Origin: Alistipes sp.
Lineage (GTDB): Bacteria; Bacteroidota; Bacteroidia; Bacteroidales; Rikenellaceae
DNA: 64,000 nt
Assembly (NCBI GenBank): GCA_017463615.1
Contig: JAFTOU010000027.1
Coordinates: 124,001 to 188,000, forward strand
Direction of reading: 5' to 3'
Part shown: one piece after another, positions 1 to 64,000 of the stretch
Numbering within the stretch: position 1 is the stretch's first letter
How the letters are laid out: each line of letters starts with the position of its first letter
Notes under the pieces: generated by a model
Told to the model about the DNA's origin: nothing
Database searches by the model: none
What the model saw: only the letters and a program-made list of their open reading frames with translations
Position numbers and translations under genes: made by a program

Positions 1-923
1 AACTCCACAACGCCCGAAGCTCCGAGCGTATGGCCGATATAACCCTTCAGGCTATTGAGTGGCTTGCAATCTAACCCCGCCCAAGCGACCGCCTTGCTCT
101 CCATCTCGTCGTTGTAGCGAGTGGCCGTTCCGTGAGTATTGACAAAGCCTATATCGTCACATCCCACGCCCGCCTCTGCCATTGCACGGCTGATGGCGTA
201 GTAGAGGCCATCGCCCGTACGAGAGGGCCCTGAGATATGGTTTGCATCGTTGGTTATAGCACCTCCCGCAAGGCGGATATTGCTATCCGCAAGGGCGCTA
301 TCCGTAGTAAGCAGTACCGCAGCAGCTGCCTCGCCAAGAGTCAGACCATCGCGCTGCGCATCGTACGGACGGCACGGAGCAGGGCTGATAGACTTAAACG
401 ACGCGAAGCCCGAGGTGATAAACTCGCACAGCGCATCTGCACCCGCAACAATAGCGTGACGGCACCTACCCTGAAGTATCATCTGCCTTGCCACAACAAA
501 TGCCGAAACACCTGATATACAAGCATTTGAGATAACCACTGGACGAGCAACGCAACCAAAATATGCAGCAATACGCTCTGCCGAGGCGTAGAGGAAGGCG
601 CGCGGTGGGATATTGTCGCAATCCTCTGCAAGCAGCTCCACATTGCCCTTTGTCGTAGAGATTATAAGCTGCGTATCTGCATCCGAGAGCTGCACGCCCG
701 ACTGCTGAACAACATCTGCAATCTGGGCGATAATCATCGCCTCAAAGCGGGTATATCCCTCTATGGCAGCCACCTGCGAGCATCCTGCATACATACCCCA
801 CGCGCTCTGGTAGCTAAGACCACTCTTGCCCTCATTCATAGCAGCAAGGGTCTGAGCCTTATCCCCCAGGCAGGTGCGCATAGCCGATGCGCCAAGGTAT
901 ATGTCTACTCTCTGTTTAGCCAT
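1..923 (-). CDS. Beta-ketoacyl synthase, 3' end cut by window edge
   Basis: Translation of the minus strand from the ATG at 923 gives 307 residues with no stop before the window edge, so the C-terminus is missing. The thiolase-fold active site is present: Cys135 in SNACISG, His264 in NTHGTAT and His298 in GYIGHTLGASG, the Cys-His-His triad of condensing enzymes. It would extend an acyl chain on the acyl carrier protein (ACP). It is the last visible gene of the pigment-lipid operon; its start overlaps the end of the thioesterase gene by 19 bp, indicating translational coupling. The sequence diverges from the other ketosynthase at 4013-5236 (weak N-terminal similarity), so the two may form a heterodimer or act at different stages; because all three catalytic residues are present it is not an obvious chain-length-factor subunit. 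Confidence 0.9.
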   Translation of the reverse strand, partial: MAKQRVDIYLGASAMRTCLGDKAQTLAAMNEGKSGLSYQSAWGMYAGCSQVAAIEGYTRFEAMIIAQIADVVQQSGVQLSDADTQLIISTTKGNVELLAEDCDNIPPRAFLYASAERIAAYFGCVARPVVISNACISGVSAFVVARQMILQGRCRHAIVAGADALCEFITSGFASFKSISPAPCRPYDAQRDGLTLGEAAAAVLLTTDSALADSNIRLAGGAITNDANHISGPSRTGDGLYYAISRAMAEAGVGCDDIGFVNTHGTATRYNDEMESKAVAWAGLDCKPLNSLKGYIGHTLGASGVVE

Positions 924-1360
924 CTCTCTTTCCACTGCTCAAAAAAGGCAGGGGTATTCAAACACATCTCTCCGTTACTATCCACAAATACCTGCACAGA
1001 GCTTCCGCGGGCAATCAATGCCCCGTCGCTCTGGCGATGAATGACATACTCAAAGCAGAGCTTTGCCGCTGCAGTATCAATATATCGGGTCTCAATCACA
1101 GCCACATCGTTTACCGTCAGCGGCGAGACATACTGCAACTGCAAATCTACTATCGGAGCAGTGTATCCATTGCCGTAGAAGTCCATATATCCGAGACCGG
1201 GGTACTGGCGACCAAACGCCTCGCGACCATCCTCAAAATATCGGACATACTCGCCATGCCACACCACCTGCATAGAGTCCACCTCGCTAAAGCGGACGGT
1301 GGTCTGCGTGGTGCAGACGAGTGCTGCCTGAGCAGTGCCTATTTTACGATTACGCTTCAT
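905..1360 (-). CDS. Acyl-CoA/ACP thioesterase, 4HBT-like hotdog fold
   Basis: This 151-residue protein has the hotdog thioesterase signature near the N-terminus: RFSEVDSMQVVWHGEYVRYF, with Asp28 in the place of the catalytic Asp of 4-hydroxybenzoyl-CoA thioesterases and His35 following. The length is normal for the family. Similar thioesterases occur in aryl-polyene clusters, where they may release or edit acyl-ACP intermediates. The gene overlaps both neighbours (11 bp with the dehydratase upstream, 19 bp with the ketosynthase downstream). Function in the pathway is inferred from context; the fold assignment is from the motif. Confidence 0.85.
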   Translation of the reverse strand: MKRNRKIGTAQAALVCTTQTTVRFSEVDSMQVVWHGEYVRYFEDGREAFGRQYPGLGYMDFYGNGYTAPIVDLQLQYVSPLTVNDVAVIETRYIDTAAAKLCFEYVIHRQSDGALIARGSSVQVFVDSNGEMCLNTPAFFEQWKERWLNRE

Positions 1361-1766
1361 CTGTATTCAAAAAAATCTTCATCTTACACGAGGCTATCTG
1401 CTCGCCCGCCACGCAGCACACCGCGCGAATAAGCGTAATGCCAAGCACCTCCTGCAGAACCTCTATAGTTGTAAAAATCTGCTCCCCCACAGCTGGATGG
1501 CGCAAGATACTAAAGTCATTCACCGAGCCGATATAGCCGATAGGCACCGCCTGATTCTTGCTACGGAAAATATAGCCGATACGCGCCGCTGCCGACTGGG
1601 CAATATGCTCAATAAGGCCGCACTCCGAGAGGCGATTATCCTCTACAAAGATGTTATCCTTATATACGGCAAAACGAGTCCTTGACAGATTTTCATCAAT
1701 GCCAAGAAACTCATCTACCATCACAATAGGAGCTCTCTGCGGAATTAAATCCAGTATATTATCCAT
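1350..1766 (-). CDS. 3-hydroxyacyl-ACP dehydratase-like hotdog protein
   Basis: A 138-residue single hotdog domain. It begins with LIPQRAPIVMVDE, the N-terminal strand typical of FabZ-like and ApeI/ApeP-like dehydratases of aryl-polyene clusters, followed by the central helix region CGLIEHIAQSAAARIG. It would remove water from the 3-hydroxyacyl-ACP to build the conjugated polyene. The canonical FabZ His-Pro-Phe-P motif is not present, as is usual for the cluster-specific dehydratases. It overlaps the methyltransferase stop by 8 bp. Exact catalytic residues were not identified. Confidence 0.75.
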   Translation of the reverse strand: MDNILDLIPQRAPIVMVDEFLGIDENLSRTRFAVYKDNIFVEDNRLSECGLIEHIAQSAAARIGYIFRSKNQAVPIGYIGSVNDFSILRHPAVGEQIFTTIEVLQEVLGITLIRAVCCVAGEQIASCKMKIFLNTDEA

Positions 1767-2859
1767 TCTTTCGCTTACATATCATTATTGAGTGTCCCAG
1801 ACCTAAACCATCCACAATCTGCTCCACCTCCAGACCCGCATTGTTCACACAACGAGCCATATCGTCCGAGTGGTACATCTTACTATTTCCATTTGCCAAG
1901 GCGGTGAAGTAGATGCTTGTCAGCGTGAGGCAGTATGCCGCAGTCTCGTACTTCTGACGATCCCAGAAGGTCTCCATAATATAGAGGCGCGAGTGGTCGT
2001 CCATAGACTCGGCAGCACGACGGCAAATGCTGGTAACCTCACTCTCCGAGAAGCAGTCAAGGAACTGACTCATCCAGATAACATCAAAGGCAGGGGTTGG
2101 GAACTTAACACTCTCGTCCAGCAGGTTGCATCCATAGCCGTGGATACGCTCAGCGCCAGGTTTTCCTGCAGTCTGCTGACGCATCATCTCCAGCTGCTGC
2201 GGCAGGTCCATAATAGTCACCTCAACATCGCTATTATACCCTACGCACTGCATCGCCCAGCGACCAGTATTGCCACCCACATCCAACAGTCGGCTGACCT
2301 TACGCTCGCCATCAAAGATAATCTTCAGCGCAGCGGCAAAAGAGCCATCAGAGTAGAAGTGGTCAAAGCCAAACCAACTCTTCTGCACCTGCTCGGGCAG
2401 GGATGAGAGTCCCTCGTAGATTGTTGCCCAGTCGCCAAAGACCTTCAGTCCCGATGGCTTACCCTCTGTAAGCGCCTGCTCAAGGCTGAACAGTCCCAGG
2501 TAGTTCACATCGTGGTTGAACTCCATATTTGCCTTTGCCATAGGGTCGTTGAGCAGAAACCAGCCAGCCTTGGAGATGGTAAACTTATCATCCTTGGTCT
2601 TGATAGTACCGATAGAGAGCGAAGCCTCCAGCAGCACCTGCACGGCGTAGTTTGTAAGCCCCGTATGCTCAACAATCTGAGCCTGAGTAACGCCCTTATG
2701 GTTGGCAGAGAGGAAGTCCAGTATGCCAAACTTAACCATCAGGCGTGAGACCTGAAATACCATCGGTGCAAATGCAATCTCCTGCGCAAGGCGTTGTGCC
2801 TCAAGGGCTGTCTGATGCTCCTTGCCGTAGGCATCCTGAAGTGGCTGTGTGAGTTTCAT
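1759..2859 (-). CDS. SAM-dependent methyltransferase with dimerisation winged helix
   Basis: 366 residues. Residues about 30-105 look like the winged-helix dimerisation domain of small-molecule O-methyltransferases, and the Rossmann domain follows with the SAM motif LLDVGGNTGRWAM at 191-203. Flexirubin and aryl-polyene clusters carry methyltransferases that decorate the aromatic head group, so methylation of a coumarate-derived ring is the likely role. It lies 10 bp after the acyltransferase and overlaps the dehydratase. Whether the methyl goes to O or C cannot be told from the sequence. Confidence 0.85.
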   Translation of the reverse strand: MKLTQPLQDAYGKEHQTALEAQRLAQEIAFAPMVFQVSRLMVKFGILDFLSANHKGVTQAQIVEHTGLTNYAVQVLLEASLSIGTIKTKDDKFTISKAGWFLLNDPMAKANMEFNHDVNYLGLFSLEQALTEGKPSGLKVFGDWATIYEGLSSLPEQVQKSWFGFDHFYSDGSFAAALKIIFDGERKVSRLLDVGGNTGRWAMQCVGYNSDVEVTIMDLPQQLEMMRQQTAGKPGAERIHGYGCNLLDESVKFPTPAFDVIWMSQFLDCFSESEVTSICRRAAESMDDHSRLYIMETFWDRQKYETAAYCLTLTSIYFTALANGNSKMYHSDDMARCVNNAGLEVEQIVDGLGLGHSIMICKRKNG

Positions 2860-2869
2860 ATACAGTCTG

Positions 2870-3763
2870 TTAATCTATGTTCCAAAAGTTGTAAAAGTTA
2901 AACCACTGGCGTGGGTAGCGCCTAACCATCCCCTCTAACGAGGATGTATACTGCGCCATAAGCTGCTCCACCGAGATTTTATCCTCCATCGTAGGCATCT
3001 GAAAGACAAAGCGGTAGGTCATACCACTCTCGCGCATAGCGTAGTAGAATACCACCGGCACGCGGCACTTTGAGGCAATCTTAAACGGCCCTACAGGAAA
3101 GGCGGCAGGTGCTCCCAGAAAATCGGTAACATTTACCCTATCCTTATCCACAAATCTATCGCCGTTGAAGCAGATATACTCGCCATTGTTGAGGGCAATC
3201 TTCATCTGCAGCATCGCCGCAATAGCATCCTGGTTGATGGCGATAATCTTGAACTCATCCTCGCGAGAGCTATTCTCGTCCAACACCTGCTTTATCTGCT
3301 GGTGCTCGGCATCCATCATCACGATGTTTATACGCTTGCCATAGCTGCCGAAAAATCCCGCGCCAGCCTCCCAGCATCCGATATGGGCGCCAATCATAAC
3401 CACACCCTGACCGCTATTGAGTATCTCAAGGAAGCGATCGTAGTTGTCAAACTTGTAGTTGTAACGCCCGGCCATGCCTCCCTTCATTGCAATCTTATCT
3501 ATCAGCGTCTGCCCAAAAACATAGTAGTGGCAGTATAACTCCTTGATAGAGGCAAGCACTCCGAGGCGGCGGCGCTCCCTGTTATAACGCCATATTGCCC
3601 GCGTAGCCTTTGGCGCAAAGGGGATGAAGTAGATGACTATAAAGGCCAAGAAACAGTAGGCACAGCGGACACCGAGCAGGCGGATGGTGTATACAAAAAA
3701 TTGATACCCAAACCGTCCTCCGCGCGACTTACCGCTCCACTGCTTCTGGGTCTGCTTAGCCAT
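2870..3763 (-). CDS. LpxL/HtrB-like acyltransferase
   Basis: 297 residues with an N-terminal membrane segment around residues 25-50 and the HX4E catalytic motif (His127-Glu132 in GAHIGCWEAG) of lipid A late acyltransferases. In aryl-polyene and flexirubin clusters a paralogue of this family moves the finished acyl chain from ACP onto a lipid or glycan acceptor at the inner membrane. The ACP gene upstream overlaps it by 8 bp, so they are probably co-translated. A housekeeping lipid A role is less likely given the operon. Confidence 0.85.
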   Translation of the reverse strand: MAKQTQKQWSGKSRGGRFGYQFFVYTIRLLGVRCAYCFLAFIVIYFIPFAPKATRAIWRYNRERRRLGVLASIKELYCHYYVFGQTLIDKIAMKGGMAGRYNYKFDNYDRFLEILNSGQGVVMIGAHIGCWEAGAGFFGSYGKRINIVMMDAEHQQIKQVLDENSSREDEFKIIAINQDAIAAMLQMKIALNNGEYICFNGDRFVDKDRVNVTDFLGAPAAFPVGPFKIASKCRVPVVFYYAMRESGMTYRFVFQMPTMEDKISVEQLMAQYTSSLEGMVRRYPRQWFNFYNFWNID

Positions 3764-4001
3764 TGATTTTGCTATTCAGTAGCTGGTAAAAATCCTGGAA
3801 GGTGGCAATGCCAACAAAGTCTGGGCCCTTGAGCGTAACGCCGAAGTGCTGCTCTACAAGCACCACAACATCTACAAGGTCAAGGCTATCAAGACCCAGC
3901 GTCTGCTTGAGCGAAGCCTCCGGAGTAATCTCCGCCTGATCTATCTCAAACTCCTCTGCAAGCACCTCTGCAGCTTTTTCTACAATCTCCTCAAATGTCA
4001 T
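3756..4001 (-). CDS. Acyl carrier protein
   Basis: An 81-residue acidic protein with the phosphopantetheine attachment site LGLDSLD, Ser39 being the modified residue. Four-helix ACP length and composition are normal. It carries the growing polyene chain between the ketosynthase, reductase and dehydratase encoded beside it. It follows the ketosynthase by 11 bp. Only this one ACP is visible here; clusters of this type often have two, so a second may lie beyond the left edge. Confidence 0.93.
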   Translation of the reverse strand: MTFEEIVEKAAEVLAEEFEIDQAEITPEASLKQTLGLDSLDLVDVVVLVEQHFGVTLKGPDFVGIATFQDFYQLLNSKING

Positions 4002-4012
4002 TTTGGTTCCTC

Positions 4013-5236
4013 TTATTTAAGTTTTCTAATTATCAGTGTTGAGTTCGTTCCGCCGAAGCCAAACGAGTTGCTCAGAAATGTATCAAACGATATATCTACC
4101 CTCTGCTTAGGGATGTTGATATTTGCAGAGGCCTCGTCCGCCTCCTCAAAGTTGAGGTTTGCGGCGATAAAGTTATTCTGCATCATCAGCACCGAGTAGA
4201 CCACCTCGCTGGCACCTGCCATCCACATCTCGTGGCCCGTAAAGGACTTTGTAGAGGCGACATAGGGCTTATGGTCGCCAAAGACCTCGGCAATAGCCTT
4301 CGCCTCGTTCATATCGCCAATAGGGGTAGAGGTTGCGTGGGCATTGACATAGCCAATCTCGGTAATATCTATACCCGCATCGCGGATAGCCATCTGCAGC
4401 GAGCGCTTAGGGCCATCCACATTTGGCACAGAGATATGGTCGCCATTAGACGAGAAGCCGTAGCCCACAACCTCCGCAAGGATAGTTGCTCCACGACTTA
4501 CAGCCGACTCGTAGCTCTCAAGTATCACCGTTGCTGCGCCACCACTTGGCACCAATCCATCGCGGTTCTTATCAAATGGGCGAGAGGCCTTCGCAGGCTC
4601 ATCCTCTCGTGTTGAGAAGGCATTGAGGGCGTCAAAGTTACCCACCGAGTACTTATTAACCTCCTCCGCGCCACCGCAGATAACGCACTGCTGCAAGCCC
4701 TGCTTGATGAGCATATATCCCATACCGATGGCATGCGAGCCACTGGCGCAAGCACCCGAGACGGTAAAGTTTATACCGCGCAGGTTGAAGATGGTAGAGA
4801 GGTTCATCGTGATGGTCGAGTTCATAGACTGGAAGATATTTCCCGACCCCACAAGGATGGTATTCTTCTTCTCGCGGATAATATCTACGCCCGAAATCAC
4901 GGCCTCGGCACTACTGTCGTTGCCATAGAGTATACCCACCTCGTTTGCCAGCAGGTAATTACTGTCTATACCCGCCTGAGCGAGTGCCTCAACGGTTGCA
5001 AGGTAGGCATACTGGCCATGCTCCGGAAGGCAGAGGCGCTGACGACGGTCAAGCATACCCTTCAGATTGGGTTTCTCCAGAATACCACACAGCGACGAGC
5101 GATAACCCATCTCCTTTCGCTCTGGTGCAATGCCGATGCCCGACCTGCTGTTGAAGAGGGAGTCAAGTACCTCCTCCTTATTCTTTCCAATACAGGAGTA
5201 GATACCCATTCCTGTAATTACAACTCTCTGTGACAT
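4013..5236 (-). CDS. Beta-ketoacyl-ACP synthase, FabF-like
   Basis: 407 residues, full length for a KAS II-type condensing enzyme. The triad is Cys163 (SGACASGSH), His300 (NAHATSTP) and His335 (SFTGHEMWMAGASE), with Lys330 before the last His. It starts one base after the ketoreductase stop, the tight spacing of co-translated genes. It likely catalyses the repeated C2 extensions in polyene synthesis, partnered by the reductase and the hotdog dehydratase. The context, rather than sequence alone, separates it from housekeeping FabF. Confidence 0.92.
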   Translation of the reverse strand: MSQRVVITGMGIYSCIGKNKEEVLDSLFNSRSGIGIAPERKEMGYRSSLCGILEKPNLKGMLDRRQRLCLPEHGQYAYLATVEALAQAGIDSNYLLANEVGILYGNDSSAEAVISGVDIIREKKNTILVGSGNIFQSMNSTITMNLSTIFNLRGINFTVSGACASGSHAIGMGYMLIKQGLQQCVICGGAEEVNKYSVGNFDALNAFSTREDEPAKASRPFDKNRDGLVPSGGAATVILESYESAVSRGATILAEVVGYGFSSNGDHISVPNVDGPKRSLQMAIRDAGIDITEIGYVNAHATSTPIGDMNEAKAIAEVFGDHKPYVASTKSFTGHEMWMAGASEVVYSVLMMQNNFIAANLNFEEADEASANINIPKQRVDISFDTFLSNSFGFGGTNSTLIIRKLK

Positions 5237-5237
5237 A

Positions 5238-5975
5238 CTAAGTGTAGATTCCTCCGTTTATAGATATTACCTCGCCAGTGATATACGCCGCAGCATCCGA
5301 TACCAAGAAGGCTACCAGCTCTGCCACCTCCTCAGCCTCGCCAAAGCGACCTGCAGGGACAAGTTTCTTGAGCTCCGCCTCGTTCAGGTCGGCAGTCATA
5401 TCACTCTTGATAAAACCAGGTGCTACGGCATTTACCGTAACGCGCTTCTTTGCCACCTCCTGAGCCAGCGCCTTAGTTGCGGCGATAAGTCCGCCCTTGG
5501 CTGCCGAGTAGTTCGCCTGCCCAGGCATACCCTTGATGCCCGAGAGCGATGCCACATTTACTATGCGGCCCCACTTATGCACCAGCATATCCTTGAGCAG
5601 CGGCTGGGTGACATTGAAAAATCCGTCCAACGATGTAGAGAGCACGCTGCGCCACTCCGCCTCGGGCATCCACATCATCAGGTTATCCTTGCGAATACCG
5701 GCATTATTGACAACTACAGAGATATGCTCCCCCTCGTGTGCTGCGCGCCAGCTATCCAGCGCCGAGGCTACAGACTCGCTACTGCTAACATCAAAAGGCA
5801 GCAGCTCCGCCTGTCCACCCGCAGCCACTATATCGTTAAGGGTCTGCTGTGCTGCCTCGCTATTTGAGGCGTAGTTGATAATCACAGAGTAGCCCTGCGA
5901 CGCCAGCTTGATGGCTATCGCGCGACCTATACCTCTGCTCGCTCCCGTAACAAGAGCATATTTTGTACTGTTCAT
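5238..5975 (-). CDS. 3-oxoacyl-ACP reductase, FabG-like SDR
   Basis: 245 residues from the ATG at 5975; the frame stays open upstream to 6110, but that part lies inside the lyase gene and the protein homology starts at 5975. The NADP-binding TGASRGIG motif is at residues 10-17, NNAG at 90-93, and the catalytic Ser143, Tyr156 and Lys160 are all present. It reduces the 3-oxo group on ACP-bound intermediates. There are 7 bp between the lyase stop and this start, with GAAGG just before the ATG. Confidence 0.92.
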   Translation of the reverse strand: MNSTKYALVTGASRGIGRAIAIKLASQGYSVIINYASNSEAAQQTLNDIVAAGGQAELLPFDVSSSESVASALDSWRAAHEGEHISVVVNNAGIRKDNLMMWMPEAEWRSVLSTSLDGFFNVTQPLLKDMLVHKWGRIVNVASLSGIKGMPGQANYSAAKGGLIAATKALAQEVAKKRVTVNAVAPGFIKSDMTADLNEAELKKLVPAGRFGEAEEVAELVAFLVSDAAAYITGEVISINGGIYT

Positions 5976-5982
5976 CCTTCTA

Positions 5983-7494
5983 TTATCTCTTAAGTTCAGC
6001 AATGATAGCCTCAATCTCCTTATACTTCGGCGTATCCTCCACAAACAGTGGCACGATAGCGCGCATCTGGTCGTAGAGTGCCTTGGTTGCAGGGGCAAGC
6101 CTATCTGCAATCTTCAGGCAGTCTACCGCCTGCACAAGCGCCATCATATGGATAGCCATAACCTGATAGCTATTCTCAATCACGCGCTGGCAGATAAGGG
6201 CTGAATTTGTACCCATTGAGACTATATCCTGATTGTCGTTATTGTTCGGAATAGAGTGCACATACATCGGGTTGGAGAGGGTCTGACACTCCGCCGTGGT
6301 AGATGTAGCGGTAAACTGCGACGCCTGCAATCCGTAGTTGAGTCCCAACACGCCGAGGTTTACAAATGGAGGGAGTATGCCGTTGATGCGGTCGTGAAAC
6401 AGATAGTTCATCTGTCGCTCAGTGAGCATAGTGAGCTTGGTTACGGCAATCTTGAGTTTATCCATCTCAAAGGATACATAGTCGCCGTGGAAGTTTCCGC
6501 CGTGGATAACGGTCTTGTTTACAGAGTCCACTATCGGATTATCATCCGCCGAGTTCATCTCGTTCACAAGCACTGCCTGGCAGTTCTCCACCGCATCCCA
6601 CACAGGACCGAGTATCTGCGGGATGCAGCGCAGAGAGTAGTACGGCTGCACCTTGTGCTCAAATACGCTCTGCTCGCTGCGGTGGTATAGCTCCGCCTCG
6701 CGGTCCAGAAGCATACCACTTCCCGCTGCAATCTCGCGCATACGAGCTGCTACGGCCTGCTGACCTGCATGGTGCTTCACACCATTGAGGGTCTGGGACA
6801 TAAGGTCGTCGTAGGAGGATGCAATCTCGTTCATCAGCACCGACGCCTTGAGCGACCACTCCAGCAAACGCTGCGCATTGAAGAGGTTTATAAAGCCGAT
6901 ACCCGTCATCACCGCCGTGCCATTTGTCACTGCTAATCCCTCGCGGACATACATCTTCAGCGGCTCAATACCCAGCTGAGCAAGCACCTGGGCAGTATCT
7001 CGGCGAACACCCTGATAGAATACCTCGCCCTCGCCAATAAGCGCAAGAGCTATATGCGCCAGCTGCACAAGGTCGCCACTCGCACCCACGCTGCCGTGCT
7101 GCGGGATTACTGGATATATGCCACGATTGAGGAACTCTACGATAAGGTCGCAAGTCTGAATATTGACACCCGAGTGCGCCTGCATAAAGGTCATAAGGCG
7201 CGCCAACATGGCGGCACGAACACACTCCACCGGCAACGGCTCACCCGCACCTGTAGAGTGGCTGCGGATAATGTTGTACTGCAACTGATTTAGATGCTGG
7301 TCATCAATGCGCCACTGCGCCATAGGGCCAAAACCCGTATTTATTCCGTAGATAACCTTGTCCTTAGAAAACGACTCCAAGAAAGAGAAACTTCCTATAA
7401 CCCTCTCCCTTGCATCGGCATCAATCTCTATATGTTCACCATTTTCAATAATCGCTCTAATATCTTCTGCCCGAAGATTACTACCAATTATCAT
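5983..7494 (-). CDS. Aromatic amino acid ammonia-lyase (HAL/TAL family)
   Basis: 503 residues with the Ala138-Ser139-Gly140 triplet that cyclises to the MIO electrophile, in GSVGASGDL, plus YGINTGFG and the NDNQDIVSMG motif of the family. It is first in the operon. In flexirubin/aryl-polyene clusters this position is held by tyrosine ammonia-lyase, which makes 4-coumarate as the starter. The substrate-selectivity loop here reads RSHSTG, closer to the Ser-His pattern of histidine ammonia-lyases than to the His-Leu of Rhodobacter TAL, so a generic annotation would say hutH. No other histidine-degradation gene is in the window. Tyrosine is favoured by context only. Confidence 0.85.
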   Translation of the reverse strand: MIIGSNLRAEDIRAIIENGEHIEIDADARERVIGSFSFLESFSKDKVIYGINTGFGPMAQWRIDDQHLNQLQYNIIRSHSTGAGEPLPVECVRAAMLARLMTFMQAHSGVNIQTCDLIVEFLNRGIYPVIPQHGSVGASGDLVQLAHIALALIGEGEVFYQGVRRDTAQVLAQLGIEPLKMYVREGLAVTNGTAVMTGIGFINLFNAQRLLEWSLKASVLMNEIASSYDDLMSQTLNGVKHHAGQQAVAARMREIAAGSGMLLDREAELYHRSEQSVFEHKVQPYYSLRCIPQILGPVWDAVENCQAVLVNEMNSADDNPIVDSVNKTVIHGGNFHGDYVSFEMDKLKIAVTKLTMLTERQMNYLFHDRINGILPPFVNLGVLGLNYGLQASQFTATSTTAECQTLSNPMYVHSIPNNNDNQDIVSMGTNSALICQRVIENSYQVMAIHMMALVQAVDCLKIADRLAPATKALYDQMRAIVPLFVEDTPKYKEIEAIIAELKR

Positions 7495-7578
7495 CGTCTC
7501 TTGCTCTCAATTTCAAAATTTCACATAGGCTCACGCCCCCAAGTGGGCTATTTTTACACAACAGCCCAAACTTACTCG

Positions 7579-7586
7579 CAAAGATA
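7579..7586 (-). promoter_or_regulatory. Bacteroidota -7 promoter box of the pigment operon
   Basis: The minus strand reads TATCTTTG (TAnnTTTG), 85 bp before the lyase ATG. No clear TTTG is found 19-21 bp upstream, so the call rests on the -7 box alone. The leader of about 75 nt could hold control signals. Confidence 0.5.
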
Positions 7587-7651
7587 GTAAAAAAGACTAA
7601 AAAAACGACTATTTTGAACATCTATGTTGGATAATTTCTTGCAAATATGCG

Positions 7652-7690
7652 ATTTAGCTTAGCTATTGGCTGTTAGCCATTGGCTTTTGG
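7652..7690. repeat. TTRGCYA-type heptamer repeat, copy a
   Basis: A run of degenerate heptamers such as TTAGCTA, TTGGCTG, TTAGCCA and TTGGCTT. The same kind of run occurs at 11746, 20830, 24892, 28741, 28815 and 46178, always between genes. Here it passes directly into the 39-nt repeat. Confidence 0.6.
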
Positions 7691-7727
7691 CTCGCTTTCA
7701 GCGACCCTTCCCCCTCGCGGCTCGGCA
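7689..7727. repeat. 39-nt dispersed repeat, copy 1
   Basis: The segment contains GACCCTTCC, one variable base, then CCTCGCGGCTCGGCA, and matches 11667-11705 over 39 nt with differences mainly in a six-base window near its start. Both copies follow a heptamer-type TTRGCCATTGGC motif. Confidence 0.65.
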
Positions 7728-7830
7728 TAATGAGCGAGGGAGTGCCGCAGTCGCCGTAGGCGGTGCGGAGAGACACGACCGAGCTAACCGCCACTTAGTC
7801 CGAATCCGTCAACTCCCGCAAAAACAGCGG

Positions 7831-7851
7831 GCAAGCGCAGCTTGCTTTTTT
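7831..7851 (+). terminator. Terminator-like hairpin on the mirrored copy
   Basis: GCAAGC, a GCA loop and GCTTGC are followed by six T on the plus strand. It sits behind the tRNA-Val 3'-end copy at 7801-7817. No gene on the plus strand obviously needs it. Confidence 0.5.
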
Positions 7852-7899
7852 GTTTTATATGTTACGCGGGAGCTTGCTCACTGGCGCAACATATAAAAC

Positions 7900-7929
7900 A
7901 AAAAAACACGCCACTTATCGTGGCGTGTC
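7900..7929 (-). terminator. Rho-independent terminator of the tRNA-Val/tRNA-Asn unit
   Basis: On the minus strand a 9-bp stem (ACACGCCAC with GTGGCGTGT), loop GATAA, is followed by a run of T. It lies 10 bp downstream of tRNA-Val and fits as its terminator. Confidence 0.8.
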
Positions 7930-7938
7930 TGCTGCTTG

Positions 7939-8013
7939 TGGGAGTTGACGGATTCGAACCGCCGACCCTCTGCTTGTAAGGCAGATGCTCTGAACCAGCT
8001 GAGCTAAACTCCC
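7939..8013 (-). tRNA. tRNA-Val (anticodon TAC)
   Basis: 75 nt fold as a cloverleaf on the minus strand: acceptor GGGAGTT with AACTCCC, discriminator A, D-arm GCTCAGCTGGTTCAGAGC, anticodon loop CTTACAA giving TAC, and T-loop GGTTCGAATCC. CCA is not encoded. It lies 94 bp downstream of tRNA-Asn. Confidence 0.95.
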
Positions 8014-8107
8014 GAAAAAATGGCTTGGGACAACAAGAATTTTTCGCGTTCAACCGAAGTGCTATCCACACTACCTCGGCATCGCTCTTGCAACCCTCGC
8101 GCAAATG

Positions 8108-8181
8108 CGCCTGAACAAGGACTTGAACCTAGGACCCCATGATTAACAGTCATGTGCTCTAACCGACTGAGCTATTCAGGC
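8108..8181 (-). tRNA. tRNA-Asn (anticodon GTT)
   Basis: 74 nt on the minus strand with acceptor GCCTGAA pairing with TTCAGGC, discriminator G as expected for Asn, anticodon loop CTGTTAA giving GTT, and T-loop GGTTCAAGTCC. CCA is not encoded. Confidence 0.95.
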
Positions 8182-8262
8182 ATTTTTTAGAACCTTGAAG
8201 AACACTGTTCCTCGTTTTTCGTGGTGCAAATATAGAGCAAATATTTTATACCACCAAACTTT

Positions 8263-8295
8263 TTTGAAAAAAAATTAAAAAAAAATGTAACTTTG
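8263..8295 (+). promoter_or_regulatory. Bacteroidota promoter for the DUF1573 gene
   Basis: TTTG at 8263-8266 and TAACTTTG at 8288-8295 are 21 bp apart, the -33/-7 arrangement of this phylum. The ATG at 8300 is only 4 bp beyond the -7 box, so the leader is very short or absent. Confidence 0.65.
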
Positions 8296-8299
8296 CGCT

Positions 8300-9382
8300 A
8301 TGAAACGCGCTTTACCTATATTATTATTGCTGATTTTTCTCCCTTTTCTGACCCTTCAGGCGGAGGAGACGCCCCTCATTTTTGAGCTATCGCGCCACGA
8401 CTTTGGCACCATTGCAGAGGATGGAGGCAAGGTCTGTCACACCTTTGCGTGCTCAAATTCGCAGCGCAAACCAGTAGTAATATTGGACATCTCGGGCGGG
8501 TGTCACTGCACAACAGCCACCTTCCAGCGTCAGCCGATACTCCCAGGAAAGAGTTGCGAGGTTGAAATATGTTTTGACCCGATGAATCAGCCCGAGGGTA
8601 AATTTATGCGCAAGATTGTCGTCACCACCTCGCAGGGCAGGATGCTACTGACCATATCGGGCACAATCACTCCGCGCAAGAAGAGCCTTGCCGAGCAGTA
8701 CCCTATGCAACTCACTCCCGCCCTACAGATAGAGTCCAACCACCACGCCTTTGGCTATGTGGAGCACAGCAAGCCTATCCGCAGCAGCTTCGGCATCTAC
8801 AACAGCTCTAACCGCACCATCTCACTCCGCCTTGTGCCTACCGAGCAGAGCGGCGTGCTTGACCTGCACTACCCTACCACCTTGGCTCCGCGCGAACAGG
8901 CGGTAATTGACTTCGGCTACAGTCTTGAGCCTACATCAGGCATCTACGGAACGCTGAGCGATGTACTCTCTGTAGAGGTAGATGGCGCAAAGTCGCGTTA
9001 TCCGCTGATAATCAACGGTATAGCCATAGACGAGCGCAAAAATAGCACAGATAAAGAGTGGCAAAAGATACAACTGAGCAAAAATTTTCTTAAATTTGGC
9101 ACTGTAAAGGCGACTTTTCAGACTGTTTCGCACACTCTTGCCATACGCAACATAGGACTTGAACCGCTGATTATTAGGCATATAGAGTGCAGCAACGACA
9201 GTTTCAAGGTAAACCTCAAGGGCGATAAGTGCATCCCTACGGACAGCGAGCGCACATTGGAGGTGAGCCTCATACCTGCCCAGTGCGACTTTGGCGCGGT
9301 GACTGGGAGCATAATGATAGTAACTAACGACCCGCAGCAACCCGTAATGCGATTGCGAGTGACTGCGATAGTAGAAAGATAG
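8300..9382 (+). CDS. Exported DUF1573 protein with repeated Ig-like domains
   Basis: 360 residues starting with a Sec signal peptide (basic MKR, then a leucine-rich core, ending near LQAEE). Three domains of about 100 residues follow. The first has the DUF1573 pattern (FxxHDFGTI, a Cys-His-Cys cluster GCHCTT, then PG), and the third has FGTV and a similar ending before the C-terminus. The central domain is weaker. DUF1573 is common in secreted Bacteroidota proteins and its function is not known to me. The stop is 5 bp before nfnA; whether it is linked to the transhydrogenase or only co-transcribed is unclear. Confidence 0.8.
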   Translation: MKRALPILLLLIFLPFLTLQAEETPLIFELSRHDFGTIAEDGGKVCHTFACSNSQRKPVVILDISGGCHCTTATFQRQPILPGKSCEVEICFDPMNQPEGKFMRKIVVTTSQGRMLLTISGTITPRKKSLAEQYPMQLTPALQIESNHHAFGYVEHSKPIRSSFGIYNSSNRTISLRLVPTEQSGVLDLHYPTTLAPREQAVIDFGYSLEPTSGIYGTLSDVLSVEVDGAKSRYPLIINGIAIDERKNSTDKEWQKIQLSKNFLKFGTVKATFQTVSHTLAIRNIGLEPLIIRHIECSNDSFKVNLKGDKCIPTDSERTLEVSLIPAQCDFGAVTGSIMIVTNDPQQPVMRLRVTAIVER

Positions 9383-9387
9383 AGATT

Positions 9388-10272
9388 ATGGTAGAGATTT
9401 TGAGCAGAGAGATGCTTGCCGAGAATATCTGGCAGACGGTCGTATATGCACCGCGTATTGCCAAGTCGGCGAAGCCGGGGCAGTTTATCATTGTCCGCGC
9501 AGATGAGCGTGGCGAGCGCATACCGCTAACCATTGCAGACTACGATGCCGAGAAGGGCACCGTTACGATGGTTACGCAGGCGTTGGGACTCTCCACCCGC
9601 AAGATTGTATCTAAGGGTGTAGGCGAGCACTTCGCCGATGTGGCAGGTCCACTCGGTCGTCCGTCGGACTTTGTGCACGAGACGATGGAGGAACTTCAGC
9701 GTAAGCGTTTTGTATTTGTTGCAGGTGGCGTGGGCACAGCGCCTGTATATCCGCAGGTTAAGTGGCTCAAGGAGCACGGCGTAGAGGTGGATGTAATCAT
9801 CGGCGCCAAGACCAAGGATATGCTTATATACACCGAGCAGATGCGCGCCGTAGCATCAAATCTCTATATCGCCACAGACGACGGTAGCGAGGGCTTCCAC
9901 GGCCTTGTGACGGCGCTGCTTGAGAAGCTAATCACCGAGCAGGGCAAGAGCTACGACTGCTGCGTGGCTATCGGTCCGATGATAATGATGAAGTTTGTGA
10001 CCCTTACGGCAAAGAAGTTCAACCTGCCGTGCATCGTATCGCTCAACGCCCTTATGGTAGACGGTACGGGTATGTGTGGTGCTTGCCGAGTAACTATCGC
10101 GGGCAAGACCAAGTTTACCTGCGTAGATGGCCCTGAGTTCAACGCCTACGATGTAGACTTTGACGAGGCTATGCGCCGTCAGGGTATGTACCGCACGCAG
10201 GAGCAGCGAGCATTGGCTATAGCACGCGAGCGCGAGCAGGGACACAAGTGTAATATTGGGTTGGATAAATAA
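9388..10272 (+). CDS. nfnA: NfnA-like FAD/[2Fe-2S] subunit of ferredoxin:NADP+ oxidoreductase
   Basis: 294 residues of the sulfide-dehydrogenase/dihydroorotate-dehydrogenase electron-transfer family. The FAD site is RIPLTIADYD, the nucleotide site is VAGGVGTAPVYPQ, and the C-terminal [2Fe-2S] ligands are in DGTGMCGAC plus the Cys in KFTCVDG. That Asp-Cys-Cys-Cys arrangement is the one seen in NfnA. With NfnB next door (12 bp) it would form the cytosolic NADH-dependent reduced ferredoxin:NADP+ oxidoreductase, balancing NADPH and reduced ferredoxin in an anaerobe. Databases often label it 'sulfide/dihydroorotate dehydrogenase-like'. Confidence 0.85.
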   Translation: MVEILSREMLAENIWQTVVYAPRIAKSAKPGQFIIVRADERGERIPLTIADYDAEKGTVTMVTQALGLSTRKIVSKGVGEHFADVAGPLGRPSDFVHETMEELQRKRFVFVAGGVGTAPVYPQVKWLKEHGVEVDVIIGAKTKDMLIYTEQMRAVASNLYIATDDGSEGFHGLVTALLEKLITEQGKSYDCCVAIGPMIMMKFVTLTAKKFNLPCIVSLNALMVDGTGMCGACRVTIAGKTKFTCVDGPEFNAYDVDFDEAMRRQGMYRTQEQRALAIAREREQGHKCNIGLDK

Positions 10273-10284
10273 AGAGCAACTTTT

Positions 10285-11661
10285 ATGGCAAATAAGATAC
10301 CGCGCGTGCCGGTGCGCGAACAGAATCCGGCAGTTCGTGCCACAAACTTTGAGGAGGTTTGTTTGGGATACAATCTTGAGGAGGCTACATTGGAGGCTTC
10401 GCGCTGTTTGAACTGTAAGAATCCTCGCTGCATGGCCGCTTGCCCTGTAGGCATTAAGATTCCACAATTCATTGAGGCTCTGAAGGTTGGCGATGTAGCC
10501 GCTGCAGCTGATATTATTGCTCAGGACTCGTCACTGCCAAGTATCTGCGGTCGCGTATGTCCGCAGGAGAGCCAGTGTGAGGGTAGCTGTATTCTGGGCA
10601 TTAAGGGCGAGAGTGTAGCTATCGGTAAGCTGGAGCGCTATGTGGGCGACTGGCGACTGAGCAACCCTAAGGAGGCTGAGGTTGCTGCAAGCAATGGCAA
10701 GAAGGTAGCCGTTGTAGGTAGTGGCCCTGCAGGTCTGGCTTGTGCCAGCGACCTTGCGAAGATGGGCTATAGCGTGACCGTCTTTGAGGCGCTGCACGAG
10801 GTTGGTGGCGTGCTTGTCTATGGTATTCCTGAGTTCCGCCTGCCTAAGAAGGGTGTGGTGGCAAAGGAGATTGAGAGCGTGCGCCGTCTGGGCGTAAAGT
10901 TTGAGACCGATGTTATCGTTGGTCGCACCGTAACTATCGACTCGCTGATGGACGAGGAGGGCTTTGATGCTGTCTTTGTTGGCTCAGGTGCGGGTCTGCC
11001 ACGATTTATGGGCATTGAGGGCGAGAACCTCAACGGTGTGCTCTCGGCAAACGAGTTCCTCACTCGCGCAAACCTTATGCGTGCATACGACGAGCAGTAC
11101 GACACACCGATATATGTTGGTCAGCGCGTAGTTGTTGTCGGCGGAGGAAATGTGGCTATGGATGCCGTGCGTACCGCTAAGCGACTTGGCGCAGAGGCTA
11201 CTATCGTATACCGCCGCTCCGAGGCTGAGCTTCCTGCCCGCGTGGAGGAGGTACACCACGCAAAGGAGGAGGGCATTGAGTTCCGTATGCTTACAAATCC
11301 TACCCGCGTGCTTGGTAACGAGCAGGGCTGGGTCACAGGGCTCAACTGCGTAGAGATGGAGCTTGGCGAGCCAGATGCCAGCGGTCGTCGCTCCCCTATT
11401 GAGAAGGCGGGCTCTGACTTCACAGTCGCTTGCGATGTGGTTATCATGGCACTCGGAACATCACCAAACCCACTTATCGCCTCAACAACAGATAACCTGG
11501 AGACTAACCGCCGCGGCTGCATCGTTGCCGACGAGAACGGTGCGACCTCCCGCCCAGGCGTATTTGCTGGCGGCGATACCGTCACTGGCGCCGCTACGGT
11601 AATCCTCGCCATGGGTGCCGGCCGCAAAGCCGCTAAGGCGATTGATGAGTATCTTCGTTAG
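10285..11661 (+). CDS. nfnB: NfnB-like subunit ('NADPH-dependent glutamate synthase' small-chain family)
   Basis: 458 residues. The N-terminal Fe-S domain has CLNCKNPRCMAACPVGIKIP, and a second cluster motif CGRVCPQESQCEGSC follows. The FAD site is VVGSGPAGLACASDL and the NADP site is VVVGGGNVAMDAVRTAKRLG. It ends with the FAD-closing GVFAGGDTVTGAATV. This is the glutamate synthase beta-subunit fold. No large glutamate synthase subunit is adjacent, while an NfnA gene is, so electron-bifurcating transhydrogenase is the better call than glutamate synthase. Confidence 0.85.
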   Translation: MANKIPRVPVREQNPAVRATNFEEVCLGYNLEEATLEASRCLNCKNPRCMAACPVGIKIPQFIEALKVGDVAAAADIIAQDSSLPSICGRVCPQESQCEGSCILGIKGESVAIGKLERYVGDWRLSNPKEAEVAASNGKKVAVVGSGPAGLACASDLAKMGYSVTVFEALHEVGGVLVYGIPEFRLPKKGVVAKEIESVRRLGVKFETDVIVGRTVTIDSLMDEEGFDAVFVGSGAGLPRFMGIEGENLNGVLSANEFLTRANLMRAYDEQYDTPIYVGQRVVVVGGGNVAMDAVRTAKRLGAEATIVYRRSEAELPARVEEVHHAKEEGIEFRMLTNPTRVLGNEQGWVTGLNCVEMELGEPDASGRRSPIEKAGSDFTVACDVVIMALGTSPNPLIASTTDNLETNRRGCIVADENGATSRPGVFAGGDTVTGAATVILAMGAGRKAAKAIDEYLR

Positions 11662-11666
11662 CCATT

Positions 11667-11705
11667 GGCTCGTCTACGACGACCCTTCCTCCTCGCGGCT
11701 CGGCA
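11667..11705. repeat. 39-nt dispersed repeat, copy 2
   Basis: Matches 7689-7727, sharing GACCCTTCC and CCTCGCGGCTCGGCA. It begins 6 bp after the nfnB stop. The region 11662-11966 as a whole holds only repeats and the structured element; a 70-residue open frame across it is considered spurious. Confidence 0.65.
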
Positions 11706-11745
11706 GAGCAAACAAGTTTGCTCTGCTCTCGCTTCGCAGCGTCGG

Positions 11746-11783
11746 TTGGCTATTGGCTTTTTAGAGGTGTCGGCAGAGCCGAC
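11746..11783. repeat. Heptamer repeat with TTTTTAGAGGTGTC and hairpin, copy b
   Basis: TTGGCTA and TTGGCTT are followed by TTTTAGAGGTGTC and the hairpin GTCGGC-AGA-GCCGAC. At 20830 the corresponding hairpin is GTCGC-TAAG-GCGAC, so the stem is conserved while its sequence changes. It lies 55 bp before structured element 1. Between them GGTGCA (11795) and TGCACC (11810) form a further hairpin. Confidence 0.65.
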
Positions 11784-11838
11784 GAGTGTTTATGGGTGCA
11801 ACCACGGACTGCACCGTCATCTATTATTTGCACCACCC

Positions 11839-11968
11839 AATTTCTCGTCAGAAGCCGTAAAATGTGGTGCATCGTAAAAGAAACCCCTTTGGGATAGTAC
11901 TAAAGCGTACAGCCCAAAGGGGTTTACTTTTAGGATGTGCCGCAGGTTGCGGCTTATCACGAGAAATT
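11839..11968 (+). ncRNA. Structured element family, copy 1 (130 nt)
   Basis: Outer stem AATTTCTCG with CGAGAAATT. Next comes a conserved internal loop, TCAG facing ATCA. A second stem pairs AAGCCGTAA with TTGCGGCTT. A third pairs TGTGGTGCATC with GATGTGCCGCA, using three G.T pairs on the plus strand. The central hairpin at 11881-11925 has an AAACCCCTTTGGG stem around GATAGTACTAAAGCGTAC. The 3' arm ends inside the stop codon of the C1 peptidase gene. Three other copies share the fold and loop bases but not the stem sequences. Being an RNA is inferred; a single-stranded DNA function is equally possible. Confidence 0.75.
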
Positions 11969-13139
11969 AAAGCTTTTTGAGTATATGCTTTGGCACAGCC
12001 TTCTTATTCACAAGGATTGACATGGTCTTATACTCCACGAATGGGCGGGAGAAGTAGTAGTAGCCGTCGTATGGAGGGCGGACACCCCAAGAGTTCTTGA
12101 CCTTGAAGAATGGGTTGCCATTCTGGTCGGTAGCGGTGCCGATGATTACCATACCGTGGTCGTCGGTGGTCTGGTAGTTATCGTAAGCCTGCTGGCGCAT
12201 CTGCTGAGTGATGGTCTTCTCCTTGATTGGCTTATCAAAGCGGTAGAGAGCCTCGTTGCGCTCCTGCTCGTTCATAGCGCCCCAGCGCTCAGCGTCGGTG
12301 CCGCTCATATTGTCGATATTATCCTCCGGAACGATAGCTATAGCCTTAGTGCGGCTAAAGCCCTTCTCTGAAACATCTGAAGCCCAGCCGATAGAGTAGT
12401 CGTTAGCCAGAGCGTTATCTACAACCTCCATAAGCTCCTCAAGAGGAACATTATATACGCTTGCCCACAACCAGTTATCTGGCACCTCAATAACGAAAGA
12501 GGTGTAGAATGGATGGTGAGTGAACGAGCTGAGGGAGATATAGTCGTTCATATCAATAGGCAGAGCCTCGGCAAATGACTGCGGAGTGTAGGTCTTGCCC
12601 TTATACTCAAAGCTCTCAGGCATCTTGCCGAAGTAGGCATCCAGAATACCGTTAAGACCTGCCTGCCAAGCGGTAGTGAGGGTCTTATTTGGGTTCTTGA
12701 TAATTGCATCTACATAGGCCTTAAGCACAGCGTCAATCTCGTTGAAGTGTGGAAGCTCGGTACCATAGTTGAGTCCCTCGTAGACCTCCTGAGGAACGAT
12801 GCCGTACTTCTTAATACCCTCGGTAACATCGTGGAAAGCACCACCTACGGCGAAGTTAAGCGCACCGTGCAGGCGGACATACTTTACAGCCTTCTCAAAG
12901 TATACATTGCGGACAATCCACATCTCCGACAGGTCCATCTCCTCGCCACCGGCGCGCATAATCTCGTTCTCAAGGTAAGAGAGAGCCGAGAAGCACCAGC
13001 AGGTACCGCTACGGAACTGATTTTTTACAGAGGTGGTCTTAACCAGCTTACCATCGGTAAACTGATAGCCCTCAGCCTTCTGAGCCATAACTGGCAGAGC
13101 GAGCATCAGGGCAACAAGTGCTACAACAAGTCTCTTCAT
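11967..13139 (-). CDS. Exported C1 family (bleomycin hydrolase/PepC-like) cysteine peptidase
   Basis: 390 residues with a signal peptide (MKRLVVALVALMLALPVMAQ). The papain-like triad is Cys47 (SGTCWCFSAL), His328 (DDHGMVIIG) and Asn349 (VKNSWG), in the arrangement of aminopeptidase C/bleomycin hydrolase. Unlike cytosolic PepC, this one is predicted to be secreted to the periplasm, which is typical for Bacteroidales homologues. It follows topA by 4 bp. The last stop-codon bases lie in the arm of structured element 1. Confidence 0.9.
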   Translation of the reverse strand: MKRLVVALVALMLALPVMAQKAEGYQFTDGKLVKTTSVKNQFRSGTCWCFSALSYLENEIMRAGGEEMDLSEMWIVRNVYFEKAVKYVRLHGALNFAVGGAFHDVTEGIKKYGIVPQEVYEGLNYGTELPHFNEIDAVLKAYVDAIIKNPNKTLTTAWQAGLNGILDAYFGKMPESFEYKGKTYTPQSFAEALPIDMNDYISLSSFTHHPFYTSFVIEVPDNWLWASVYNVPLEELMEVVDNALANDYSIGWASDVSEKGFSRTKAIAIVPEDNIDNMSGTDAERWGAMNEQERNEALYRFDKPIKEKTITQQMRQQAYDNYQTTDDHGMVIIGTATDQNGNPFFKVKNSWGVRPPYDGYYYFSRPFVEYKTMSILVNKKAVPKHILKKL

Positions 13140-13143
13140 AGTT

Positions 13144-15441
13144 CTATTTTTTTGATGAATTTACAATCTTCATACAGTCGTCAAAGCTCATAGTCTCCGG
13201 CTTTGAACCCTTTGGCAGGCGGTAGTTCTTGCCCTTATAGGCGATGTAGGCACCATAGCGGCCATTCTTGATAACCATACCCTTATCCTCGGCGAAGATT
13301 CTAAGCGGAGTGTTGGCTACGGCAGCCTGCTCCTTCTGATGCTTGAGGAGCTCCACAGAGCGCTCGTAGGATACAGTATATGGGTCGTCGGTCTTTGCCA
13401 GCGATGCGAAGGTCTTGCCGTGACGAACATAGCCACCGAACTTACCGATGCCGACAACCACATCCTCGCCCTCGTATACACCCACAACGCGAGGCAGAGC
13501 AAAGAGCTCCAAAGCCTGCTCCAGAGTGATAGACTCAATAAGCTGACCCTTCTTGAGCGATGCGTACTGCGGCTTCTCACCCTCGGCAGCCTCTATCTCT
13601 ACCATAGGACCATAGCGACCGATGCGAGCCTTGACAGTGTGTCCGCTCTTAGGGTCTACGCCTAAGATGCGAGCCTGCTGGTGTGAGGTTGGCTGGGTCT
13701 CTATAGCTGCATCTACCATCTGGTGGAAAGGTGTGTAGAAGGTGCTAATCATATCGTTCCACTGAAGCTCTCCGTCGGCGATGCGGTCAAACTCCTTCTC
13801 CACATTTGCCGTGAAGTTGTAGTCCATAATCATAGCGAACTGAGACTCCAGATAGTCGTTTACAACCATACCGATATCGGTTGGGCTGAGGCGGTTCTTC
13901 TCTGCGCCATAGTTCTCCGAAGAGCTCTTCTCTGTAATGTTGTTGCCACGCAAGGTAAGCGAAGTGTAGTTACGCTTCTGCGCAGGGCGGGAGCTCTTCT
14001 CCACATATCCGCGGGTGATGATTGTAGAGATTGTTGGCGCGTATGTTGATGGACGGCCGATACCCAGCTCCTCCAGACGCTTTACGAGCGAAGCCTCGTT
14101 ATAGCGCAGCGGTGGCTGAGTGAAACGCTCGGTAGCTACGATGGTGTGCGACTTTACCACCTCGCCCTCGTGGAGCATTGGCAGGGTCGCAGTATGCTCG
14201 CCATCGTGAGTCTCCTCGTCCACGCTCTCCGAGTAGAGGCGCATAAAGCCATCAAAACGCATAGTGTCGCCAGTGGCTACGAAGTGGTTAGGGTCGCCCG
14301 ACATCTCAATATTGATAGTTGTGCGGTCGATATCGGCAGCAACCATCTGCGATGCCACGGTGCGCTTCCAGATAAGCTCATAGAGGCGCTTCTCGGCAGC
14401 TGTACCGTCAATCTCGTGGCGGTTGATATAGGATGGACGGATAGCCTCGTGAGCCTCCTGAGCACCCTTACTGCTTGTGGTATAGTTGCGCGGATTGGAG
14501 TACTTAGCACCAAAGAGCGTGGTAATCTCCTCCTTACAAGCGTGTATAGCCAGCTGCGAGAGGTTTACCGAGTCGGTACGCATATAGGTGATAAGACCCT
14601 GCTCGTAGAGGCGCTGCGCCACAGACATAGTCTGCGATACGGACATACCGTACTTGCGGGCAGCCTCCTGCTGGAGCGTAGAGGTTGTAAATGGCGGTGC
14701 AGGATAGCGCTTGGTAGGCTTCACCTCGCTGTGAACAACGGTAAATGTTGCGCTCTTGCAACGCTCAAGCATCTCTAAGGCCTGCTCCTTGGTAGCAAAA
14801 CGCTCGGAGTACTCAGCCTTGAAGATTACCTTCTCCGTATCCTCCACAGAGTAGAACTGAGCAACCACGCGGTAGTAGCTGGTGGCATTGTGTGCGATAA
14901 TATCGCGCTCGCGCTCTACGATAAGTCGTACGGCAACACTCTGCACACGACCTGCCGAGAGTGCCGGCTTAACCTTCTTCCAGAGAATTGGCGAGAGCTC
15001 AAAACCTACGATACGGTCAAGCACACGGCGAGCCTGCTGGGCATTGACAAGGTTAAGGTCTACAGTTCGCGGATTCTCTATAGCGTGCAGAATGGCGTTC
15101 TTGGTAATCTCGTGGAACACGATACGCTTTGTGCGCTCAACAGGCAGACCCAGCACCTCGGTAAGGTGCCAAGCGATAGCCTCTCCCTCGCGGTCTTCAT
15201 CGGATGCGAGCCATACGGCATCAACCTTTGAAGCTAAGCGCGACAGCTCGTCCACAACCTTCTTCTTCTCTGACGAAATCTCGTAACAAGGGGCAAAGCC
15301 GTTGGCAATATCTACGCCCAGACCCTTCTTGGCGATGTCGCGGATATGGCCGAAACTTGACTTTACGATATAATCCTTGCCGAGAAATCTCTCTATAGTC
15401 TTCGCCTTGGCAGGCGACTCTACAATAACCAGATTTTGCAT
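13144..15441 (-). CDS. topA: DNA topoisomerase I
   Basis: 765 residues, type IA. The TOPRIM start is LVIVESPAKAKTIE (Glu8) with DEDREGEAIAWHL at 81-93; the active-site tyrosine is Tyr286 in LITYMRTDS. Instead of C-terminal zinc fingers it has three repeat modules of the topoisomerase C-terminal type, around IGRYGPMVE, IGKFGGYVRHGK and NGRYGAYIAYKGKNYRLPKG. It relaxes negative supercoils behind RNA polymerase. It is followed closely by the peptidase gene. Confidence 0.96.
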   Translation of the reverse strand: MQNLVIVESPAKAKTIERFLGKDYIVKSSFGHIRDIAKKGLGVDIANGFAPCYEISSEKKKVVDELSRLASKVDAVWLASDEDREGEAIAWHLTEVLGLPVERTKRIVFHEITKNAILHAIENPRTVDLNLVNAQQARRVLDRIVGFELSPILWKKVKPALSAGRVQSVAVRLIVERERDIIAHNATSYYRVVAQFYSVEDTEKVIFKAEYSERFATKEQALEMLERCKSATFTVVHSEVKPTKRYPAPPFTTSTLQQEAARKYGMSVSQTMSVAQRLYEQGLITYMRTDSVNLSQLAIHACKEEITTLFGAKYSNPRNYTTSSKGAQEAHEAIRPSYINRHEIDGTAAEKRLYELIWKRTVASQMVAADIDRTTINIEMSGDPNHFVATGDTMRFDGFMRLYSESVDEETHDGEHTATLPMLHEGEVVKSHTIVATERFTQPPLRYNEASLVKRLEELGIGRPSTYAPTISTIITRGYVEKSSRPAQKRNYTSLTLRGNNITEKSSSENYGAEKNRLSPTDIGMVVNDYLESQFAMIMDYNFTANVEKEFDRIADGELQWNDMISTFYTPFHQMVDAAIETQPTSHQQARILGVDPKSGHTVKARIGRYGPMVEIEAAEGEKPQYASLKKGQLIESITLEQALELFALPRVVGVYEGEDVVVGIGKFGGYVRHGKTFASLAKTDDPYTVSYERSVELLKHQKEQAAVANTPLRIFAEDKGMVIKNGRYGAYIAYKGKNYRLPKGSKPETMSFDDCMKIVNSSKK

Positions 15442-15461
15442 TATCTTCTATTTTTCTGTTT

Positions 15462-15508
15462 ACGCAACGAAACCTAAGCTAAAAACTTAGGTTTCAATCG
15501 TTTTGCGT
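15462..15508 (-). terminator. Stem-loop between the DUF4270 gene and topA
   Basis: GAAACCTAAG pairs with CTTAGGTTTC, and ACGCAA pairs with TTGCGT outside it. It lies 18 bp beyond the DUF4270 stop and 21 bp before topA, so it probably ends the glycogen synthase/DUF4270 transcript. A clean T-run is lacking. Confidence 0.55.
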
Positions 15509-15525
15509 TACTTACTGTTTTTCAA

Positions 15526-17295
15526 TTACTTAACCATTGTGTAGGTCATCTCCAGATGGATTGGCGACAACTCACTTGACGAACCCTGAATCTCTGTACG
15601 CAGCAGCGTGTATGGCGAGATTGCCTCAGGACCGAGGTAGATAGCTCGCGGAGTGAAGGTTTCGTCGTACTTATCCTTAAACTGCTCCACAGACTCTACA
15701 TCCAACGAGTTCACATAGTTATAAAGGCGCTGCATAAAGCCCGTAATATCCAACTCGTAGCAGCCACGGCTACGGTTCAGATAACCGCCGTATGCCAACT
15801 CTGTAGAGTATGCCACCTCGTACTCAGGGTCGTAGTCAGCAATGCAGTTGAGCTTGCTATAGCCGATATAAGAGCCCAAGCGGGTGATGCAGTTATCCAT
15901 CAGCGGAGTGAGCAGGTGTGCATTCTCAATATTCTTCTCCCAGTTGTAGTCCGCACCCTTAAGATAGAGGTAGAGGCGGCACTGGTTGATACCGATAGCG
16001 CGATACTTATCCTCCTTATTCTCAGGGTCAATATAGGATGCGTTCTTAAGCTCCATAAGGAACTCGTCGGTGAAGTATATCTCGGTAGTAATACCCGCAA
16101 AGCCCTCCACAAAGCAGGTGCTAACCTCGTCACGAGCGCTATTTGGCAGCTTAGCTCCCGACTCGTCGTAAGCGGCAAACTTGACATTCTCAAGCTGTGA
16201 GCCTGTAAAGTCGTGCTTGATGCTATTTACAGAGACATTCTTAACATCCGCAGGGCCATCGTAGTAGTTACCGTATGTATCGGTATAGCCATCCAGCGAG
16301 GAGTCGTAGAAGTAGTAGTTTGCACCGATAGTATCCTGAATAAGCGTAGGGTCCTTCGGATTACGATTTCTACCCTGCAACTGCAGACCCGAAGCGGTCA
16401 AGTCAAAGCTATAGAGTGCGCCCTGCTTACTCTTATCCACGCTCTCAAGCACCGGCTTGATATATACGCCGTGGAAACGAGAGAGCCACTTCTTCTCGCT
16501 GCTGTAGAGGCTATCCACATCCTTGGTATAACCATCCCAATCAGGATTGGTATCGTAGTCGGCAGGAATAAGCATCAGACGGCGAACAAAGTCCCAAGTC
16601 TGAGCTGAGAGCTTACCATCCTCGCCATATACCGGCGTAAGGTCAATAGTGGTTGTTGTAGGGCCCGTCTTCTCGCCATCTGGGAAGGTGAAGGTAAACA
16701 GAGGCTTATCCTCGTTGTACACCTCCGTCATCTTATCCCAGCAGTTGGAGTATGCCGCGGTATCTGCCGCATCGGCAACGCTACCGACAAGCGACTTCTT
16801 AAGCTCATAGAGCTCGTACTTCACTGGCGTAAGGGTATCTACACCGTAGTCGTTGATAGTAAGCACCAGCGAGAGGGTATCAAAGATTGGCTTGTAACCA
16901 AAACCTGTCTCCTCGTCCACACTATTCATAAAGATGATAGATGATGCCAGCGATGCTGCACGCATACCGAAGGTATCGCTATGCTCCACGCCCAAGTATC
17001 CATACGAAACATTGCTTGAGAGCAGCGAGTCGGTATGGTAGAGCGAGGTACGGAAGAACTTACCCTCGCGCTCGTCGTAGACACTCTTATCGTCACTACT
17101 TGCCGACGAGTTGAAGACCAGCACCTTGCCGCCCTTAAAGCGCAGGTGGCGCATCTCCATCTTCTGATGGTCCGGAATGATATCGTAACCAAGCTCGCTA
17201 TCTACATCTGCCGAACAGCCAACGGCAAAGAGCGCAACCACAGCCACAAGCAGTGGGCGCAGAGTAGAGAGCCCAAATTTAGAACAGTTCATCAT
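15526..17295 (-). CDS. DUF4270 lipoprotein
   Basis: About 589 residues from the ATG pair at 17295/17292; earlier in-frame starts lie inside the glycogen synthase gene. The signal ends in a lipobox, ALFAVGC, with Cys26 (counting from 17292) as lipidation site. The body has the DUF4270 features: ELGYDIIP near the N-terminus, repeated mentions of transported-type beta-rich segments, and the ending LRTEIQGSSSELSPIHLEMTY. It is an outer-membrane or periplasmic lipoprotein of unknown role. In many Bacteroidota this family directly follows the one-domain glycogen synthase, as here with a 14-17 bp overlap. Confidence 0.85.
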   Translation of the reverse strand: MMNCSKFGLSTLRPLLVAVVALFAVGCSADVDSELGYDIIPDHQKMEMRHLRFKGGKVLVFNSSASSDDKSVYDEREGKFFRTSLYHTDSLLSSNVSYGYLGVEHSDTFGMRAASLASSIIFMNSVDEETGFGYKPIFDTLSLVLTINDYGVDTLTPVKYELYELKKSLVGSVADAADTAAYSNCWDKMTEVYNEDKPLFTFTFPDGEKTGPTTTTIDLTPVYGEDGKLSAQTWDFVRRLMLIPADYDTNPDWDGYTKDVDSLYSSEKKWLSRFHGVYIKPVLESVDKSKQGALYSFDLTASGLQLQGRNRNPKDPTLIQDTIGANYYFYDSSLDGYTDTYGNYYDGPADVKNVSVNSIKHDFTGSQLENVKFAAYDESGAKLPNSARDEVSTCFVEGFAGITTEIYFTDEFLMELKNASYIDPENKEDKYRAIGINQCRLYLYLKGADYNWEKNIENAHLLTPLMDNCITRLGSYIGYSKLNCIADYDPEYEVAYSTELAYGGYLNRSRGCYELDITGFMQRLYNYVNSLDVESVEQFKDKYDETFTPRAIYLGPEAISPYTLLRTEIQGSSSELSPIHLEMTYTMVK

Positions 17296-18088
17296 AGAAT
17301 CGTGTATAGTTGTCATAAAATCCCTCACTCTCAGGCGAGATATACTCCATAACCTTCTTTCCTGCAGCCTTAGCCTGCTCAAGCAGAGCACTATCCACAG
17401 AGGCGGAGCCTGCAATAACGCCATCAATCTGAGACATAACGAAAGAGTAGAGATTTTCGTATGAAGGAGTGTCAATAATTGATACATTTTCATCAACAAT
17501 GCCCTCGCCCTCTATCTTATCCTTCAAATCTGCGGCAAGCGGAGTGGTAAAACGGTCCTCGTAGAGCGAAGAGACGATCTTCACATCGCGAAAGATTGGG
17601 TCGTTGTTAAACACCTTGCGCAGGTAGAGCGGAGCAATAGATGAGAACCAGCCGTGGCAGTGGACAATATCCGGTGTCCAGCGCAGCTTCTTTACCGTCT
17701 CCAGCACACCGCGAGCGAAGAATACCATACGCTCGTCGTTATCGGCAAACTCTACGCCCTCCTCGTCTCGTACCACCGCACGACGCGAGAAGAAGTCCTC
17801 GTTGTCGATAAAGTATATCTGAATACGCGCCGAAGGGATAGAGGCAACCTTGATGATTAGCTGGTGGTCATTGTCATCAATGATAAGGTTCATACCCGAC
17901 AGACGGATAACCTCGTGCAGCTGATTACGACGCTCGTTGATGCAGCCATAACGAGGCATAAAGGTGCGAATCTCGTTTCCGCACTCCTGCATCGCCTGCG
18001 ACAACTCGCGACAGAGCTTAGACTCCTCGTTCTCAGGCAGATAAGGCATTATCTGCTGACAGATATATAGAATCTTGTGTTTTGACAT
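17279..18088 (-). CDS. One-domain glycogen/starch synthase (GT5 N-terminal domain)
   Basis: 269 residues that resemble only the N-terminal Rossmann half of GlgA: KILYICQQIMPYLPENEESK at the start, then DIVHCHGWFSSIAPLYL and KIVSSLYEDRF. The C-terminal nucleotide-sugar domain of ordinary 480-residue GlgA is missing, without any sign of a frameshift (the downstream DUF4270 frame is unrelated). This short form is common and conserved in Bacteroidota, so it is not a broken gene. Whether it is catalytically active alone is unknown to me. A branching enzyme gene is elsewhere in the window (55192-57222). Confidence 0.85.
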   Translation of the reverse strand: MSKHKILYICQQIMPYLPENEESKLCRELSQAMQECGNEIRTFMPRYGCINERRNQLHEVIRLSGMNLIIDDNDHQLIIKVASIPSARIQIYFIDNEDFFSRRAVVRDEEGVEFADNDERMVFFARGVLETVKKLRWTPDIVHCHGWFSSIAPLYLRKVFNNDPIFRDVKIVSSLYEDRFTTPLAADLKDKIEGEGIVDENVSIIDTPSYENLYSFVMSQIDGVIAGSASVDSALLEQAKAAGKKVMEYISPESEGFYDNYTRFYDELF

Positions 18089-18143
18089 AAAACTTATATT
18101 TTATAGAGGTCGTCGGGCATTAAAAAGCCGAGCAATCTCTCTG

Positions 18144-18151
18144 CAAAGTTA
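18144..18151 (-). promoter_or_regulatory. -7 box for glycogen synthase/DUF4270
   Basis: The minus strand reads TAACTTTG, 55 bp before the glycogen synthase ATG and just beyond the queA stop. A -33 TTTG at the right distance is not evident. Confidence 0.5.
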
Positions 18152-18162
18152 GCAAATTTTTT

Positions 18163-19212
18163 CTACAAAATCAACATCGCATCGCCATAAGTTCCGAAAC
18201 GGTAACCCTCGGCAACTGCCACATCGTAGGCCTTCATAACCTTCTCATAACCACCGAAAGCAGCCACCATCATCAGCTGTGTAGACTCTGGCAGGTGGAG
18301 GTTAGAGACCATCGCATCGGCAACGGTAAAGTCGTAAGGCGCGAAGATAAACTTATTGGTCCAGCCATTCTGAGGCTTAATCATACCGTGGGTAGAGACT
18401 ACGGTCTCCAGCGTACGCATAACGGTAGTACCGATAGCCACAATCTTGTGTCCATCGCGCTTAGAGCCATTTATCTCGCCTGCAGTCTGCTCCGATACGA
18501 AGTACTGCTCGGAGTCTACCTTATGCTTAGACAGGTCCTCAACATCTACACTGCGGAAGTTACCGAGACCTGCGTGCAGAGTGATAAACGAACGCTCTAT
18601 ACCCTTGATTTCCATCCACTTAAGCAGGTGCTTTGAGAAGTGCATACCAGCCGTAGGTGCAACCACTGCGCCCTCCTTCTCGGCATAGATTGTCTGGTAA
18701 CGCTCGGCATCCTCAGGCTCTACGGTCTTGCGCACCCAGCGTGGCAGCGGGGTCTCGCCCAAGCGATAGAGAGTAGCCTTAAACTCCTCATAAGAGCCGT
18801 CGTAGAGGAATCGGAGAGTTCTGCCGCGGGAGGTTGTATTGTCAATAACCTCTGCGCCCAGAATATCATCCTCGCCAAAGTAGAGCTTATTGCCGATACG
18901 AATCTTGCGGGCAGGGTCTACCAGTACATCCCACAGGCGCAGCTCCTGGTTGAGCTCGCGGAGCAGGAAGATCTCAATCTCGGCACCCGTCTTCTCCTTA
19001 TTTCCATAGAGGCGTGCAGGGAATACCTTTGTGTCGTTGAAGACAAAGCGGTCCTGCTCCTCAAAGTAGTCCAGAATATCCTTAAAGAGACGATGTTCAA
19101 TCTCGCCTGTATCGCGGTGGAGCACCAACAGACGCGAGTCATCACGATTAATAGTCGGATACTGAGCAATCAGTTCCGGCTTAAAATCAAATCCGTAATG
19201 CGAAAGTTTCAT
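18163..19212 (-). CDS. queA: S-adenosylmethionine:tRNA ribosyltransferase-isomerase
   Basis: 349 residues, full length. The N-terminal [11 protein letters not shown], then the family signatures [32 protein letters not shown] and [19 protein letters not shown] are present. The enzyme moves the ribosyl part of SAM to preQ1 in tRNA to give epoxyqueuosine. It is third in a uppP-truB-queA minus-strand cluster, 43 bp after truB. Confidence 0.96.
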
Positions 19213-19255
19213 ATATTTTTACAAAAAAAGTATCAATGTTACTACGAATTTTTTG

Positions 19256-19969
19256 CTATTTTGTTTCAGCGTCTGACAAAATTTTCAAAAAATCTTCAAG
19301 TTGCATAGCATTTTCGGCTCTGAACTCGCCACTTGCCGTACGGCGGAGCGATGTCAGATAGGCTCCACTATTCAGCGCCTCGCCTATCTCCTGCGCAAGC
19401 GAGCGGATATATGTACCCTTGCTACACTCCACGCGGATGCGAATCTTCGGCAGCTCGTAGTTCTCAAGGGTCAGCGAGTAGATATTTATCAGCGCCTTCT
19501 TCAGCTCCACATCCTCGCCCTGACGAGCAAACTCGTAGGCACGCACGCCCTCAACCTTCTTTGCTGAGTAGAGGGGTGGCGACTGCAATCGCTCGCCCTT
19601 GAGGCTCTCAAGTGCCTGAAGGACAAGCTGCTCGGTGATATGCTCCGTAGGGTAGGTCTTATCCACGGGGTGCTCCATATCGTAGCTGGGCGTTGTCGCT
19701 CCAAGCATCAGCTCGGCAACATACTCCTTGCGCTCCGCCTGCAGGGCATCTACGCGCTTTGTAGCACGACCTATGCAGACCAGCAGCACACCTGTAGCCA
19801 AGGGGTCAAGCGTACCTGCATGGCCCACCTTAATCTTTCGGTAGCCCATACGCTGCAGGCGAAACTTCACCTTACGCACCACATCTGCCGAGGTCCACTC
19901 CAGCGGCTTATCAATAACGGCTACATAGCCATCCTCTACCAAATTTATATCCTTCAAATCTGCCATCAT
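19256..19969 (-). CDS. truB: tRNA pseudouridine-55 synthase
   Basis: 237 residues. The catalytic Asp55 is in KVGHAGTLDPLATGVLL, preceded by DKPLEWTSADVVRKVK, and YSAKKVEGVRAYEFAR follows. It makes pseudouridine 55 in the tRNA T-loop. The start could be the first or second Met (19969 or 19966). The gap to uppP is 6 bp. Confidence 0.95.
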   Translation of the reverse strand: MMADLKDINLVEDGYVAVIDKPLEWTSADVVRKVKFRLQRMGYRKIKVGHAGTLDPLATGVLLVCIGRATKRVDALQAERKEYVAELMLGATTPSYDMEHPVDKTYPTEHITEQLVLQALESLKGERLQSPPLYSAKKVEGVRAYEFARQGEDVELKKALINIYSLTLENYELPKIRIRVECSKGTYIRSLAQEIGEALNSGAYLTSLRRTASGEFRAENAMQLEDFLKILSDAETK

Positions 19970-19975
19970 ACCTTA

Positions 19976-20764
19976 TTATAATATATAAGCCGCCAGCGCA
20001 ACCACACCTGCAAGGGCGCAGTAGAGCGCAAACCAAATCAACTTGCCGCGCTTGACAACCTCTATCATCCACTTGCAAGCTACGCAGCCCGTAACAAATG
20101 CTGCCACAAAGCCGGCAACTAATGGCAGGGTCTCTACCCCACCGCCAAACTCGCCCTTGAGGCAGTCCAACAGAGCATTTCCCAAAATCGGAGGGAGCAC
20201 CATCAGGAACGAGAACTGCGCAACAGCATCCTTCTTATTTCCCAGCAGCAGACCCGTAGCTATGGTCGTGCCCGAGCGCGAGAGACCCGGAAGAACAGCT
20301 ACCGCCTGCGACAAACCGATGATAAAGGCGTCGCGGTAGGAGATATCCTCCCTCTGACGAGGCTTTGCGTAGTAGGCAAAGGTGAGCAACACCGATGTTA
20401 CCAACAGCATAACGCCCACGACGGCTATAGATGAAAATGCCACCTCAATGTAATCCTTGAAGAGTAGACCCACGATGCCTATTGGAATCATAGAGATAAC
20501 AATCTTTAGCACATACGCCTGCTCGGCAGTGAATGTGCGACTGAAAACGCCCTTGATAAGTCGCCAAATCTCCGCCCAGAGAATCACTATCGTGCTCAGC
20601 ACCGTTGCCGCATGGAGGGCAAGGCTGAAGGTCAAATCGCTCTCAGGGTCAAGATTTACACCCAAGAGCTCGTTTGCTAACTGCAGATGACCGCTACTTG
20701 AGACGGGCAGAAACTCCGTAAGTCCCTGCACAATACCCAGAATTATCGCCTGTAAAGTATCCAT
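19976..20764 (-). CDS. uppP: Undecaprenyl-diphosphatase
   Basis: 262 residues from the ATG at 20764. An upstream Met in the same frame falls before the promoter boxes at 20788-20818 and is rejected. The two BacA/UppP signatures are present: [18 protein letters not shown] near the N-terminus and [16 protein letters not shown] further on. Seven to eight membrane helices are visible as hydrophobic runs. It recycles the undecaprenyl carrier for peptidoglycan and O-antigen synthesis at the inner membrane. Confidence 0.95.
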
Positions 20765-20787
20765 ATTCAAAACGCCAAAAATCCGCG

Positions 20788-20818
20788 CAAAGGTAGTAAA
20801 AAAATCTTGCGTTTGCAA
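20788..20818 (-). promoter_or_regulatory. Promoter of uppP-truB-queA
   Basis: On the minus strand TTG (20816-20818) is followed 20 bp later by TACCTTTG (20788-20795), a full Bacteroidota -33/-7 pair, 23 bp before the uppP ATG. Confidence 0.75.
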
Positions 20819-20829
20819 GATTTTTACTG

Positions 20830-20866
20830 TTGGCTATTAGCTTTTTAGCGGTGTCGCTAAGGCGAC
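20830..20866. repeat. Heptamer repeat with hairpin, copy c
   Basis: TTGGCTA and TTAGCTT are followed by TTTAGCGGTGTCGC, TAAG and GCGAC. The hairpin stem differs from copy b but pairs. It sits between the uppP promoter and structured element 2, which begins 14 bp later. Confidence 0.6.
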
Positions 20867-20880
20867 AGTATTGATTGCCC

Positions 20881-21011
20881 AAATTTGTTGTCAGAGTGCG
20901 GCAGGTACGGCGCATCGTGCGAAATAGCAGTCGCGGATAGTACTAAAAAGGTACAGCCGCGACTGCTATTTAAGGGATGTGGCGTAGATGCCGCACTATC
21001 ACAACAAATTT
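20881..21011 (+). ncRNA. Structured element family, copy 2 (131 nt)
   Basis: Outer stem AAATTTGTTG with CAACAAATTT. The internal loop is TCAG facing ATCA, the second stem AGTGCGGCA with TGCCGCACT, and the third TACGGCGCATC with GATGTGGCGTA (one mismatch, one G.T). The central hairpin has stem AAATAGCAGTCGCGG around ATAGTACTAAAAAGGTACAG. Its 3' arm is coding sequence: it covers the last four codons of the hydrolase gene (20999-21011). Same length and loop bases as the other three copies. Confidence 0.75.
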
Positions 21012-22558
21012 TCCATTCGGAGGAGGGTACAAACAGAGTCGTATGTGCAATTTGCCCAGAAGGTTGGGGTGTAGTTGAGTCGGATGCGCCAGGTGGTTGG
21101 GATTTTGCCGGTGTTTACACACTGAACAACGGTGATGTTGTCAATGAGTGCTTTGGCTTTGGCGCGCATAAGCTCGTCCCCGGTGAGCTGGTAGAGGTCG
21201 AGCATTGCATTTGCGACATTGCAGGTGCTATTATCCACAGGCATCTGGTACTTATACTGCTCGTATACGCACGGAGTGCTATCGGTCTTGTAGCCACTCT
21301 CGTTCAGCGGCATATCCCAGTGAACAAACTGGTCCTCGCTAAAGCGGACAAGCTCGTAGGCGGTAGCCACCTCCGCCTCCGAAGCGCCACGGCAGAGCAG
21401 ATATGTAGCATAAGGGGCTGCTGTGCAGTTAGTTAGGTTTTCGTAAGGCTGCAGACCCTCCACATTTGTATCCTCAAACTGACCTGTCATATCAAAGCTC
21501 TCAAGGATATGGCGTGCCATCCACTGCTCACCACGCAAGCGGGCAGCGGCATACTCCGTCCTGCCATAGTCGCGCTCAAGGCGCAGGAAGTAGCGGAGCA
21601 GAGGGTGCAACATAGCCTTGACATCGTTCACGGGCTCGCCCGTAGCGAAGTCGTACTTGATATGCCATGAGCCATCCTCGTTCTGCAGGGTGAGGTAGGT
21701 ATTGGCGATACCCACCGCCTGCTCAAGATAGAGGTTGTCGCCCGTAGCGTCGTAGAGGTCAAGGTATGCCTCGCCTGCCGATGCAGCCTCCATAGCCATC
21801 GTGCGGCCCTGATTCCAGCTACGGCTTGAGTGTACCAAGTTTTTGTAGTATGTCGGCGGAAAGTATGCCAGTCGCTCGCCAGGCTTGCGGGCGTGGTCTA
21901 TAAGAAACTGCGCCGCATTGCGAGCAATAGATAGCGCCTCGTCACGATATTGCGGAGCGGTCTTAGCCAGCAGCGTCTCCACCTGCACCACCGCGCCGAT
22001 AATCTTGCACGGGTAGGTAAAGTGGGTGTAGCTCATATCTGGCTCGGTGCTATGCTTGAAGTTCTGCACCGCGGGCATGGTGTGCACATAGAGCATACCG
22101 AGGATAGCCGCCTCGCGGTAGCCACGCACAGCACCCGTATAGGGAGGGTTGAAGCCATAGTCGCGGAAGAAGCTGCGCTCGCCAGCCGTACCTACCGCAA
22201 CACCCTTACTATCAATACCTTCCACCTTCAGAGTAACATCCACACCCTGCGGAATGCTGTTCCATATCGGTGCGAGGCTCTGCTGTGGTGAGTCAGCCTT
22301 GAAGCTCCAGCTCTTGCCACACTCGCAGGTGGCGGTGTAGAGATAGCTCTCCGCCCCCTCAACCGCCTGAAAATCAAAGGCTGGGGCGTAGATAAACTTA
22401 CCTGCAAAGCCGTTCCAGAATGGGCGGTCGTCACTCCCTGGGTGCACAGGTGTAAGGTACTCGGCTGCTGCCAGCTCTGTAAGGCGCTGGTTTGCATCCT
22501 TAGGCGCACAAGCGACCACCGCACCCAGTAGCGCGATGGCACAAATAAACTTTTTCAT
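20999..22558 (-). CDS. Lipoprotein with alpha/alpha-barrel glycosidase-like domain
   Basis: 519 residues. The signal peptide ends in GAVVACAP with a lipobox Cys, so an exported lipoprotein is predicted. Residues about 40-140 look like an Ig-like accessory domain, and the rest is rich in helical hairpin repeats with aromatic and acidic pairs (SWNQGRTMAMEAASAGEAYL, NEDGSWHIKYDF, YLDLYDATGDNLYLEQA), as in alpha/alpha toroid sugar hydrolases, lyases or epimerases. I do not recognise the family, and no catalytic residues can be named. It ends a three-gene operon with a Gfo/Idh oxidoreductase and tatA, which suggests glycan breakdown. Confidence 0.6.
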   Translation of the reverse strand: MKKFICAIALLGAVVACAPKDANQRLTELAAAEYLTPVHPGSDDRPFWNGFAGKFIYAPAFDFQAVEGAESYLYTATCECGKSWSFKADSPQQSLAPIWNSIPQGVDVTLKVEGIDSKGVAVGTAGERSFFRDYGFNPPYTGAVRGYREAAILGMLYVHTMPAVQNFKHSTEPDMSYTHFTYPCKIIGAVVQVETLLAKTAPQYRDEALSIARNAAQFLIDHARKPGERLAYFPPTYYKNLVHSSRSWNQGRTMAMEAASAGEAYLDLYDATGDNLYLEQAVGIANTYLTLQNEDGSWHIKYDFATGEPVNDVKAMLHPLLRYFLRLERDYGRTEYAAARLRGEQWMARHILESFDMTGQFEDTNVEGLQPYENLTNCTAAPYATYLLCRGASEAEVATAYELVRFSEDQFVHWDMPLNESGYKTDSTPCVYEQYKYQMPVDNSTCNVANAMLDLYQLTGDELMRAKAKALIDNITVVQCVNTGKIPTTWRIRLNYTPTFWANCTYDSVCTLLRMENLL

Positions 22559-22563
22559 ATGCT

Positions 22564-22752
22564 CTATTTTGACTGATTGTCAGTATCTGTAGGGTCCTCC
22601 TTACCATCCATACCGTCGCGGAAGGACTTTACACCCTTGCCTATGCCGCGCATAAGCTCAGGAATCTTCTTGCCACCAAAGAGAAGCAGAACAAGTAGTA
22701 CGATAAGCAGAATCTCCATTCCGCCGAGGTTTCCTATAAATAACAGTTTCAT
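22564..22752 (-). CDS. tatA: Twin-arginine translocase subunit TatA/TatE
   Basis: 62 residues with the TatA plan: one N-terminal membrane helix (MEILLIVLLVLLLFGG), the FGGKKIPEL hinge, an amphipathic helix GIGKGVKSFRDGMD and a short acidic tail. It forms the pore of the Tat system, which exports folded proteins. It sits between an oxidoreductase with a Tat-like signal (2 bp away) and the hydrolase (5 bp away). No tatC is in this window. Confidence 0.9.
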   Translation of the reverse strand: MKLLFIGNLGGMEILLIVLLVLLLFGGKKIPELMRGIGKGVKSFRDGMDGKEDPTDTDNQSK

Positions 22753-22754
22753 AT

Positions 22755-24176
22755 CTATCCTATTTTAACTTTTTTCATTGATAAACGGCTCTTCTCGGCC
22801 TTGAAGCCGATGATGTGACTCTCAATAGAGGCGTCAATAGTGCTTGAGAGCTTTGTTGCATCCTGCGAAGCCACAGCCTCCACGAAGTCGCGCGCCAAAG
22901 CGTGGTCGCCACCGCCATGACCTGCGTGCTTATACTCCGCCATCTCGGCAACATTCTTATGCCATACACGCTGCTTATTGGAGCGGAAGTCGTAGACGGT
23001 GAACTTCTTACCATCGCCCTCAATATAGCCCGTAGTACCCATGATGCGCGTTCTACGGCCACCCCACGGAGTGAAGGCGTCCATAGTAAAGCTCGCCGTA
23101 ACGCCACCCTCAAAGAGCATTGTTGTAACATAGTGGTCCGGCTGGTTGTTGTCGCAGTGGTATACGCAGCGGCCGAACATCGTGGTGCGAATCTTCTCCA
23201 TAATAGCCGCCTCGTCCTTACGGTCCGGCAGGTCAAAGACACCCAAGTGGCGCTTGCGACGAACATATATATCTATAGCCGAGTATGGACAGGTAGCCTC
23301 GTGCGGACAGCCATCGGTGCAGCGTGCAGGGGCACCCTGAGGGGCATTCTCAGCCTTGAAGTGCATAAGCGTACCCTCGGCAGCAATCTGCAGGCACGGC
23401 TTGTCTACTATCCAGCGGATGATGTCAAGGTCGTGGCAACTCTTGGCAAGGATGATAGGCGTAGTCTGGTTGCTATCACGCCACTTACCACGCACATAGG
23501 AGTGTGCCATGTGGGCATACTGGATAGGCTCCATGTGCTGTATGCTTACAAGGTCGCCAATCATACCCGAGTGCACCGCCTCGCGCATAGCGATAAAGTA
23601 CGGAGCATAGCGCAACACATGGCAGATAGCCACGATGCGGTTGTACCTCTTTGCCTGAGCAAGGATAGCCTTACACTCGCGCTCGGTCTGCGCTGCAGGC
23701 TTCTCCAACAGCACATCGTAGCCCATCTCAAGGGCCTTCATACAAGGCTCGTAGTGCAAATCGTCGGGCGTTGCGATGATGACAGCATCGGCGAACTTCT
23801 CGCGAGTAAAGACCTCGCTCCAGTCGCCAAAGCAGTTCTGCTTATCAATCTTATGAGCCTTGGCAGTGCGGTTCTTGCGGAAGTTGTTGATATCCGACAC
23901 GCCCACAATCTGCATAGTATCGGGGAACTGAGTGGCATACTTGCCGTATGTAGTACCGCGGCTACCCGCACCGATGATTATCGCCGTAATGGCACGGTCG
24001 GTCTTTGCCTTGAGAGAGCGGACGGGGAAGTCCAGGTCGGGGTGGGTCTTGCTACCACTCTTTGCAGGTGCAGCCTCCGCAGAGGATGTTGCTGCCATAA
24101 CGGCATTATCCACACCGAGCAGCGATGCGCCAACGGTGAGCATTCCAAGTCGCTTGAGAAACTCTTTTCTATCCAT
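22755..24176 (-). CDS. Gfo/Idh/MocA oxidoreductase with Tat-like signal
   Basis: 473 residues. The N-terminus DRKEFLKRLGMLTVGASLLG is like a Tat signal (consensus S/T-R-R-x-F-L-K) with Arg-Lys in place of Arg-Arg. The NAD site GAGSRG is at 69-74 and the EKPAAQT motif follows later. An inserted Cys-rich stretch, CTDGCPHEATCPYSA, is unusual for sugar dehydrogenases and could bind a metal or form disulfides. GH109 glycosidases share this fold and export route, but a glycosidase role is not shown. Exported Bacteroidales members often act on sugars. Confidence 0.8.
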   Translation of the reverse strand: MDRKEFLKRLGMLTVGASLLGVDNAVMAATSSAEAAPAKSGSKTHPDLDFPVRSLKAKTDRAITAIIIGAGSRGTTYGKYATQFPDTMQIVGVSDINNFRKNRTAKAHKIDKQNCFGDWSEVFTREKFADAVIIATPDDLHYEPCMKALEMGYDVLLEKPAAQTERECKAILAQAKRYNRIVAICHVLRYAPYFIAMREAVHSGMIGDLVSIQHMEPIQYAHMAHSYVRGKWRDSNQTTPIILAKSCHDLDIIRWIVDKPCLQIAAEGTLMHFKAENAPQGAPARCTDGCPHEATCPYSAIDIYVRRKRHLGVFDLPDRKDEAAIMEKIRTTMFGRCVYHCDNNQPDHYVTTMLFEGGVTASFTMDAFTPWGGRRTRIMGTTGYIEGDGKKFTVYDFRSNKQRVWHKNVAEMAEYKHAGHGGGDHALARDFVEAVASQDATKLSSTIDASIESHIIGFKAEKSRLSMKKVKIG

Positions 24177-24200
24177 AGTGAAGTTTTAGGGTATATAGTA

Positions 24201-24231
24201 CAAAGATAGGGTTTTTTATTCATAATTGCAA
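24201..24231 (-). promoter_or_regulatory. Promoter of the oxidoreductase-tatA-hydrolase operon
   Basis: On the minus strand TTG (24229-24231) stands 20 bp before TATCTTTG (24201-24208), with the ATG 25 bp downstream. Confidence 0.75.
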
Positions 24232-24296
24232 GGATATGGACCAAATTACTGGCGTTGTTTTTGCTTTTGATGCGGTGTAACCAAAATCTAACGATT

Positions 24297-24887
24297 ATGA
24301 AACGAAAAATTGTAGCCGCACTATTAGTGCTGGCAGTTGCGGGGACGGGAGTGATTATGGTCACCTCGCAGCAGAGTAAACACTCCGAGTCGGCAGCAGC
24401 ATCGCAGGAGCAGGAGCCGATAAATGACACCCGAGAGCAGCGACACAAGGAGCGCGAACAGCGACGAGCCGCACGACTTGCCGAGTATGAGCGGTATATG
24501 GACTCTATCGTGATGGCGCGCAACTTCAAGTTTATCCCCTCCTCCGTCCAGCAGGAACCCGCAGGGAGTACCCGCCTGATAAACAACCCCAACTACGAAC
24601 TCTCCGTATGGGATACCGAGGTGGATGTCTGCCTGCCGTATATCAAGGGCGTAACACCACCCTACTACTTCGTACTGCTGAACTATACGCTGCCTTCAGT
24701 TACGGGATATATTACCGAGCAGACCCGCGACGGCTGGAATGTATCCTTCTCCACCTCTCTCTTCTCTGCCACAACCTACCGCTTCTCGCTTGACATCTTC
24801 TCCAGCTCGGGCAGCGCAACACTCACAATCGCCTCTACCTGGTACCCCGATGTGCAGTACAACGGCGCGATTGTAGGGATAAACTAA
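24297..24887 (+). CDS. DUF4251 exported protein
   Basis: 196 residues from the ATG at 24297. The frame opens earlier at 24255, but MKRK followed by a hydrophobic core is the natural signal-peptide start. A charged helix rich in Arg and Glu (about residues 40-65) precedes the beta-rich DUF4251 body, including NPNYELSVWDTEVDVCLPY and the closing STWYPDVQYNGAI. Function unknown; members are usually periplasmic. It stands alone, followed by repeats and a terminator. Confidence 0.75.
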   Translation: MKRKIVAALLVLAVAGTGVIMVTSQQSKHSESAAASQEQEPINDTREQRHKEREQRRAARLAEYERYMDSIVMARNFKFIPSSVQQEPAGSTRLINNPNYELSVWDTEVDVCLPYIKGVTPPYYFVLLNYTLPSVTGYITEQTRDGWNVSFSTSLFSATTYRFSLDIFSSSGSATLTIASTWYPDVQYNGAIVGIN

Positions 24888-24891
24888 CTAT

Positions 24892-24927
24892 TGGCTTTTG
24901 GCCATTAGCCATTGGCTTTTTAGAGGT
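24892..24927. repeat. Heptamer repeat, copy d
   Basis: TTGGCTT, TTGGCCA, TTAGCCA and TTGGCTT run into TTTTAGAGGTAT, as in copies b and g. It begins a few bases after the DUF4251 stop. Confidence 0.6.
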
Positions 24928-24934
24928 ATTTTTT

Positions 24935-25045
24935 ATTAAGGGGTATTAAGGGAGATTAAGGGTTACTAATGGTCGCGTTTCGGACGCTACGCAGTACAAT
25001 TTTGCTACCCTTAGTAGCCCTTAATCTCCCTTAATAACCTTTAAT
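24935..25045. repeat. Long inverted repeat built from ATTAAGGGnn decamers
   Basis: The left arm 24935-24972 and the right arm 25008-25045 are inverted copies, 38 nt with about 4 differences, and share TATTAAGGGAGATTAAGGG. Each arm is itself a tandem of ATTAAGGG plus two bases. The loop is about 35 nt. A fragment of the same motif occurs near 46232. Confidence 0.75.
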
Positions 25046-25052
25046 ATTGCGC

Positions 25053-25088
25053 AAAAAACAGCGATGGGAGCGCCCATCGCTGTTTTTT
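25053..25088 (+). terminator. Terminator downstream of the DUF4251 gene
   Basis: CAGCGATGGG pairs with CCCATCGCTG across a 4-nt AGCG loop, flanked by A-run and T-run, so it could stop transcription from either side. Confidence 0.85.
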
Positions 25089-25122
25089 GAAATAAATACC
25101 GTATAAAATCGGAATTTTTGAT

Positions 25123-25130
25123 TATCTTTG
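25123..25130 (+). promoter_or_regulatory. -7 box before the 25138 gene
   Basis: TATCTTTG lies 7 bp before the ATG at 25138. No TTTG is present at the right distance upstream. Confidence 0.5.
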
Positions 25131-25137
25131 CGCAAAT

Positions 25138-25515
25138 ATGCGACACCTTATCTACATAATAATGACGCTACTCTGCTCGTTTAGTTTTGGGCAGGGTATA
25201 GAGGCCTTTTCCCAGAGGGCAGAGAGTGTAGAGAAGGGCGAGCATAATAGGTTAGAGAGTCGCTATGCGGTGCAGTTGGAGTGTGCACACAGGTGCAACA
25301 ACTATGCGGAGCGTAGCCAGAGCATAAGTGTTCCTACGACGAACATATCCTCTGCCGGCGCAAGGGCAAACCACCATAGGGTGGATAGCATTATAGCCCC
25401 GATGCCGACAGTAGCTGCCGGAGCAATTTTCTCAATACGATTTTCTCTCTATCGTATTTGTAGTAAGCGAGTTATAGATTATTATCTATATACGCTCTGT
25501 TGTTTGCGATTGTGA
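25138..25515 (+). CDS. Small exported protein of unknown function
   Basis: 125 residues. It has a signal-like N-terminus (MRHLIYIIMTLLCSFSFGQG) with probable cleavage after FSFGQ, a polar middle and a hydrophobic C-terminus ending DYYLYTLCCLRL. No family recognised. In favour of a real gene are the -7 promoter box just upstream and the signal peptide. Against it are ordinary composition without recognisable conserved motifs. The next gene begins 58 bp later. Confidence 0.45.
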   Translation: MRHLIYIIMTLLCSFSFGQGIEAFSQRAESVEKGEHNRLESRYAVQLECAHRCNNYAERSQSISVPTTNISSAGARANHHRVDSIIAPMPTVAAGAIFSIRFSLYRICSKRVIDYYLYTLCCLRL

Positions 25516-25573
25516 TTTGGGGCGATATTTTGTACATTTCCAAATCAACATTCTAAAAAACTACAAACAACAG

Positions 25574-26071
25574 ATGAATAAATTGAAATTTTACGAGGCA
25601 CTCTACGCCTCGTGCGACAGCATTGTGGCTCGTCGCAAAAGTGTGGTATTGCCACTTTTAGTTATCGTTCTGGGCATTGCGCTTCCATTTGTCAGCATGT
25701 CTGTGCTCAGCGACGGCTCTTATGATGATATTAACTCGGCTATGGTGCTTGCAGGCATAGCCATTGCTATAAGTGGTGGAGTTTGGCTCTTAGGTAGATT
25801 AGTAGGTAGTGGCGAGCCTTATCACAAGGATAAGGGCGTTTTTCTTACCACAACAACCCTCTCTTTTGACCGCTCGCGTCGTTCAGAGGTGCTCAATGCT
25901 ATTGGTAGTGGCGATGTAAATCGTCTGCTGGCAATACCTACCTGCGAGGTTTCGGCTCTGTGCGTGATGTTCTCGCACCTGGCTGACAACTCCTTCGCTG
26001 CAGCACAGGCATTTGAGTATGCCGAGTTGGAGTACCGAGAGCTCTGCGGAGTGACTGTACTCAAAAAGTAA
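25574..26071 (+). CDS. Hypothetical two-helix membrane protein
   Basis: 165 residues from the ATG at 25574; the part of the frame upstream of it shows no protein-like features. Two membrane helices are predicted, near residues 25-45 (VVLPLLVIVLGIALPFVSM) and 58-78 (MVLAGIAIAISGGVWLLGRL), then a soluble C-terminal half with LSFDRSRRSEVLNAI. No family recognised. The antiporter gene begins 34 bp downstream, so the two may be co-transcribed. Confidence 0.7.
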   Translation: MNKLKFYEALYASCDSIVARRKSVVLPLLVIVLGIALPFVSMSVLSDGSYDDINSAMVLAGIAIAISGGVWLLGRLVGSGEPYHKDKGVFLTTTTLSFDRSRRSEVLNAIGSGDVNRLLAIPTCEVSALCVMFSHLADNSFAAAQAFEYAELEYRELCGVTVLKK

Positions 26072-26105
26072 ACAAAAAACGTGATTAAATAGATAGACAA
26101 ACGAG

Positions 26106-27599
26106 ATGATGGAAGTAACAACCGAAAATTTTTTGTTAATTGGTGCTATATTGCTCTTTGTGGCTGTGCTGGCAGGTAAGTTGGCATACAGACTCGGAGC
26201 GCCTGCCCTGCTGCTCTTCTTGGGCGTGGGTATGTTCTTTGGCTACGATATACTGTCGTTTAACTCCCCTGAGCTGACCCAGTTTATGGGTATGATTGCG
26301 CTGAGTATCATACTCTTCTCGGGCGGTATGGACACTAAGTTTTCAGAGATTCGGTCAATACTCCTCCCCGGCATTATCCTCGCCACGGTGGGTGTGCTTC
26401 TTACGGCACTTATCCTTGGTGGGTTTATATACGGCATCTCACCTGTGGTAGGTGTAGGGCTGAGCTTCCCGCTCGCCCTACTACTTGCCTCAACTATGGC
26501 TTCAACAGACTCCGCATCTGTATTCTCCATCCTGCGTACTAAGAAGCAGGGGCTGAAGGAGAATCTGCGTCCGCTGTTGGAGTTGGAGAGCGGTTCTAAC
26601 GACCCTGTGGCATATATCCTTGTGGTGCTGCTGGTGGGTATGCTCTCGCCCAATGTTGAGGGTATGAGCGCTGGTGCAAGCGTGGTGCTCTTCCTTGTGC
26701 AGATGGCTGTCGGTGCACTTGCCGGCTACGCCTTTGGTCGCGCTGCGGTGTGGACGATGAATAAGATTAACATCTCCAACCCTTCGCTCTACTCAGTATT
26801 GTTGCTTGCCTTCGTATTTCTGACATTCTCCTTCACTACGCTGGTGCAGGGTAACGGTTTTCTGGCGGTATATATCGCCGGCTTGGTTGTCGGAAATATG
26901 AAGATTGTACACAAGCGCACCGTGGTCTCCTTCTTTGACGGAGTGACCTGGCTGGTGCAGATTATAATGTTCATTATGCTGGGTCTGCTGGTAAATATCC
27001 GCTCGCTCATTGAGCCTAAGACCCTTATCCTCGGTGGCGCTACGGCACTCTTTATGATGCTCGTTGCCCGCCCTATTGCGGTGCATATCTGTATGCTGCC
27101 GTTCAAGAAGTTTACCGAGAAGGCTCGCCTCTATGTCAGCTGGGTGGGTCTGCGTGGCGCTGTGCCTATCATCTTTGCAACCTACCCTATGGTGGCAAAT
27201 ATTGAGAACTCGGAGCTGATTTTCAATGTAGTATTTATCGTTACCGTCATCTCGCTTATCCTGCAGGGTACTACGGTCAGCGGCATGGCAAATACGCTGG
27301 GTGTTGCCCGCGAGGAGAAGGAGAGCTCCTTTGGCGACGCCTTCCAGGATAGGATGAAGTCGGCATTTACCGAGGTGGATGTCAATGAGCAGATGCTCGC
27401 TCCGGGCAATACGCTCTCGCTTATCGCCCTGCCACAGCATACACTCGTTATTATGGTCTGCCGCGATGGCGACTACTTCGTGCCGCAGGGAAATAGCGAG
27501 CTGCACCTTGGCGACAAGCTGCTTATCCTCTCCGACCGCAACGAGGAGCTCCAGGCACACTATAAGGAGCTTGGTCTGGACGAGGTGATTAAGTTTTAG
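26106..27599 (+). CDS. Potassium/proton antiporter, CPA family with TrkA-C domain
   Basis: 497 residues. About 12 membrane helices cover residues 1-390, with ASTMASTDSASVFSILR and the SGSNDPVAY motif typical of NhaP/CvrA-like Na+(K+)/H+ antiporters. The C-terminal 70 residues (LSLIALPQHTLVIMVCRDGDY ending in DKLLILSD, quoted in part) match a TrkA-C ligand-binding domain. It would exchange K+ or Na+ for H+ at the inner membrane. The start may be the second Met at 26109. A terminator follows. Confidence 0.88.
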   Translation: MMEVTTENFLLIGAILLFVAVLAGKLAYRLGAPALLLFLGVGMFFGYDILSFNSPELTQFMGMIALSIILFSGGMDTKFSEIRSILLPGIILATVGVLLTALILGGFIYGISPVVGVGLSFPLALLLASTMASTDSASVFSILRTKKQGLKENLRPLLELESGSNDPVAYILVVLLVGMLSPNVEGMSAGASVVLFLVQMAVGALAGYAFGRAAVWTMNKINISNPSLYSVLLLAFVFLTFSFTTLVQGNGFLAVYIAGLVVGNMKIVHKRTVVSFFDGVTWLVQIIMFIMLGLLVNIRSLIEPKTLILGGATALFMMLVARPIAVHICMLPFKKFTEKARLYVSWVGLRGAVPIIFATYPMVANIENSELIFNVVFIVTVISLILQGTTVSGMANTLGVAREEKESSFGDAFQDRMKSAFTEVDVNEQMLAPGNTLSLIALPQHTLVIMVCRDGDYFVPQGNSELHLGDKLLILSDRNEELQAHYKELGLDEVIKF

Positions 27600-27613
27600 G
27601 TAATACGAAATAG

Positions 27614-27649
27614 AAAAAATCGCAACCCTTAAGAGGTTGCGATTTTTTT
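27614..27649. terminator. Shared bidirectional terminator
   Basis: ATCGCAACC pairs with GGTTGCGAT, with an A-run before and T-run after. It lies between the convergent antiporter and kinase genes and can serve both. Confidence 0.9.
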
Positions 27650-27663
27650 GTTAGAACACACTC

Positions 27664-28740
27664 CTATTTAAGCAGCTCTGCCACAATCTGTTGCATGGTC
27701 TGATACTGACTCTCCATACTCTGCAGCAGGCGGTACTGCGCATGGGTGCGGACAAGGTTGTGGGTCGGGTAGGCAATCTTGTAGTAGGTGTCGCCATTGA
27801 TGTAGTCCATCAAAAAGCGCAGCACCTGCTCGTAGGTGATGTAGAGCGCCGAGAATGCCAACCACTCGGCCTCGCTCGGCGTAAGGCTCTGCTTGCGCTC
27901 AGAGAGGTAACCCTCGGCGTATGCGCGGAAGAACTCTATGCTCAGCCCTACGCGCTCCAACTCCTTGTCATCCTCAGCACCCGTATTGGCGTAGGAGCGG
28001 ATAGCGTCGCCAAAGTCGTTCAGCGAGGTGGAGCTCATAACCGTATCAAGGTCTATAGCGCAGAGGACATCGCCCGAGTCTGCATCAAAGAGGATATTGC
28101 TAATCTTCGTATCGTTGTGCGTCACGCGGGTAGGGATAGTACCATCCTCTACAAGGCTCCAGAAGCTAAGCATCTGCTCGCGACGAGACTCTATCCACCC
28201 TATCTCCTCCTCAAGCTCTGCTACGCGAGATGCAGCATCGGCTGCAATAGCCTCGTCCCACTGAGCAAATCGGTAGCGGATATTGTGAAAACCCTCAATG
28301 GTCTGGTGCAGCGGAGTGTCAAAATCGGCAAGCAGACTCTGGAAACGACCTATACCCACGCCACCCTGATAGGCGAGCTCTGCCGTATCTGCCCTATCGT
28401 AGCTCTTTGAGCCAGTGATATATAGGCACGCAGCCCAGAAGCCGCCCTCCGCCTCGGCGTAGAGCTTACCGCCAACTGTCGGCACAATGGTAAGGGCGTG
28501 GCGCAGCGGGTCTGCAACCTTGCGCTTGATATGCTCCGTAACGGCAGCGATGTTGTCCATCATCGCCGGCACATTGGGGAAGATGTTGTGGTTTTTGCGC
28601 TGCAGGATATACTTCGCCTCCCCCGCAACAGATACGATATAGGTATCATTTATAAAACCCTCACCCAGAGGTGCTATACTGCTAATCTCGCCCTCAAAGG
28701 CAAAGAGGGCAGCAATCTGCATCAGTTTTTCGTTAGTCAT
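27664..28740 (-). CDS. APH-family kinase, N-acetylhexosamine 1-kinase-like
   Basis: 358 residues. The aminoglycoside phosphotransferase fold is shown by the N-terminal GEGFINDTYIV nucleotide loop, the catalytic VTHNDTKISNILFD and the metal-binding AIDLDTVM. This arrangement, in a gut-type anaerobe, is like NahK, which phosphorylates GlcNAc/GalNAc from host glycans. Databases sometimes call such proteins 'mucin desulfatase'. No lacto-N-biose pathway genes are adjacent, so the substrate is open. Confidence 0.75.
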   Translation of the reverse strand: MTNEKLMQIAALFAFEGEISSIAPLGEGFINDTYIVSVAGEAKYILQRKNHNIFPNVPAMMDNIAAVTEHIKRKVADPLRHALTIVPTVGGKLYAEAEGGFWAACLYITGSKSYDRADTAELAYQGGVGIGRFQSLLADFDTPLHQTIEGFHNIRYRFAQWDEAIAADAASRVAELEEEIGWIESRREQMLSFWSLVEDGTIPTRVTHNDTKISNILFDADSGDVLCAIDLDTVMSSTSLNDFGDAIRSYANTGAEDDKELERVGLSIEFFRAYAEGYLSERKQSLTPSEAEWLAFSALYITYEQVLRFLMDYINGDTYYKIAYPTHNLVRTHAQYRLLQSMESQYQTMQQIVAELLK

Positions 28741-28850
28741 TTTGGCTGTTTGCTATTGGCTATTAGCCGTTAGCTTTTTTAGAGGTTTTTGTTGTTTATT
28801 TATAGTAGGTTTTGTTGCGTTAGCCAGCTAATGGCTAATAGCTAACAGTG
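28741..28850. repeat. Heptamer repeats, copies e and f, in inverted orientation
   Basis: 28745-28786 reads through TTGCTATTGGCTATTAGC to TTTTTTAGAGG, while 28820-28847 holds the opposite orientation, TTAGCCAGC and ATGGCTAATAGCTAAC. The two runs can fold back on each other across about 35 nt. It fills the space between the kinase and ung. Confidence 0.6.
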
Positions 28851-28869
28851 CACTTCGCGCGCGAAGTGC
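28850..28869. repeat. Perfect 20-bp palindrome at the ung stop codon
   Basis: GCACTTCGCGCGCGAAGTGC is its own reverse complement and ends one base before the ung stop codon (28870-28872). With no loop it would form a poor RNA hairpin but an obvious dyad. Confidence 0.8.
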
Positions 28870-29532
28870 TTACCAAACTATTGGCTCTTTGCCTATGCTT
28901 ACAAGGTATTCGTTTGCGCGGGAGAAGTGCTTGCAGCCGAAAAAGCCACGATAGACCGATAGTGGCGACGGATGTACACTTTTGAGTATCAAGTTGTTGG
29001 TCGCATCAGCAATAGCGCCCTTACGCTGGGCGTAGTTGCCCCACAGCATATATACCACGCCGCTCTTACGGTTGGCAATGGCGCGAACAACTGCATCGGT
29101 AAATGTCTCCCACCCCTGACCTGCATGCGAGGCAGCCTCGTGAGCACGCACGGTAAGCACGGCGTTTAGCAGCAGCACCCCCTGCTCTGCCCAACGGTCA
29201 AGGTTTCCGCTTGTAGGCATCTGCGCACCCGTATCGTCGCACACCTCCTTAAAGATATTCTGCAACGAGGGCGGGAATGGAACGCCATCGCCTACGGAGA
29301 AGCAGAGTCCATTTGCCTGACCCTCGCCGTGGTATGGGTCCTGCCCGATGATAACCACCTTCAGACTCTCAAAGGGGCACTTATCAAAGGCACGAAAGAT
29401 ATTACTACCCTTTGGGTAGACCGTACCGGCAGCATACTGCTGTTTGACAAACGAAACCAAATTCTCAAAGTATGGCTTGCTAAATTCAGGCTCTAAAATC
29501 TGACGCCAATCCTCTGCTATACGAACATTCAT
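28870..29532 (-). CDS. ung: Uracil-DNA glycosylase
   Basis: 220 residues, family 1 UDG. The water-activating Asp65 is in GQDPYHGEGQANGLCFSV, and His187 lies in SVHPSPLSVYRG. It removes uracil from DNA as the first step of base-excision repair. It is a single gene divergent from the glycosyltransferase. Confidence 0.97.
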   Translation of the reverse strand: MNVRIAEDWRQILEPEFSKPYFENLVSFVKQQYAAGTVYPKGSNIFRAFDKCPFESLKVVIIGQDPYHGEGQANGLCFSVGDGVPFPPSLQNIFKEVCDDTGAQMPTSGNLDRWAEQGVLLLNAVLTVRAHEAASHAGQGWETFTDAVVRAIANRKSGVVYMLWGNYAQRKGAIADATNNLILKSVHPSPLSVYRGFFGCKHFSRANEYLVSIGKEPIVW

Positions 29533-29620
29533 AGGTGATACTTTTCTACGAAGGTATGAATATTTTTTCGCAATACAAAATAATTGGGCGGAAGGATAGC
29601 TGAAAGCGAGAAATTTTTAC

Positions 29621-29628
29621 TACCTTTG
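29621..29628 (+). promoter_or_regulatory. -7 box before the glycosyltransferase gene
   Basis: TACCTTTG lies 6 bp before the ATG at 29635. The -33 element is not clear. The short spacing supports 29635 over earlier in-frame starts. Confidence 0.55.
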
Positions 29629-29634
29629 CGTTCT

Positions 29635-30783
29635 ATGGAGATACTTAATACGATTATTGACGGATACGGCATCGCAGGGGTGGTGCTGATGACTATAGTT
29701 ATCCTGCTCTTTATAGAGCAGATTGTCTCACTCGCTCGCTCGCTGGTGGTAGCTAAGTTCAAGCTCACATCCCGCACTCCGATACTTAGCGAGCAGCCGC
29801 CCGTATCTATCATCGTACCCCTCTTTGGCGAGGACGAGGAGTATCTAAAGGGCGATTTCCGCACCCTGCTGTTGCAGAGCAGCACCTCCTATGAGGTTGT
29901 GGCTGTATATGTTGGCAAGGAGGATGCCTTCTACGCTACGCTCAAGCACATGCGTAAGTTCTACAAGCACCTCAAGACCACCCACATCGACTACACGCCG
30001 CAGTACCCTATCACTATGCGTCTTGCACTCAATATCGGCATCAAGTCGGCAACATACGAGCATATCATCATCACCACGCCTGAGACCCGCCTAACCACAC
30101 GCGACTGGGCAGACTATATGGCGCGCGGATTTATGTATGGCGACATTGTTCTGGGCTACTGCAACTGGGAGGCAGAGAAGGGGTTGGCAAACCTCTTCTA
30201 CCGCAAGTATCGCTTCAGCGAGGTGCGTACATACCTTGCCGAGGCTATTCGTGGTCGCCAATATGGCGCTGCGCGTAACTGCATGGGCTTTACCAAGAGT
30301 CTCTACTTCAGCGTGCGTGGCTTTGACCATCTGGACCTTACCGCTGGCGAGGACGACCTGTTTATCCAGCGCATAGCTACGCCCGAGAATGTTGCTGTGC
30401 TGCTCACCCCACATGCACACTGCAGCGAGCTGCCACCTGCATCGTTCAGCGGCTGGCTCACGGAGGTATATCGTCAGGGGCAGACCCGCCAGTTCTACAC
30501 CCAGCAGGCGCGTAATGCCGAGGGTTGCGCTATGCTCTGCCGCCTGAGCTTCTTCGTCGCAGCGATAGGTGCTATAGCCACGCTGCCTTTAGAGCTCAAG
30601 ATTGCCTCTGCCCTGCTGCTTATTGTCCGCTACATAGTCATGGCGGTAGTAAATAGCAAGACCGCTGCTCGCGTGGGAGAGAAGGGGTTATCTGCGTGGG
30701 AGCCGATATTTGACTTTATAGAGCCGTGGGTACGATTTATCATCCGTGCCACACAGCGCGAGCGTATTAGCGTATGGAGATAA
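29635..30783 (+). CDS. Membrane-bound family 2 glycosyltransferase
   Basis: 382 residues from the ATG at 29635, next to a promoter box. An N-terminal membrane helix (about residues 12-32) is followed by the GT-A domain, PPVSIIVPLFGEDEEYLKG, and a later GEDDLFIQR corresponding to the acidic acceptor-site motif. QGQTRQFY resembles the QxxRW region. Two hydrophobic segments lie near the C-terminus. The usual DxD is not obvious; the equivalent place reads TPETRLT. The stop overlaps the sigma factor start by 10 bp. The sugar and acceptor are unknown. Confidence 0.8.
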   Translation: MEILNTIIDGYGIAGVVLMTIVILLFIEQIVSLARSLVVAKFKLTSRTPILSEQPPVSIIVPLFGEDEEYLKGDFRTLLLQSSTSYEVVAVYVGKEDAFYATLKHMRKFYKHLKTTHIDYTPQYPITMRLALNIGIKSATYEHIIITTPETRLTTRDWADYMARGFMYGDIVLGYCNWEAEKGLANLFYRKYRFSEVRTYLAEAIRGRQYGAARNCMGFTKSLYFSVRGFDHLDLTAGEDDLFIQRIATPENVAVLLTPHAHCSELPPASFSGWLTEVYRQGQTRQFYTQQARNAEGCAMLCRLSFFVAAIGAIATLPLELKIASALLLIVRYIVMAVVNSKTAARVGEKGLSAWEPIFDFIEPWVRFIIRATQRERISVWR

Positions 30784-31361
30784 AAGATTATAGGTCGTTA
30801 GATGACCGAGCACTTGTGCGTCTTGTGGTAGAGGGCGATAGCAAAGCCTTTGAGTCACTCTTTATGCGCCATAAGGATACCATCTACGCCATGCTCGTCA
30901 AGCGAGCAACCAATGCCGACGATGTGGACGATCTACTGCAGGAGGCGTTTATGAAGGCGTTTGTAAACATCAACCGCTACAACCCCGACTACGACTTCGG
31001 CGCGTGGATATGTACCATTGCCAAGAATACCTTTGTAGACTTCAACCGCTCGCGTCGCAGCAAGGCCCTCAACCCCGACAACAACCTGCCATTGGAGGGT
31101 CGCTGCACAAATAACGCCCAGGCCGCCTCGCCATCGCCCGAGGAGAGTATCATCAACGCACAGCAACGCGCTCAGATAGAGCGATATATCGCTACCCTAC
31201 CCGAGGACTACCGCGAGCTGTTCGTACTCCGATTTATTGAGGAGTATACCTACGAGGAGATTGCCGAGACGCTGCAGATGAAGCTCGGCACAGTAAAGAC
31301 CCGCATCTTCCGCGTCAGGGCGATGATGTGCCGCCTAATTACCGAGGGAGAGGAGAACTAA
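30774..31361 (+). CDS. ECF-type RNA polymerase sigma factor
   Basis: 195 residues. Region 2 contains ADDVDDLLQEAFMKAF and WICTIAKNTFVDFNRSRR, and region 4 the helix-turn-helix TYEEIAETLQMKLGTVKTRIF. Between them is a 40-residue polar linker. No anti-sigma (FecR-like or zinc-binding) gene is adjacent, and none of its target promoters can be told from this window. It starts inside the end of the glycosyltransferase gene. Confidence 0.92.
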   Translation: MEIKDYRSLDDRALVRLVVEGDSKAFESLFMRHKDTIYAMLVKRATNADDVDDLLQEAFMKAFVNINRYNPDYDFGAWICTIAKNTFVDFNRSRRSKALNPDNNLPLEGRCTNNAQAASPSPEESIINAQQRAQIERYIATLPEDYRELFVLRFIEEYTYEEIAETLQMKLGTVKTRIFRVRAMMCRLITEGEEN

Positions 31362-31417
31362 CCGCAGGGGAGGGTAAAGAGAGGAGAACTAATAGCAAGT
31401 AGCCACTCAGAGTTGAT

Positions 31418-32041
31418 ATGGATATCATTCTAAAATATTTCCCAGAGATTTCTGCCACACAGCGTGCACAGTTTGCTGCGCTCTACGACGCCTATGCCGA
31501 GTGGAACGCCAAGATAAATGTTATCTCGCGCAAGGACTTTGACTCGCTCTACCTCAAGCATATACTCCACTCGCTCGCCATAGCTAAGGTCTGCACCTTC
31601 AGTGCTGGCGCGCGCGTTATGGATGTGGGCTGCGGAGGTGGCTTTCCGAGTGTTCCGCTGGCGATACTCTTCCCCGAAGTACAGTTCACTGCCGTAGACT
31701 CTATAGGCAAGAAAATCAAGGTTGTAGAGGGTGTCTGCAGTGCCGTAGGCATTAGCAACCTCAAGGCCATAAATGCCCGTGTGGAGAGCATCCCCGGTCG
31801 CTTTGACTTTATCGTCTCGCGTGCCGTTACGGATATGAGCACCTTTGTGGGTTGGGTGTGGAACAAGATTGAGCGCGGAAGCAGCGCCGCAACGCTCCCT
31901 AATGGCATCCTATATCTCAAGGGCGGCGACCTTACGGCAGAGCTTGCAGCCACAAAGATAGAGTGGCAGCGTTACGATATTGCCGAGTTCTTTGAGGAGG
32001 AGTTTTTTGAAACCAAGCAGGTTGTATATTGTTCTAAATGA
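31418..32041 (+). CDS. rsmG: 16S rRNA (guanine-527-N7)-methyltransferase
   Basis: 207 residues. The SAM site MDVGCGGGFPSVPLAILF, the N-terminal WNAKINVISRKD and VSRAVTDMSTFVGW match RsmG/GidB. It methylates G527 in the 530 loop of 16S rRNA. It overlaps the following phosphoesterase gene by 4 bp (ATGA). Confidence 0.94.
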   Translation: MDIILKYFPEISATQRAQFAALYDAYAEWNAKINVISRKDFDSLYLKHILHSLAIAKVCTFSAGARVMDVGCGGGFPSVPLAILFPEVQFTAVDSIGKKIKVVEGVCSAVGISNLKAINARVESIPGRFDFIVSRAVTDMSTFVGWVWNKIERGSSAATLPNGILYLKGGDLTAELAATKIEWQRYDIAEFFEEEFFETKQVVYCSK

Positions 32042-33708
32042 GGCGATTAGTAGCCATACTCACACTTACTATCCTCTGCATCCACACTCTACAAGCCGAG
32101 CAGAGCATCGTAGCGCCAGAGGGCGCAACGGTCTTTGGCGTGGTTAGCTGCGATGGCACTCCCGTAGAGGGTGTTGTCGTGAGCGATGGCGCACTATTCA
32201 CCCGCACAGATAGCCGCGGCATCTACTCCCTACCGTCGCTAAAGTACTATGGCTCAGTATTTATCATCACCCCATCGGGCTATGAGCCAACCACACGCCG
32301 AGGTATAAATCCCCAATTCTGGGCACCGCTGAGCAGCGACAAGCCGCAGAAGGTTGAGCGTCACGACTTCAGCCTCAAGCAGGTGGACAACACGCGCCAC
32401 AGAATGATATTCACCGCCGATATGCACATCTCTGGTCGCAACGACGATATGATATTCTTCAAGCGCCTCTGTATGCCCGCCCTGCGCCGCGCTGCCGAGC
32501 AGGTGCGCGACTCCATGCCGGTCTACTCCATAACCCTCGGCGACCTATGTCGCAACGACTCGTGGTACTCACAAGATATTGACCCTAAGGATGTTATAGG
32601 TATGCTTGCCACGATGCGCTACCCTACGATGCTCTACACCGTTATGGGCGAGAATGAGTACGATGCCGCCATACCTGCGGGCATTATGACCGACCACCTC
32701 GCCTCCGAGCTCTACGCCACAACCTGCGCACCGCGATTCTATGCCATAAACATCGGGCAGGTGCACTACATCATCCTTGACAACACCCTCTTCCGCAACG
32801 ACGAGGGCGATGGCAAGTACCCCACCGAGGTTGTCGGCAAGCGCAACTACGACCGTCGCGTAACGGCCGACTGCATGGCGTGGCTACGACGCGACCTGGA
32901 GCTGATAGAGGACAAGAGCACACCGATAGTGGTCTGCATGCACCACAATGTCATCCGTATGTCCAACAAAGGCCGAGTGATAAAGGCGCTGACCAAGGAG
33001 GAGGATACCGACTCGCTCATAGCCTGCTTCGCCGACTTTAGCGATGTGAGGTTCGTAACCGCCCACGCCCACCGCCGCCGTATATCTGCTCCCAAGGAGC
33101 TGAAGAACATCCGAGAGCATACCGTATCCTCACTCTCAGGCAACAACTGGGAGAGTCTATTCAACGGCTACGCCCACATGTGCTCCGACGGCAGCCCCGC
33201 AGGCTTTGAACTCTTTGACTACGACGGCCGCAACCTCCGCTGGCAGTTCCGCCCCGTAGAGGAGCAGCCCCCACTGCGAATGTACGACATAAACACCGTG
33301 GGCGAGTACTACCGCAAGGATAATAATATACAAGGTATGCTGCGAGCAAATGCCGACAAACGCACCGCCTACAACGCAGCAAACTTTGAGAACTATGTCT
33401 ACATAAACAGCTGGACAGACGACCCCGGCTCAAAACTTGAGGTCTGGGAAAATGGCAAACAGCTCAAACCTCGGCGTATATACCACGACGACCCACTCTA
33501 TACCGTCGCTACCGCCGCTGTGCGCTACCGCAACGCCCGCGGTCGCAAGGTGAACATCGGCCGCAATAACGCCCAACACCTCTACCGCGTAAAGGCCGAC
33601 TCGGCAAATACAACCATCCACGTCCGCCTAACATCCCCATTCGGCGAAATATACACCGACTCCCTAACACGCCCCGCCCCGTTCCTGAAGCCTACACGCC
33701 GCCGATAA
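32038..33708 (+). CDS. Exported calcineurin-like phosphoesterase with N- and C-terminal domains
   Basis: 556 residues. A signal peptide (MRRLVAILTLTILCIHTLQA) leads to an N-terminal beta domain of the metallophosphoesterase-N type (GATVFGVVSCDGTPVEGVVV). The phosphoesterase core follows: FTADMHISGRN (D-x-H), TLGDLCRND (GD), GENEYDA (G-N-E variant), CMHHN and TAHAHRRR (GHxH variant). A C-terminal beta domain completes it. It probably works in the periplasm on a phosphoester of unknown identity. Confidence 0.85.
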   Translation: MRRLVAILTLTILCIHTLQAEQSIVAPEGATVFGVVSCDGTPVEGVVVSDGALFTRTDSRGIYSLPSLKYYGSVFIITPSGYEPTTRRGINPQFWAPLSSDKPQKVERHDFSLKQVDNTRHRMIFTADMHISGRNDDMIFFKRLCMPALRRAAEQVRDSMPVYSITLGDLCRNDSWYSQDIDPKDVIGMLATMRYPTMLYTVMGENEYDAAIPAGIMTDHLASELYATTCAPRFYAINIGQVHYIILDNTLFRNDEGDGKYPTEVVGKRNYDRRVTADCMAWLRRDLELIEDKSTPIVVCMHHNVIRMSNKGRVIKALTKEEDTDSLIACFADFSDVRFVTAHAHRRRISAPKELKNIREHTVSSLSGNNWESLFNGYAHMCSDGSPAGFELFDYDGRNLRWQFRPVEEQPPLRMYDINTVGEYYRKDNNIQGMLRANADKRTAYNAANFENYVYINSWTDDPGSKLEVWENGKQLKPRRIYHDDPLYTVATAAVRYRNARGRKVNIGRNNAQHLYRVKADSANTTIHVRLTSPFGEIYTDSLTRPAPFLKPTRRR

Positions 33709-33796
33709 CGAGCTACGCAGAACTGCCCGCTTTTTGAAAAAAGCAGGGCGTGCAAAAACTTTTGGCAAAACTCCGTTTTGCTTCTATGCGTTGCGA

Positions 33797-33905
33797 ATTT
33801 AGGACAACTAAAGTTATTGAAACAAAAAATAGACCTTCAGTCTTCAAGCGAGCTTGAACTGAAGGTCTATTTTTCATTTCACTGCCTTCGGCAGCTGTCC
33901 TAAAT
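33797..33905. repeat. Stem-in-stem inverted repeat between convergent genes
   Basis: The outer arms ATTTAGGACAACT and AGCTGTCCTAAAT pair over 13 bp. The inner hairpin has stem AATAGACCTTCAGT with a nested TTCAAG/CTTGAA and ends in a T-run (to 33875). It can end both the phosphoesterase and the surface-operon transcripts. It resembles the 126-131 nt element family in plan, but lacks its conserved loop bases. Confidence 0.7.
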
Positions 33906-33917
33906 CCGAGTAGAAGT

Positions 33918-35396
33918 CTATCGCACAATCTTCTCTATTGCTGCGGTTGGAGCGATTGGGATGAGTGTGTACTCTCTCTCCGAGCGCAGCTTTGCGAAGC
34001 AGCAGTTGCCCTTAAGGTGCTCTGCAGCAGAGGTGGTCTGAGCAGACTCCACGAACAGAGCTGGGTAGGTGAGTACATCCTTCTCAAGGTCGGCGATGGA
34101 GTAGTACTCGTCGCCGATGTGAGCCATGAAGGACATACGGTTGAACTGCGGATAGTCGGTAACGCCTACGCCATAGCGAGCAATACCGCGTGCGCCGGTA
34201 TCAAGGATACCAGCGATGCAGATATAGTAGTCGCCCGAGCCAGTGGTGTAGAAGTAGTCGTCATCGTCAAAGCCGAGGAAGTATACATCGCCCACGCCAT
34301 ACTCGGTACCGAAATCGACATCTTCGGCAACCAACTGCGAGTAGAAGAAGAGCGAGTCAAGGTCTGAGTTATACTCCACCTCTACCGACCAGTCGCTAAT
34401 GTTGCTCCAGCCCACCATATAGAGGCTCTTATTAGGCATCTTGGTGGTCAGGCTGATGCTGTTAGTCACATTATTTGCGCCCAAGATGGTCCACTCGCCC
34501 AACCAAGCCTTGTAGGCGTCAGTTGCAATCGGGGTCTTAACCTCAAAGGTGTCGGATGTTGAGTAGAGGCCACTCAGCGTACCGTCTGCCTTAACACCAA
34601 TAGCCACAGCCTTATAGTATCCCGGCTCAAGGTCAAATGCCTCAGCGCCATCGCCACGATAGAGCATATCGTTAAGGGTGTAGGTGGTATTATTTGCCTG
34701 GTTGAAGTATGCCAAGTACTCCTTCATCTGCACGATAAGTTCCTCGCCCAGCTCGCGCAGATACTTAGGGTCGTACTCCGAAGCGTAGACAACTGTCACC
34801 ACATAAGGGTTTGTATCGGTACTCTTAACCTCCACGATATGGTCAAACTTCTGCTCATAGAGCGTACCCGCGCCGATATAGCGGAGCGTCCACGCGCTGT
34901 GGAGCGTCATACCGTTCACCGTCTGGTCGCCCGACTCATTCTCATCGCCCGACGAGCCCGACGCCTCGGTAGTAAACTCTACAGATGCGCTGCTGCCATA
35001 GACAACACCCTCGGCGGTCATTCCAAAGGCGATATACTTGTATGCAGTATCGGGCGTAAGTTCCTTGAGCACAGTGACATAGCTCTTGCTCTTGCGCAAG
35101 CCCTCGCCAGTGCCCTCGGCTGCAAACTGCTCGGCCGCCATAGCGATAAGCTCCTCCTCGCTATCGTATACATCCTCTGTCAAAAAACCATACCATGTAT
35201 CTGTCGCCAAACCATTGTGGGTAACCTTTACCTTAGCCGTTGTGGCGGTGATATTGTCCACATCAACCTCCAGCACAAGCTCCTGGTTGAGCTTTGCATC
35301 GTCGCCCTTGCTCTCCGACCCCTCGTCACACGCCGCCATAGCTATGGCAGCCACCGCCACCATAGCTACGCGAAGTAGATTTGTCAGTTTTTTCAT
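33918..35396 (-). CDS. Surface lipoprotein, last gene of the BACON/fimbrillin operon
   Basis: 492 residues with a lipoprotein signal (AMAACDEG). Residues about 40-145 look like a fibronectin type III-like domain (VDVDNITATTAKVKV, YKYIAFGMTAEG), then a Gly/Ser/Glu linker and a larger beta-rich part with a second fn3-like piece (LEPGYYKAVAIGVKADG). The C-terminal half shows WLGEWTILG, seen in many Bacteroidales lipoproteins. Function unknown; the operon suggests a cell-surface or extracellular complex. It follows the 1166-residue gene by 3 bp. Confidence 0.75.
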   Translation of the reverse strand: MKKLTNLLRVAMVAVAAIAMAACDEGSESKGDDAKLNQELVLEVDVDNITATTAKVKVTHNGLATDTWYGFLTEDVYDSEEELIAMAAEQFAAEGTGEGLRKSKSYVTVLKELTPDTAYKYIAFGMTAEGVVYGSSASVEFTTEASGSSGDENESGDQTVNGMTLHSAWTLRYIGAGTLYEQKFDHIVEVKSTDTNPYVVTVVYASEYDPKYLRELGEELIVQMKEYLAYFNQANNTTYTLNDMLYRGDGAEAFDLEPGYYKAVAIGVKADGTLSGLYSTSDTFEVKTPIATDAYKAWLGEWTILGANNVTNSISLTTKMPNKSLYMVGWSNISDWSVEVEYNSDLDSLFFYSQLVAEDVDFGTEYGVGDVYFLGFDDDDYFYTTGSGDYYICIAGILDTGARGIARYGVGVTDYPQFNRMSFMAHIGDEYYSIADLEKDVLTYPALFVESAQTTSAAEHLKGNCCFAKLRSEREYTLIPIAPTAAIEKIVR

Positions 35397-35399
35397 AGT

Positions 35400-38300
35400 T
35401 TACTCAATTACAACGCCACCCTCAAGGCCCTCAGTAGTAACTGTGAATCGTGCATCATCACGATAATCATTTACAGCTTTGGTAGTTGAAGATGTAGACT
35501 TGATAGTGTTAGGATTTGCGGTATCAAAGATATACTTGAATATTGGTGCGCTCTTCACTGTGCTTGTTGAAGCATTATACTGACCACCAATCAATGCACC
35601 TACATTACCTGTGCTTGGCAGAGTAGCCTCCACAGTATTACCTGCAAAGGTGTAGTTGTAGTAAGTAGCGTTTGTATTGGTAGATGTAGACGAGAGCACT
35701 GTTGAGCCCACAAGACCACCTACACCATTCATACCCTCAGCACTACCTACAGTAATTGTACCCTTGTAAGAGTTGCTTGTATACTTTGTGTGCATACCCG
35801 AGTGACCAACAATACCACCCACAAAGAGTTTAGTACTTGTAGTCTCTGGAGCGATTGAGATATTACAATTTGAAGTGTTGTCAGAGATATTGTACTGCTT
35901 TGTAGCTGAGGAGCTCCAGTTATGGCCGTATGCAACAATACCACCTGCATACCAAGTTGTTGCAGGGAAAGATGCTGTAAGGTCACCGCTGTTTGTACAA
36001 GAGGTTGCATTCAGAGCGTAGCTTGTACTACTTGATACTGCCGCAATACCTGCAAGGTAAGAGGTTGTAGCACTCTTGGCAGTGAGCGACATTGCACCAC
36101 TATTGGTACAAGAGGCGAATGACGATGCGTTACCAGCCATACCGCAGATACCTCCCGCGCGAAGCTCGTCAAGCTCAGCCTCTGGTGCAGTAAATGTGAT
36201 TGAGCCGCTATTGCTCAAGCCGCTGTATGCAACGCCAGAGCCTGAATATGCAAAGAGACCTGCAAGGTAAACATCGCCCGCATCAGTAATATTTATAGTA
36301 ATGTCCTTAGTATTTGAAGAGCTCTTGATAGCAGAGCTTGCAGATGTACAAACTACACCCGCAACATAGAGAGTCTCAATAGTACCACCAGTATAGCTCA
36401 GTGTTCCATTGTTGGTCATTGATACAACATCGCCACCTATAGTCTTTGCCACAACACCTGCCAAGTAAACAAGAGTTGCATCGGCAGTAGTGATAGTAAT
36501 ATCACCATTATTAGTTGCGCCATTGACAATCGCCAAGCTACCACCAACACCAGCACCATAGATAGCCTTCTCTGGAGCGCCATTAACGGTATATGTCAGC
36601 GGGTTGTTATTCACTGCTGTAGTGAGGGTATTACCAGTGGTCATATTACCCATAACACCGCCCATATAGTTATGTACGGTTGCCAGCTGCTTGTCTGCAG
36701 TACGCGCCAGTGTGATGCTCACATTGCCGTTGTTGGTAATATTTGAGGCATTAGCAGCCGCATTACCCACAACGCCACCGAAATAGTTGCTATTTCCAGT
36801 TGAAGAGATAGTCACCACGCCATTATTTGTAAGGTTGTTGGTCTCAACCATAACATTTGCAGTAACACCACCTGCATAGAACGGTGCAGATACATTGTCT
36901 GCCATATTGAATGTACAGTTTACTGCGCCATAGTTGTGGCAGTCGGTAAGGGTCTTGGTCTTGAAGTGAGTGCTTACACCCGCCTGAGCAACAACACCTG
37001 CAACAGATGCGCCCTTAGCGTTACCACCACCAAGATATGTACCAGTACCGTCATTACCAGGACCGAATGAGCCCTCTACGGTAATTGCACCGTAGTTTGT
37101 ACACTCCGAACCACCAGTCATTGCAAAACCTGCAACACCTGCAACAGTTGTGCGAGAAACGACATAGTCAGCAGTAAGGGTCGGAGTTGTAAGGGTTATA
37201 GCGCCCTTAGTGCTGTCGCCCTGAACACCATTCACACACTTTGTAACACTACCCTCGCAGTAGCCGATAACGCCCGCTACATAGGTATAGTTTGAATTCA
37301 GGTCGCTTGCTCCAACAGCAGTTGCGCTCTGTGGATAGATGTGCGAGATGTTACCAGTGTTAGAGCAACCTGTAAGCTCCGCCTTAACCGCAGTAGAGGC
37401 TGCGAGCTTCTCCGTTGTAGTACCACCTGCAACACCACCGATATAGAGGTAGCCGCCACGGCCATTGATTGTATAGCTAATATCGCCCGTATTGTGGCAA
37501 TTCTGCACATCGTTATCTGCAAGACCTGCAAGGCCACCAATGTAAACGACTCCTCGCTCATCGTCACCCGTAGGTGTAGTTGCGATTGTGATGTCGCAGT
37601 TGTTTGTACAGCCGGTTATTTTACCGTAGCACTGACCTGCGAGTGTACCGAAGTATACTGCATCGGTGGTCTGGTCGCTACCTGCACCATAAGCGGTTGC
37701 ATTGAGCGTGATTGCCGCTGCATTATTTGTAATATTCTCCAGTGCGCCAGTAGTTGCGACTGTGCGAGCAACGAAACCAAATGCACCCTTAGCGTCTGCT
37801 GGAGTAAGGGTACAAGAGCTATCAATAGTAAGGTCTTTAACAGTACCTGCAAGGTTCTCAAAGAGTGGAGCTGTTGCGTTCCAGTTCTTCAGAGCAAAGC
37901 CCTTACAGTCAAGTGTACCCAAGAATGATGTTGCTGTTGGCAGCTCCACGCCCTGAAGGTCAATGTCGCAACCAAACTCTGCATCGCCGATATTTGCAGC
38001 ACCCTCAAGGAAGGCTACAAGGGTCTGAGCGTCGGTAATCTTACCAAAGGCTGCCTTCTCCCACTTGCTATCGGTGGTCTTAAAGCCCTTATTGCGCTCA
38101 ATTACAATATCCTTGGCAGATATATAGAGGGTTGTTATGCCACTCTGACGCTTGAAATCAATGCTGAACTCGCCCGCAGGGGTTGTGCTTGGAAGCAGAG
38201 CAATGTAGTATGTACCAGGAGTAAATACCTCGCCCTCTGGAAGCAGGGTAACGGTATTCTCTGCCTCCAACACATCGCTAACCTTTGGCAGAGATGTTGT

Positions 38301-38900
38301 GCTCTTAGAGAACTTTGTTGTTCCAGCAATCTCTGTTCCGCACACCTCAACAGAGGTTACATCCTCAAAGGTGATATCTACGCTAAGGAAACCCACAACT
38401 GTAGAGAGATTAAACGATGTCTGGTCAGAGGTAAAGTATCCCAGCGACACAATAGCACCGTCAGCTACATTATTACCATCCTCAAGGGTCTGAATAGCAG
38501 GCATATTAACATTAAAAGTTGTACCACTACTACGCTCTATGACAGATTTGAATGGGTAGATGGCATAGAATTTTGTTGAGTTCTCTTCCACCTCGCCGGT
38601 AAAGGTTGCTGTCTTGCCGTCCTCAGAGACAGAGCCTGGAACGATTGTAAACTCGCGGATAGTCTTGTTACTGCTAAGTGTACCCTCAAAGATAGCAATC
38701 TTATCGTCCTCGTGCCAGCAGATGCTCTTGCCATCCTCACCCACGAAGGTACGGGTAGCCTCGCCATCTACGGTGATAGTCATAGGTACAAGTCTCTCCG
38801 ACACATCTGGAGTAATCTCCTGCTCCTCAAAACCCTGAGAGCAAGAGAGTGCTGCTGCAGAAGCTACTACTGCAAGCAGATAGTTAAAAAATTTCTTCAT
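35400..38900 (-). CDS. Large lipoprotein: fimbrillin-like N-terminus and GLUG-type beta-helix repeats
   Basis: 1166 residues. A lipobox Cys (AALSCSQ) is followed by a fimbrillin-family domain to about residue 280, with TRTFVGEDGKSICWHEDDKIA, quoted in part as ATRTF and WHEDDKIAIF. From about 350 to 1120 there are many short repeats of the form G-x-A-G and C-x-N-x-G-x-I with Asn/Thr-rich spacers, as in GLUG beta-helices. Such proteins are adhesin-like. Codon use in the repeats is richer in ACA/GCA than neighbours, an effect of repeat expansion. Confidence 0.8.
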   Translation of the reverse strand: MKKFFNYLLAVVASAAALSCSQGFEEQEITPDVSERLVPMTITVDGEATRTFVGEDGKSICWHEDDKIAIFEGTLSSNKTIREFTIVPGSVSEDGKTATFTGEVEENSTKFYAIYPFKSVIERSSGTTFNVNMPAIQTLEDGNNVADGAIVSLGYFTSDQTSFNLSTVVGFLSVDITFEDVTSVEVCGTEIAGTTKFSKSTTSLPKVSDVLEAENTVTLLPEGEVFTPGTYYIALLPSTTPAGEFSIDFKRQSGITTLYISAKDIVIERNKGFKTTDSKWEKAAFGKITDAQTLVAFLEGAANIGDAEFGCDIDLQGVELPTATSFLGTLDCKGFALKNWNATAPLFENLAGTVKDLTIDSSCTLTPADAKGAFGFVARTVATTGALENITNNAAAITLNATAYGAGSDQTTDAVYFGTLAGQCYGKITGCTNNCDITIATTPTGDDERGVVYIGGLAGLADNDVQNCHNTGDISYTINGRGGYLYIGGVAGGTTTEKLAASTAVKAELTGCSNTGNISHIYPQSATAVGASDLNSNYTYVAGVIGYCEGSVTKCVNGVQGDSTKGAITLTTPTLTADYVVSRTTVAGVAGFAMTGGSECTNYGAITVEGSFGPGNDGTGTYLGGGNAKGASVAGVVAQAGVSTHFKTKTLTDCHNYGAVNCTFNMADNVSAPFYAGGVTANVMVETNNLTNNGVVTISSTGNSNYFGGVVGNAAANASNITNNGNVSITLARTADKQLATVHNYMGGVMGNMTTGNTLTTAVNNNPLTYTVNGAPEKAIYGAGVGGSLAIVNGATNNGDITITTADATLVYLAGVVAKTIGGDVVSMTNNGTLSYTGGTIETLYVAGVVCTSASSAIKSSSNTKDITINITDAGDVYLAGLFAYSGSGVAYSGLSNSGSITFTAPEAELDELRAGGICGMAGNASSFASCTNSGAMSLTAKSATTSYLAGIAAVSSSTSYALNATSCTNSGDLTASFPATTWYAGGIVAYGHNWSSSATKQYNISDNTSNCNISIAPETTSTKLFVGGIVGHSGMHTKYTSNSYKGTITVGSAEGMNGVGGLVGSTVLSSTSTNTNATYYNYTFAGNTVEATLPSTGNVGALIGGQYNASTSTVKSAPIFKYIFDTANPNTIKSTSSTTKAVNDYRDDARFTVTTEGLEGGVVIE

Positions 38901-38924
38901 CTTTTTTACTCTAAAGGGTTAATA

Positions 38925-39053
38925 CTAAAGTTCCTCAAGGTCGCCCATATCCTCATTTGAGCCACCTACTGAGAGCGCAAAGCCGCACTCAACATCCATA
39001 CTCTCCACCTCTATGGTCGGAGTCAGATACTCATTAACTGATTTCTTGTTCAT
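38925..39053 (-). CDS. 42-residue conserved-type peptide before the fimbrillin-like gene
   Basis: The peptide begins MNKKSVNEYLTPTIEVESM and continues DVECGFALSVGGSNEDMGD, ending LEEL. This matches in pattern the tiny Bacteroidales peptides with a Tyr-xx-Pro-x-x-Glu start, one Cys and a Gly/Ser patch that stand before surface-protein genes. The start at 39053 is 25 bp after the upstream stop, and its own stop is 24 bp before the next start, so it fits exactly as a separate cistron. Function unknown; it has no signal peptide. Confidence 0.65.
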   Translation of the reverse strand: MNKKSVNEYLTPTIEVESMDVECGFALSVGGSNEDMGDLEEL

Positions 39054-39078
39054 TGTTTTGTATATTTAAGTTTACTAA

Positions 39079-40707
39079 TTAGTTCTCCTTCACGCATCTT
39101 ACTGGGGCGGCATAACATCGTGCACCGTAGGAGTACCACGCGCTCGCCTCATTAGGGTCAAGAATTGGGTAGATGCCGTAGTAGACATCGTTGAACGCCA
39201 CAAAGAGCGTTGCCGACTTACCGAAGCCACTCGCTCCGCTGCCGAAGCTCTCGGCGGTCCAGTAGAGCATCTTCTCGCTCGTCTCGCCGATAAGTCCCGA
39301 CACATCTAAGTTACCCGTACTTGGGAAGTAGTCGCCATTACCACCACGCCACCTCCAGCCGTAGTCTGCCACCTCCCACTCGGTGCTCACATAGGTGCAG
39401 GCATAGCCACTCTCAAGAGTACCAAAAGCTCCACACGGAGGCACTGCGTAACCCGGAGGACATGGGTCAAAGATACTCTTATAGTCTGTCCCCTGCTGAG
39501 CATCACCCCACAGGTAGGACTGCGACTGCTGCATCATTCCATTGGCAGCAATAAGATCCTGCTGCAGGTACCAGTCAAAGACATACTCGCCAATCGGGAT
39601 ATCCACGCGGCAGCCCAGAACTGTTGTCGGGTGCTCAATGGCATACTCTATATTTCCCGGAGCAGATAGCGCCACAGGTGGCACCTGACCCACATACGCC
39701 CACGGACTATTTCCGTTACCTATCTGGGTGTTATTGAGGTTTACAAGCGTACGCACGCGCTCTATCTCCGTCTGAATGGCGTAGTACTCCTCCTCACTCT
39801 CCAGCAGGTTGTAATCCTCGTCGTAGCTGTGCTTTGGCACCTCCATATACTCCACATACGATGGCAGGAAAGGCTCCTTACGACCCCACTGGTACAACAT
39901 TCCGCGGTTGGCAATATCACCAATATCATTGCTCAGCGCACCTAAGTTGCGATCCATCCAGTCCAGTCGCTTGCCGTATGAGGTCTTAGGGGTCTGGTTT
40001 GTAACCCATATATGCCAGCTCCAGAGCACCTTGCCGCGACCGTCGTGCAGCGTAATGAGGGCATTACCCTCGCTGCTGCCCGTGGTGAAGTATACCCTGC
40101 CCTGCTCGGCATCGTAGAGCGGCTCGCCATCAATAATCTGTGTACTGCGAGTCTTATCGCCATCAAAGGTCGCCTCCCACGCCAGCGAAGCGTAGGTTGC
40201 ACCCTGAATCTTCACACCATTGGCGATGATGTAGTTCGTATATCCGTCGCCCTTGCCATTACCCTTGACCGTAGCGTCAAAGTTATAGGAGTGCTCCGTT
40301 GCGGCGATATAGCAGTTTGCTGTCCCCGCTGCCGAGAGGTCTGCCCCTCCCGTTCCGCGTTGCAACACCCTTATGCGCAACTTTGCAACATCGGGCTGCG
40401 CACCTGCGGTGACATCTACCACGGCTGTGCGGTCTGTATCCTCACTGTTAGGGTCAAAGTATAGCGTCAGGGTCATATCCTCCATGCTCACATCCACCCA
40501 GTCGGCACTACTTACAGCCTGCCACTCTGTGCGGTTCGTTGCCACAAAAATGCTACGGCTCTGCTCATCTGCAGCAACCACTACCGAGGTAGAGGAGAGT
40601 TGCAGCGAGGCGTACTCTGCCCCTGCCTGAATAACCTCTGGAGCAACCTCCTTACACGAGGTGGCAAGCATCAGGGCGAAAATTATTGTATATAATACTC
40701 TATTCAT
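39079..40707 (-). CDS. Lipoprotein with BACON domain and FISUMP-like C-terminal part
   Basis: 542 residues. The lipoprotein signal ends in LATSCKE. A BACON-type domain occupies about residues 30-115 (FVATNRTEWQAVSSADWVDVS and VLQRG at its end). The rest resembles the Fibrobacter succinogenes major paralogous domain: WMDRNLGAL, MLYQWGRKEPF, DPCPPGYAVP and the ending APVRCVKE are its landmarks. Both modules are found on Bacteroidota surface proteins. It lies 2 bp after the leucine-rich protein and 25 bp before the tiny peptide. Confidence 0.78.
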   Translation of the reverse strand: MNRVLYTIIFALMLATSCKEVAPEVIQAGAEYASLQLSSTSVVVAADEQSRSIFVATNRTEWQAVSSADWVDVSMEDMTLTLYFDPNSEDTDRTAVVDVTAGAQPDVAKLRIRVLQRGTGGADLSAAGTANCYIAATEHSYNFDATVKGNGKGDGYTNYIIANGVKIQGATYASLAWEATFDGDKTRSTQIIDGEPLYDAEQGRVYFTTGSSEGNALITLHDGRGKVLWSWHIWVTNQTPKTSYGKRLDWMDRNLGALSNDIGDIANRGMLYQWGRKEPFLPSYVEYMEVPKHSYDEDYNLLESEEEYYAIQTEIERVRTLVNLNNTQIGNGNSPWAYVGQVPPVALSAPGNIEYAIEHPTTVLGCRVDIPIGEYVFDWYLQQDLIAANGMMQQSQSYLWGDAQQGTDYKSIFDPCPPGYAVPPCGAFGTLESGYACTYVSTEWEVADYGWRWRGGNGDYFPSTGNLDVSGLIGETSEKMLYWTAESFGSGASGFGKSATLFVAFNDVYYGIYPILDPNEASAWYSYGARCYAAPVRCVKEN

Positions 40708-40709
40708 AT

Positions 40710-43700
40710 CTATCTCCAGCTTGATGGCATTTGACTAAAATCTGACAACCCCTTACAGCCGGCAAAGCAATCTGCGTGTGCCGATGTTGAGGATGGTATA
40801 ATTGGGAAATCATCCCCCTTGGTGCGCTCGTAGAGGTGCACCTTCTGCTCGCCAATCATGGTATAAGGACTCTCACCCGTAAGTGAGGAGCAGTTCTCAA
40901 AGCAGGAGGAGATGTAGTTTATGCGCGTAATAGTGTCAAACAACCCTGCAGGTATCGCCGTAAGTGCCGTGCAGCCATTGAAGCAGCTGCTCAGCGTAAT
41001 GCTGCTGGTCTTTGTGCCTATAGCGGCAAAGAGAGTCTGCGGAATCTCTGTGAGTGCCGAGCAAGAGGCAAATGTGCGCTCAAAGGATGTTATAGCTGGC
41101 GAGAGGGAGAATATATCGGCAGGGATACTCTTGAGTGACGAACAGCCCTCAAACATAGCCTTTACCGTTGTGAGCTTCTCCTTTGCACCCAGCAGGTTAT
41201 TCGGAATACTCTCCAATGCCGAGCAGGCAGAGAATGTCTCTGCAAACTGCGTAGCGGTGCTATTTGCTGCAAACAGACCCTCTGGCAGGCTCTTCAGAGC
41301 TGTACAACCCTTGAATGTAGCCGTAAACTTTATCTTTGACTCGCCCAGATTGTCAAACAGACCCTCTGGCAGCGACTCCAACGCCGTACAAGAGGCAAAG
41401 GTGTATGCCAGCGATGTCACCGTGGTAGTCTGCGGGAAGATGGCACCCTCAATAGTTCGCAAGGCAGTGCAGCTGTTAAATGTATTCTCAAAGCCCGCGC
41501 TGACATTCGTATTCTTGGAGAACAGACCCGCAGGTATGCTCTCAATGCCCGAGTCGTAGAAGGTGTACTTAAAGCCCGGCGAGGTAATCTTGGTAAAGGT
41601 CTCAAAGAGCGATGACGGTACACTCTTAAGGCTCTTGCAAGAGGCGAAGGTATAAGAGAGGTCGGCTGACGAATAGTCCCTAACGCCAACAAATAGGTCC
41701 GCTGGCAGAGCCGTAAGTGCCGTATTCTCAAAGGTGTAGGTAAAGTTATAAGCCTTAGGGCACTGTGCAAAGAGTCCCGATGGGAGTGTGGTAAGGGCGG
41801 TACAATCTGCGAAGCAGTACTGGAACGATGTTGCCGAGTCAAGGCCATTAAACACGCCCGACTCAATATCCTTGAGGCTCTCACACCCCTGGAACACCGC
41901 ACCGAAGGTCTTAACGCCCGTAGCGCCCTCAAACAATCCGCTCTGCAGGCGGGTAACGCCCGTGCGATAGAAGATATACTCAAGGTTTGTCAGCGCCGCA
42001 CAACCCGTAAAGAGTCCCGAAGGAATCTCCGTAACCGAGCTACAGCCCGCAAACATATACTTTATATCGGTCACCGCTCTTGCCGTAGCGAGCAGTGACG
42101 ACGGTATCTGCTGCAGGTTCACGCACGCCGAGAATGCACCCATAAGGGTCGTAACATTTGTATTAGCCTCAAAGAGCGCTGCAGGGATAGCCGTCAGAGC
42201 CGTAGCACCAAAGATATGGTCCATCTGCTTGGCAGCCTTGCAGTTCTTAAAGAGTGACTCTGGCACTGAGCGCAGAGTTCCCGCGCGAACCATATCGCTA
42301 ACCTCGTCAAAGTTCGGCAGGGTGTCAGTCGTAACCACATAACCCGTACCTGTGCCATAGAAGGCATACGAAAAGTCCTCTGCCGCAACACAAGCGTCAA
42401 ACAGTCCCTCTGGAATCTGAGTAATTGATGCCGAGTGGCTAAAGCAGTCCTCAAAGTTTTTAGCCACCGTAGCATAGCGGAACAGACCCGCAGGTATCTC
42501 GCTCAGCTTCTGACAGCAGGAGAATGCCCCAAGGAATGACTTTACGGCGGCAAACGACCCCGCCACATCATTCGGAATACTCTCCAACTCCGAGCAGCCG
42601 AGGCACATATCCACAGCTGTAGTATATCCCAACTTACCCCACGAGATAATACTCTTAAGATCGGTTGTAAAGGCATCCTCAGCACCAAACTCAAGCGACT
42701 TGGCACTACCCGTAATGGATATGGTGTAGAGTCCAGGCTCGGCGTAGGTGTGTGTTCCGCGGCGTGCCTCAAAGGTCTCCACAGGAGTACCATCGCCCCA
42801 GTCTACAGTAATTGTCCCACCCGTAGAGGATGTAAGCACTGGTGCAGCGGTGTAGAGGTAGTCGGCAGTTGTTGTCTGAATCTCGTATATCAGCGCCTCG
42901 GTATCTGTGCCAATCTGGTAGACGCAGATAGTTGCGCTGGCGTTGTTATTCTCGTCGCCCACGCCCACGGTGATTGTTCCGCGGCGCTCGCCACCGTTGC
43001 TATTTGAGAGGACGGTAACCTCTACATATCCATCTACGGCACGCGCCGTAAACCAGTCGCTGCTGTCTGTCGTCACGCCCCACTGCAGCTCTGGGTTGCA
43101 ATCTACAGCCACGCGCTTTGTCGCTCCGTCGCTATCTGTTGCCACATTGTGGCTACTAAGCACCACAAAGGCGTCGCCATCCTGACTTACCGTAAGCGTA
43201 TCGCTATCCTCGCCAGCCGTAACGGTTATCGTCGCCTGACGCTGAGCGCGGTTATCGTTGCTATCTGCCGTAAGGAGCAGTCCCGCCTCTGTACGCTCTA
43301 TAAAGAGCCAGCTGCAGGTGGTCTCAAACTCCCACTCCTCGTAGCTGCTTACCACCTCCACACTCTGAACAAGAGCCGTATGCGCCTCAAAGTGCAGGGT
43401 ATTTGCCCCAAGGCTAACCTCTGGCGTACCCATAGCGTTCTGACTGACGGTCAGCTGCACGCTCTTTGCACGCTCGCCCTCGCCGGCAGTAATGGTGATG
43501 GTCGCTGTGCGAGCCGTTGTATCTTCGTTCTTGTCGGCAGTGATGGTGAGGAAGAAGTCGTCGCTCTCAATACCGAGCCACGAAGCATCCTTGGCAGTAT
43601 AGTCCCAACTCTCGCACGAGGTTACAACATCCAGCACAACCTGCGCACCGCGACTCTTGAAGCCGATAGTGCCGCTGTCCGCATCATCCATCTGCAGCAG

Positions 43701-43826
43701 CGGACTCTGGGATGTAACCTCAAGGGTTACACGACCCTCGGACTGAGGCGGAACAATCTCAGGCTCTACGACCTTAGTACACGATATAGCACCCAGAATG
43801 AGCGCCAATATTACAAATCTTCTCAT
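40710..43826 (-). CDS. Lipoprotein with BACON domains, PKD-like domain and ~20 DUF285-like repeats
   Basis: 1038 residues. A lipobox Cys (GAISCTK) is followed by three BACON-type domains up to about residue 305 and a PKD-like domain (TVDWGDGTPVETFEA, YAEPGLYTISITG). From about residue 400 there are roughly 20 repeats of about 27 residues with the pattern L-x-x-I/L-P-x-G-L-F, then F-x-x-x-F-x-x-C-x-x. This is like the 26-residue bacterial surface (DUF285/BspA-type) leucine-rich repeats. The protein is expected on the cell surface, binding a polymer or protein. The gap to the next gene is 2 bp. Confidence 0.8.
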   Translation of the reverse strand: MRRFVILALILGAISCTKVVEPEIVPPQSEGRVTLEVTSQSPLLQMDDADSGTIGFKSRGAQVVLDVVTSCESWDYTAKDASWLGIESDDFFLTITADKNEDTTARTATITITAGEGERAKSVQLTVSQNAMGTPEVSLGANTLHFEAHTALVQSVEVVSSYEEWEFETTCSWLFIERTEAGLLLTADSNDNRAQRQATITVTAGEDSDTLTVSQDGDAFVVLSSHNVATDSDGATKRVAVDCNPELQWGVTTDSSDWFTARAVDGYVEVTVLSNSNGGERRGTITVGVGDENNNASATICVYQIGTDTEALIYEIQTTTADYLYTAAPVLTSSTGGTITVDWGDGTPVETFEARRGTHTYAEPGLYTISITGSAKSLEFGAEDAFTTDLKSIISWGKLGYTTAVDMCLGCSELESIPNDVAGSFAAVKSFLGAFSCCQKLSEIPAGLFRYATVAKNFEDCFSHSASITQIPEGLFDACVAAEDFSYAFYGTGTGYVVTTDTLPNFDEVSDMVRAGTLRSVPESLFKNCKAAKQMDHIFGATALTAIPAALFEANTNVTTLMGAFSACVNLQQIPSSLLATARAVTDIKYMFAGCSSVTEIPSGLFTGCAALTNLEYIFYRTGVTRLQSGLFEGATGVKTFGAVFQGCESLKDIESGVFNGLDSATSFQYCFADCTALTTLPSGLFAQCPKAYNFTYTFENTALTALPADLFVGVRDYSSADLSYTFASCKSLKSVPSSLFETFTKITSPGFKYTFYDSGIESIPAGLFSKNTNVSAGFENTFNSCTALRTIEGAIFPQTTTVTSLAYTFASCTALESLPEGLFDNLGESKIKFTATFKGCTALKSLPEGLFAANSTATQFAETFSACSALESIPNNLLGAKEKLTTVKAMFEGCSSLKSIPADIFSLSPAITSFERTFASCSALTEIPQTLFAAIGTKTSSITLSSCFNGCTALTAIPAGLFDTITRINYISSCFENCSSLTGESPYTMIGEQKVHLYERTKGDDFPIIPSSTSAHADCFAGCKGLSDFSQMPSSWR

Positions 43827-43829
43827 ATC

Positions 43830-44951
43830 TTAGTTGCTATATTTACGAAAAACAATTTTACCCATCGGGAACATTGTCGGCTGCGAGCGGTAGCCAAGCG
43901 CCACCTTATCGCCACTATCGCCGTATGTCCAGAGTCCGAAGCCCGTATATGTAAATCCATCAACACTTGGCATCACAAGCGTGAGGGTCATATAGTCCTC
44001 CGACGGCAGAGCATCCACCTCAAAGGAGCCGTAGGAGAACTTGTTGCTACTGATAAGGGTGATGTAGAGGAATACATCGTACGAGAGCACCGACCAGCCA
44101 AATGGGATGATAATCTTGCCACTCTGGCTATCGTAGCGCACCTCCAACGAAGTACCTGGATAGAGGAAGTCGCGCATAATGAGCGTCTTGCCATACTCAC
44201 CCTGCTCCATCTTGAAAATCAGGTAGTAGTCGCTCGGACTTGGATTGTAGTCCAACTCGTTGAGTGAGCCATTTGGCGAGTAGAACCACTTTGAGGCACT
44301 AATCTCCCACTCGCCCGTAAGGCGCAGGTAGCGATTCTGAGCCACGGTCTGTTGCTTTATGGTAACAGCGACGCTCTGCCCCTCTGCATTAGTCACAACA
44401 ACCTCTGCCTCGCGAGTATCGGCAAGGGTATTCGGCTCGGCAGTTACCGCGACCTTCTGGTTCTCAGACGCTACGCTCAGCCAGTCGGAACCACACGCCA
44501 CGCTCCACTCACTCTGCGAGTAGACCATAAATGTGTAGCTACCACCCTGAGAGTCAAACTCATAGCTCTCAGCCGCACTTACAGCAAGGCCATCGCACTG
44601 CCCCGCCTCCTGACTTACAGCAACCTCTATAGCCTCAAAGAGCTCGTCATCCGAGGTAAGCAGAAAGCTACCAACGCGCGGCGAAGTGGTATCATTCGGC
44701 TGCGCAATAACTACCACAGCTCCCTGCTGTGCCACAACCTCAAACCACGCCTCCGCCTCCGACGCATCTACAGACCAGAGCACACTCTCCGGAAATGGAG
44801 TGACCGTAAGCCTCTGCTCGCCACCGCGGCTACCAAAGACAACACCTCGCTCCGACAGGGTCAGCGAGTGCACCACCACGGGCTCAGGGTCGGAACAACC
44901 AACCACCCATAGCGCTACAAATAGGGTTACCAACTTGTAGAGATATCTCAT
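43830..44951 (-). CDS. BACON-domain lipoprotein, first gene of the surface operon
   Basis: 373 residues. The signal ends in LWVVGCSD. Two BACON-type domains cover about residues 25-115 and 118-200 (SQSEWSVACGSDWLSVASEN, TIKQQT). The remaining 170 residues are a beta-rich domain (LTGEWEISASKWFYSPNG) ending MGKIVFRKYSN. BACON domains are thought to bind carbohydrate or mucin. It is transcribed from a promoter near 45037 and precedes the repeat protein by 3 bp. Confidence 0.78.
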   Translation of the reverse strand: MRYLYKLVTLFVALWVVGCSDPEPVVVHSLTLSERGVVFGSRGGEQRLTVTPFPESVLWSVDASEAEAWFEVVAQQGAVVVIAQPNDTTSPRVGSFLLTSDDELFEAIEVAVSQEAGQCDGLAVSAAESYEFDSQGGSYTFMVYSQSEWSVACGSDWLSVASENQKVAVTAEPNTLADTREAEVVVTNAEGQSVAVTIKQQTVAQNRYLRLTGEWEISASKWFYSPNGSLNELDYNPSPSDYYLIFKMEQGEYGKTLIMRDFLYPGTSLEVRYDSQSGKIIIPFGWSVLSYDVFLYITLISSNKFSYGSFEVDALPSEDYMTLTLVMPSVDGFTYTGFGLWTYGDSGDKVALGYRSQPTMFPMGKIVFRKYSN

Positions 44952-45036
44952 ACAAAAAAATAATTTGTGCGACCCTTAGTCAAAAAGGCCGTCAATGAAA
45001 ATACAATTTACTATCTAACCTGTTAGTTATGAGCCA

Positions 45037-45044
45037 CAAAGATA
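45037..45044 (-). promoter_or_regulatory. -7 box of the surface lipoprotein operon
   Basis: The minus strand reads TATCTTTG, 85 bp before the 44951 start. The nearest TTG upstream is 23 bp away, so the -33 match is imperfect. Confidence 0.5.
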
Positions 45045-45082
45045 GTAAAAGTTTTGGATAAAAATACAAAAATACAAAAATA

Positions 45083-45490
45083 TTAGAGATTGCCCCTAAA
45101 GCCGTTGCGCAGAAAACGCACTGCCGATAATATCAACATAGGGCCCAGACCCGTGTAGAACGAAGCTACAAACTGATTTGGCACAGACGGGATATGCTTT
45201 AGAAGTATACCTAACCCCATCATCACAAAAAGGAGCAGCCATCCCCGCATAGGGAAGGTTTGCAGAGGCGTAACCCTGCTCGGAAGGGAGTATATCCGCT
45301 CCGAATAGCGACCTACTATCCGTCGGAACATAAAGTAGAACGACACAGATACTGCGGCCGTCACTAACAACAGCCACAGCACCTGCCCCGATGCTACACT
45401 ACGGTATGCCCCAATTCCCTTCAGAGTGATACTCACACCAGGAATACCCCAAATCAGGGCTGCCAGTAGAAAGAGGTACTTGCGACCCAT
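45083..45490 (-). CDS. Four-helix membrane protein of unknown function
   Basis: 135 residues with four hydrophobic segments (about 5-25, 35-53, 83-100 and 112-128) and basic loops. No family recognised. It overlaps the stop of the 63-residue gene by one base (TAATG), so both are translated together with the OhrR-like regulator; a role in the stress response sensed by that regulator is inferred only. Confidence 0.7.
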   Translation of the reverse strand: MGRKYLFLLAALIWGIPGVSITLKGIGAYRSVASGQVLWLLLVTAAVSVSFYFMFRRIVGRYSERIYSLPSRVTPLQTFPMRGWLLLFVMMGLGILLKHIPSVPNQFVASFYTGLGPMLILSAVRFLRNGFRGNL

Positions 45491-45681
45491 TACTCCTGGT
45501 ACTTAGTAAACGAGTAGCGAGCTCTGAGCTCCTGCTGCTCCTCAGCCGAGAGGCTCTTGAAGTAGGCCTTCCATCCTGGACAGAAGTTTATATGCCACCT
45601 CCAGAATCTACCTACAAACGACTTAGGCTTAGCCTCATACTTTGCCCTTAGTGGACACTCTGCACATTTGTGATTTGCCAT
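45490..45681 (-). CDS. 63-residue protein with CxxC motif
   Basis: MANHKCAECPLRAKYEAKP begins the protein, with Cys6-x2-Cys9 and a further Cys34 in NFCPGWKAY. Basic and aromatic residues are abundant (GRFWRWHIN). No signal peptide or membrane helix is seen. Three cysteines in 63 residues suggest metal binding or thiol chemistry. It lies 11 bp after the OhrR-like gene and is coupled to the membrane protein. Family not recognised. Confidence 0.7.
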   Translation of the reverse strand: MANHKCAECPLRAKYEAKPKSFVGRFWRWHINFCPGWKAYFKSLSAEEQQELRARYSFTKYQE

Positions 45682-45692
45682 AACACCAATTT

Positions 45693-46115
45693 TTAGAGGG
45701 TTTTCAATAACTTATTTAGTAGATAATATAGTGTCTGAGCCTCTTGGCTATCAAGTTTAACACACTGCGCCATCTTCAGCGGTACCTCCGCAGCCCTCTG
45801 CTTCAGCTCCGCACCCGCCTCCGTAAGGGTCAGTACCACTACCCTCTCGTCCTCGCTGCTGCGCCTGCGAACTAACCAACCGCTCTGCTCCATCTTCTTG
45901 AGCATCGGCGTCAATGTTCCCGAGTCAAGCATCAACTTCTCGCTCATCTCCTTTATGCTGATTTCCTTGTGCTCCCACATCACCATCATCGCTATATACT
46001 GGGTATATGTCAGTCCCAGAGGCGACAATAGAGGGGTATATGCCCTGATAACCTCCTTGGCACACGCATAGAGCGGAAAACACAACTGATTCTCTAATTT
46101 CAATGGATCACCCAT
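45693..46115 (-). CDS. OhrR-like MarR family regulator
   Basis: 140 residues from the ATG at 46115; earlier in-frame starts lie before the promoter. NQLCFPLYACAKEVIRAY matches the sensing region of OhrR, with Cys12 in the place of the peroxide-reactive Cys15 of Bacillus OhrR and Tyr16/Tyr26 as its likely partners. The winged helix follows (SIKEMSEKLMLDSGTLTPMLKKME, quoted in part; RRRSSEDERVVVLTLTEAG). It should bind DNA when reduced and release it after organic peroxide oxidation. No ohr gene is in the window. Confidence 0.88.
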   Translation of the reverse strand: MGDPLKLENQLCFPLYACAKEVIRAYTPLLSPLGLTYTQYIAMMVMWEHKEISIKEMSEKLMLDSGTLTPMLKKMEQSGWLVRRRSSEDERVVVLTLTEAGAELKQRAAEVPLKMAQCVKLDSQEAQTLYYLLNKLLKTL

Positions 46116-46125
46116 AACGATTTGA

Positions 46126-46140
46126 TACAATTTAATTTTA
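46126..46140. promoter_or_regulatory. Candidate OhrR operator
   Basis: TACAATTTAATTTTA contains one exact TACAATT half-site and a second half-site with one mismatch to AATTGTA, the inverted repeat described for Bacillus OhrR. It lies between the -7 box and the ATG, where binding would block transcription of its own operon. Confidence 0.5.
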
Positions 46141-46145
46141 TGCAA

Positions 46146-46177
46146 CAAAGTTAAAGATAAAAAATCAGAAAAGCAAA
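46146..46177 (-). promoter_or_regulatory. Promoter of the ohrR-like operon
   Basis: TTTG (46174-46177) and TAACTTTG (46146-46153) on the minus strand are 20 bp apart. The ATG is 30 bp downstream. Confidence 0.75.
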
Positions 46178-46238
46178 TTGGCTGTTGGCTTTTAGCCATT
46201 AGCTATTAGCTTTTCAGAGGTATCACCAGAGGCGATGG
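46178..46238. repeat. Heptamer repeat with hairpin, copy g
   Basis: TTGGCTG, TTGGCTT, TTAGCCA, TTAGCTA and TTAGC run into TTTTCAGAGGTATCACC, AGAG and GGCGAT. It begins at the -33 element of the ohrR-like promoter. The stretch 46116-46433 has no gene; it holds this repeat, the ATTAAGGG-like fragment around 46232 and structured element 3. Confidence 0.6.
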
Positions 46239-46308
46239 GTATTGAGGGCTATTAATAACCCTTAGTATACCGCTATCCAGACTGCACTGTCGCTCATTCC
46301 TTGCACCC

Positions 46309-46434
46309 ATTTTAGCGTCAGAGTACGCCAGGTACGGTGCATCGTGCGAAATCTCCGGATGGGACATACTATGCGTATTTCCCATTCGGAGATTTAAGGG
46401 ATGTGCCGTAGATGGCGCACTATCACGCTAAAAT
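46309..46434 (+). ncRNA. Structured element family, copy 3 (126 nt)
   Basis: Outer stem ATTTTAGCG with CGCTAAAAT, loop TCAG facing ATCA, second stem AGTACGCCA with TGGCGCACT, third stem TACGGTGCATC with GATGTGCCGTA (two G.T pairs). The central hairpin has stem AAATCTCCGGATGGGA and tip ATAC/GTAT where other copies have GTAC/GTAC. The flank GACTGCACTGTC before it matches GACTGCACCGTC before copy 1. It ends on the first base of the receptor stop codon. Confidence 0.75.
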
Positions 46435-49322
46435 CAAAACAGAGAGTTTAGATGACGCTCCATCCGCTCAAAGAAACTCTTTGGGACGACGGAGGAGTTG
46501 GTGGTGAGGGACTTGGATGGGCGGAGGGTGTTGCCGGATGGGAAGGAGCGGATGTTGTAGGTAAACTTGAGCAGGAAGTAGCGGCCCATGGTGCTATTAT
46601 AGCGCACCTGCGAGTAGCCCGCCCAGACACCGCGAGCGAAGGAGGTATTTTGGTTGAGGATATCGTTCACACAGAACTCTATCTCACCCAGCTTGCGCAG
46701 CACCTTCTTACCGATAGAGGCGTTCCAGAGGATGAACGAGTCGCGGTAGTCATTGGTGATGCCGAGGTACTGAGTAAAGACGCCTGAGGTGGTAATGGTA
46801 AAGCCGAGTGGCAGCACGAACTTCATATTTGCCGTAGCGCGGTGGGTGAAGAACTCGTTATTGAGCACATCCTCGCCCGCGCGGTTATTGCTATACGAAC
46901 CACGCCAGCGGAGGGTAAAGTCCACATTCTCAGAGATATTACTGCCCAAAGTAAGGTTGGTATAGGCGGTAAAGTTATTCATCAGCTGCTCCACCTCGTT
47001 AAGGCTGATAGGCACATCGGAGTAGGTTGCACCCAGCTCAACATTGAGGTTTGAGCTGATAGGATTTATCGGGAAGCCGATGCTTGTGCGCCCCTCAAAG
47101 GAGCGGTAACCACTCAGGTTTACCGGCTGCGAGAGCTGCACAGGGTTATACTTCTTGCCATCCACCTCAATAGCCGGTGGCGAGTATACGATGCTCGTGC
47201 CGATATAGTCGGGCATAAGGGTCGCCTTAGCCATAACCATAAATGTTGTGCCGTGGCGCGAGGAGAGGTTTGTGTAGCGGACAAAGTAGTTATGCTCCGT
47301 ATAGGGTTTAAGGTTAGGATTTCCGCGGGTGAGATACTGCGAGTTGCTCACATCGTAGACATCTATCATCTGCCAGAGCGACGGAGCTTTGACCTCCGAA
47401 GTAGCACTCACGCGCAGGGTATTTTGCGCATTAAAGGCCCACTGCAGCGTGGCGTTATAGACCGGATGGTTGTAGGTACGAACTACACGCTCGCCCGTCC
47501 AGACATTATGGTTTTTCAGGCGCGAATGTTGATACATAGCACTGATAGAGAACCAGTTACGATTACGACCATAGCGATAGCCAACGCCCGCCTGATGGTA
47601 GACAAACGACCCCTCAAAGGATGATGACGAGCGGCGGTTTATCCTCGCCGTATCAATAACATAGTCGGCATCGGTGGCATAGGAGAATAGGTCGCGCGTG
47701 CGCATCTGCGCCTGCAGGCGATATGATATATTGAGCGTAGAGTGGCGACCCAATCGCTCGCGGAAGGTCGGCTGCAGGCGGTATGTGGTGGTGTGATTTT
47801 CGTTCACCTTACGGTTATAGGTGTAGGCGATAGTCGCCAAATTGGGGTCTTTTTTATTCGTCTTACCCGCGCCATTAGAGTAGTAGTCGCGGTCGGAGTC
47901 GGAGACAGAGTTGCTAACGCTTGCCACCATCAGCAGCGAGCGACCTTGACGCATAAAGCGGTAGGAGTACTGCGCATAGAGGCTATGCGAGCGACCACGA
48001 CTCCACCCCTCATTGCCACTCGGCATCCAGCGATAGCCAGACTCGCCCCAGCGCAGGGAGGTGGTATCTACGCGGTTGATAGAGCTATTAGGGGTATAGC
48101 TCACCGACGGAATGAGCACCAGCTTCTGACGCTTGGCGACCTTCCAGTCAAGCCTTCCGCGGAACCTAAGTGTGTGATTATTAGGGTTTGAGAACTGGTC
48201 GTAGTGGACAGTATCCTTCTTACTCACAGCAGGGTCGTACCAGCGGTCTATGGTATACTGATTCTTGGCATTGAGGTGGTTGTAGAAGATACTACCCTCA
48301 AACTTCGCGCGGCGACGACGACCCCAGCGGTCGGAGTAGTTGAGGGCGAAAATCTCAGCCGAAGCTACACCGCTCTGGTTATTGACCGAGAACTGACGCG
48401 AGCCCGTATTGCGGTTGGCAGAGCTGCGGATGCTCATCTCGTCCTCCGAGAGATTCTGCTTGTTGAGGTTATTGACCAGACCCGTAACGGTCAGGCGGCA
48501 GTCGTCATTAAAGAGATTGACACTTCCGCCAGCGGTATACTTATGTTTCATCGCTATGGCGGGGTCTGCATCTGGCTCATATCCATAGCCGATGTGCACC
48601 TTACCAAAGCGGCTGCGGTTGATACTACGACGAGTGATGATGTTGATAACCTTGCTGCCCTCGCCATCATCTACGCCCGTAATCTGCGCAGCCTCGGAGA
48701 GGCGATTGTAGACCTCAATATGCTCTACAGCCTGCGCAGGGATACTCTGCAGCACTTGAGCAACATTCCCACCGAAGAACTCGTTGCCATCAACATATAT
48801 CTGCTTAACCTCCTCGCCATGCGCCTCAACCTTACCGTCGGAGATAGTAATGCCCGGCATCTTGCGCAGCAGAGCCTCCACCTCGGCATCTACAGCAACC
48901 TTGAAAGAGTCGGCATTGTAGCGCAGCGTATCGCCCATAATCACCGTGCGTGTTGAGACCGCAGTCTTTACTACCGTCTCAATGCCTATCGCGCTGGCAA
49001 CTATCTGAATATCACCGATATTCTTCGGAAGTCCAGCCGTAGTGAAGGTGATTGTCTTATCGGCATAACCCACAAATGTCACCGTGCAGCTATACTCGCC
49101 TGCAGTGACATTCGGAATAGTGAAATAACCCCCATACTCGGTAGTGAAGTATCGCTTTGCATCTGGCGTACGCGCCGGGGCAATCTCCACAACAGCACCC
49201 GCAACGCCATCCAGCGTATCGCCATCCACTACCCTACCCGACACAGAGCCACGCCCCTGCGCCACAGCAAAGTGCATAGCAAGGGTCGCAAAGAGCAAGG
49301 TCAGAGCGGTACGAAGGTTCAT
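46434..49322 (-). CDS. Outer-membrane beta-barrel receptor (TonB-dependent type)
   Basis: 962 residues. A signal peptide (to about HFAVAQG) is followed by a carboxypeptidase-regulatory-like domain (GSVSGRVVDGDTLDGVAGAV, to about residue 110). Then comes a plug domain (PGITISDGKVEAHGEEVKQI and GGNVAQVLQSIPAQAVEHIE, both in part) and a long barrel rich in alternating aromatic strands. The type is the 'outer membrane beta-barrel family' without a SusD partner. Its ligand is unknown; proximity to an OhrR-like gene does not show co-regulation. Only repeats and structured element 3 lie downstream. Confidence 0.85.
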   Translation of the reverse strand: MNLRTALTLLFATLAMHFAVAQGRGSVSGRVVDGDTLDGVAGAVVEIAPARTPDAKRYFTTEYGGYFTIPNVTAGEYSCTVTFVGYADKTITFTTAGLPKNIGDIQIVASAIGIETVVKTAVSTRTVIMGDTLRYNADSFKVAVDAEVEALLRKMPGITISDGKVEAHGEEVKQIYVDGNEFFGGNVAQVLQSIPAQAVEHIEVYNRLSEAAQITGVDDGEGSKVINIITRRSINRSRFGKVHIGYGYEPDADPAIAMKHKYTAGGSVNLFNDDCRLTVTGLVNNLNKQNLSEDEMSIRSSANRNTGSRQFSVNNQSGVASAEIFALNYSDRWGRRRRAKFEGSIFYNHLNAKNQYTIDRWYDPAVSKKDTVHYDQFSNPNNHTLRFRGRLDWKVAKRQKLVLIPSVSYTPNSSINRVDTTSLRWGESGYRWMPSGNEGWSRGRSHSLYAQYSYRFMRQGRSLLMVASVSNSVSDSDRDYYSNGAGKTNKKDPNLATIAYTYNRKVNENHTTTYRLQPTFRERLGRHSTLNISYRLQAQMRTRDLFSYATDADYVIDTARINRRSSSSFEGSFVYHQAGVGYRYGRNRNWFSISAMYQHSRLKNHNVWTGERVVRTYNHPVYNATLQWAFNAQNTLRVSATSEVKAPSLWQMIDVYDVSNSQYLTRGNPNLKPYTEHNYFVRYTNLSSRHGTTFMVMAKATLMPDYIGTSIVYSPPAIEVDGKKYNPVQLSQPVNLSGYRSFEGRTSIGFPINPISSNLNVELGATYSDVPISLNEVEQLMNNFTAYTNLTLGSNISENVDFTLRWRGSYSNNRAGEDVLNNEFFTHRATANMKFVLPLGFTITTSGVFTQYLGITNDYRDSFILWNASIGKKVLRKLGEIEFCVNDILNQNTSFARGVWAGYSQVRYNSTMGRYFLLKFTYNIRSFPSGNTLRPSKSLTTNSSVVPKSFFERMERHLNSLF

Positions 49323-49403
49323 AGGTTTATTATAAGAGCTCTTTAAGCCCTAAAAGTTAAGAAGCTGTTTGAAATTTGTTTGCGAAATTATTTTAACAGC
49401 TTC

Positions 49404-49447
49404 TAAAAAAAGGGGCTGTCGCAGAACAGATGCTCACGACAACCCCT
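49404..49447 (-). terminator. Terminator of the fumarate reductase operon
   Basis: On the minus strand AGGGGTTGTCG pairs with CGACAGCCCCT, followed by T7. A second dyad, GAAGCTGTT with AACAGCTTC (49367-49403), lies just beyond. Confidence 0.88.
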
Positions 49448-49465
49448 CTGTATAGTGATTAGAGA

Positions 49466-50209
49466 CTAATCAGCAAGCTTTGCAGCAAGGAACTCGCGGT
49501 TAAGACGAGCGATATGCGCAATAGAGATACCCTTAGGGCACTCTGCCTGGCAAGCACCAGTGTTGGTACAGTTACCAAAACCGAGCTCATCCATCTTTGC
49601 AACCATCGCCTTAGCACGACGAGCACCCTCAACACGACCCTGAGGGAGCTTTGCAAGTGAAGATACGCGAGCTGCAACGAAGAGCATTGCAGAGCCGTTC
49701 TTACAAGTTGCAGCGCAAGCACCACAACCTACGCAAGCAGCAGCATCCATACTCTCCTCAGCATCTGCCTGAGGGATTGGAATAGCGTTACCATCAGGAA
49801 CAGAGTTAGTGCGAACAGATACATAACCACCAGCCTGAAGAATCTGGTCGTATGCGTTACGGTTTACAACAAGGTCGCGGATTACAGGGAACGCTGCAGA
49901 ACGCCAAGGCTCAATGGTGATAGTTGCACCATCTGCAAACTGACGCATATAGATCTGGCAGGTAGTTACAGCCTGTGATGGACCGTGTGCGTGACCGTTG
50001 ATGTGCAGTGAACACATACCGCAGATACCCTCGCGGCAGTCGTGGTCAAATGCTACTGGCTCCTCGCCCTTGTGAACAAGGTCATTATTGAGGATGTCAA
50101 GCATCTCAAGGAATGAGGTGTCAGACGAAATATCGGTTACCTTGTACTCCTTAAATTCGCCCTTGGAGTGAGCGTCTCTCTGACGCCATATTTTTAATGT
50201 GAAATTCAT
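49466..50209 (-). CDS. frdB: Fumarate reductase/succinate dehydrogenase iron-sulfur subunit
   Basis: 247 residues. The [2Fe-2S] ligands are in [20 protein letters not shown] and a following Cys (AVTTC). The [4Fe-4S] and [3Fe-4S] ligands are in [14 protein letters not shown] and [14 protein letters not shown]. It passes electrons between the flavoprotein and the haem subunit on the cytoplasmic side. It is third in the frdC-frdA-frdB order usual in Bacteroidota; fumarate reduction is the likely direction in an anaerobe. Confidence 0.95.
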
Positions 50210-50245
50210 AATTTCGTGATTATTAAAAGTTTAACGTCAAACAAA

Positions 50246-52192
50246 TTAATCTTTATAGTTACGCTGTGCACGGTGAGTGAACTCGTAGGTCAGATCCTCC
50301 TTAGTAAGCTCTGGAGCCTCGTCCATACCCTTGTACTCCCAAACTGCTGCGTAAGCGAACTCGTCGTCGTGACGGAGTGCCTCGCCCTCCTCAGTCTGGT
50401 GCTCAGAACGGAAGTGACCACCGCAAGACTCCTCACGGTTGAGTGCATCGCGAGCCATCAACTCACCAAGCTCAAGGAAGTCTGCAAGACGGAGTGCCTT
50501 CTCAAGCTCAACATTGAATGAGTCTGCTGTACCTACAACCTTAACATTCTTCCAGAACTCCTTACGAAGAGCTGCAATCTCTACGATAGCCTTCTCCAGA
50601 GACTCCTTTGTACGAGCCATACCAACATTGTCCCACATAATAAGACCCAGCTGACGGTGGATATCGTCTACTGAGCGAGCACCGTTGATGCTCAGGAGCT
50701 TCTCAATCTTAGCCTTAACAGCCTTCTCTGCCTCGTCAAATGCAGGGGTGTCGGTTGCAACCTTTGGAGCCTGAATCTTCTTTGACAGATAGTCGCCGAT
50801 AGTGTAAGGGAGCACGAAGTAACCATCAGCAAGACCCTGCATCAGCGCAGAAGCACCCAGACGGTTAGCACCGTGGTCAGAGAAGTTAGCCTCACCGATA
50901 GCATACAGACCTGGGATAGTGGTCATCAGGTTGTAGTCTACCCAGATACCACCCATTGTGTAGTGAACAGCTGGGAAGATCTGCATTGGCTCCTCGTATG
51001 GATTTACATCGGTAATCTCCTTATACATATCAAACAGGTTACCATAACGCTTCTCAATAACCTCCTTACCGTGAACAGCAATAGCGGTCTTGAAATCAAG
51101 GAATACAGCAAGACCAGTCTCGTTTACACCGTAGCCAGCGTCGCAACGCTCCTTAGCAGCGCGAGATGCAACATCACGAGGCACGAGGTTACCGAATGCA
51201 GGGTAACGACGCTCCAGATAGTAGTCGCGATCCTCCTCTGCAATCTGTGAAGGCTTGAGAGTACCCTTACGCAGTGCCTCAACATCCTCCAACTTCTTAG
51301 GAACCCAGATACGACCATCGTTACGCAGAGACTCTGACATCAGGGTCAGCTTAGACTGCTGTGTACCGTGTACAGGGATACATGTTGGGTGAATCTGAGT
51401 AAAGCAAGGGTTTGCAAAACCTGCACCCTTACGGTAGCACTGGAATGCAGCAGAACCGTTAGATGCCATAGCGTTGGTAGAGAGGAAGAATACGTTACCG
51501 TAACCACCAGTAGCGATAACTACTGCGTGAGCACCGTGACGCTCAATCTCACCAGTTACAAGGTTACGAGCGATGATACCGCGAGCCTCGCCATTCTCAA
51601 CAACGATGTCGAGCATCTCGTGACGGTTGTAAGATGTTACATGGCCTGTAGCAATCTCCTTATTGAGCGCTGCGTAAGCACCCAGAAGCAGCTGCTGACC
51701 GGTCTGACCACGAGCATAGAATGTACGAGATACCTGAGCACCACCGAATGAACGGTTAGCAAGCAGACCGCCGTACTCACGAGCAAAAGGAACACCCTGA
51801 GCTACGCACTGGTCAATGATGAGGTTTGAAACCTCTGCCAGACGGTATACATTAGCCTCACGAGCACGATAGTCACCACCCTTGATGGTATCGTAGAAGA
51901 GACGGTATACAGAGTCGTTATCGTTCTGATAGTTCTTAGCAGCATTGATACCACCCTGTGCAGCGATAGAGTGTGCACGACGAGGTGAGTCCTGAATGCA
52001 GAAGATCTTTACATTGTAGCCCAGCTCTGAAAGAGAAGCAGCAGCAGATGCACCACCCAGACCAGTACCTACAACGATGATGTCCAGCTTACGCTTATTT
52101 GCGGGGCTGACAACCTTGATAGCAGCCTTGTGATTGCTCCACTTCTGAGCCAACTCACCAGCTGGAATTTTGGAATCTAATTTGAATGCCAT
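50246..52192 (-). CDS. frdA: Fumarate reductase/succinate dehydrogenase flavoprotein subunit
   Basis: 648 residues. The dinucleotide fold is [19 protein letters not shown], the FAD-attachment region is [17 protein letters not shown], and HPTCIPVHG and the C-terminal helical domain ([16 protein letters not shown]) are present. The longer size (vs about 580) is typical for the type B enzymes of Bacteroidota. It reduces fumarate to succinate, the main fermentation sink of these bacteria. Confidence 0.96.
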
Positions 52193-52229
52193 ATATCTAT
52201 ACTTTATTATTTATTCTACAAATAATGGA

Positions 52230-52934
52230 TTAGCAGCAACCACCGCAGCAACCGCAAAGGCTGCGTACATAGAATACCACTACTACAGCAGCGAAGCCAA
52301 GGAAGATAAGGCTTGAGATGAGCTTTGCAATGCACTTAAGGCGTGGGAGCCAAGTAGCGTTAGCAAAACCTGCTGTCTGGAACATAGACCAAACACCGTG
52401 GTTGAGGTGGAACCACAGAGCAGCAAACCATACAAGGTAGAGAACTACATTGTACCACTTGCTGAAGGTGTACTGAATAAGCGCAGCACCGTCGGTTGGA
52501 GCAAGGCCCAGGTCGTTAGTGTGCTGACCCATAAGCTCAACAAGCATCATCTTTGACCAGAAGTGAGTAAGGTGGAGGAGCAGACCCAGCAGTACGATAA
52601 TACCCAGAACGAGCATATTCTTAGATGCCCAATCCACACCCTTCTCGGTTACAGTGACAGCATAACGCACATTACCGCGTGCCTTACGGTTCTGCCAAGT
52701 AAGGATAAATGCGTACACAAAGTGTACAAGCACACCAAGTGCCAATACTGCAGTACCTACAAGAGCGTACCAGTTAGCACCCAAAAATCCGCAAATCATA
52801 TTGTAGCCCTCAGCACTGATAAGTGCTACAACATTCATTGCCATGTGGAAGAGGAGGAACAGCACCAGGAAGCAACCCGAGATGCTCATCACCAACTTCC
52901 TTCCCAAAGAAGAATTAGTTAAAAAACAACCCAT
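52230..52934 (-). CDS. frdC: Fumarate reductase cytochrome b subunit with Cys-rich tail
   Basis: 234 residues with five membrane helices and His residues placed for two b-haems (LFHMAMNVVAL, VHFVYAFIL, HLTHFW, FHLNHGVWS), as in type B succinate:quinone reductases. It anchors FrdAB and reacts with menaquinol. The C-terminus is odd: after the last helix it ends SLCGCCGGCC, five cysteines in the last eight residues plus one before. Nothing in the known mechanism calls for this. Confidence 0.9.
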   Translation of the reverse strand: MGCFLTNSSLGRKLVMSISGCFLVLFLLFHMAMNVVALISAEGYNMICGFLGANWYALVGTAVLALGVLVHFVYAFILTWQNRKARGNVRYAVTVTEKGVDWASKNMLVLGIIVLLGLLLHLTHFWSKMMLVELMGQHTNDLGLAPTDGAALIQYTFSKWYNVVLYLVWFAALWFHLNHGVWSMFQTAGFANATWLPRLKCIAKLISSLIFLGFAAVVVVFYVRSLCGCCGGCC

Positions 52935-53005
52935 AATGTTTTGAAATAAAAATTAGTTATGTTTATTTTGTGAAAAATTTGTTGCACTTAGTATATAATA
53001 TCGTA

Positions 53006-53036
53006 CAAATATAGGCATTGTTTGTCAAATAACAAA
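53006..53036 (-). promoter_or_regulatory. Promoter of frdCAB
   Basis: TTTG (53033-53036) and TATATTTG (53006-53013) on the minus strand are 19 bp apart, a near-perfect pair. The leader to the frdC ATG is about 65 nt. Confidence 0.75.
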
Positions 53037-53058
53037 ACATTTTTACCACTTTTTGAGT

Positions 53059-53604
53059 ATGCTACCCCCAATAAAAGCTAAATCAGAGCTACGCAGGGCC
53101 GCGAAAGAGGCAGTAAAGAGTCTAAGCGCAGAGCAGAGGCAGAGCTCTTCTGCGCTGATTATCAAAAAGATTCTGGCTCTGGATATCATAAAGAGTGCCA
53201 GAACCGTCGCACTATACGCCTCTCTGCCTGATGAGGTGGCAACTGCCGAGGCTTTAGAGGCGCTCTCTACCCAAAAGTTGGTACTCCTGCCGCGTGTAGA
53301 GGGGGATGATATGGAGTTTTATCCCTACAACGCTGCCACACTTGAGCGCGGTGCGTATGGTATCTCCGAGCCGCAGGAGGGGTGTGCCGTTATGGCGGAG
53401 CAGATAGATGTAATTATCGTTCCGGGCGTGGTCTTTACCCTTACGGGCAAGCGCATAGGCAGGGGCAAGGGCTACTACGATAAGTATCTGAGCCGCAAGG
53501 GCTTCCGCGCCACGAAGGTGGGTGTCTGCTATGGCGTGCAGATTGCCGAGGATATAGATACGGAGCCGCACGATATTGTGATGGATTATGTTATTTGCGA
53601 CTAA
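53059..53604 (+). CDS. 5-formyltetrahydrofolate cyclo-ligase
   Basis: 181 residues from the ATG at 53059; a TTG two codons earlier is the alternative. KSELRRAAKEAVKSLS at the start, VALYASLPDEVAT, and the ATP/substrate motif RIGRGKGYYDKYLS identify the family. It converts 5-formyl-THF to 5,10-methenyl-THF. rmuC follows 38 bp later on the same strand. Confidence 0.93.
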   Translation: MLPPIKAKSELRRAAKEAVKSLSAEQRQSSSALIIKKILALDIIKSARTVALYASLPDEVATAEALEALSTQKLVLLPRVEGDDMEFYPYNAATLERGAYGISEPQEGCAVMAEQIDVIIVPGVVFTLTGKRIGRGKGYYDKYLSRKGFRATKVGVCYGVQIAEDIDTEPHDIVMDYVICD

Positions 53605-53642
53605 ATTTGTATATTTGTAGCGGGTTTATTTCAGACTTAGAT

Positions 53643-55025
53643 ATGGAGAGTGTTATTATACCTTTAGTAGCCCTATTTGTGGGCATTGTTGTAGGATTTA
53701 TTGCCGGCTATCTCTTTGGTAAGCGCGGAGTTACAGCGGCGGAGCAGCGCGTGGCGGAGCTCTCGGAGCAACTTTTAGAGCTCTCTGCTGCAAAGTCGGC
53801 TCTATCCAAGGAGGTGGAGATGCTGCAGCAACAGATTGTCACAGAGCAGCAGCGTGCCGAGGCGGAGATAAACCGCCAGAGCGAGGCGTTCCGCACACAG
53901 CTCTCGGAGCAGGAGCAGCGCTTCAAGGATGCAGATGCGGCGCGTCGTGCCGAGTTCAAGCAGCAGTTAGAGCAGCAGCTGGAGCTGGTAAAGTCGCAGC
54001 TTAAGCAGCAGACCGAGCAGAGCAACCGCGAGAGCATTACCGAGATTATGCGCCCATACCGCGAGCAGTTAGAGCAGCTCAAGCAGCAGAGCGTGGAGGA
54101 CCGTGCCACACTGCAGAACGAGATTAAGCGATTTGTGGAGACTGGTGGTCGCCTGACCCGCGAGGCAGACCGACTTGTCACCGCGCTGAGTGGCAGCGTC
54201 ACGATACAGGGAAATCTGGGCGAGAAGCTACTGCAAGACCTCCTCAGGGGCTCTGGTCTGGTTGAGGGCGTGCAGTACAAGTTGCAGCAGACCGTGCGCA
54301 ACGAGGATGGCACAACGGCAAAGAACAGCGGTGGCAAGAAGATGCGCCCCGATGCGGCACTTATCTACCCCGAGACCAACAGCATACTCTACATAGACTC
54401 CAAGTTCCAGCTCCCTGCAGAGCTTGACTTTGAGAATCTTGAGGCGGAGAATCAGCGCTCTGTGCTCAAGTCCTTTGCCGAGAAGATTACCGTTCAAGCA
54501 AAGTGCCTTGCCGACCGCAACTACGACCGCAGCAATAATGAGGGTTACATCCCACTGCCGTATGTGATTATGTTCGTGCCGAGCGAGGCTGCACTTACCG
54601 CCGTGACGAACTTTGACCGCACCCTGTGGCAGCGTATGTTCAACGACTATGGCGTATGCCTTGCCAGCGAGCGTAACCTGCTGGTACTGATAGAGATGGT
54701 GCGCTATATGTGGCAGCGCCAGACTACTATTGACAACTACGAGGATATTATCGCCAAGGCTGAGATTGTCCTTGACCGCGTGGTGGACTTTATGGCGGAG
54801 TTTAGCACCGTAGAGAGTGCCCTTGCAGGCGCTGTGGCGGCTACGGAGAGGATGCGCTCGCTCTCTGCCACAAATGGCAAATCTATTGAGGTCGCCGTGC
54901 GTAACCTCACCGCGCTGGGCATTAAGCCCCACAAGGTGACAAAGAAGGACCGCCCTGCCCTACTCAAGAGCATACTCCAAAAGGCAAACCTTGCAGAGGA
55001 GAGCGAGGCGGAGGCGGAGGAGTAA
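53643..55025 (+). CDS. rmuC: DNA recombination protein RmuC
   Basis: 460 residues from the ATG at 53643. An N-terminal membrane helix (VALFVGIVVGFIAGYLFG) is followed by a long Glu/Gln-rich coiled coil (about residues 25-155), then the conserved RmuC domain: GNLGEKLLQDLLRGSGL, MRPDAALIYPE, LYIDSKFQLP, YIPLPYVIMFVPSE. RmuC limits inversions at short inverted repeats. That link is of interest given the many inverted repeats in this window. Confidence 0.94.
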   Translation: MESVIIPLVALFVGIVVGFIAGYLFGKRGVTAAEQRVAELSEQLLELSAAKSALSKEVEMLQQQIVTEQQRAEAEINRQSEAFRTQLSEQEQRFKDADAARRAEFKQQLEQQLELVKSQLKQQTEQSNRESITEIMRPYREQLEQLKQQSVEDRATLQNEIKRFVETGGRLTREADRLVTALSGSVTIQGNLGEKLLQDLLRGSGLVEGVQYKLQQTVRNEDGTTAKNSGGKKMRPDAALIYPETNSILYIDSKFQLPAELDFENLEAENQRSVLKSFAEKITVQAKCLADRNYDRSNNEGYIPLPYVIMFVPSEAALTAVTNFDRTLWQRMFNDYGVCLASERNLLVLIEMVRYMWQRQTTIDNYEDIIAKAEIVLDRVVDFMAEFSTVESALAGAVAATERMRSLSATNGKSIEVAVRNLTALGIKPHKVTKKDRPALLKSILQKANLAEESEAEAEE

Positions 55026-55059
55026 ATAGTTTTTCGCACCACTCCCAATTGACACACCC

Positions 55060-55187
55060 TTTTGGCGTCAGAAGGGGTTAGATGCAACGCTCGGCGAAAA
55101 ATCCCAGCGATGGATAGTACTAAAGCGTACAGCCATTGCTGGGATTTTTCGTTAGCGGAAGCAGGTATGCCCCTTATCACGCCAAAA
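55060..55187 (+). ncRNA. Structured element family, copy 4 (128 nt)
   Basis: Outer stem TTTTGGCG with CGCCAAAA, loop TCAG facing ATCA, second stem AAGGGG with CCCCTT. The third stem is shorter (CGCT with AGCG, TGC with GCA). The central hairpin has stem AAAAATCCCAGCGATGG, with one G.T pair, around ATAGTACTAAAGCGTACAG. The second stem is fully different from copies 1-3, which is strong compensatory change. It ends 4 bp before the glgB stop codon. Confidence 0.75.
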
Positions 55188-55191
55188 ATAT

Positions 55192-57222
55192 TTATCTATG
55201 CCATTTGAGAACTAAGGCTGTTCTAGAGACATTGTAGACCTTTATATAATGGTGCAAGTTGCCGTCAGCATCCTTCTCGCTATAAGAAAAGTGTTCGCTA
55301 CCGACGCTGGTGCGGTCATGACCACCGAATTTAGCGTCGTCGGTAGTAAGCTCTACGGTATACTTTCCTGGGCGCGGAACCTCAGTGATATAGTCTGGGA
55401 TAGAGGCTGTAGGGTGCCAGTTAAAGACGAAGAGCAGGTTACGATGCGAGAAGACGAGGGTTTTATTATCGTAGTCTGTGTTCCACTTCCACGGATAGCC
55501 ATCCTGCAGCACCTTATTGCGCTTGACAAGGCGAATCATCGCGCGGTCAAACTCGCCGAGCTGCGAGTAGCGCAAAAATCCGTTTGTAGAGAGCGACCAC
55601 AGTCGGCGGGCGTGGGCGTAGCTCCAGTCGTTACCCTCACGAGGGAAGTCAATCCACTCTGGATGACCGAACTCGTTGCCCATAAAGTTGAGGTATGCGT
55701 CGCCACCCGTAGCGATAGTCATCAGGCGAATCATCTTATGCAGCGCCATACCGCGCTCAACGACAAGGTTTTCCGAGGCGCGATTCATAGCGAAGTACAT
55801 CTCCTTATCCATCAATCTAAAGGCGATGGTCTTATCGCCCACGAGCGCCTGGTCGTGCGACTCGGCGTATGCTACGGTCTTGACACCTGGCAGGCGCGAG
55901 GTCATAACGCCCCACATCTCGTCAAGGTTCCAGTCCTCGTCCGGAATATCCTTGAGCAGTTTTATCCAGAAGTCAGGAATTGCCATACCCAATCGGTAGT
56001 CAAAGCCTATGCCGCCATCATCTATAGGGTTACACATACCCGGCATACCGCTAACATCCTCGGCGATAGTTACCGCCGCAGGGTTTAGGCTATGTATCAG
56101 CTTATTAGCCAATGTGAGGTATACCAGCGCATCGCGGTTTACACCCTGGTCAAAGAACTTCTCGCGGCAGTCAAAGTCGGTATAGCCGTGGTGGTGATAG
56201 ATCATAGATGTCACACCATCAAAGCGGTAGCCATCAAAGTGGAAAACATCCATCCAGTACTTGACATTAGAGAGCAGGAAGTGCTCCACCTCGCGCTTGC
56301 CATAGTCAAAGGTCTTGGAGTCCCAATACTGCTGATAGCCAGCCTCGCCCTCCTTAGAGTAGTGGTGCTGCGAGCCATCCAGCTCGTTGATACCCTCGTT
56401 AAGGTTCTTGACATAGTGGGCGTGGACAATATCCATAATCACGGCAATACCCATAGAGTGGGCGGTGCGGATAAGCGACTTGAGCTCCTCTGGAGTACCA
56501 AAGCGCGACGAAGGGGCGAAGAAGTTGGATACATGGTAGCCAAACGAGCCGTAGTATGGGTGCTCAGCAATAGCCATAACCTGTATTGCATTATAGCCCG
56601 CACGGCGCACCTTTGGCAGTATCTTGGTCTCAAACTCGCGGTATGTACCTACCCCCTCCCTCTCCTGAGCCATACCCACATGGGTCTCGTAGATAAGCAG
56701 TGGAGAGCACTTTGCAGCGCTGAAATCGTCATCCGACCAGTCAAAAGGCTGCTCAATCCAGAACTGAGCGGTGTAGTCCTTTGTCTGCTCGTCCTGCACC
56801 ACGCGAGTAGCGTATGCAGGTATGCGGTCAAGCCAGCCGTTATGTCCGTGAATATGTAGTTTATAGAGCGAGCCGTGCGTCAGGCGGTAGCTATACATCG
56901 CCTCGGGCAGGAAGATGCTCCACACGCCATTGCTATCTCTATCAAGGCGTAGCTGCGTGCGCTGCCAGCCGTTGAAGTCGCCGAAGATATAGACATCTTT
57001 AGCCTCAGGCAACCACTCGCGGAACCACCAGCCACAGAGCGCATCGTCATACTGCCAGCCGAAATATCGGTAGCCATTTGCATAATCTACTATTGAGCCA
57101 CTACTGCGCTCAATAGCCTCTAAGCGAGATAGATAGAGGTTGTGCCTCAGCTCTATCTCCTCCTCCACGGGCTGCAACCACTCGTCAGAGGCTACAATAG
57201 GGAGTCTTCTCTTCTCAGACAT
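55192..57222 (-). CDS. glgB: 1,4-alpha-glucan branching enzyme
   Basis: 676 residues from the ATG at 57222. A CBM48-type N-terminal domain (about 60-150, DVYIFGDFNGWQRTQL) precedes the GH13 barrel: VIMDIVHAHYVKN, FHFDGYRFDGVTSM with the nucleophile Asp, TIAEDVSGMPG with the acid Glu, and AESHDQALVGDK. It makes alpha-1,6 branches in glycogen. Its size and motifs are like the eukaryotic-type branching enzymes seen in many Bacteroidota. It follows the GH78 gene by 7 bp. Confidence 0.95.
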   Translation of the reverse strand: MSEKRRLPIVASDEWLQPVEEEIELRHNLYLSRLEAIERSSGSIVDYANGYRYFGWQYDDALCGWWFREWLPEAKDVYIFGDFNGWQRTQLRLDRDSNGVWSIFLPEAMYSYRLTHGSLYKLHIHGHNGWLDRIPAYATRVVQDEQTKDYTAQFWIEQPFDWSDDDFSAAKCSPLLIYETHVGMAQEREGVGTYREFETKILPKVRRAGYNAIQVMAIAEHPYYGSFGYHVSNFFAPSSRFGTPEELKSLIRTAHSMGIAVIMDIVHAHYVKNLNEGINELDGSQHHYSKEGEAGYQQYWDSKTFDYGKREVEHFLLSNVKYWMDVFHFDGYRFDGVTSMIYHHHGYTDFDCREKFFDQGVNRDALVYLTLANKLIHSLNPAAVTIAEDVSGMPGMCNPIDDGGIGFDYRLGMAIPDFWIKLLKDIPDEDWNLDEMWGVMTSRLPGVKTVAYAESHDQALVGDKTIAFRLMDKEMYFAMNRASENLVVERGMALHKMIRLMTIATGGDAYLNFMGNEFGHPEWIDFPREGNDWSYAHARRLWSLSTNGFLRYSQLGEFDRAMIRLVKRNKVLQDGYPWKWNTDYDNKTLVFSHRNLLFVFNWHPTASIPDYITEVPRPGKYTVELTTDDAKFGGHDRTSVGSEHFSYSEKDADGNLHHYIKVYNVSRTALVLKWHR

Positions 57223-57229
57223 AGTTTTT

Positions 57230-59800
57230 TTATTTTGTAATAGTGTATGCTCCACTCTGGTAGAGGGTTGAATGGTCCTCGCCAGGGAGTGTTACCGTTG
57301 CGGTAGCTCCCTCAGGGATTGTGAACTCCCAAATCCACTGCTCGCCCTCATAGCGCCAAGCACTCTTGATAAGACCCGCTGCAGAGTTATACTCAGCCTT
57401 GACATAGCCAAGTCGCTTATCAGGAATTGGAGCCATAGCGATATGCTTAAAGCCTGGGTACTCAATAACCGAGCTGATACCTGCCACGCTCTCCCATATC
57501 CACTCGCAGACGCAACCGTAGGCGTAGTGGTTAAAGCTATTCATACCCTTTGGACCCATACCGCCCTCAAGGGTATAGCTGTTCCAACGCTCCCAGATTG
57601 TAGTTGCGCCATTATCCACAGAGTATAGCCAGCTTGGGTTCTTGCGCTGGAAGAGCAGCTCGTAGGCGATATCTTCCATACCATTCTCGGTAAGGGTAGA
57701 CATAAGTATTGATGTGCCGAGGAAGCCTGTCTGCAGGCAGTTGTCGTGCTCCTTGAAGTTCTGACGCAGGCGGGCAATCATATCCTCGCGCGCCTTACCC
57801 ACAACAACCTCCGCCTTGAGGGCAAAGAGAGCCGGGGTCTGCATGGTGTTGAGTATCGCAGTCTTGAATGTTCCATCCGCATTGAGGAACTCTGTGCAAA
57901 TATACTCCTTAGCGCGCTGATTCATCTCCAAATATGGAGCAGCATCACGACCCGTTGCCTGAGCCATATCTGCCATCATCGCAGCATCTATAGCCCAATA
58001 TGCAGCGCTGAGGAAGTTCCAGTAGCCCACAGCCTCTGGGTTGAGCTTGCGCTTGCCATTAACCTTGATGTACTGATTGCGACTATGGCTCTCCAGTGGC
58101 TCGTAGCTCAACCAATCGGCATACTGACTGTTGCCATTCTCGCCCTTGAGCGCATCGTGGTCGTACTTAGTCTCGTCTACATGCTTCATATAGAGCGCCA
58201 TAGAGTCCCAATGCTCATCCACAATCTGAGTATCGCCAAACTGCTTGAGGATAATCCACGGAACAATCACGCCCGCATCTGCCCAGCCTAAACGCATATA
58301 GGATGTACCATAGTGCGCCAGCGGAGCTACGCCCGGATAACCACCCAGCTCGTTCTGGCTATCTCGCATATCCTGCATCCACTTGTGGAAGAAGGCGCGA
58401 GTATCGGCAAAGAATGAGCCAGTCTCCGCAAACACCTGAGTATCAGCAGTCCAGCCCATACGCTCGTTGCGCTGCGGACAGTCGGTCGGAACAGAGAGGT
58501 AGTTTGATACCTGACCCCAGTAGGTGTTGGAAATCAGCTTGTTGATAAGCTCGCTGCCAGTCTCAATAGTACCAATCTCCATCTGCTCGGTGATTGATGT
58601 CACAGGGATAGACTTAACACTCTTGATAACAACCTTATCCGTTGCCGTTACCGATATGTAGCGATAGCCGTAGAAGGTACAGCGTGGCATATAGGTCACA
58701 TAACCGTCCTCACTGCCGAAGGTATACTTGAGAATCATACCGACATCTGGCGTGCGGAGGTTTGTGCGGTGAACGCTACCCTCTGGACCATCCATACCGC
58801 GGCTCTGAGCGCCATTGCCGTCGTTGAGAATCTCTGCAGGTAGACAGGTGAGGGTCACACCCTGCTCGGCCTTGAATACAAACTGCGGAACGGCAGCGCA
58901 ATTCTGACCAAAGTCTACCACTAAGGTCTCGCCGGCGTTGAGCTCAATCTTATCCCCTGCACCATACTGGCGTGCGATAACAACCTTGCCGTACTCGGTC
59001 TCTGTTGCACCCTCAACCTGCTGCCAGATGTAGGTCTGCGCAGGAGCGAGTGTAAGGTCGTGACGGAGGTATATCTCCGCGCCATCTGTTGGCAGGATAA
59101 CGCCCGAAAACTCGGTATTCTCCTCCGGCGTAGAGAGCAACTCTGGAGTGAGGAATCCCAACGGCTCGCGAGCGTCATACTCCTCGCCATCAAATATCGC
59201 TGCATGCTTTACAGGACCTGCAATGCCAGCCTTCCAGTTCTCCAAATCTGTGCCGTAGAGGGCTGTTGTACCATCGGCAAAGGTGAGCTCCAGCACACCG
59301 CGGAAGGCGCACTTTTTGCCGAACATACCCTCATAGCGGGACGGAGTGATGATATAGTCTGCCCACCAGCCAGGGGTAACCTGCGCTGCGAGGGTGTTCT
59401 GACCGTTAGCGCCACAGTTAAACGCCTCGGTGATGTCGTATGTAAACGAGCGACGAGTCTTTGTGCGATGGGTAAAGCCCGGCTTGAGGAACTCCTCGCC
59501 CACTGGCTTACCATTGACATATATCTCATAGACACCCAGCGCTGTGGTCATCCACTTCGCGCTCACTACAGCCTGCTTGTTCGCAATCGTCGTTACAAAC
59601 CAAGAGGCACCATCTGCTGCACGCCTTGACTTATTATCCGTCACCACAGGCGCATCTACTACAGAGAGCCACTTAGACGACTCCCACGCACTATTCGGCA
59701 GCGCCTCTGCACGCACTCCCACGCGCTCGGCCGAGGATGAACAACTTACGGCAAGCGCCAGAGCCGCAACAGAGAGCAGGGTTCTTAGAAAATTTCTCAT
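57230..59800 (-). CDS. GH78-type alpha-L-rhamnosidase lipoprotein
   Basis: 856 residues. The lipobox Cys is in ALAVSCSSS. The N-terminal part (YEIYVNGKPVGEEFLKPG, then a beta-sandwich region) and the alpha/alpha-barrel part with DCPQRNERMGWTADTQVF carry the GH78 signatures; the acidic residues around RNERMGWTAD are in the right place for catalysis. The C-terminal beta domain follows FNHYAYGCVCEWI. It would release rhamnose from plant or bacterial glycans. Pairing with glgB is unusual, and probably only a transcription unit. Confidence 0.9.
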   Translation of the reverse strand: MRNFLRTLLSVAALALAVSCSSSAERVGVRAEALPNSAWESSKWLSVVDAPVVTDNKSRRAADGASWFVTTIANKQAVVSAKWMTTALGVYEIYVNGKPVGEEFLKPGFTHRTKTRRSFTYDITEAFNCGANGQNTLAAQVTPGWWADYIITPSRYEGMFGKKCAFRGVLELTFADGTTALYGTDLENWKAGIAGPVKHAAIFDGEEYDAREPLGFLTPELLSTPEENTEFSGVILPTDGAEIYLRHDLTLAPAQTYIWQQVEGATETEYGKVVIARQYGAGDKIELNAGETLVVDFGQNCAAVPQFVFKAEQGVTLTCLPAEILNDGNGAQSRGMDGPEGSVHRTNLRTPDVGMILKYTFGSEDGYVTYMPRCTFYGYRYISVTATDKVVIKSVKSIPVTSITEQMEIGTIETGSELINKLISNTYWGQVSNYLSVPTDCPQRNERMGWTADTQVFAETGSFFADTRAFFHKWMQDMRDSQNELGGYPGVAPLAHYGTSYMRLGWADAGVIVPWIILKQFGDTQIVDEHWDSMALYMKHVDETKYDHDALKGENGNSQYADWLSYEPLESHSRNQYIKVNGKRKLNPEAVGYWNFLSAAYWAIDAAMMADMAQATGRDAAPYLEMNQRAKEYICTEFLNADGTFKTAILNTMQTPALFALKAEVVVGKAREDMIARLRQNFKEHDNCLQTGFLGTSILMSTLTENGMEDIAYELLFQRKNPSWLYSVDNGATTIWERWNSYTLEGGMGPKGMNSFNHYAYGCVCEWIWESVAGISSVIEYPGFKHIAMAPIPDKRLGYVKAEYNSAAGLIKSAWRYEGEQWIWEFTIPEGATATVTLPGEDHSTLYQSGAYTITK

Positions 59801-59871
59801 AATTTTAGGTTTTTGGGTTATTAGGTTTTTTGGTTGGTTGTTTTATAAAGGCTGGCTATCTCGCACCCACA

Positions 59872-59993
59872 AATCGCATTTTAAGGCGGCGTTTACAACG
59901 CTGTCAAGGGCTGGCAGGCAGGAGCATACTGCTCGTGTGTGGCTGTCTGACAGACTGCAGACAAGGCAGTAAACACCCCTTACAAATGTGATT
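59872..59993. repeat. Long imperfect inverted repeat ending at a stop codon
   Basis: AATCGCATTT and GGCGGCGTTTAC at 59872-59896 are mirrored by GTAAACACCCC and AAATGTGATT at 59969-59993, with a few mismatches. Inside are GAGCA-TAC-TGCTC and other small dyads. The right arm runs into the stop codon of the gene at 59993, the same placement as the four structured elements. The TCAG/ATCA loop is absent. Confidence 0.6.
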
Positions 59994-61156
59994 TACTCAT
60001 ACTTAACCACTACGGTGCGGAATCCCTTGCTATTCTTCACGGAGAACATCACATAAATCTTGCTGTCAATGACTTTGATACCTGCGATGTCGGCGTAGCC
60101 TGCAGGGGTAATCTGCAAAGACTCAAGAAGATAGTGGTCAAAGACGCACTGGATGCGGCGCTTTGGAAGCACTACGCGGCCAGCGTGGTCGTAGACGGTG
60201 ATGAATGCCTTGCTCTCGCCATTCTTGAGGCTACCCTTATTGTGCTGACCCTCAACGAAATAGACATAGTCCTTATCCACATCCCACGCGCGGTAGGTGT
60301 AGTAGTTAGGCTCCTTTGCAGGGTCGGCAGTCTCCTTATCTGGCTTGCCGATAGTAAACGAGCTGATAGTCTCCAGCGCGGTCATATCCTTACCCTTGAT
60401 TGTACGAACAACGGTCTGCTCTGCCTCGCCAACAACCTCGCCCTTGTACTGGGTCTTAATCTTGATGTCGGTATTGTCCATTGCGCGAGCCTCGGTAAGG
60501 CTGTAGAGGTTTATAGTCACAACACCTGCGCGCTGAGTTGCAATGCCGAGGATATCGGCCTCAACATTTACAGCTGGATAGCAGTAGCGCTCGCCACCCA
60601 TGTAGAAGTTCTCGCCAGCATAGCCCTCGTTAACCTCTGTATCTGCTGCAAATGGGAAGCGAGATACGGTGCGGGTGCGACCATAGGCGTTGTTCCACTT
60701 TGTGCCGTTGCTACCAATCCACATATAATCCTTGCCATCCGCGCCCTTCTCTACCGCCAGCGCATTTGCATTACCGAAGTAGCGGAGGGTCATAACCTCG
60801 CGCTTGCCATCGGCATTACGACGGATGATATAGTTCTCGTGCACCTTTGTAAGGCCTGGCTTATTCTGCGCAAATGTTCCCGGCTGTGAGAACCACATCA
60901 CCTGCTCGTCTGCAGAGATAGAGAAGCCCTGCGTTGCACGGTGACCGGTCTTGAGCGCCACACCCTTTGTGAGGAACTGCGACTCCTTGGTCATCTTCGT
61001 CATCTTCATCACAGTCAACAGACGAGGGTCGGTAATCTTCTCCTTCTTCGCCTTCTCTTTCTTCGCCTTCTGCGCATAGACTGGGGCATTCACACCCAGA
61101 ACAAGAACTGTTGTCAGAGCCAAAATCGCAAGGCTCTTGATAGTGTTAATTTTCAT
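59993..61156 (-). CDS. Exported protein of unknown function
   Basis: 387 residues. A signal peptide (KSLAILALTTVLVLGVNAPVYAQ) is followed by a Lys/Glu-rich stretch (KAKKEKAKKEKITD), then a beta-rich body with GHRATQGFSISADEQVMWFS, GKDYMWIGSNGTKW, and AWDVDKDYVYFVEGQ. Spaced W/Y-rich strands suggest a beta-propeller. It has some likeness to helveticin/teichoic-acid-associated proteins, which I cannot confirm. It stands alone with its own promoter (61190-61220). Confidence 0.7.
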   Translation of the reverse strand: MKINTIKSLAILALTTVLVLGVNAPVYAQKAKKEKAKKEKITDPRLLTVMKMTKMTKESQFLTKGVALKTGHRATQGFSISADEQVMWFSQPGTFAQNKPGLTKVHENYIIRRNADGKREVMTLRYFGNANALAVEKGADGKDYMWIGSNGTKWNNAYGRTRTVSRFPFAADTEVNEGYAGENFYMGGERYCYPAVNVEADILGIATQRAGVVTINLYSLTEARAMDNTDIKIKTQYKGEVVGEAEQTVVRTIKGKDMTALETISSFTIGKPDKETADPAKEPNYYTYRAWDVDKDYVYFVEGQHNKGSLKNGESKAFITVYDHAGRVVLPKRRIQCVFDHYLLESLQITPAGYADIAGIKVIDSKIYVMFSVKNSKGFRTVVVKYE

Positions 61157-61189
61157 AGTTTATCAGGTTATAGTTATTTGCTTATAATA

Positions 61190-61220
61190 CAAATTTACGC
61201 TATTTTTTTGCAAGTTGCAA
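61190..61220 (-). promoter_or_regulatory. Promoter of the unknown exported protein gene
   Basis: TTG (61218-61220) and TAAATTTG (61190-61197) on the minus strand are 20 bp apart. The -33 element lies within the last codons of uvrA. Confidence 0.7.
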
Positions 61221-64000
61221 CTTTTCCAACAAAAACTCGCCCGTAACACTTGTTTTGCTCTCCACAATCTGCTGTGGGGTACCCTCTGCAACCACGCGAC
61301 CGCCACCTTCGCCGCCGTCAGGGCCGATATCTATGATATGGTCGGCGACCTTTACAACATCCAGATTATGTTCTATGACGAGCACCGTATTTCCCTTATC
61401 AACCAGCTTGTTAAGCACCGCGAGCAGTTGGCGGATATCCTCAAAGTGCAGACCCGTAGTCGGCTCGTCAAGTACATAGAGCGTTCTGCCCGTATCGCGC
61501 TTAGAGAGCTCGGAGGAGAGCTTTATGCGCTGGCTCTCACCACCCGAAAGCGTTGTGCACGGCTGTCCGAGGGTAAGGTAGCCCAAGCCGACATCCTGTA
61601 TAGCCTTGAGCTTGGTGTAGATATTCGGAATGGCGGCAAAGAACTCCACGGCGACATTCACCGTCATATTGAGTACATCGTTGATACTCTTGCCCTTATA
61701 TCGTACCTCAAGGGTCTGCTGGTTGTAGCGATTGCCGCCACACGCCTTGCACTTGACATATACATCGGGCAGGAAGTTCATCTCTATGGTCTGCACACCT
61801 GCACCCTTGCACTCCTCGCAACGACCACCCTTGACATTGAACGAGAAGCGACCCGCCTTGAAGCCTCGCGCCTGAGCGTCGGGCGTAAGCTCAAAGAGGC
61901 GACGGATATCGCTAAAGACATTGGAGTAGGTCGCCGGATTACTCCTCGGCGAGCGACCTATAGGCGACTGGTCCACAACAACGAGCTTATCTATATTCTC
62001 CAGACCCTCTATAGCGTCGTACTCCAACGGTCGGTCAAGCGAGCGGTAGAGCTGCTGCGAGATTATCGGCACAAGGGTCTGATTTACCAGTGTACTCTTT
62101 CCCGAGCCACTGACACCCGTAACGCATATAAACTTTCCGAGCGGGAAGGTCACATCTATACCCTTGAGGTTATTTCCCCTCGCACCGCGGATGGTTATAC
62201 TCTGTCCATTACCCTCGCGCAGGGTTTTAGGCACCTCTATGCAGCGACGACCCGAGAGGTAGTCTGCCGTAATGCCGTCAGAGGCGAGGATATCTTCAAA
62301 AGTTCCCGCCGCAACAATATGTCCACCACGACGACCCGCCTTAGGACCTACATCTACAACAAAGTCAGCAGCGCGCATCATATCCTCGTCGTGCTCTACA
62401 ACAATTACCGAGTTCCCCGCATCGCGTAGCTCCTTGAGCGTAGCTATAAGTCGCTTATTATCACGCTGATGCAGTCCGATGCTCGGCTCGTCAAGGATAT
62501 AGAGCACATTGACCAACTTTGAGCCTATCTGCGTAGCGAGGCGTATACGCTGACTCTCGCCACCCGACAGACTGCGCGAAGCACGCGAGAGGGAGAGGTA
62601 ACCCAGACCCACATCTACCAAAAAGCGCAGTCGCTCGCGTATCTCCTTGACAATCTCGGCAGCAATCTTCTGTTGCTTATCATCCAGATGACTCTCAATG
62701 GTCGCCATCCACTCCGTCAGGGCGACTATAGACATATCAGAGAGCTGGGCGATACTCTTATCGCCAATCTTAAACTGCAGCGCCTCCGCCTTCAGACGGC
62801 TACCACCGCAGACCGAGCACTTGCGGTAGGTGACAAACTGCGCGCGCCACTTCTCGCCATAGCGCGACTCCTCGTCGTCGGAGTATACGGCGTTGATATA
62901 CTCGGCAATGCCCTCCCAGGTGCGCATCTGCACACCGCGCTGGTAGGTAAAGTCGGCGAGGTCCACCATAACGGGCTCCACATCGCCATAGAGTATGGCG
63001 TGCATACCCTCCTGCGAAATCTCGGAGATAGGGATGTCGGTAGTAAACCCATACCTGCGCCCCAGCGCTATGATTGTTGCAAAGAAGATGTTGTCCTTCT
63101 GCTTACCCAACGGAGCAATGCCGCCCTCCTTGATAGTCATACGGCTATCGGGCACAACCTTACTCATATCAAAGACAGCCTCCTCGCCCAGTCCGTTGCA
63201 GTGCGGACAAGCACCCTTCGGCGAGTTGAAGGAGAAGGTGTATGGCTCGGGGTCCTCAAAGGCTATGCCCGTAGTTGGGCACATCAGGTGGCGGGAGTAG
63301 TAGCGCATAGTGCCATCCGAGTAGTCGTGCAGCGCCATAGTACCCTTGCCCTGATTCATCGCATCGGCTATGGAGCGCATCATACGCTCGCGCATATCCT
63401 CACCCACCTTCAGACGGTCTATAACAAGCTCTATGGAGTGTGTTTTGTAGCGGTCCAGACGCTCGCCAGCCGAAAACTCGCGCACCTGCCCATCTATGCG
63501 GGCATAGATATATCCGCGCTTGGAGAGTGAGTCAAACAGCTCGCGGTAGTGACCCTTACGCTCCTTGACTACGGGGGATAATAGGGCTATCTTGCAGCCC
63601 GAATATTGCTCTATGATAAGGTCGCAAATCTGCTCGTCGGTAAAGTGCACCATCCGCTCGCCCGTCGTTGGCGAGTAGGCCGTAGAGGCGCGGGCATAGA
63701 GCAGACGCAGGAAGTCGCCTATCTCCGTCACCGTACCTACCGTAGAGCGAGGGTTCTTGTTCGTCGTCTTCTGCTCTATCGCCACCACGGGGCTGAGTCC
63801 CGAAATCTTATCCACATCCGGACGCTCCATAGAGCCGATAAACTGACGAGCGTAGGTAGAGAATGTCTCCATATACCTACGCTGCCCCTCGGCATAAATA
63901 GTATCAAAGGCGAGCGAACTCTTTCCGCTGCCCGACAAGCCTGTGATGACAACCAGCGCATTGCGCGGAATCTCCAGGTCTATATTTTTGAGGTTGTGCA
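61200..64000 (-). CDS. uvrA: Excinuclease ABC subunit A, N-terminus cut by window edge
   Basis: About 932 residues are visible, and the frame runs out of the window upstream ([17 protein letters not shown] reads before the Walker [14 protein letters not shown]). The second Walker A is [16 protein letters not shown]. Two ABC signature motifs [13 protein letters not shown] and [13 protein letters not shown] are present. Zinc ligands are in CPHCNGLG and CEECKGAG plus CKACGG. It recognises bulky DNA damage with UvrB. Only a few dozen N-terminal residues are missing. Confidence 0.96.

What the first reader, a model, noticed from the sequence alone, without database searches (positions are those of the whole stretch)
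11839..55187. Four dispersed 126-131 nt elements share one branched fold with compensatory changes
Copies at 11839-11968, 20881-21011, 46309-46434 and 55060-55187 have the same plan: outer stem, TCAG/ATCA internal loop, second stem, third stem, long central hairpin. The stems differ in sequence yet pair (for example second stem AAGCCG/CGGCTT, AGTGCGGC/GCCGCACT, AAGGGG/CCCCTT). The loop bases are constant, as is the hairpin tip GATAGTACTAAAGCGTACAG, which in copy 3 changes on both sides (GTAC/GTAC to ATAC/GTAT). This is the mark of selection on structure. I know no RNA or transposon family of this form. It could be a small RNA, a REP/MITE-like element mobilised as folded single-stranded DNA, or a 3'-end processing signal.
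Basis: partly seen in the sequence, partly recalled or inferred. Interest (0 to 1): 0.85.

Follow-up and report, generated by a model that had tools for sequence, protein, structure and literature searches.

The report
Palindromic mobile element behind stop codons
A gut bacterium carries well over a hundred copies of a 127-letter folded DNA element that sits right behind the ends of genes, almost always on one replication strand, and the same folded tip turns up in quite unrelated bacteria, which points to an unrecognised kind of small mobile element whose mover is unknown.

Summary
The four elements are real, and their structure is under selection: 33 of 47 pairs change on both sides over 128 aligned rows. 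At least 143 copies lie in this 2.38-Mb Alistipes-like genome. (3) The right end abuts the stop codon of a gene running into it: right gene antisense in 119 of 139, its stop close by in 107 of 139. (4) 133 of 138 share their contig's majority strand, far beyond gene-strand bias; GC skew puts the folded strand on the leading-strand template (likely, not proven). (5) The tip recurs in Desulfovibrionales, spirochaetes and a Chitinophagaceae MAG, but in 0 of 394 other Bacteroidota genomes sampled. No Rfam match was found, and no Y1/RAYT transposase in 50 genus genomes. Best reading: a non-autonomous REP/ERIC-like mobile element targeted to 3' ends of transcription units; mover unknown.

The parts
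11839..11968 (+). Element copy 1; overlaps the stop codon of the minus-strand gene 11967-13139 (peptidase C1-like)
   Evidence: cmsearch 116.5 bits; fold z -15.3; gene coordinates; Pfam
20881..21011 (+). Element copy 2; its internal TCA supplies the TGA stop codon (20999-21001) of the minus-strand gene 20999-22558
   Evidence: cmsearch 140.7 bits; sequence
46309..46434 (+). Element copy 3 (tip variant GGGACATAC/GTATTTCCC); touches the TGA stop of the minus-strand gene 46434-49322 (outer-membrane beta-barrel)
   Evidence: cmsearch 111.6 bits
55060..55187 (+). Element copy 4; ends 4 nt before the stop of the minus-strand gene 55192-57255 (CBM48/alpha-amylase)
   Evidence: cmsearch 104.9 bits
20935..20958 (+). 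Conserved hairpin tip GGATAGTAC-loop-GTACAGCC of copy 2, the part shared across phyla
11967..13139 (-). Gene abutted by copy 1 (target context)
   Evidence: Pfam PF03051
20999..22558 (-). Gene abutted by copy 2 (no Pfam match)
46434..49322 (-). Gene abutted by copy 3
   Evidence: Pfam PF14905
55192..57255 (-). Gene abutted by copy 4
   Evidence: Pfam PF02922, PF02806, PF00128

Best explanation
The elements are copies of a non-autonomous, mobile, REP/ERIC-like palindromic element of about 127 nt. What is inferred: the mover recognises the folded single strand (conserved tip plus fixed mismatches) and joins it to a target that is exposed at the 3' end of a transcription unit co-directional with the fork; later copies dock at the same 3' end and push older ones outward. 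The enzyme is unknown. It is not a Y1 (IS200/RAYT) transposase that I could find in the host genomes, nor a reverse transcriptase present in every high-copy genome. A secondary effect on transcript 3' ends (hairpin flanked by A and T tracts) is possible but untested.
For: Of 30 pairs of copies at least 93% identical, 27 have both flanks below 50% identity; likeness drops to about background at both edges (26 pairs). At least 143 copies. Copy number varies widely within the genus: 52 of 101 genomes have the exact tip, 0 to 77 copies, reversed-pattern control 0 in all. Structure: 94.6% of cells paired, covariation score 0.535 against 0.036-0.087 when the 3' partners are slid, 33 of 47 pairs with double changes, 0 of 500 shuffles reach any of the five measures. 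Folded strand: G·T 522, A·C 62, and + folds better than - in 4 of 4 window copies. Docking: right gene antisense in 119 of 139, stop between -30 and +40 nt in 107 of 139. In loci of other Alistipes/Rikenellaceae MAGs: right gene antisense in 68 of 71, tip-to-stop distance 45-80 nt in 57 of 71 and 61-65 nt in 42 of 71 (103 tips in 91 loci, 79 kept as distinct and with enough flank, 8 of these set aside because an ORF spans them). Copy L108 abuts the 3' end of a tRNA with no gap. Strand: 133 of 138; P 1.6e-24 to 2.6e-15 for a gene bias of 0.59-0.70; 24 of 26, 25 of 25 and 11 of 14 and 28 of 31 in four more genomes, listed places only. Stacking: a second element lies between the stop codon and an element of the first type in L229, L191 and L263. 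Patchiness: 0 of 394 other Bacteroidota genomes sampled, yet three or more copies in 7 of 8 genomes of other phyla or families.
Against: No mover was found: Y1_Tnp in 0 of 50 genomes of the genus and in 2 of 8 foreign ones; RVT_1 in 8 of 21 high-copy and 7 of 21 tip-free genomes. No target-site duplication at the edges. No occupied/empty site pair with both flanks alignable was found; even where the gene is 87-95% identical the intergenic DNA has diverged, so insertion itself was not seen. In 39 of 71 comparisons the orthologous gene end carries a tip in another species too, which would also fit a function kept in place, although the loci were picked for carrying elements. Replication polarity rests on GC skew; the rpoB check mostly but not wholly agrees. 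Of the five odd-strand copies, two abut a gene end in the usual way, but at least one (C45:10088) does not. In foreign hosts the docking asymmetry is weaker: 13 of 33 on the right against 6 of 33 on the left.
Confidence: 0.62

Rival explanations
1. A 3'-end signal kept by selection: the element serves as a portable transcription terminator or 3'-end stabiliser for the gene it abuts, and its location reflects function rather than insertion targeting.
For: Abuts stop codons, a tRNA 3' end and, by my reading, terminators. Several orthologous genes without it have a hairpin-plus-T run at that spot (my reading). 83 of 139 copies have A4 before and T4 after the central stem. 39 of 71 orthologous gene ends carry a tip in other species (loci picked for carrying elements).
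Against: A strict terminator test (short perfect stem plus T-run) is passed by only 6 of 139 on the gene-sense strand. The strand under structural selection is antisense to the gene. A terminator would be needed as much on head-on genes, yet 133 of 138 copies are on one strand. Copies pushed about 127 nt away behind another copy persist.
Confidence: 0.16
2. A bacterial SINE-like retroposon: a + strand RNA of the element is reverse transcribed, the cDNA being primed from, or joined to, the 3' end of a transcript or of the nascent leading strand, which sets antisense orientation, 3'-end placement and co-directionality at once.
For: All three constraints (antisense, exact 3' ends including a tRNA, co-directional genes) follow from joining to an RNA or leading-strand 3' end. 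G·U-rich folding of the + strand suits RNA, though it does not exclude DNA. [quoted passage not shown]
Against: Reverse transcriptases (RVT_1) are absent from 13 of 21 high-copy genomes and present in 7 of 21 tip-free ones, though MAGs are incomplete. No promoter for a + RNA is conserved in the 60 nt to the left. Remnants in the left flanks keep the left end, not the right end that cDNA truncation would keep (my reading).
Confidence: 0.12
3. An atypical REP family mobilised by a Y1 (TnpA-REP) transposase acting from elsewhere, or since lost.
For: REPs also lie within 20 bp of ORF 3' ends, between tandem and convergent genes, and may supply stop codons (PMC3733652, abstract and section 15 read). 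A TnpA-REP subclass (2.6) listed for Bacteroidetes is flanked by atypical structures with copies elsewhere in the genome (PMC6006769, passages and section 12 read).
Against: No Y1_Tnp in 50 of 50 genus genomes nor in 6 of 8 foreign hosts, while the same search finds it in 19 of 24 genomes of other families of the order. Length 127 nt rather than 20-40; no GTAG foot. If GC skew is read in the usual way, the folded strand is the leading-strand template, whereas Y1 elements use the lagging-strand template.
Confidence: 0.07
4. attC-like sites recombined as folded single strands by an integron-type tyrosine recombinase.
For: Long imperfect palindromes with constant unpaired bases and variable stems.
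Against: Dispersed singly over the chromosome behind unrelated genes rather than in cassette arrays; the outer stem letters vary and show no fixed attC core (attC consensus recalled). An integrase search was not made.
Confidence: 0.03

Closest known systems
REP / BIME elements with RAYT (TnpA-REP) transposases
   Same: Many dispersed intergenic palindromes; directly behind stop codons, between tandem or convergent genes; may supply the stop codon; folded single strand probably the active form
   Different: 127 nt (up to about 170 in other phyla) instead of 20-40; no GTAG/CGTC foot pattern; no Y1 transposase found; one preferred orientation to the abutted gene and to replication; fixed internal mismatches and a conserved tip
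ERIC / RU-1 (enterobacterial 127-bp intergenic repeats) and other bacterial MITE-like palindromes
   Same: Same size class, intergenic, small mobile sequences (RU-1 abstract opening seen in the listing); imperfect palindromes with unknown mover (recalled)
   Different: Different hosts; structural covariation with fixed mismatches; strand bias and stop-codon docking; sequences not compared here
IS200/IS605 single-strand transposition (IS608, ISDra2)
   Same: Folded strand recognised; replication-strand bias
   Different: No Y1_Tnp gene found; inferred polarity opposite (folded strand on the leading-strand template)
Integron attC sites
   Same: Imperfect palindrome with constant unpaired bases, variable stems, one strand active (recalled)
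   Different: No cassette arrays; single copies behind ordinary genes; no fixed core in the outer stem

Membership tests
REP (GTAG or CGTC) with RAYT | Y1 (TnpA-REP) transposase gene in the genome | tested here: not met
   PF01797: 0 of 50 genus genomes, 2 of 8 foreign genomes; MAGs are incomplete
REP (GTAG or CGTC) with RAYT | 20-40 bp palindrome with an unpaired GTAG or CGTC foot | tested here: not met
   127 nt; a CGTC string occurs only in copies whose outer stem ends in CG before TCA, others read TTGTCA or GTGTCA, and it lies inside the palindrome (my reading)
REP (GTAG or CGTC) with RAYT | Location close to ORF 3' ends, between tandem or convergent genes | tested here: met
   Of 139: tandem 67 (58 with both genes antisense to the element, 9 with both sense), convergent 57, divergent 10, one neighbour missing 5
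IS200/IS605-type single-strand transposition | Active folded strand lies on the lagging-strand template | tested here: inconclusive
   Strong strand bias, but GC skew places the folded strand on the C-rich strand, i.e. the leading-strand template; rpoB check mixed
Classical MITE / ERIC | Target-site duplication | tested here: inconclusive
   None at the edges (2-mers 8 of 139 against 8.7 shuffled); an excess one base inward (64 of 139 against 35.7) may come from the palindrome's outer pair
Classical MITE / ERIC | Sequence match to a described family | not tested
   No library of MITE consensus sequences at hand; copy 2 has no blastn match in phage or plasmid records
Known structured RNA (Rfam) | Match above a family's gathering score | tested here: not met
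   Only tRNAs in the window; none at the elements there, nor at the second-type and foreign palindromes in the ten loci scanned
Integron attC | Array of cassettes with adjacent integrase | tested here: not met
   Mostly single copies behind ordinary genes; integrase itself not searched
Integron attC | Inverse core (RYYYAAC) and core (GTTRRRY) sites in the outer stem (consensus recalled) | tested here: not met
   Outer stem is mostly TTTTNNCG/CGNNAAAA with variable middle bases; judged by eye, no attC model run
Intrinsic terminator | Short GC stem followed by a T-run in the gene-sense strand | tested here: inconclusive
   Strict criterion 6 of 139; A4 and T4 tracts flank the central stem in 83 of 139

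The most novel reading that the evidence does not exclude
A distinct class of bacterial mobile element that chooses its target through the 3' end of a transcript: it is copied as a folded RNA or DNA strand and joined, antisense, to the 3' ends of mRNAs, tRNAs or rRNA operons (or to the leading strand primed there), almost only where transcription and replication run the same way, by an enzyme that is neither a Y1 transposase nor any known SINE-type machinery. To my knowledge (recalled, not searched) it would be the first element tied to transcription-replication encounters.
Probability: 0.2. Interest if true: 0.9.

Novelty: new variant of a known kind. Interest (0 to 1): 0.66.

Why it matters
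Small palindromic repeats are common in bacterial genomes, yet of the kinds I know only REPs have a plausible mover. This family gives unusually sharp clues for finding one: a conserved hairpin tip shared by three phyla, a defined folded strand, docking behind stop codons and a one-sided relation to replication. If the docking rule is mechanistic it would link mobile DNA to transcript ends and to encounters between transcription and replication. At the least it describes a large repeat family, unnamed as far as I found, that shapes the 3' ends of many genes in a common gut genus.

Tried and rejected
Known RNA family: rejected. Y1/RAYT mover: not found. Reverse transcriptase: no correlation with copy number. 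Small RNA gene with its own promoter: the 60 nt to the left have no conserved position beyond CCA at -3..-1. Chance palindromes: rejected by covariation, and the tip control is 0 in 101 genomes. Genes beside arrays or odd-strand copies, looked at in search of a mover: 10 proteins, no transposase or recombinase match, 2 without a match; one is a phage-type terminase and one an S24-type repressor. Twenty abutted genes drawn at random from 107: no mobile-element family among the matches, 4 without a match. Phage or plasmid carriage: no blastn match of copy 2, and one viral contig with the tip, not studied. Occupied/empty site comparison: no pair with both flanks alignable. rplB as a marker of replication direction: gene not found in this MAG. 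A first count of tips in named loci wrongly included five loci from other organisms (L240, L244, L245, L249, L256), and one genome's strand list (G063) was mistyped by two entries; both were recounted and only the recount is used. Literature: six searches. None of the listed titles or abstract openings describes this family; 1,205 papers hold at least one of the four tip strings, of which 20 were listed, so no firm claim of absence from print is made. Passages of PMC8266576 were also looked at: no mention of 'lagging' or 'replication fork' there.
Full report
Observation. The four stretches are as described. On the + strand they fold with z-scores of -10 to -15 against 200 shuffles each. A covariance model built from seven copies (the window's four plus three from loci L001, L003 and L008) finds these four and no fifth place in the window at E up to 1, apart from the same palindromes read on the other strand. 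Nothing in Rfam 15 reaches a gathering score there except two tRNAs elsewhere in the window; a lax search of the first copy gives chance-level hits only.

Host. Genomes of its genus share contig lengths with public MAGs titled Alistipes sp. or Rikenellaceae bacterium, for example G003:C16 and JAFQOR010000020.1, both 175,021 bases, so I call it Alistipes-like.

Copy number. The same model finds 146 matches in the window's own 2.38-Mb genome; without one double reading of the same palindrome and two 37-nt contig-end fragments this is 143 copies. It is a lower bound: 150 of 661 first-look candidates were scored. Of the 143, 139 lay in stretches at hand when the flank analyses were run; the loci holding the other four were fetched later but not analysed. 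Five tight tandem pairs are visible in the coordinates, and a five-fold 109-nt array occurs in a related genome. In 61 related genomes the model matches 23 of 37 of the own genus and 0 of 24 of other families.

Structure. On 128 aligned rows (one of them is a window copy on the wrong strand, and the alignment is fitted to the model) 94.6% of cells pair, 33 of 47 pairs show changes on both sides, and the covariation score is 0.535 against 0.036-0.087 when the partners are slid by 1 to 3 columns. Related copies inflate such counts, and R-scape was not available. After dropping the wrong-strand row, cells on the + strand are 5,090 Watson-Crick, 522 G·T, 62 A·C and 262 other, 33 gapped. G·T on + is A·C on -, so the + strand is the one kept foldable. 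The alignment leans to RNA pairing rules on that strand, but independent folding agrees in four of four window copies (-79.8, -78.3, -73.3, -73.2 against -66, -68.3, -67.7, -64.6 kcal/mol).

A mobile unit. Thirty pairs of own-genome copies are at least 93% identical, and 27 of these have both 100-nt flanks below 50% identity. For 26 such pairs agreement falls to about background at the first base outside (0.62 against 0.50 on the left, 0.54 against 0.48 on the right). Copy number differs widely within the genus: the exact tip GGATAGTAC..GTACAGCC is in 52 of 101 genomes with 0 to 77 copies, and the reversed control pattern has 0 hits in all. In the rest of the phylum it is in 0 of 394 genomes sampled; other tip variants were not sought there. 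No duplication of flanking bases shows at the edges; one base inward a two-base excess (64 of 139 against 35.7 shuffled) may come from the palindrome's outer pair.

Where it sits. In element orientation the gene on the right is on the minus strand in 119 of 139 copies (19 plus, one without a gene); the left gene is 69 minus, 66 plus, 4 missing. Genes here are ORFs called by a simple script. In 107 of 139 the right gene's stop lies between -30 and +40 nt of the element's end, with the largest class at exactly 0 (34), and in 16 the element's own TCA supplies the stop. The 32 others include copies with another element between them and the stop, and copies that abut a tRNA 3' end (L108, no gap) or lie near the end of an rRNA operon (L135, 30 nt from 5S) or next to a terminator-like hairpin (the terminators are my reading of the letters). 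In related genomes with few copies, the element lies next to 5S rRNA in two of the five such loci scanned (L052, L053, near-identical to each other). The rule repeats in other Alistipes/Rikenellaceae MAGs: of 103 tips in 91 loci, 79 were distinct with enough flank and 8 of these were set aside as spanned by an ORF; of the 71 left, the right gene is minus in 68, tip-to-stop distance is 45-80 nt in 57 and 61-65 nt in 42; the left gene is plus in 45 and minus in 26.

Strand. 133 of 138 copies on contigs with two or more share the contig's majority strand. Other genes in the flanks are 177 against 123 by strand (sum of the two counts; overlapping stretches may count a gene twice), i.e. 0.59; in the window itself they are 32 against 14. 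The probability of 133 or more is 1.6e-24 at 0.59 and 2.6e-15 at 0.70. Of the five odd-strand copies, two (in L134 and L015) abut a gene end in the usual antisense way, one (C45:10088) has a plus gene on its right, and one (C7:122302) lies 235 nt from the next antisense ORF; the fifth is on a contig with one copy of each strand. Listed places in four further genomes are coherent in 24 of 26, 25 of 25 and 11 of 14 and 28 of 31. GC skew, separated from gene direction, is -0.064 in element orientation (95% -0.077 to -0.051) and -0.059 at third codon positions: the folded strand is the C-rich one, which by the usual rule is the leading-strand template, and the abutted gene runs with the fork. rpoB as an independent marker agrees in G122 (1 of 1), G063 (8 of 10 tips in the fetched stretches of that contig) and G016 (1 of 1). 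It disagrees in G005 (1) and is split in G082 (1 to 1); in G027 the two elements lie beyond a switch of gene strand and fit the local skew. I treat the polarity as likely, not proven.

Repeated docking. In L229, L191 and L263 a second type of element (outer stem ATTTTAG../..TAAAAT, same class of tip) lies between the stop codon and an element of the first type, and the flank of L010 in this genome shows the same order. That the inner one is newer is an inference. Orthologous gene ends in other species carried a tip at the right distance in 39 of 71 comparisons. That figure is inflated because the loci were picked for holding elements, and it also fits a kept function; on the other side, at least one of the 32 counted as lacking a tip (L229) does hold a second-type element. 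In several of the 32 the relative has a hairpin followed by T's at that place (my reading).

Other phyla. About 60 chance hits are expected for so short a pattern over the whole collection, so single foreign hits prove nothing; L249 (Clostridiales), for one, shows no such palindrome. But in eight foreign genomes a 15-base form of the tip occurs 41 times against 1 for the control and 0.34 expected. The hosts are titled Desulfovibrio, Humidesulfovibrio, Desulfovibrionales, Deltaproteobacteria, Proteobacteria (same palindrome type as the Desulfovibrionales), Spirochaetaceae, Sphaerochaeta and Chitinophagaceae. Of 33 distinct palindromes folded there, 31 measure 88-170 nt (the upper end is set by the folded stretch; no shuffle control was run), and in 13 of 33 a minus-strand gene has its stop within 30 nt of the right end, against 6 of 33 with a plus-strand gene ending within 30 nt of the left end. 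A Bacteroidia MAG (L240) also has a well-paired palindrome around the tip. In both a Desulfovibrio genome and this one an abutted gene is phosphoglycerate kinase.

The mover. A Y1 transposase (PF01797) is absent from 37 of 37 genus genomes and 13 of 13 further high-copy ones, though the same search finds it in 19 of 24 genomes of other families of the order; two of eight foreign hosts have it. Reverse transcriptases (PF00078) are in 8 of 21 high-copy and 7 of 21 tip-free genomes. Ten genes beside arrays and odd-strand copies show no transposase or recombinase. MAG incompleteness limits all such absences, and other enzyme families (tyrosine recombinases, DDE transposases, other HUH enzymes) were not searched.

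Mechanism. Shown: unit, dispersal, folded strand, docking rule, strand bias. Inferred: a mover that recognises the folded + strand and uses a target available only at 3' ends of co-directional transcription units. That target might be the end of an R-loop, a transcript 3' end reused as primer at a co-directional collision (abstract opening of PMC8464059 seen in the listing), or single-stranded DNA near the fork. The RNA version would be a bacterial SINE-like retroposon, and the DNA version a single-strand transposon of unusual polarity. The alternative that selection keeps a 3'-end signal in place explains the location but not the strand bias, nor why the antisense strand is the one kept foldable.

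Comparison. REPs share the position near stop codons and may even supply the stop (PMC3733652: abstract and section on genome distribution read), and a REP transposase subclass (2.6) of Bacteroidetes has atypical flanking structures (PMC6006769: passages and section 12 read). Two defining REP features, the Y1 enzyme and the 20-40 bp tagged palindrome, were tested and not met, so I do not file the element as a REP. It may work like one. I therefore rate it a new variant of the known kind 'dispersed non-autonomous palindromic element'.

Noticed in passing
Left flanks of many copies in the own genome, e.g. L013, L016, L033 (G000): A second dispersed repeat family (ATTAAGGGTTACTAATGGTCGC...ACCCTTAATA) precedes the element in about 27 of 139 copies, judged by 8-mers within 160 nt, and a third (GGCTATTAGC-type runs) is common too, so intergenic DNA here is a mosaic of stacked repeats.
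   Followed up: no
L265:1937-2450 (G027 C16): Five tandem 109-nt units with the conserved tip lie directly behind the stop of an S24-type repressor gene, with a phage-like terminase gene nearby.
   Followed up: partly
L266:1380-2140 (G101 C37): A unit of about 260 nt made of one copy with the usual tip and one long hairpin with a different tip is repeated three times behind a 422-aa gene that looks like phosphoglycerate kinase by its letters (not run through Pfam).
   Followed up: no
Left flanks, e.g. L146:1420-1500, L021:1400-1500: Remnants that keep only the left 20-25 nt of an element (TTTTNNCGTCAGAA...) lie just outside intact copies, as if older copies lost their right part when a new one arrived.
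   Followed up: no
L264:5377-5402: The only viral contig (IMG/VR) holding the tip pattern; may be chance.
   Followed up: no
L240, L245, L249: Single tip hits in a Bacteroidia MAG (good palindrome), a Bacteroidales MAG (weaker) and a Clostridiales MAG (none); whether these genomes hold more copies was not asked.
   Followed up: partly
window 7938-8181: tRNA-Val and tRNA-Asn genes on the minus strand.
   Followed up: no
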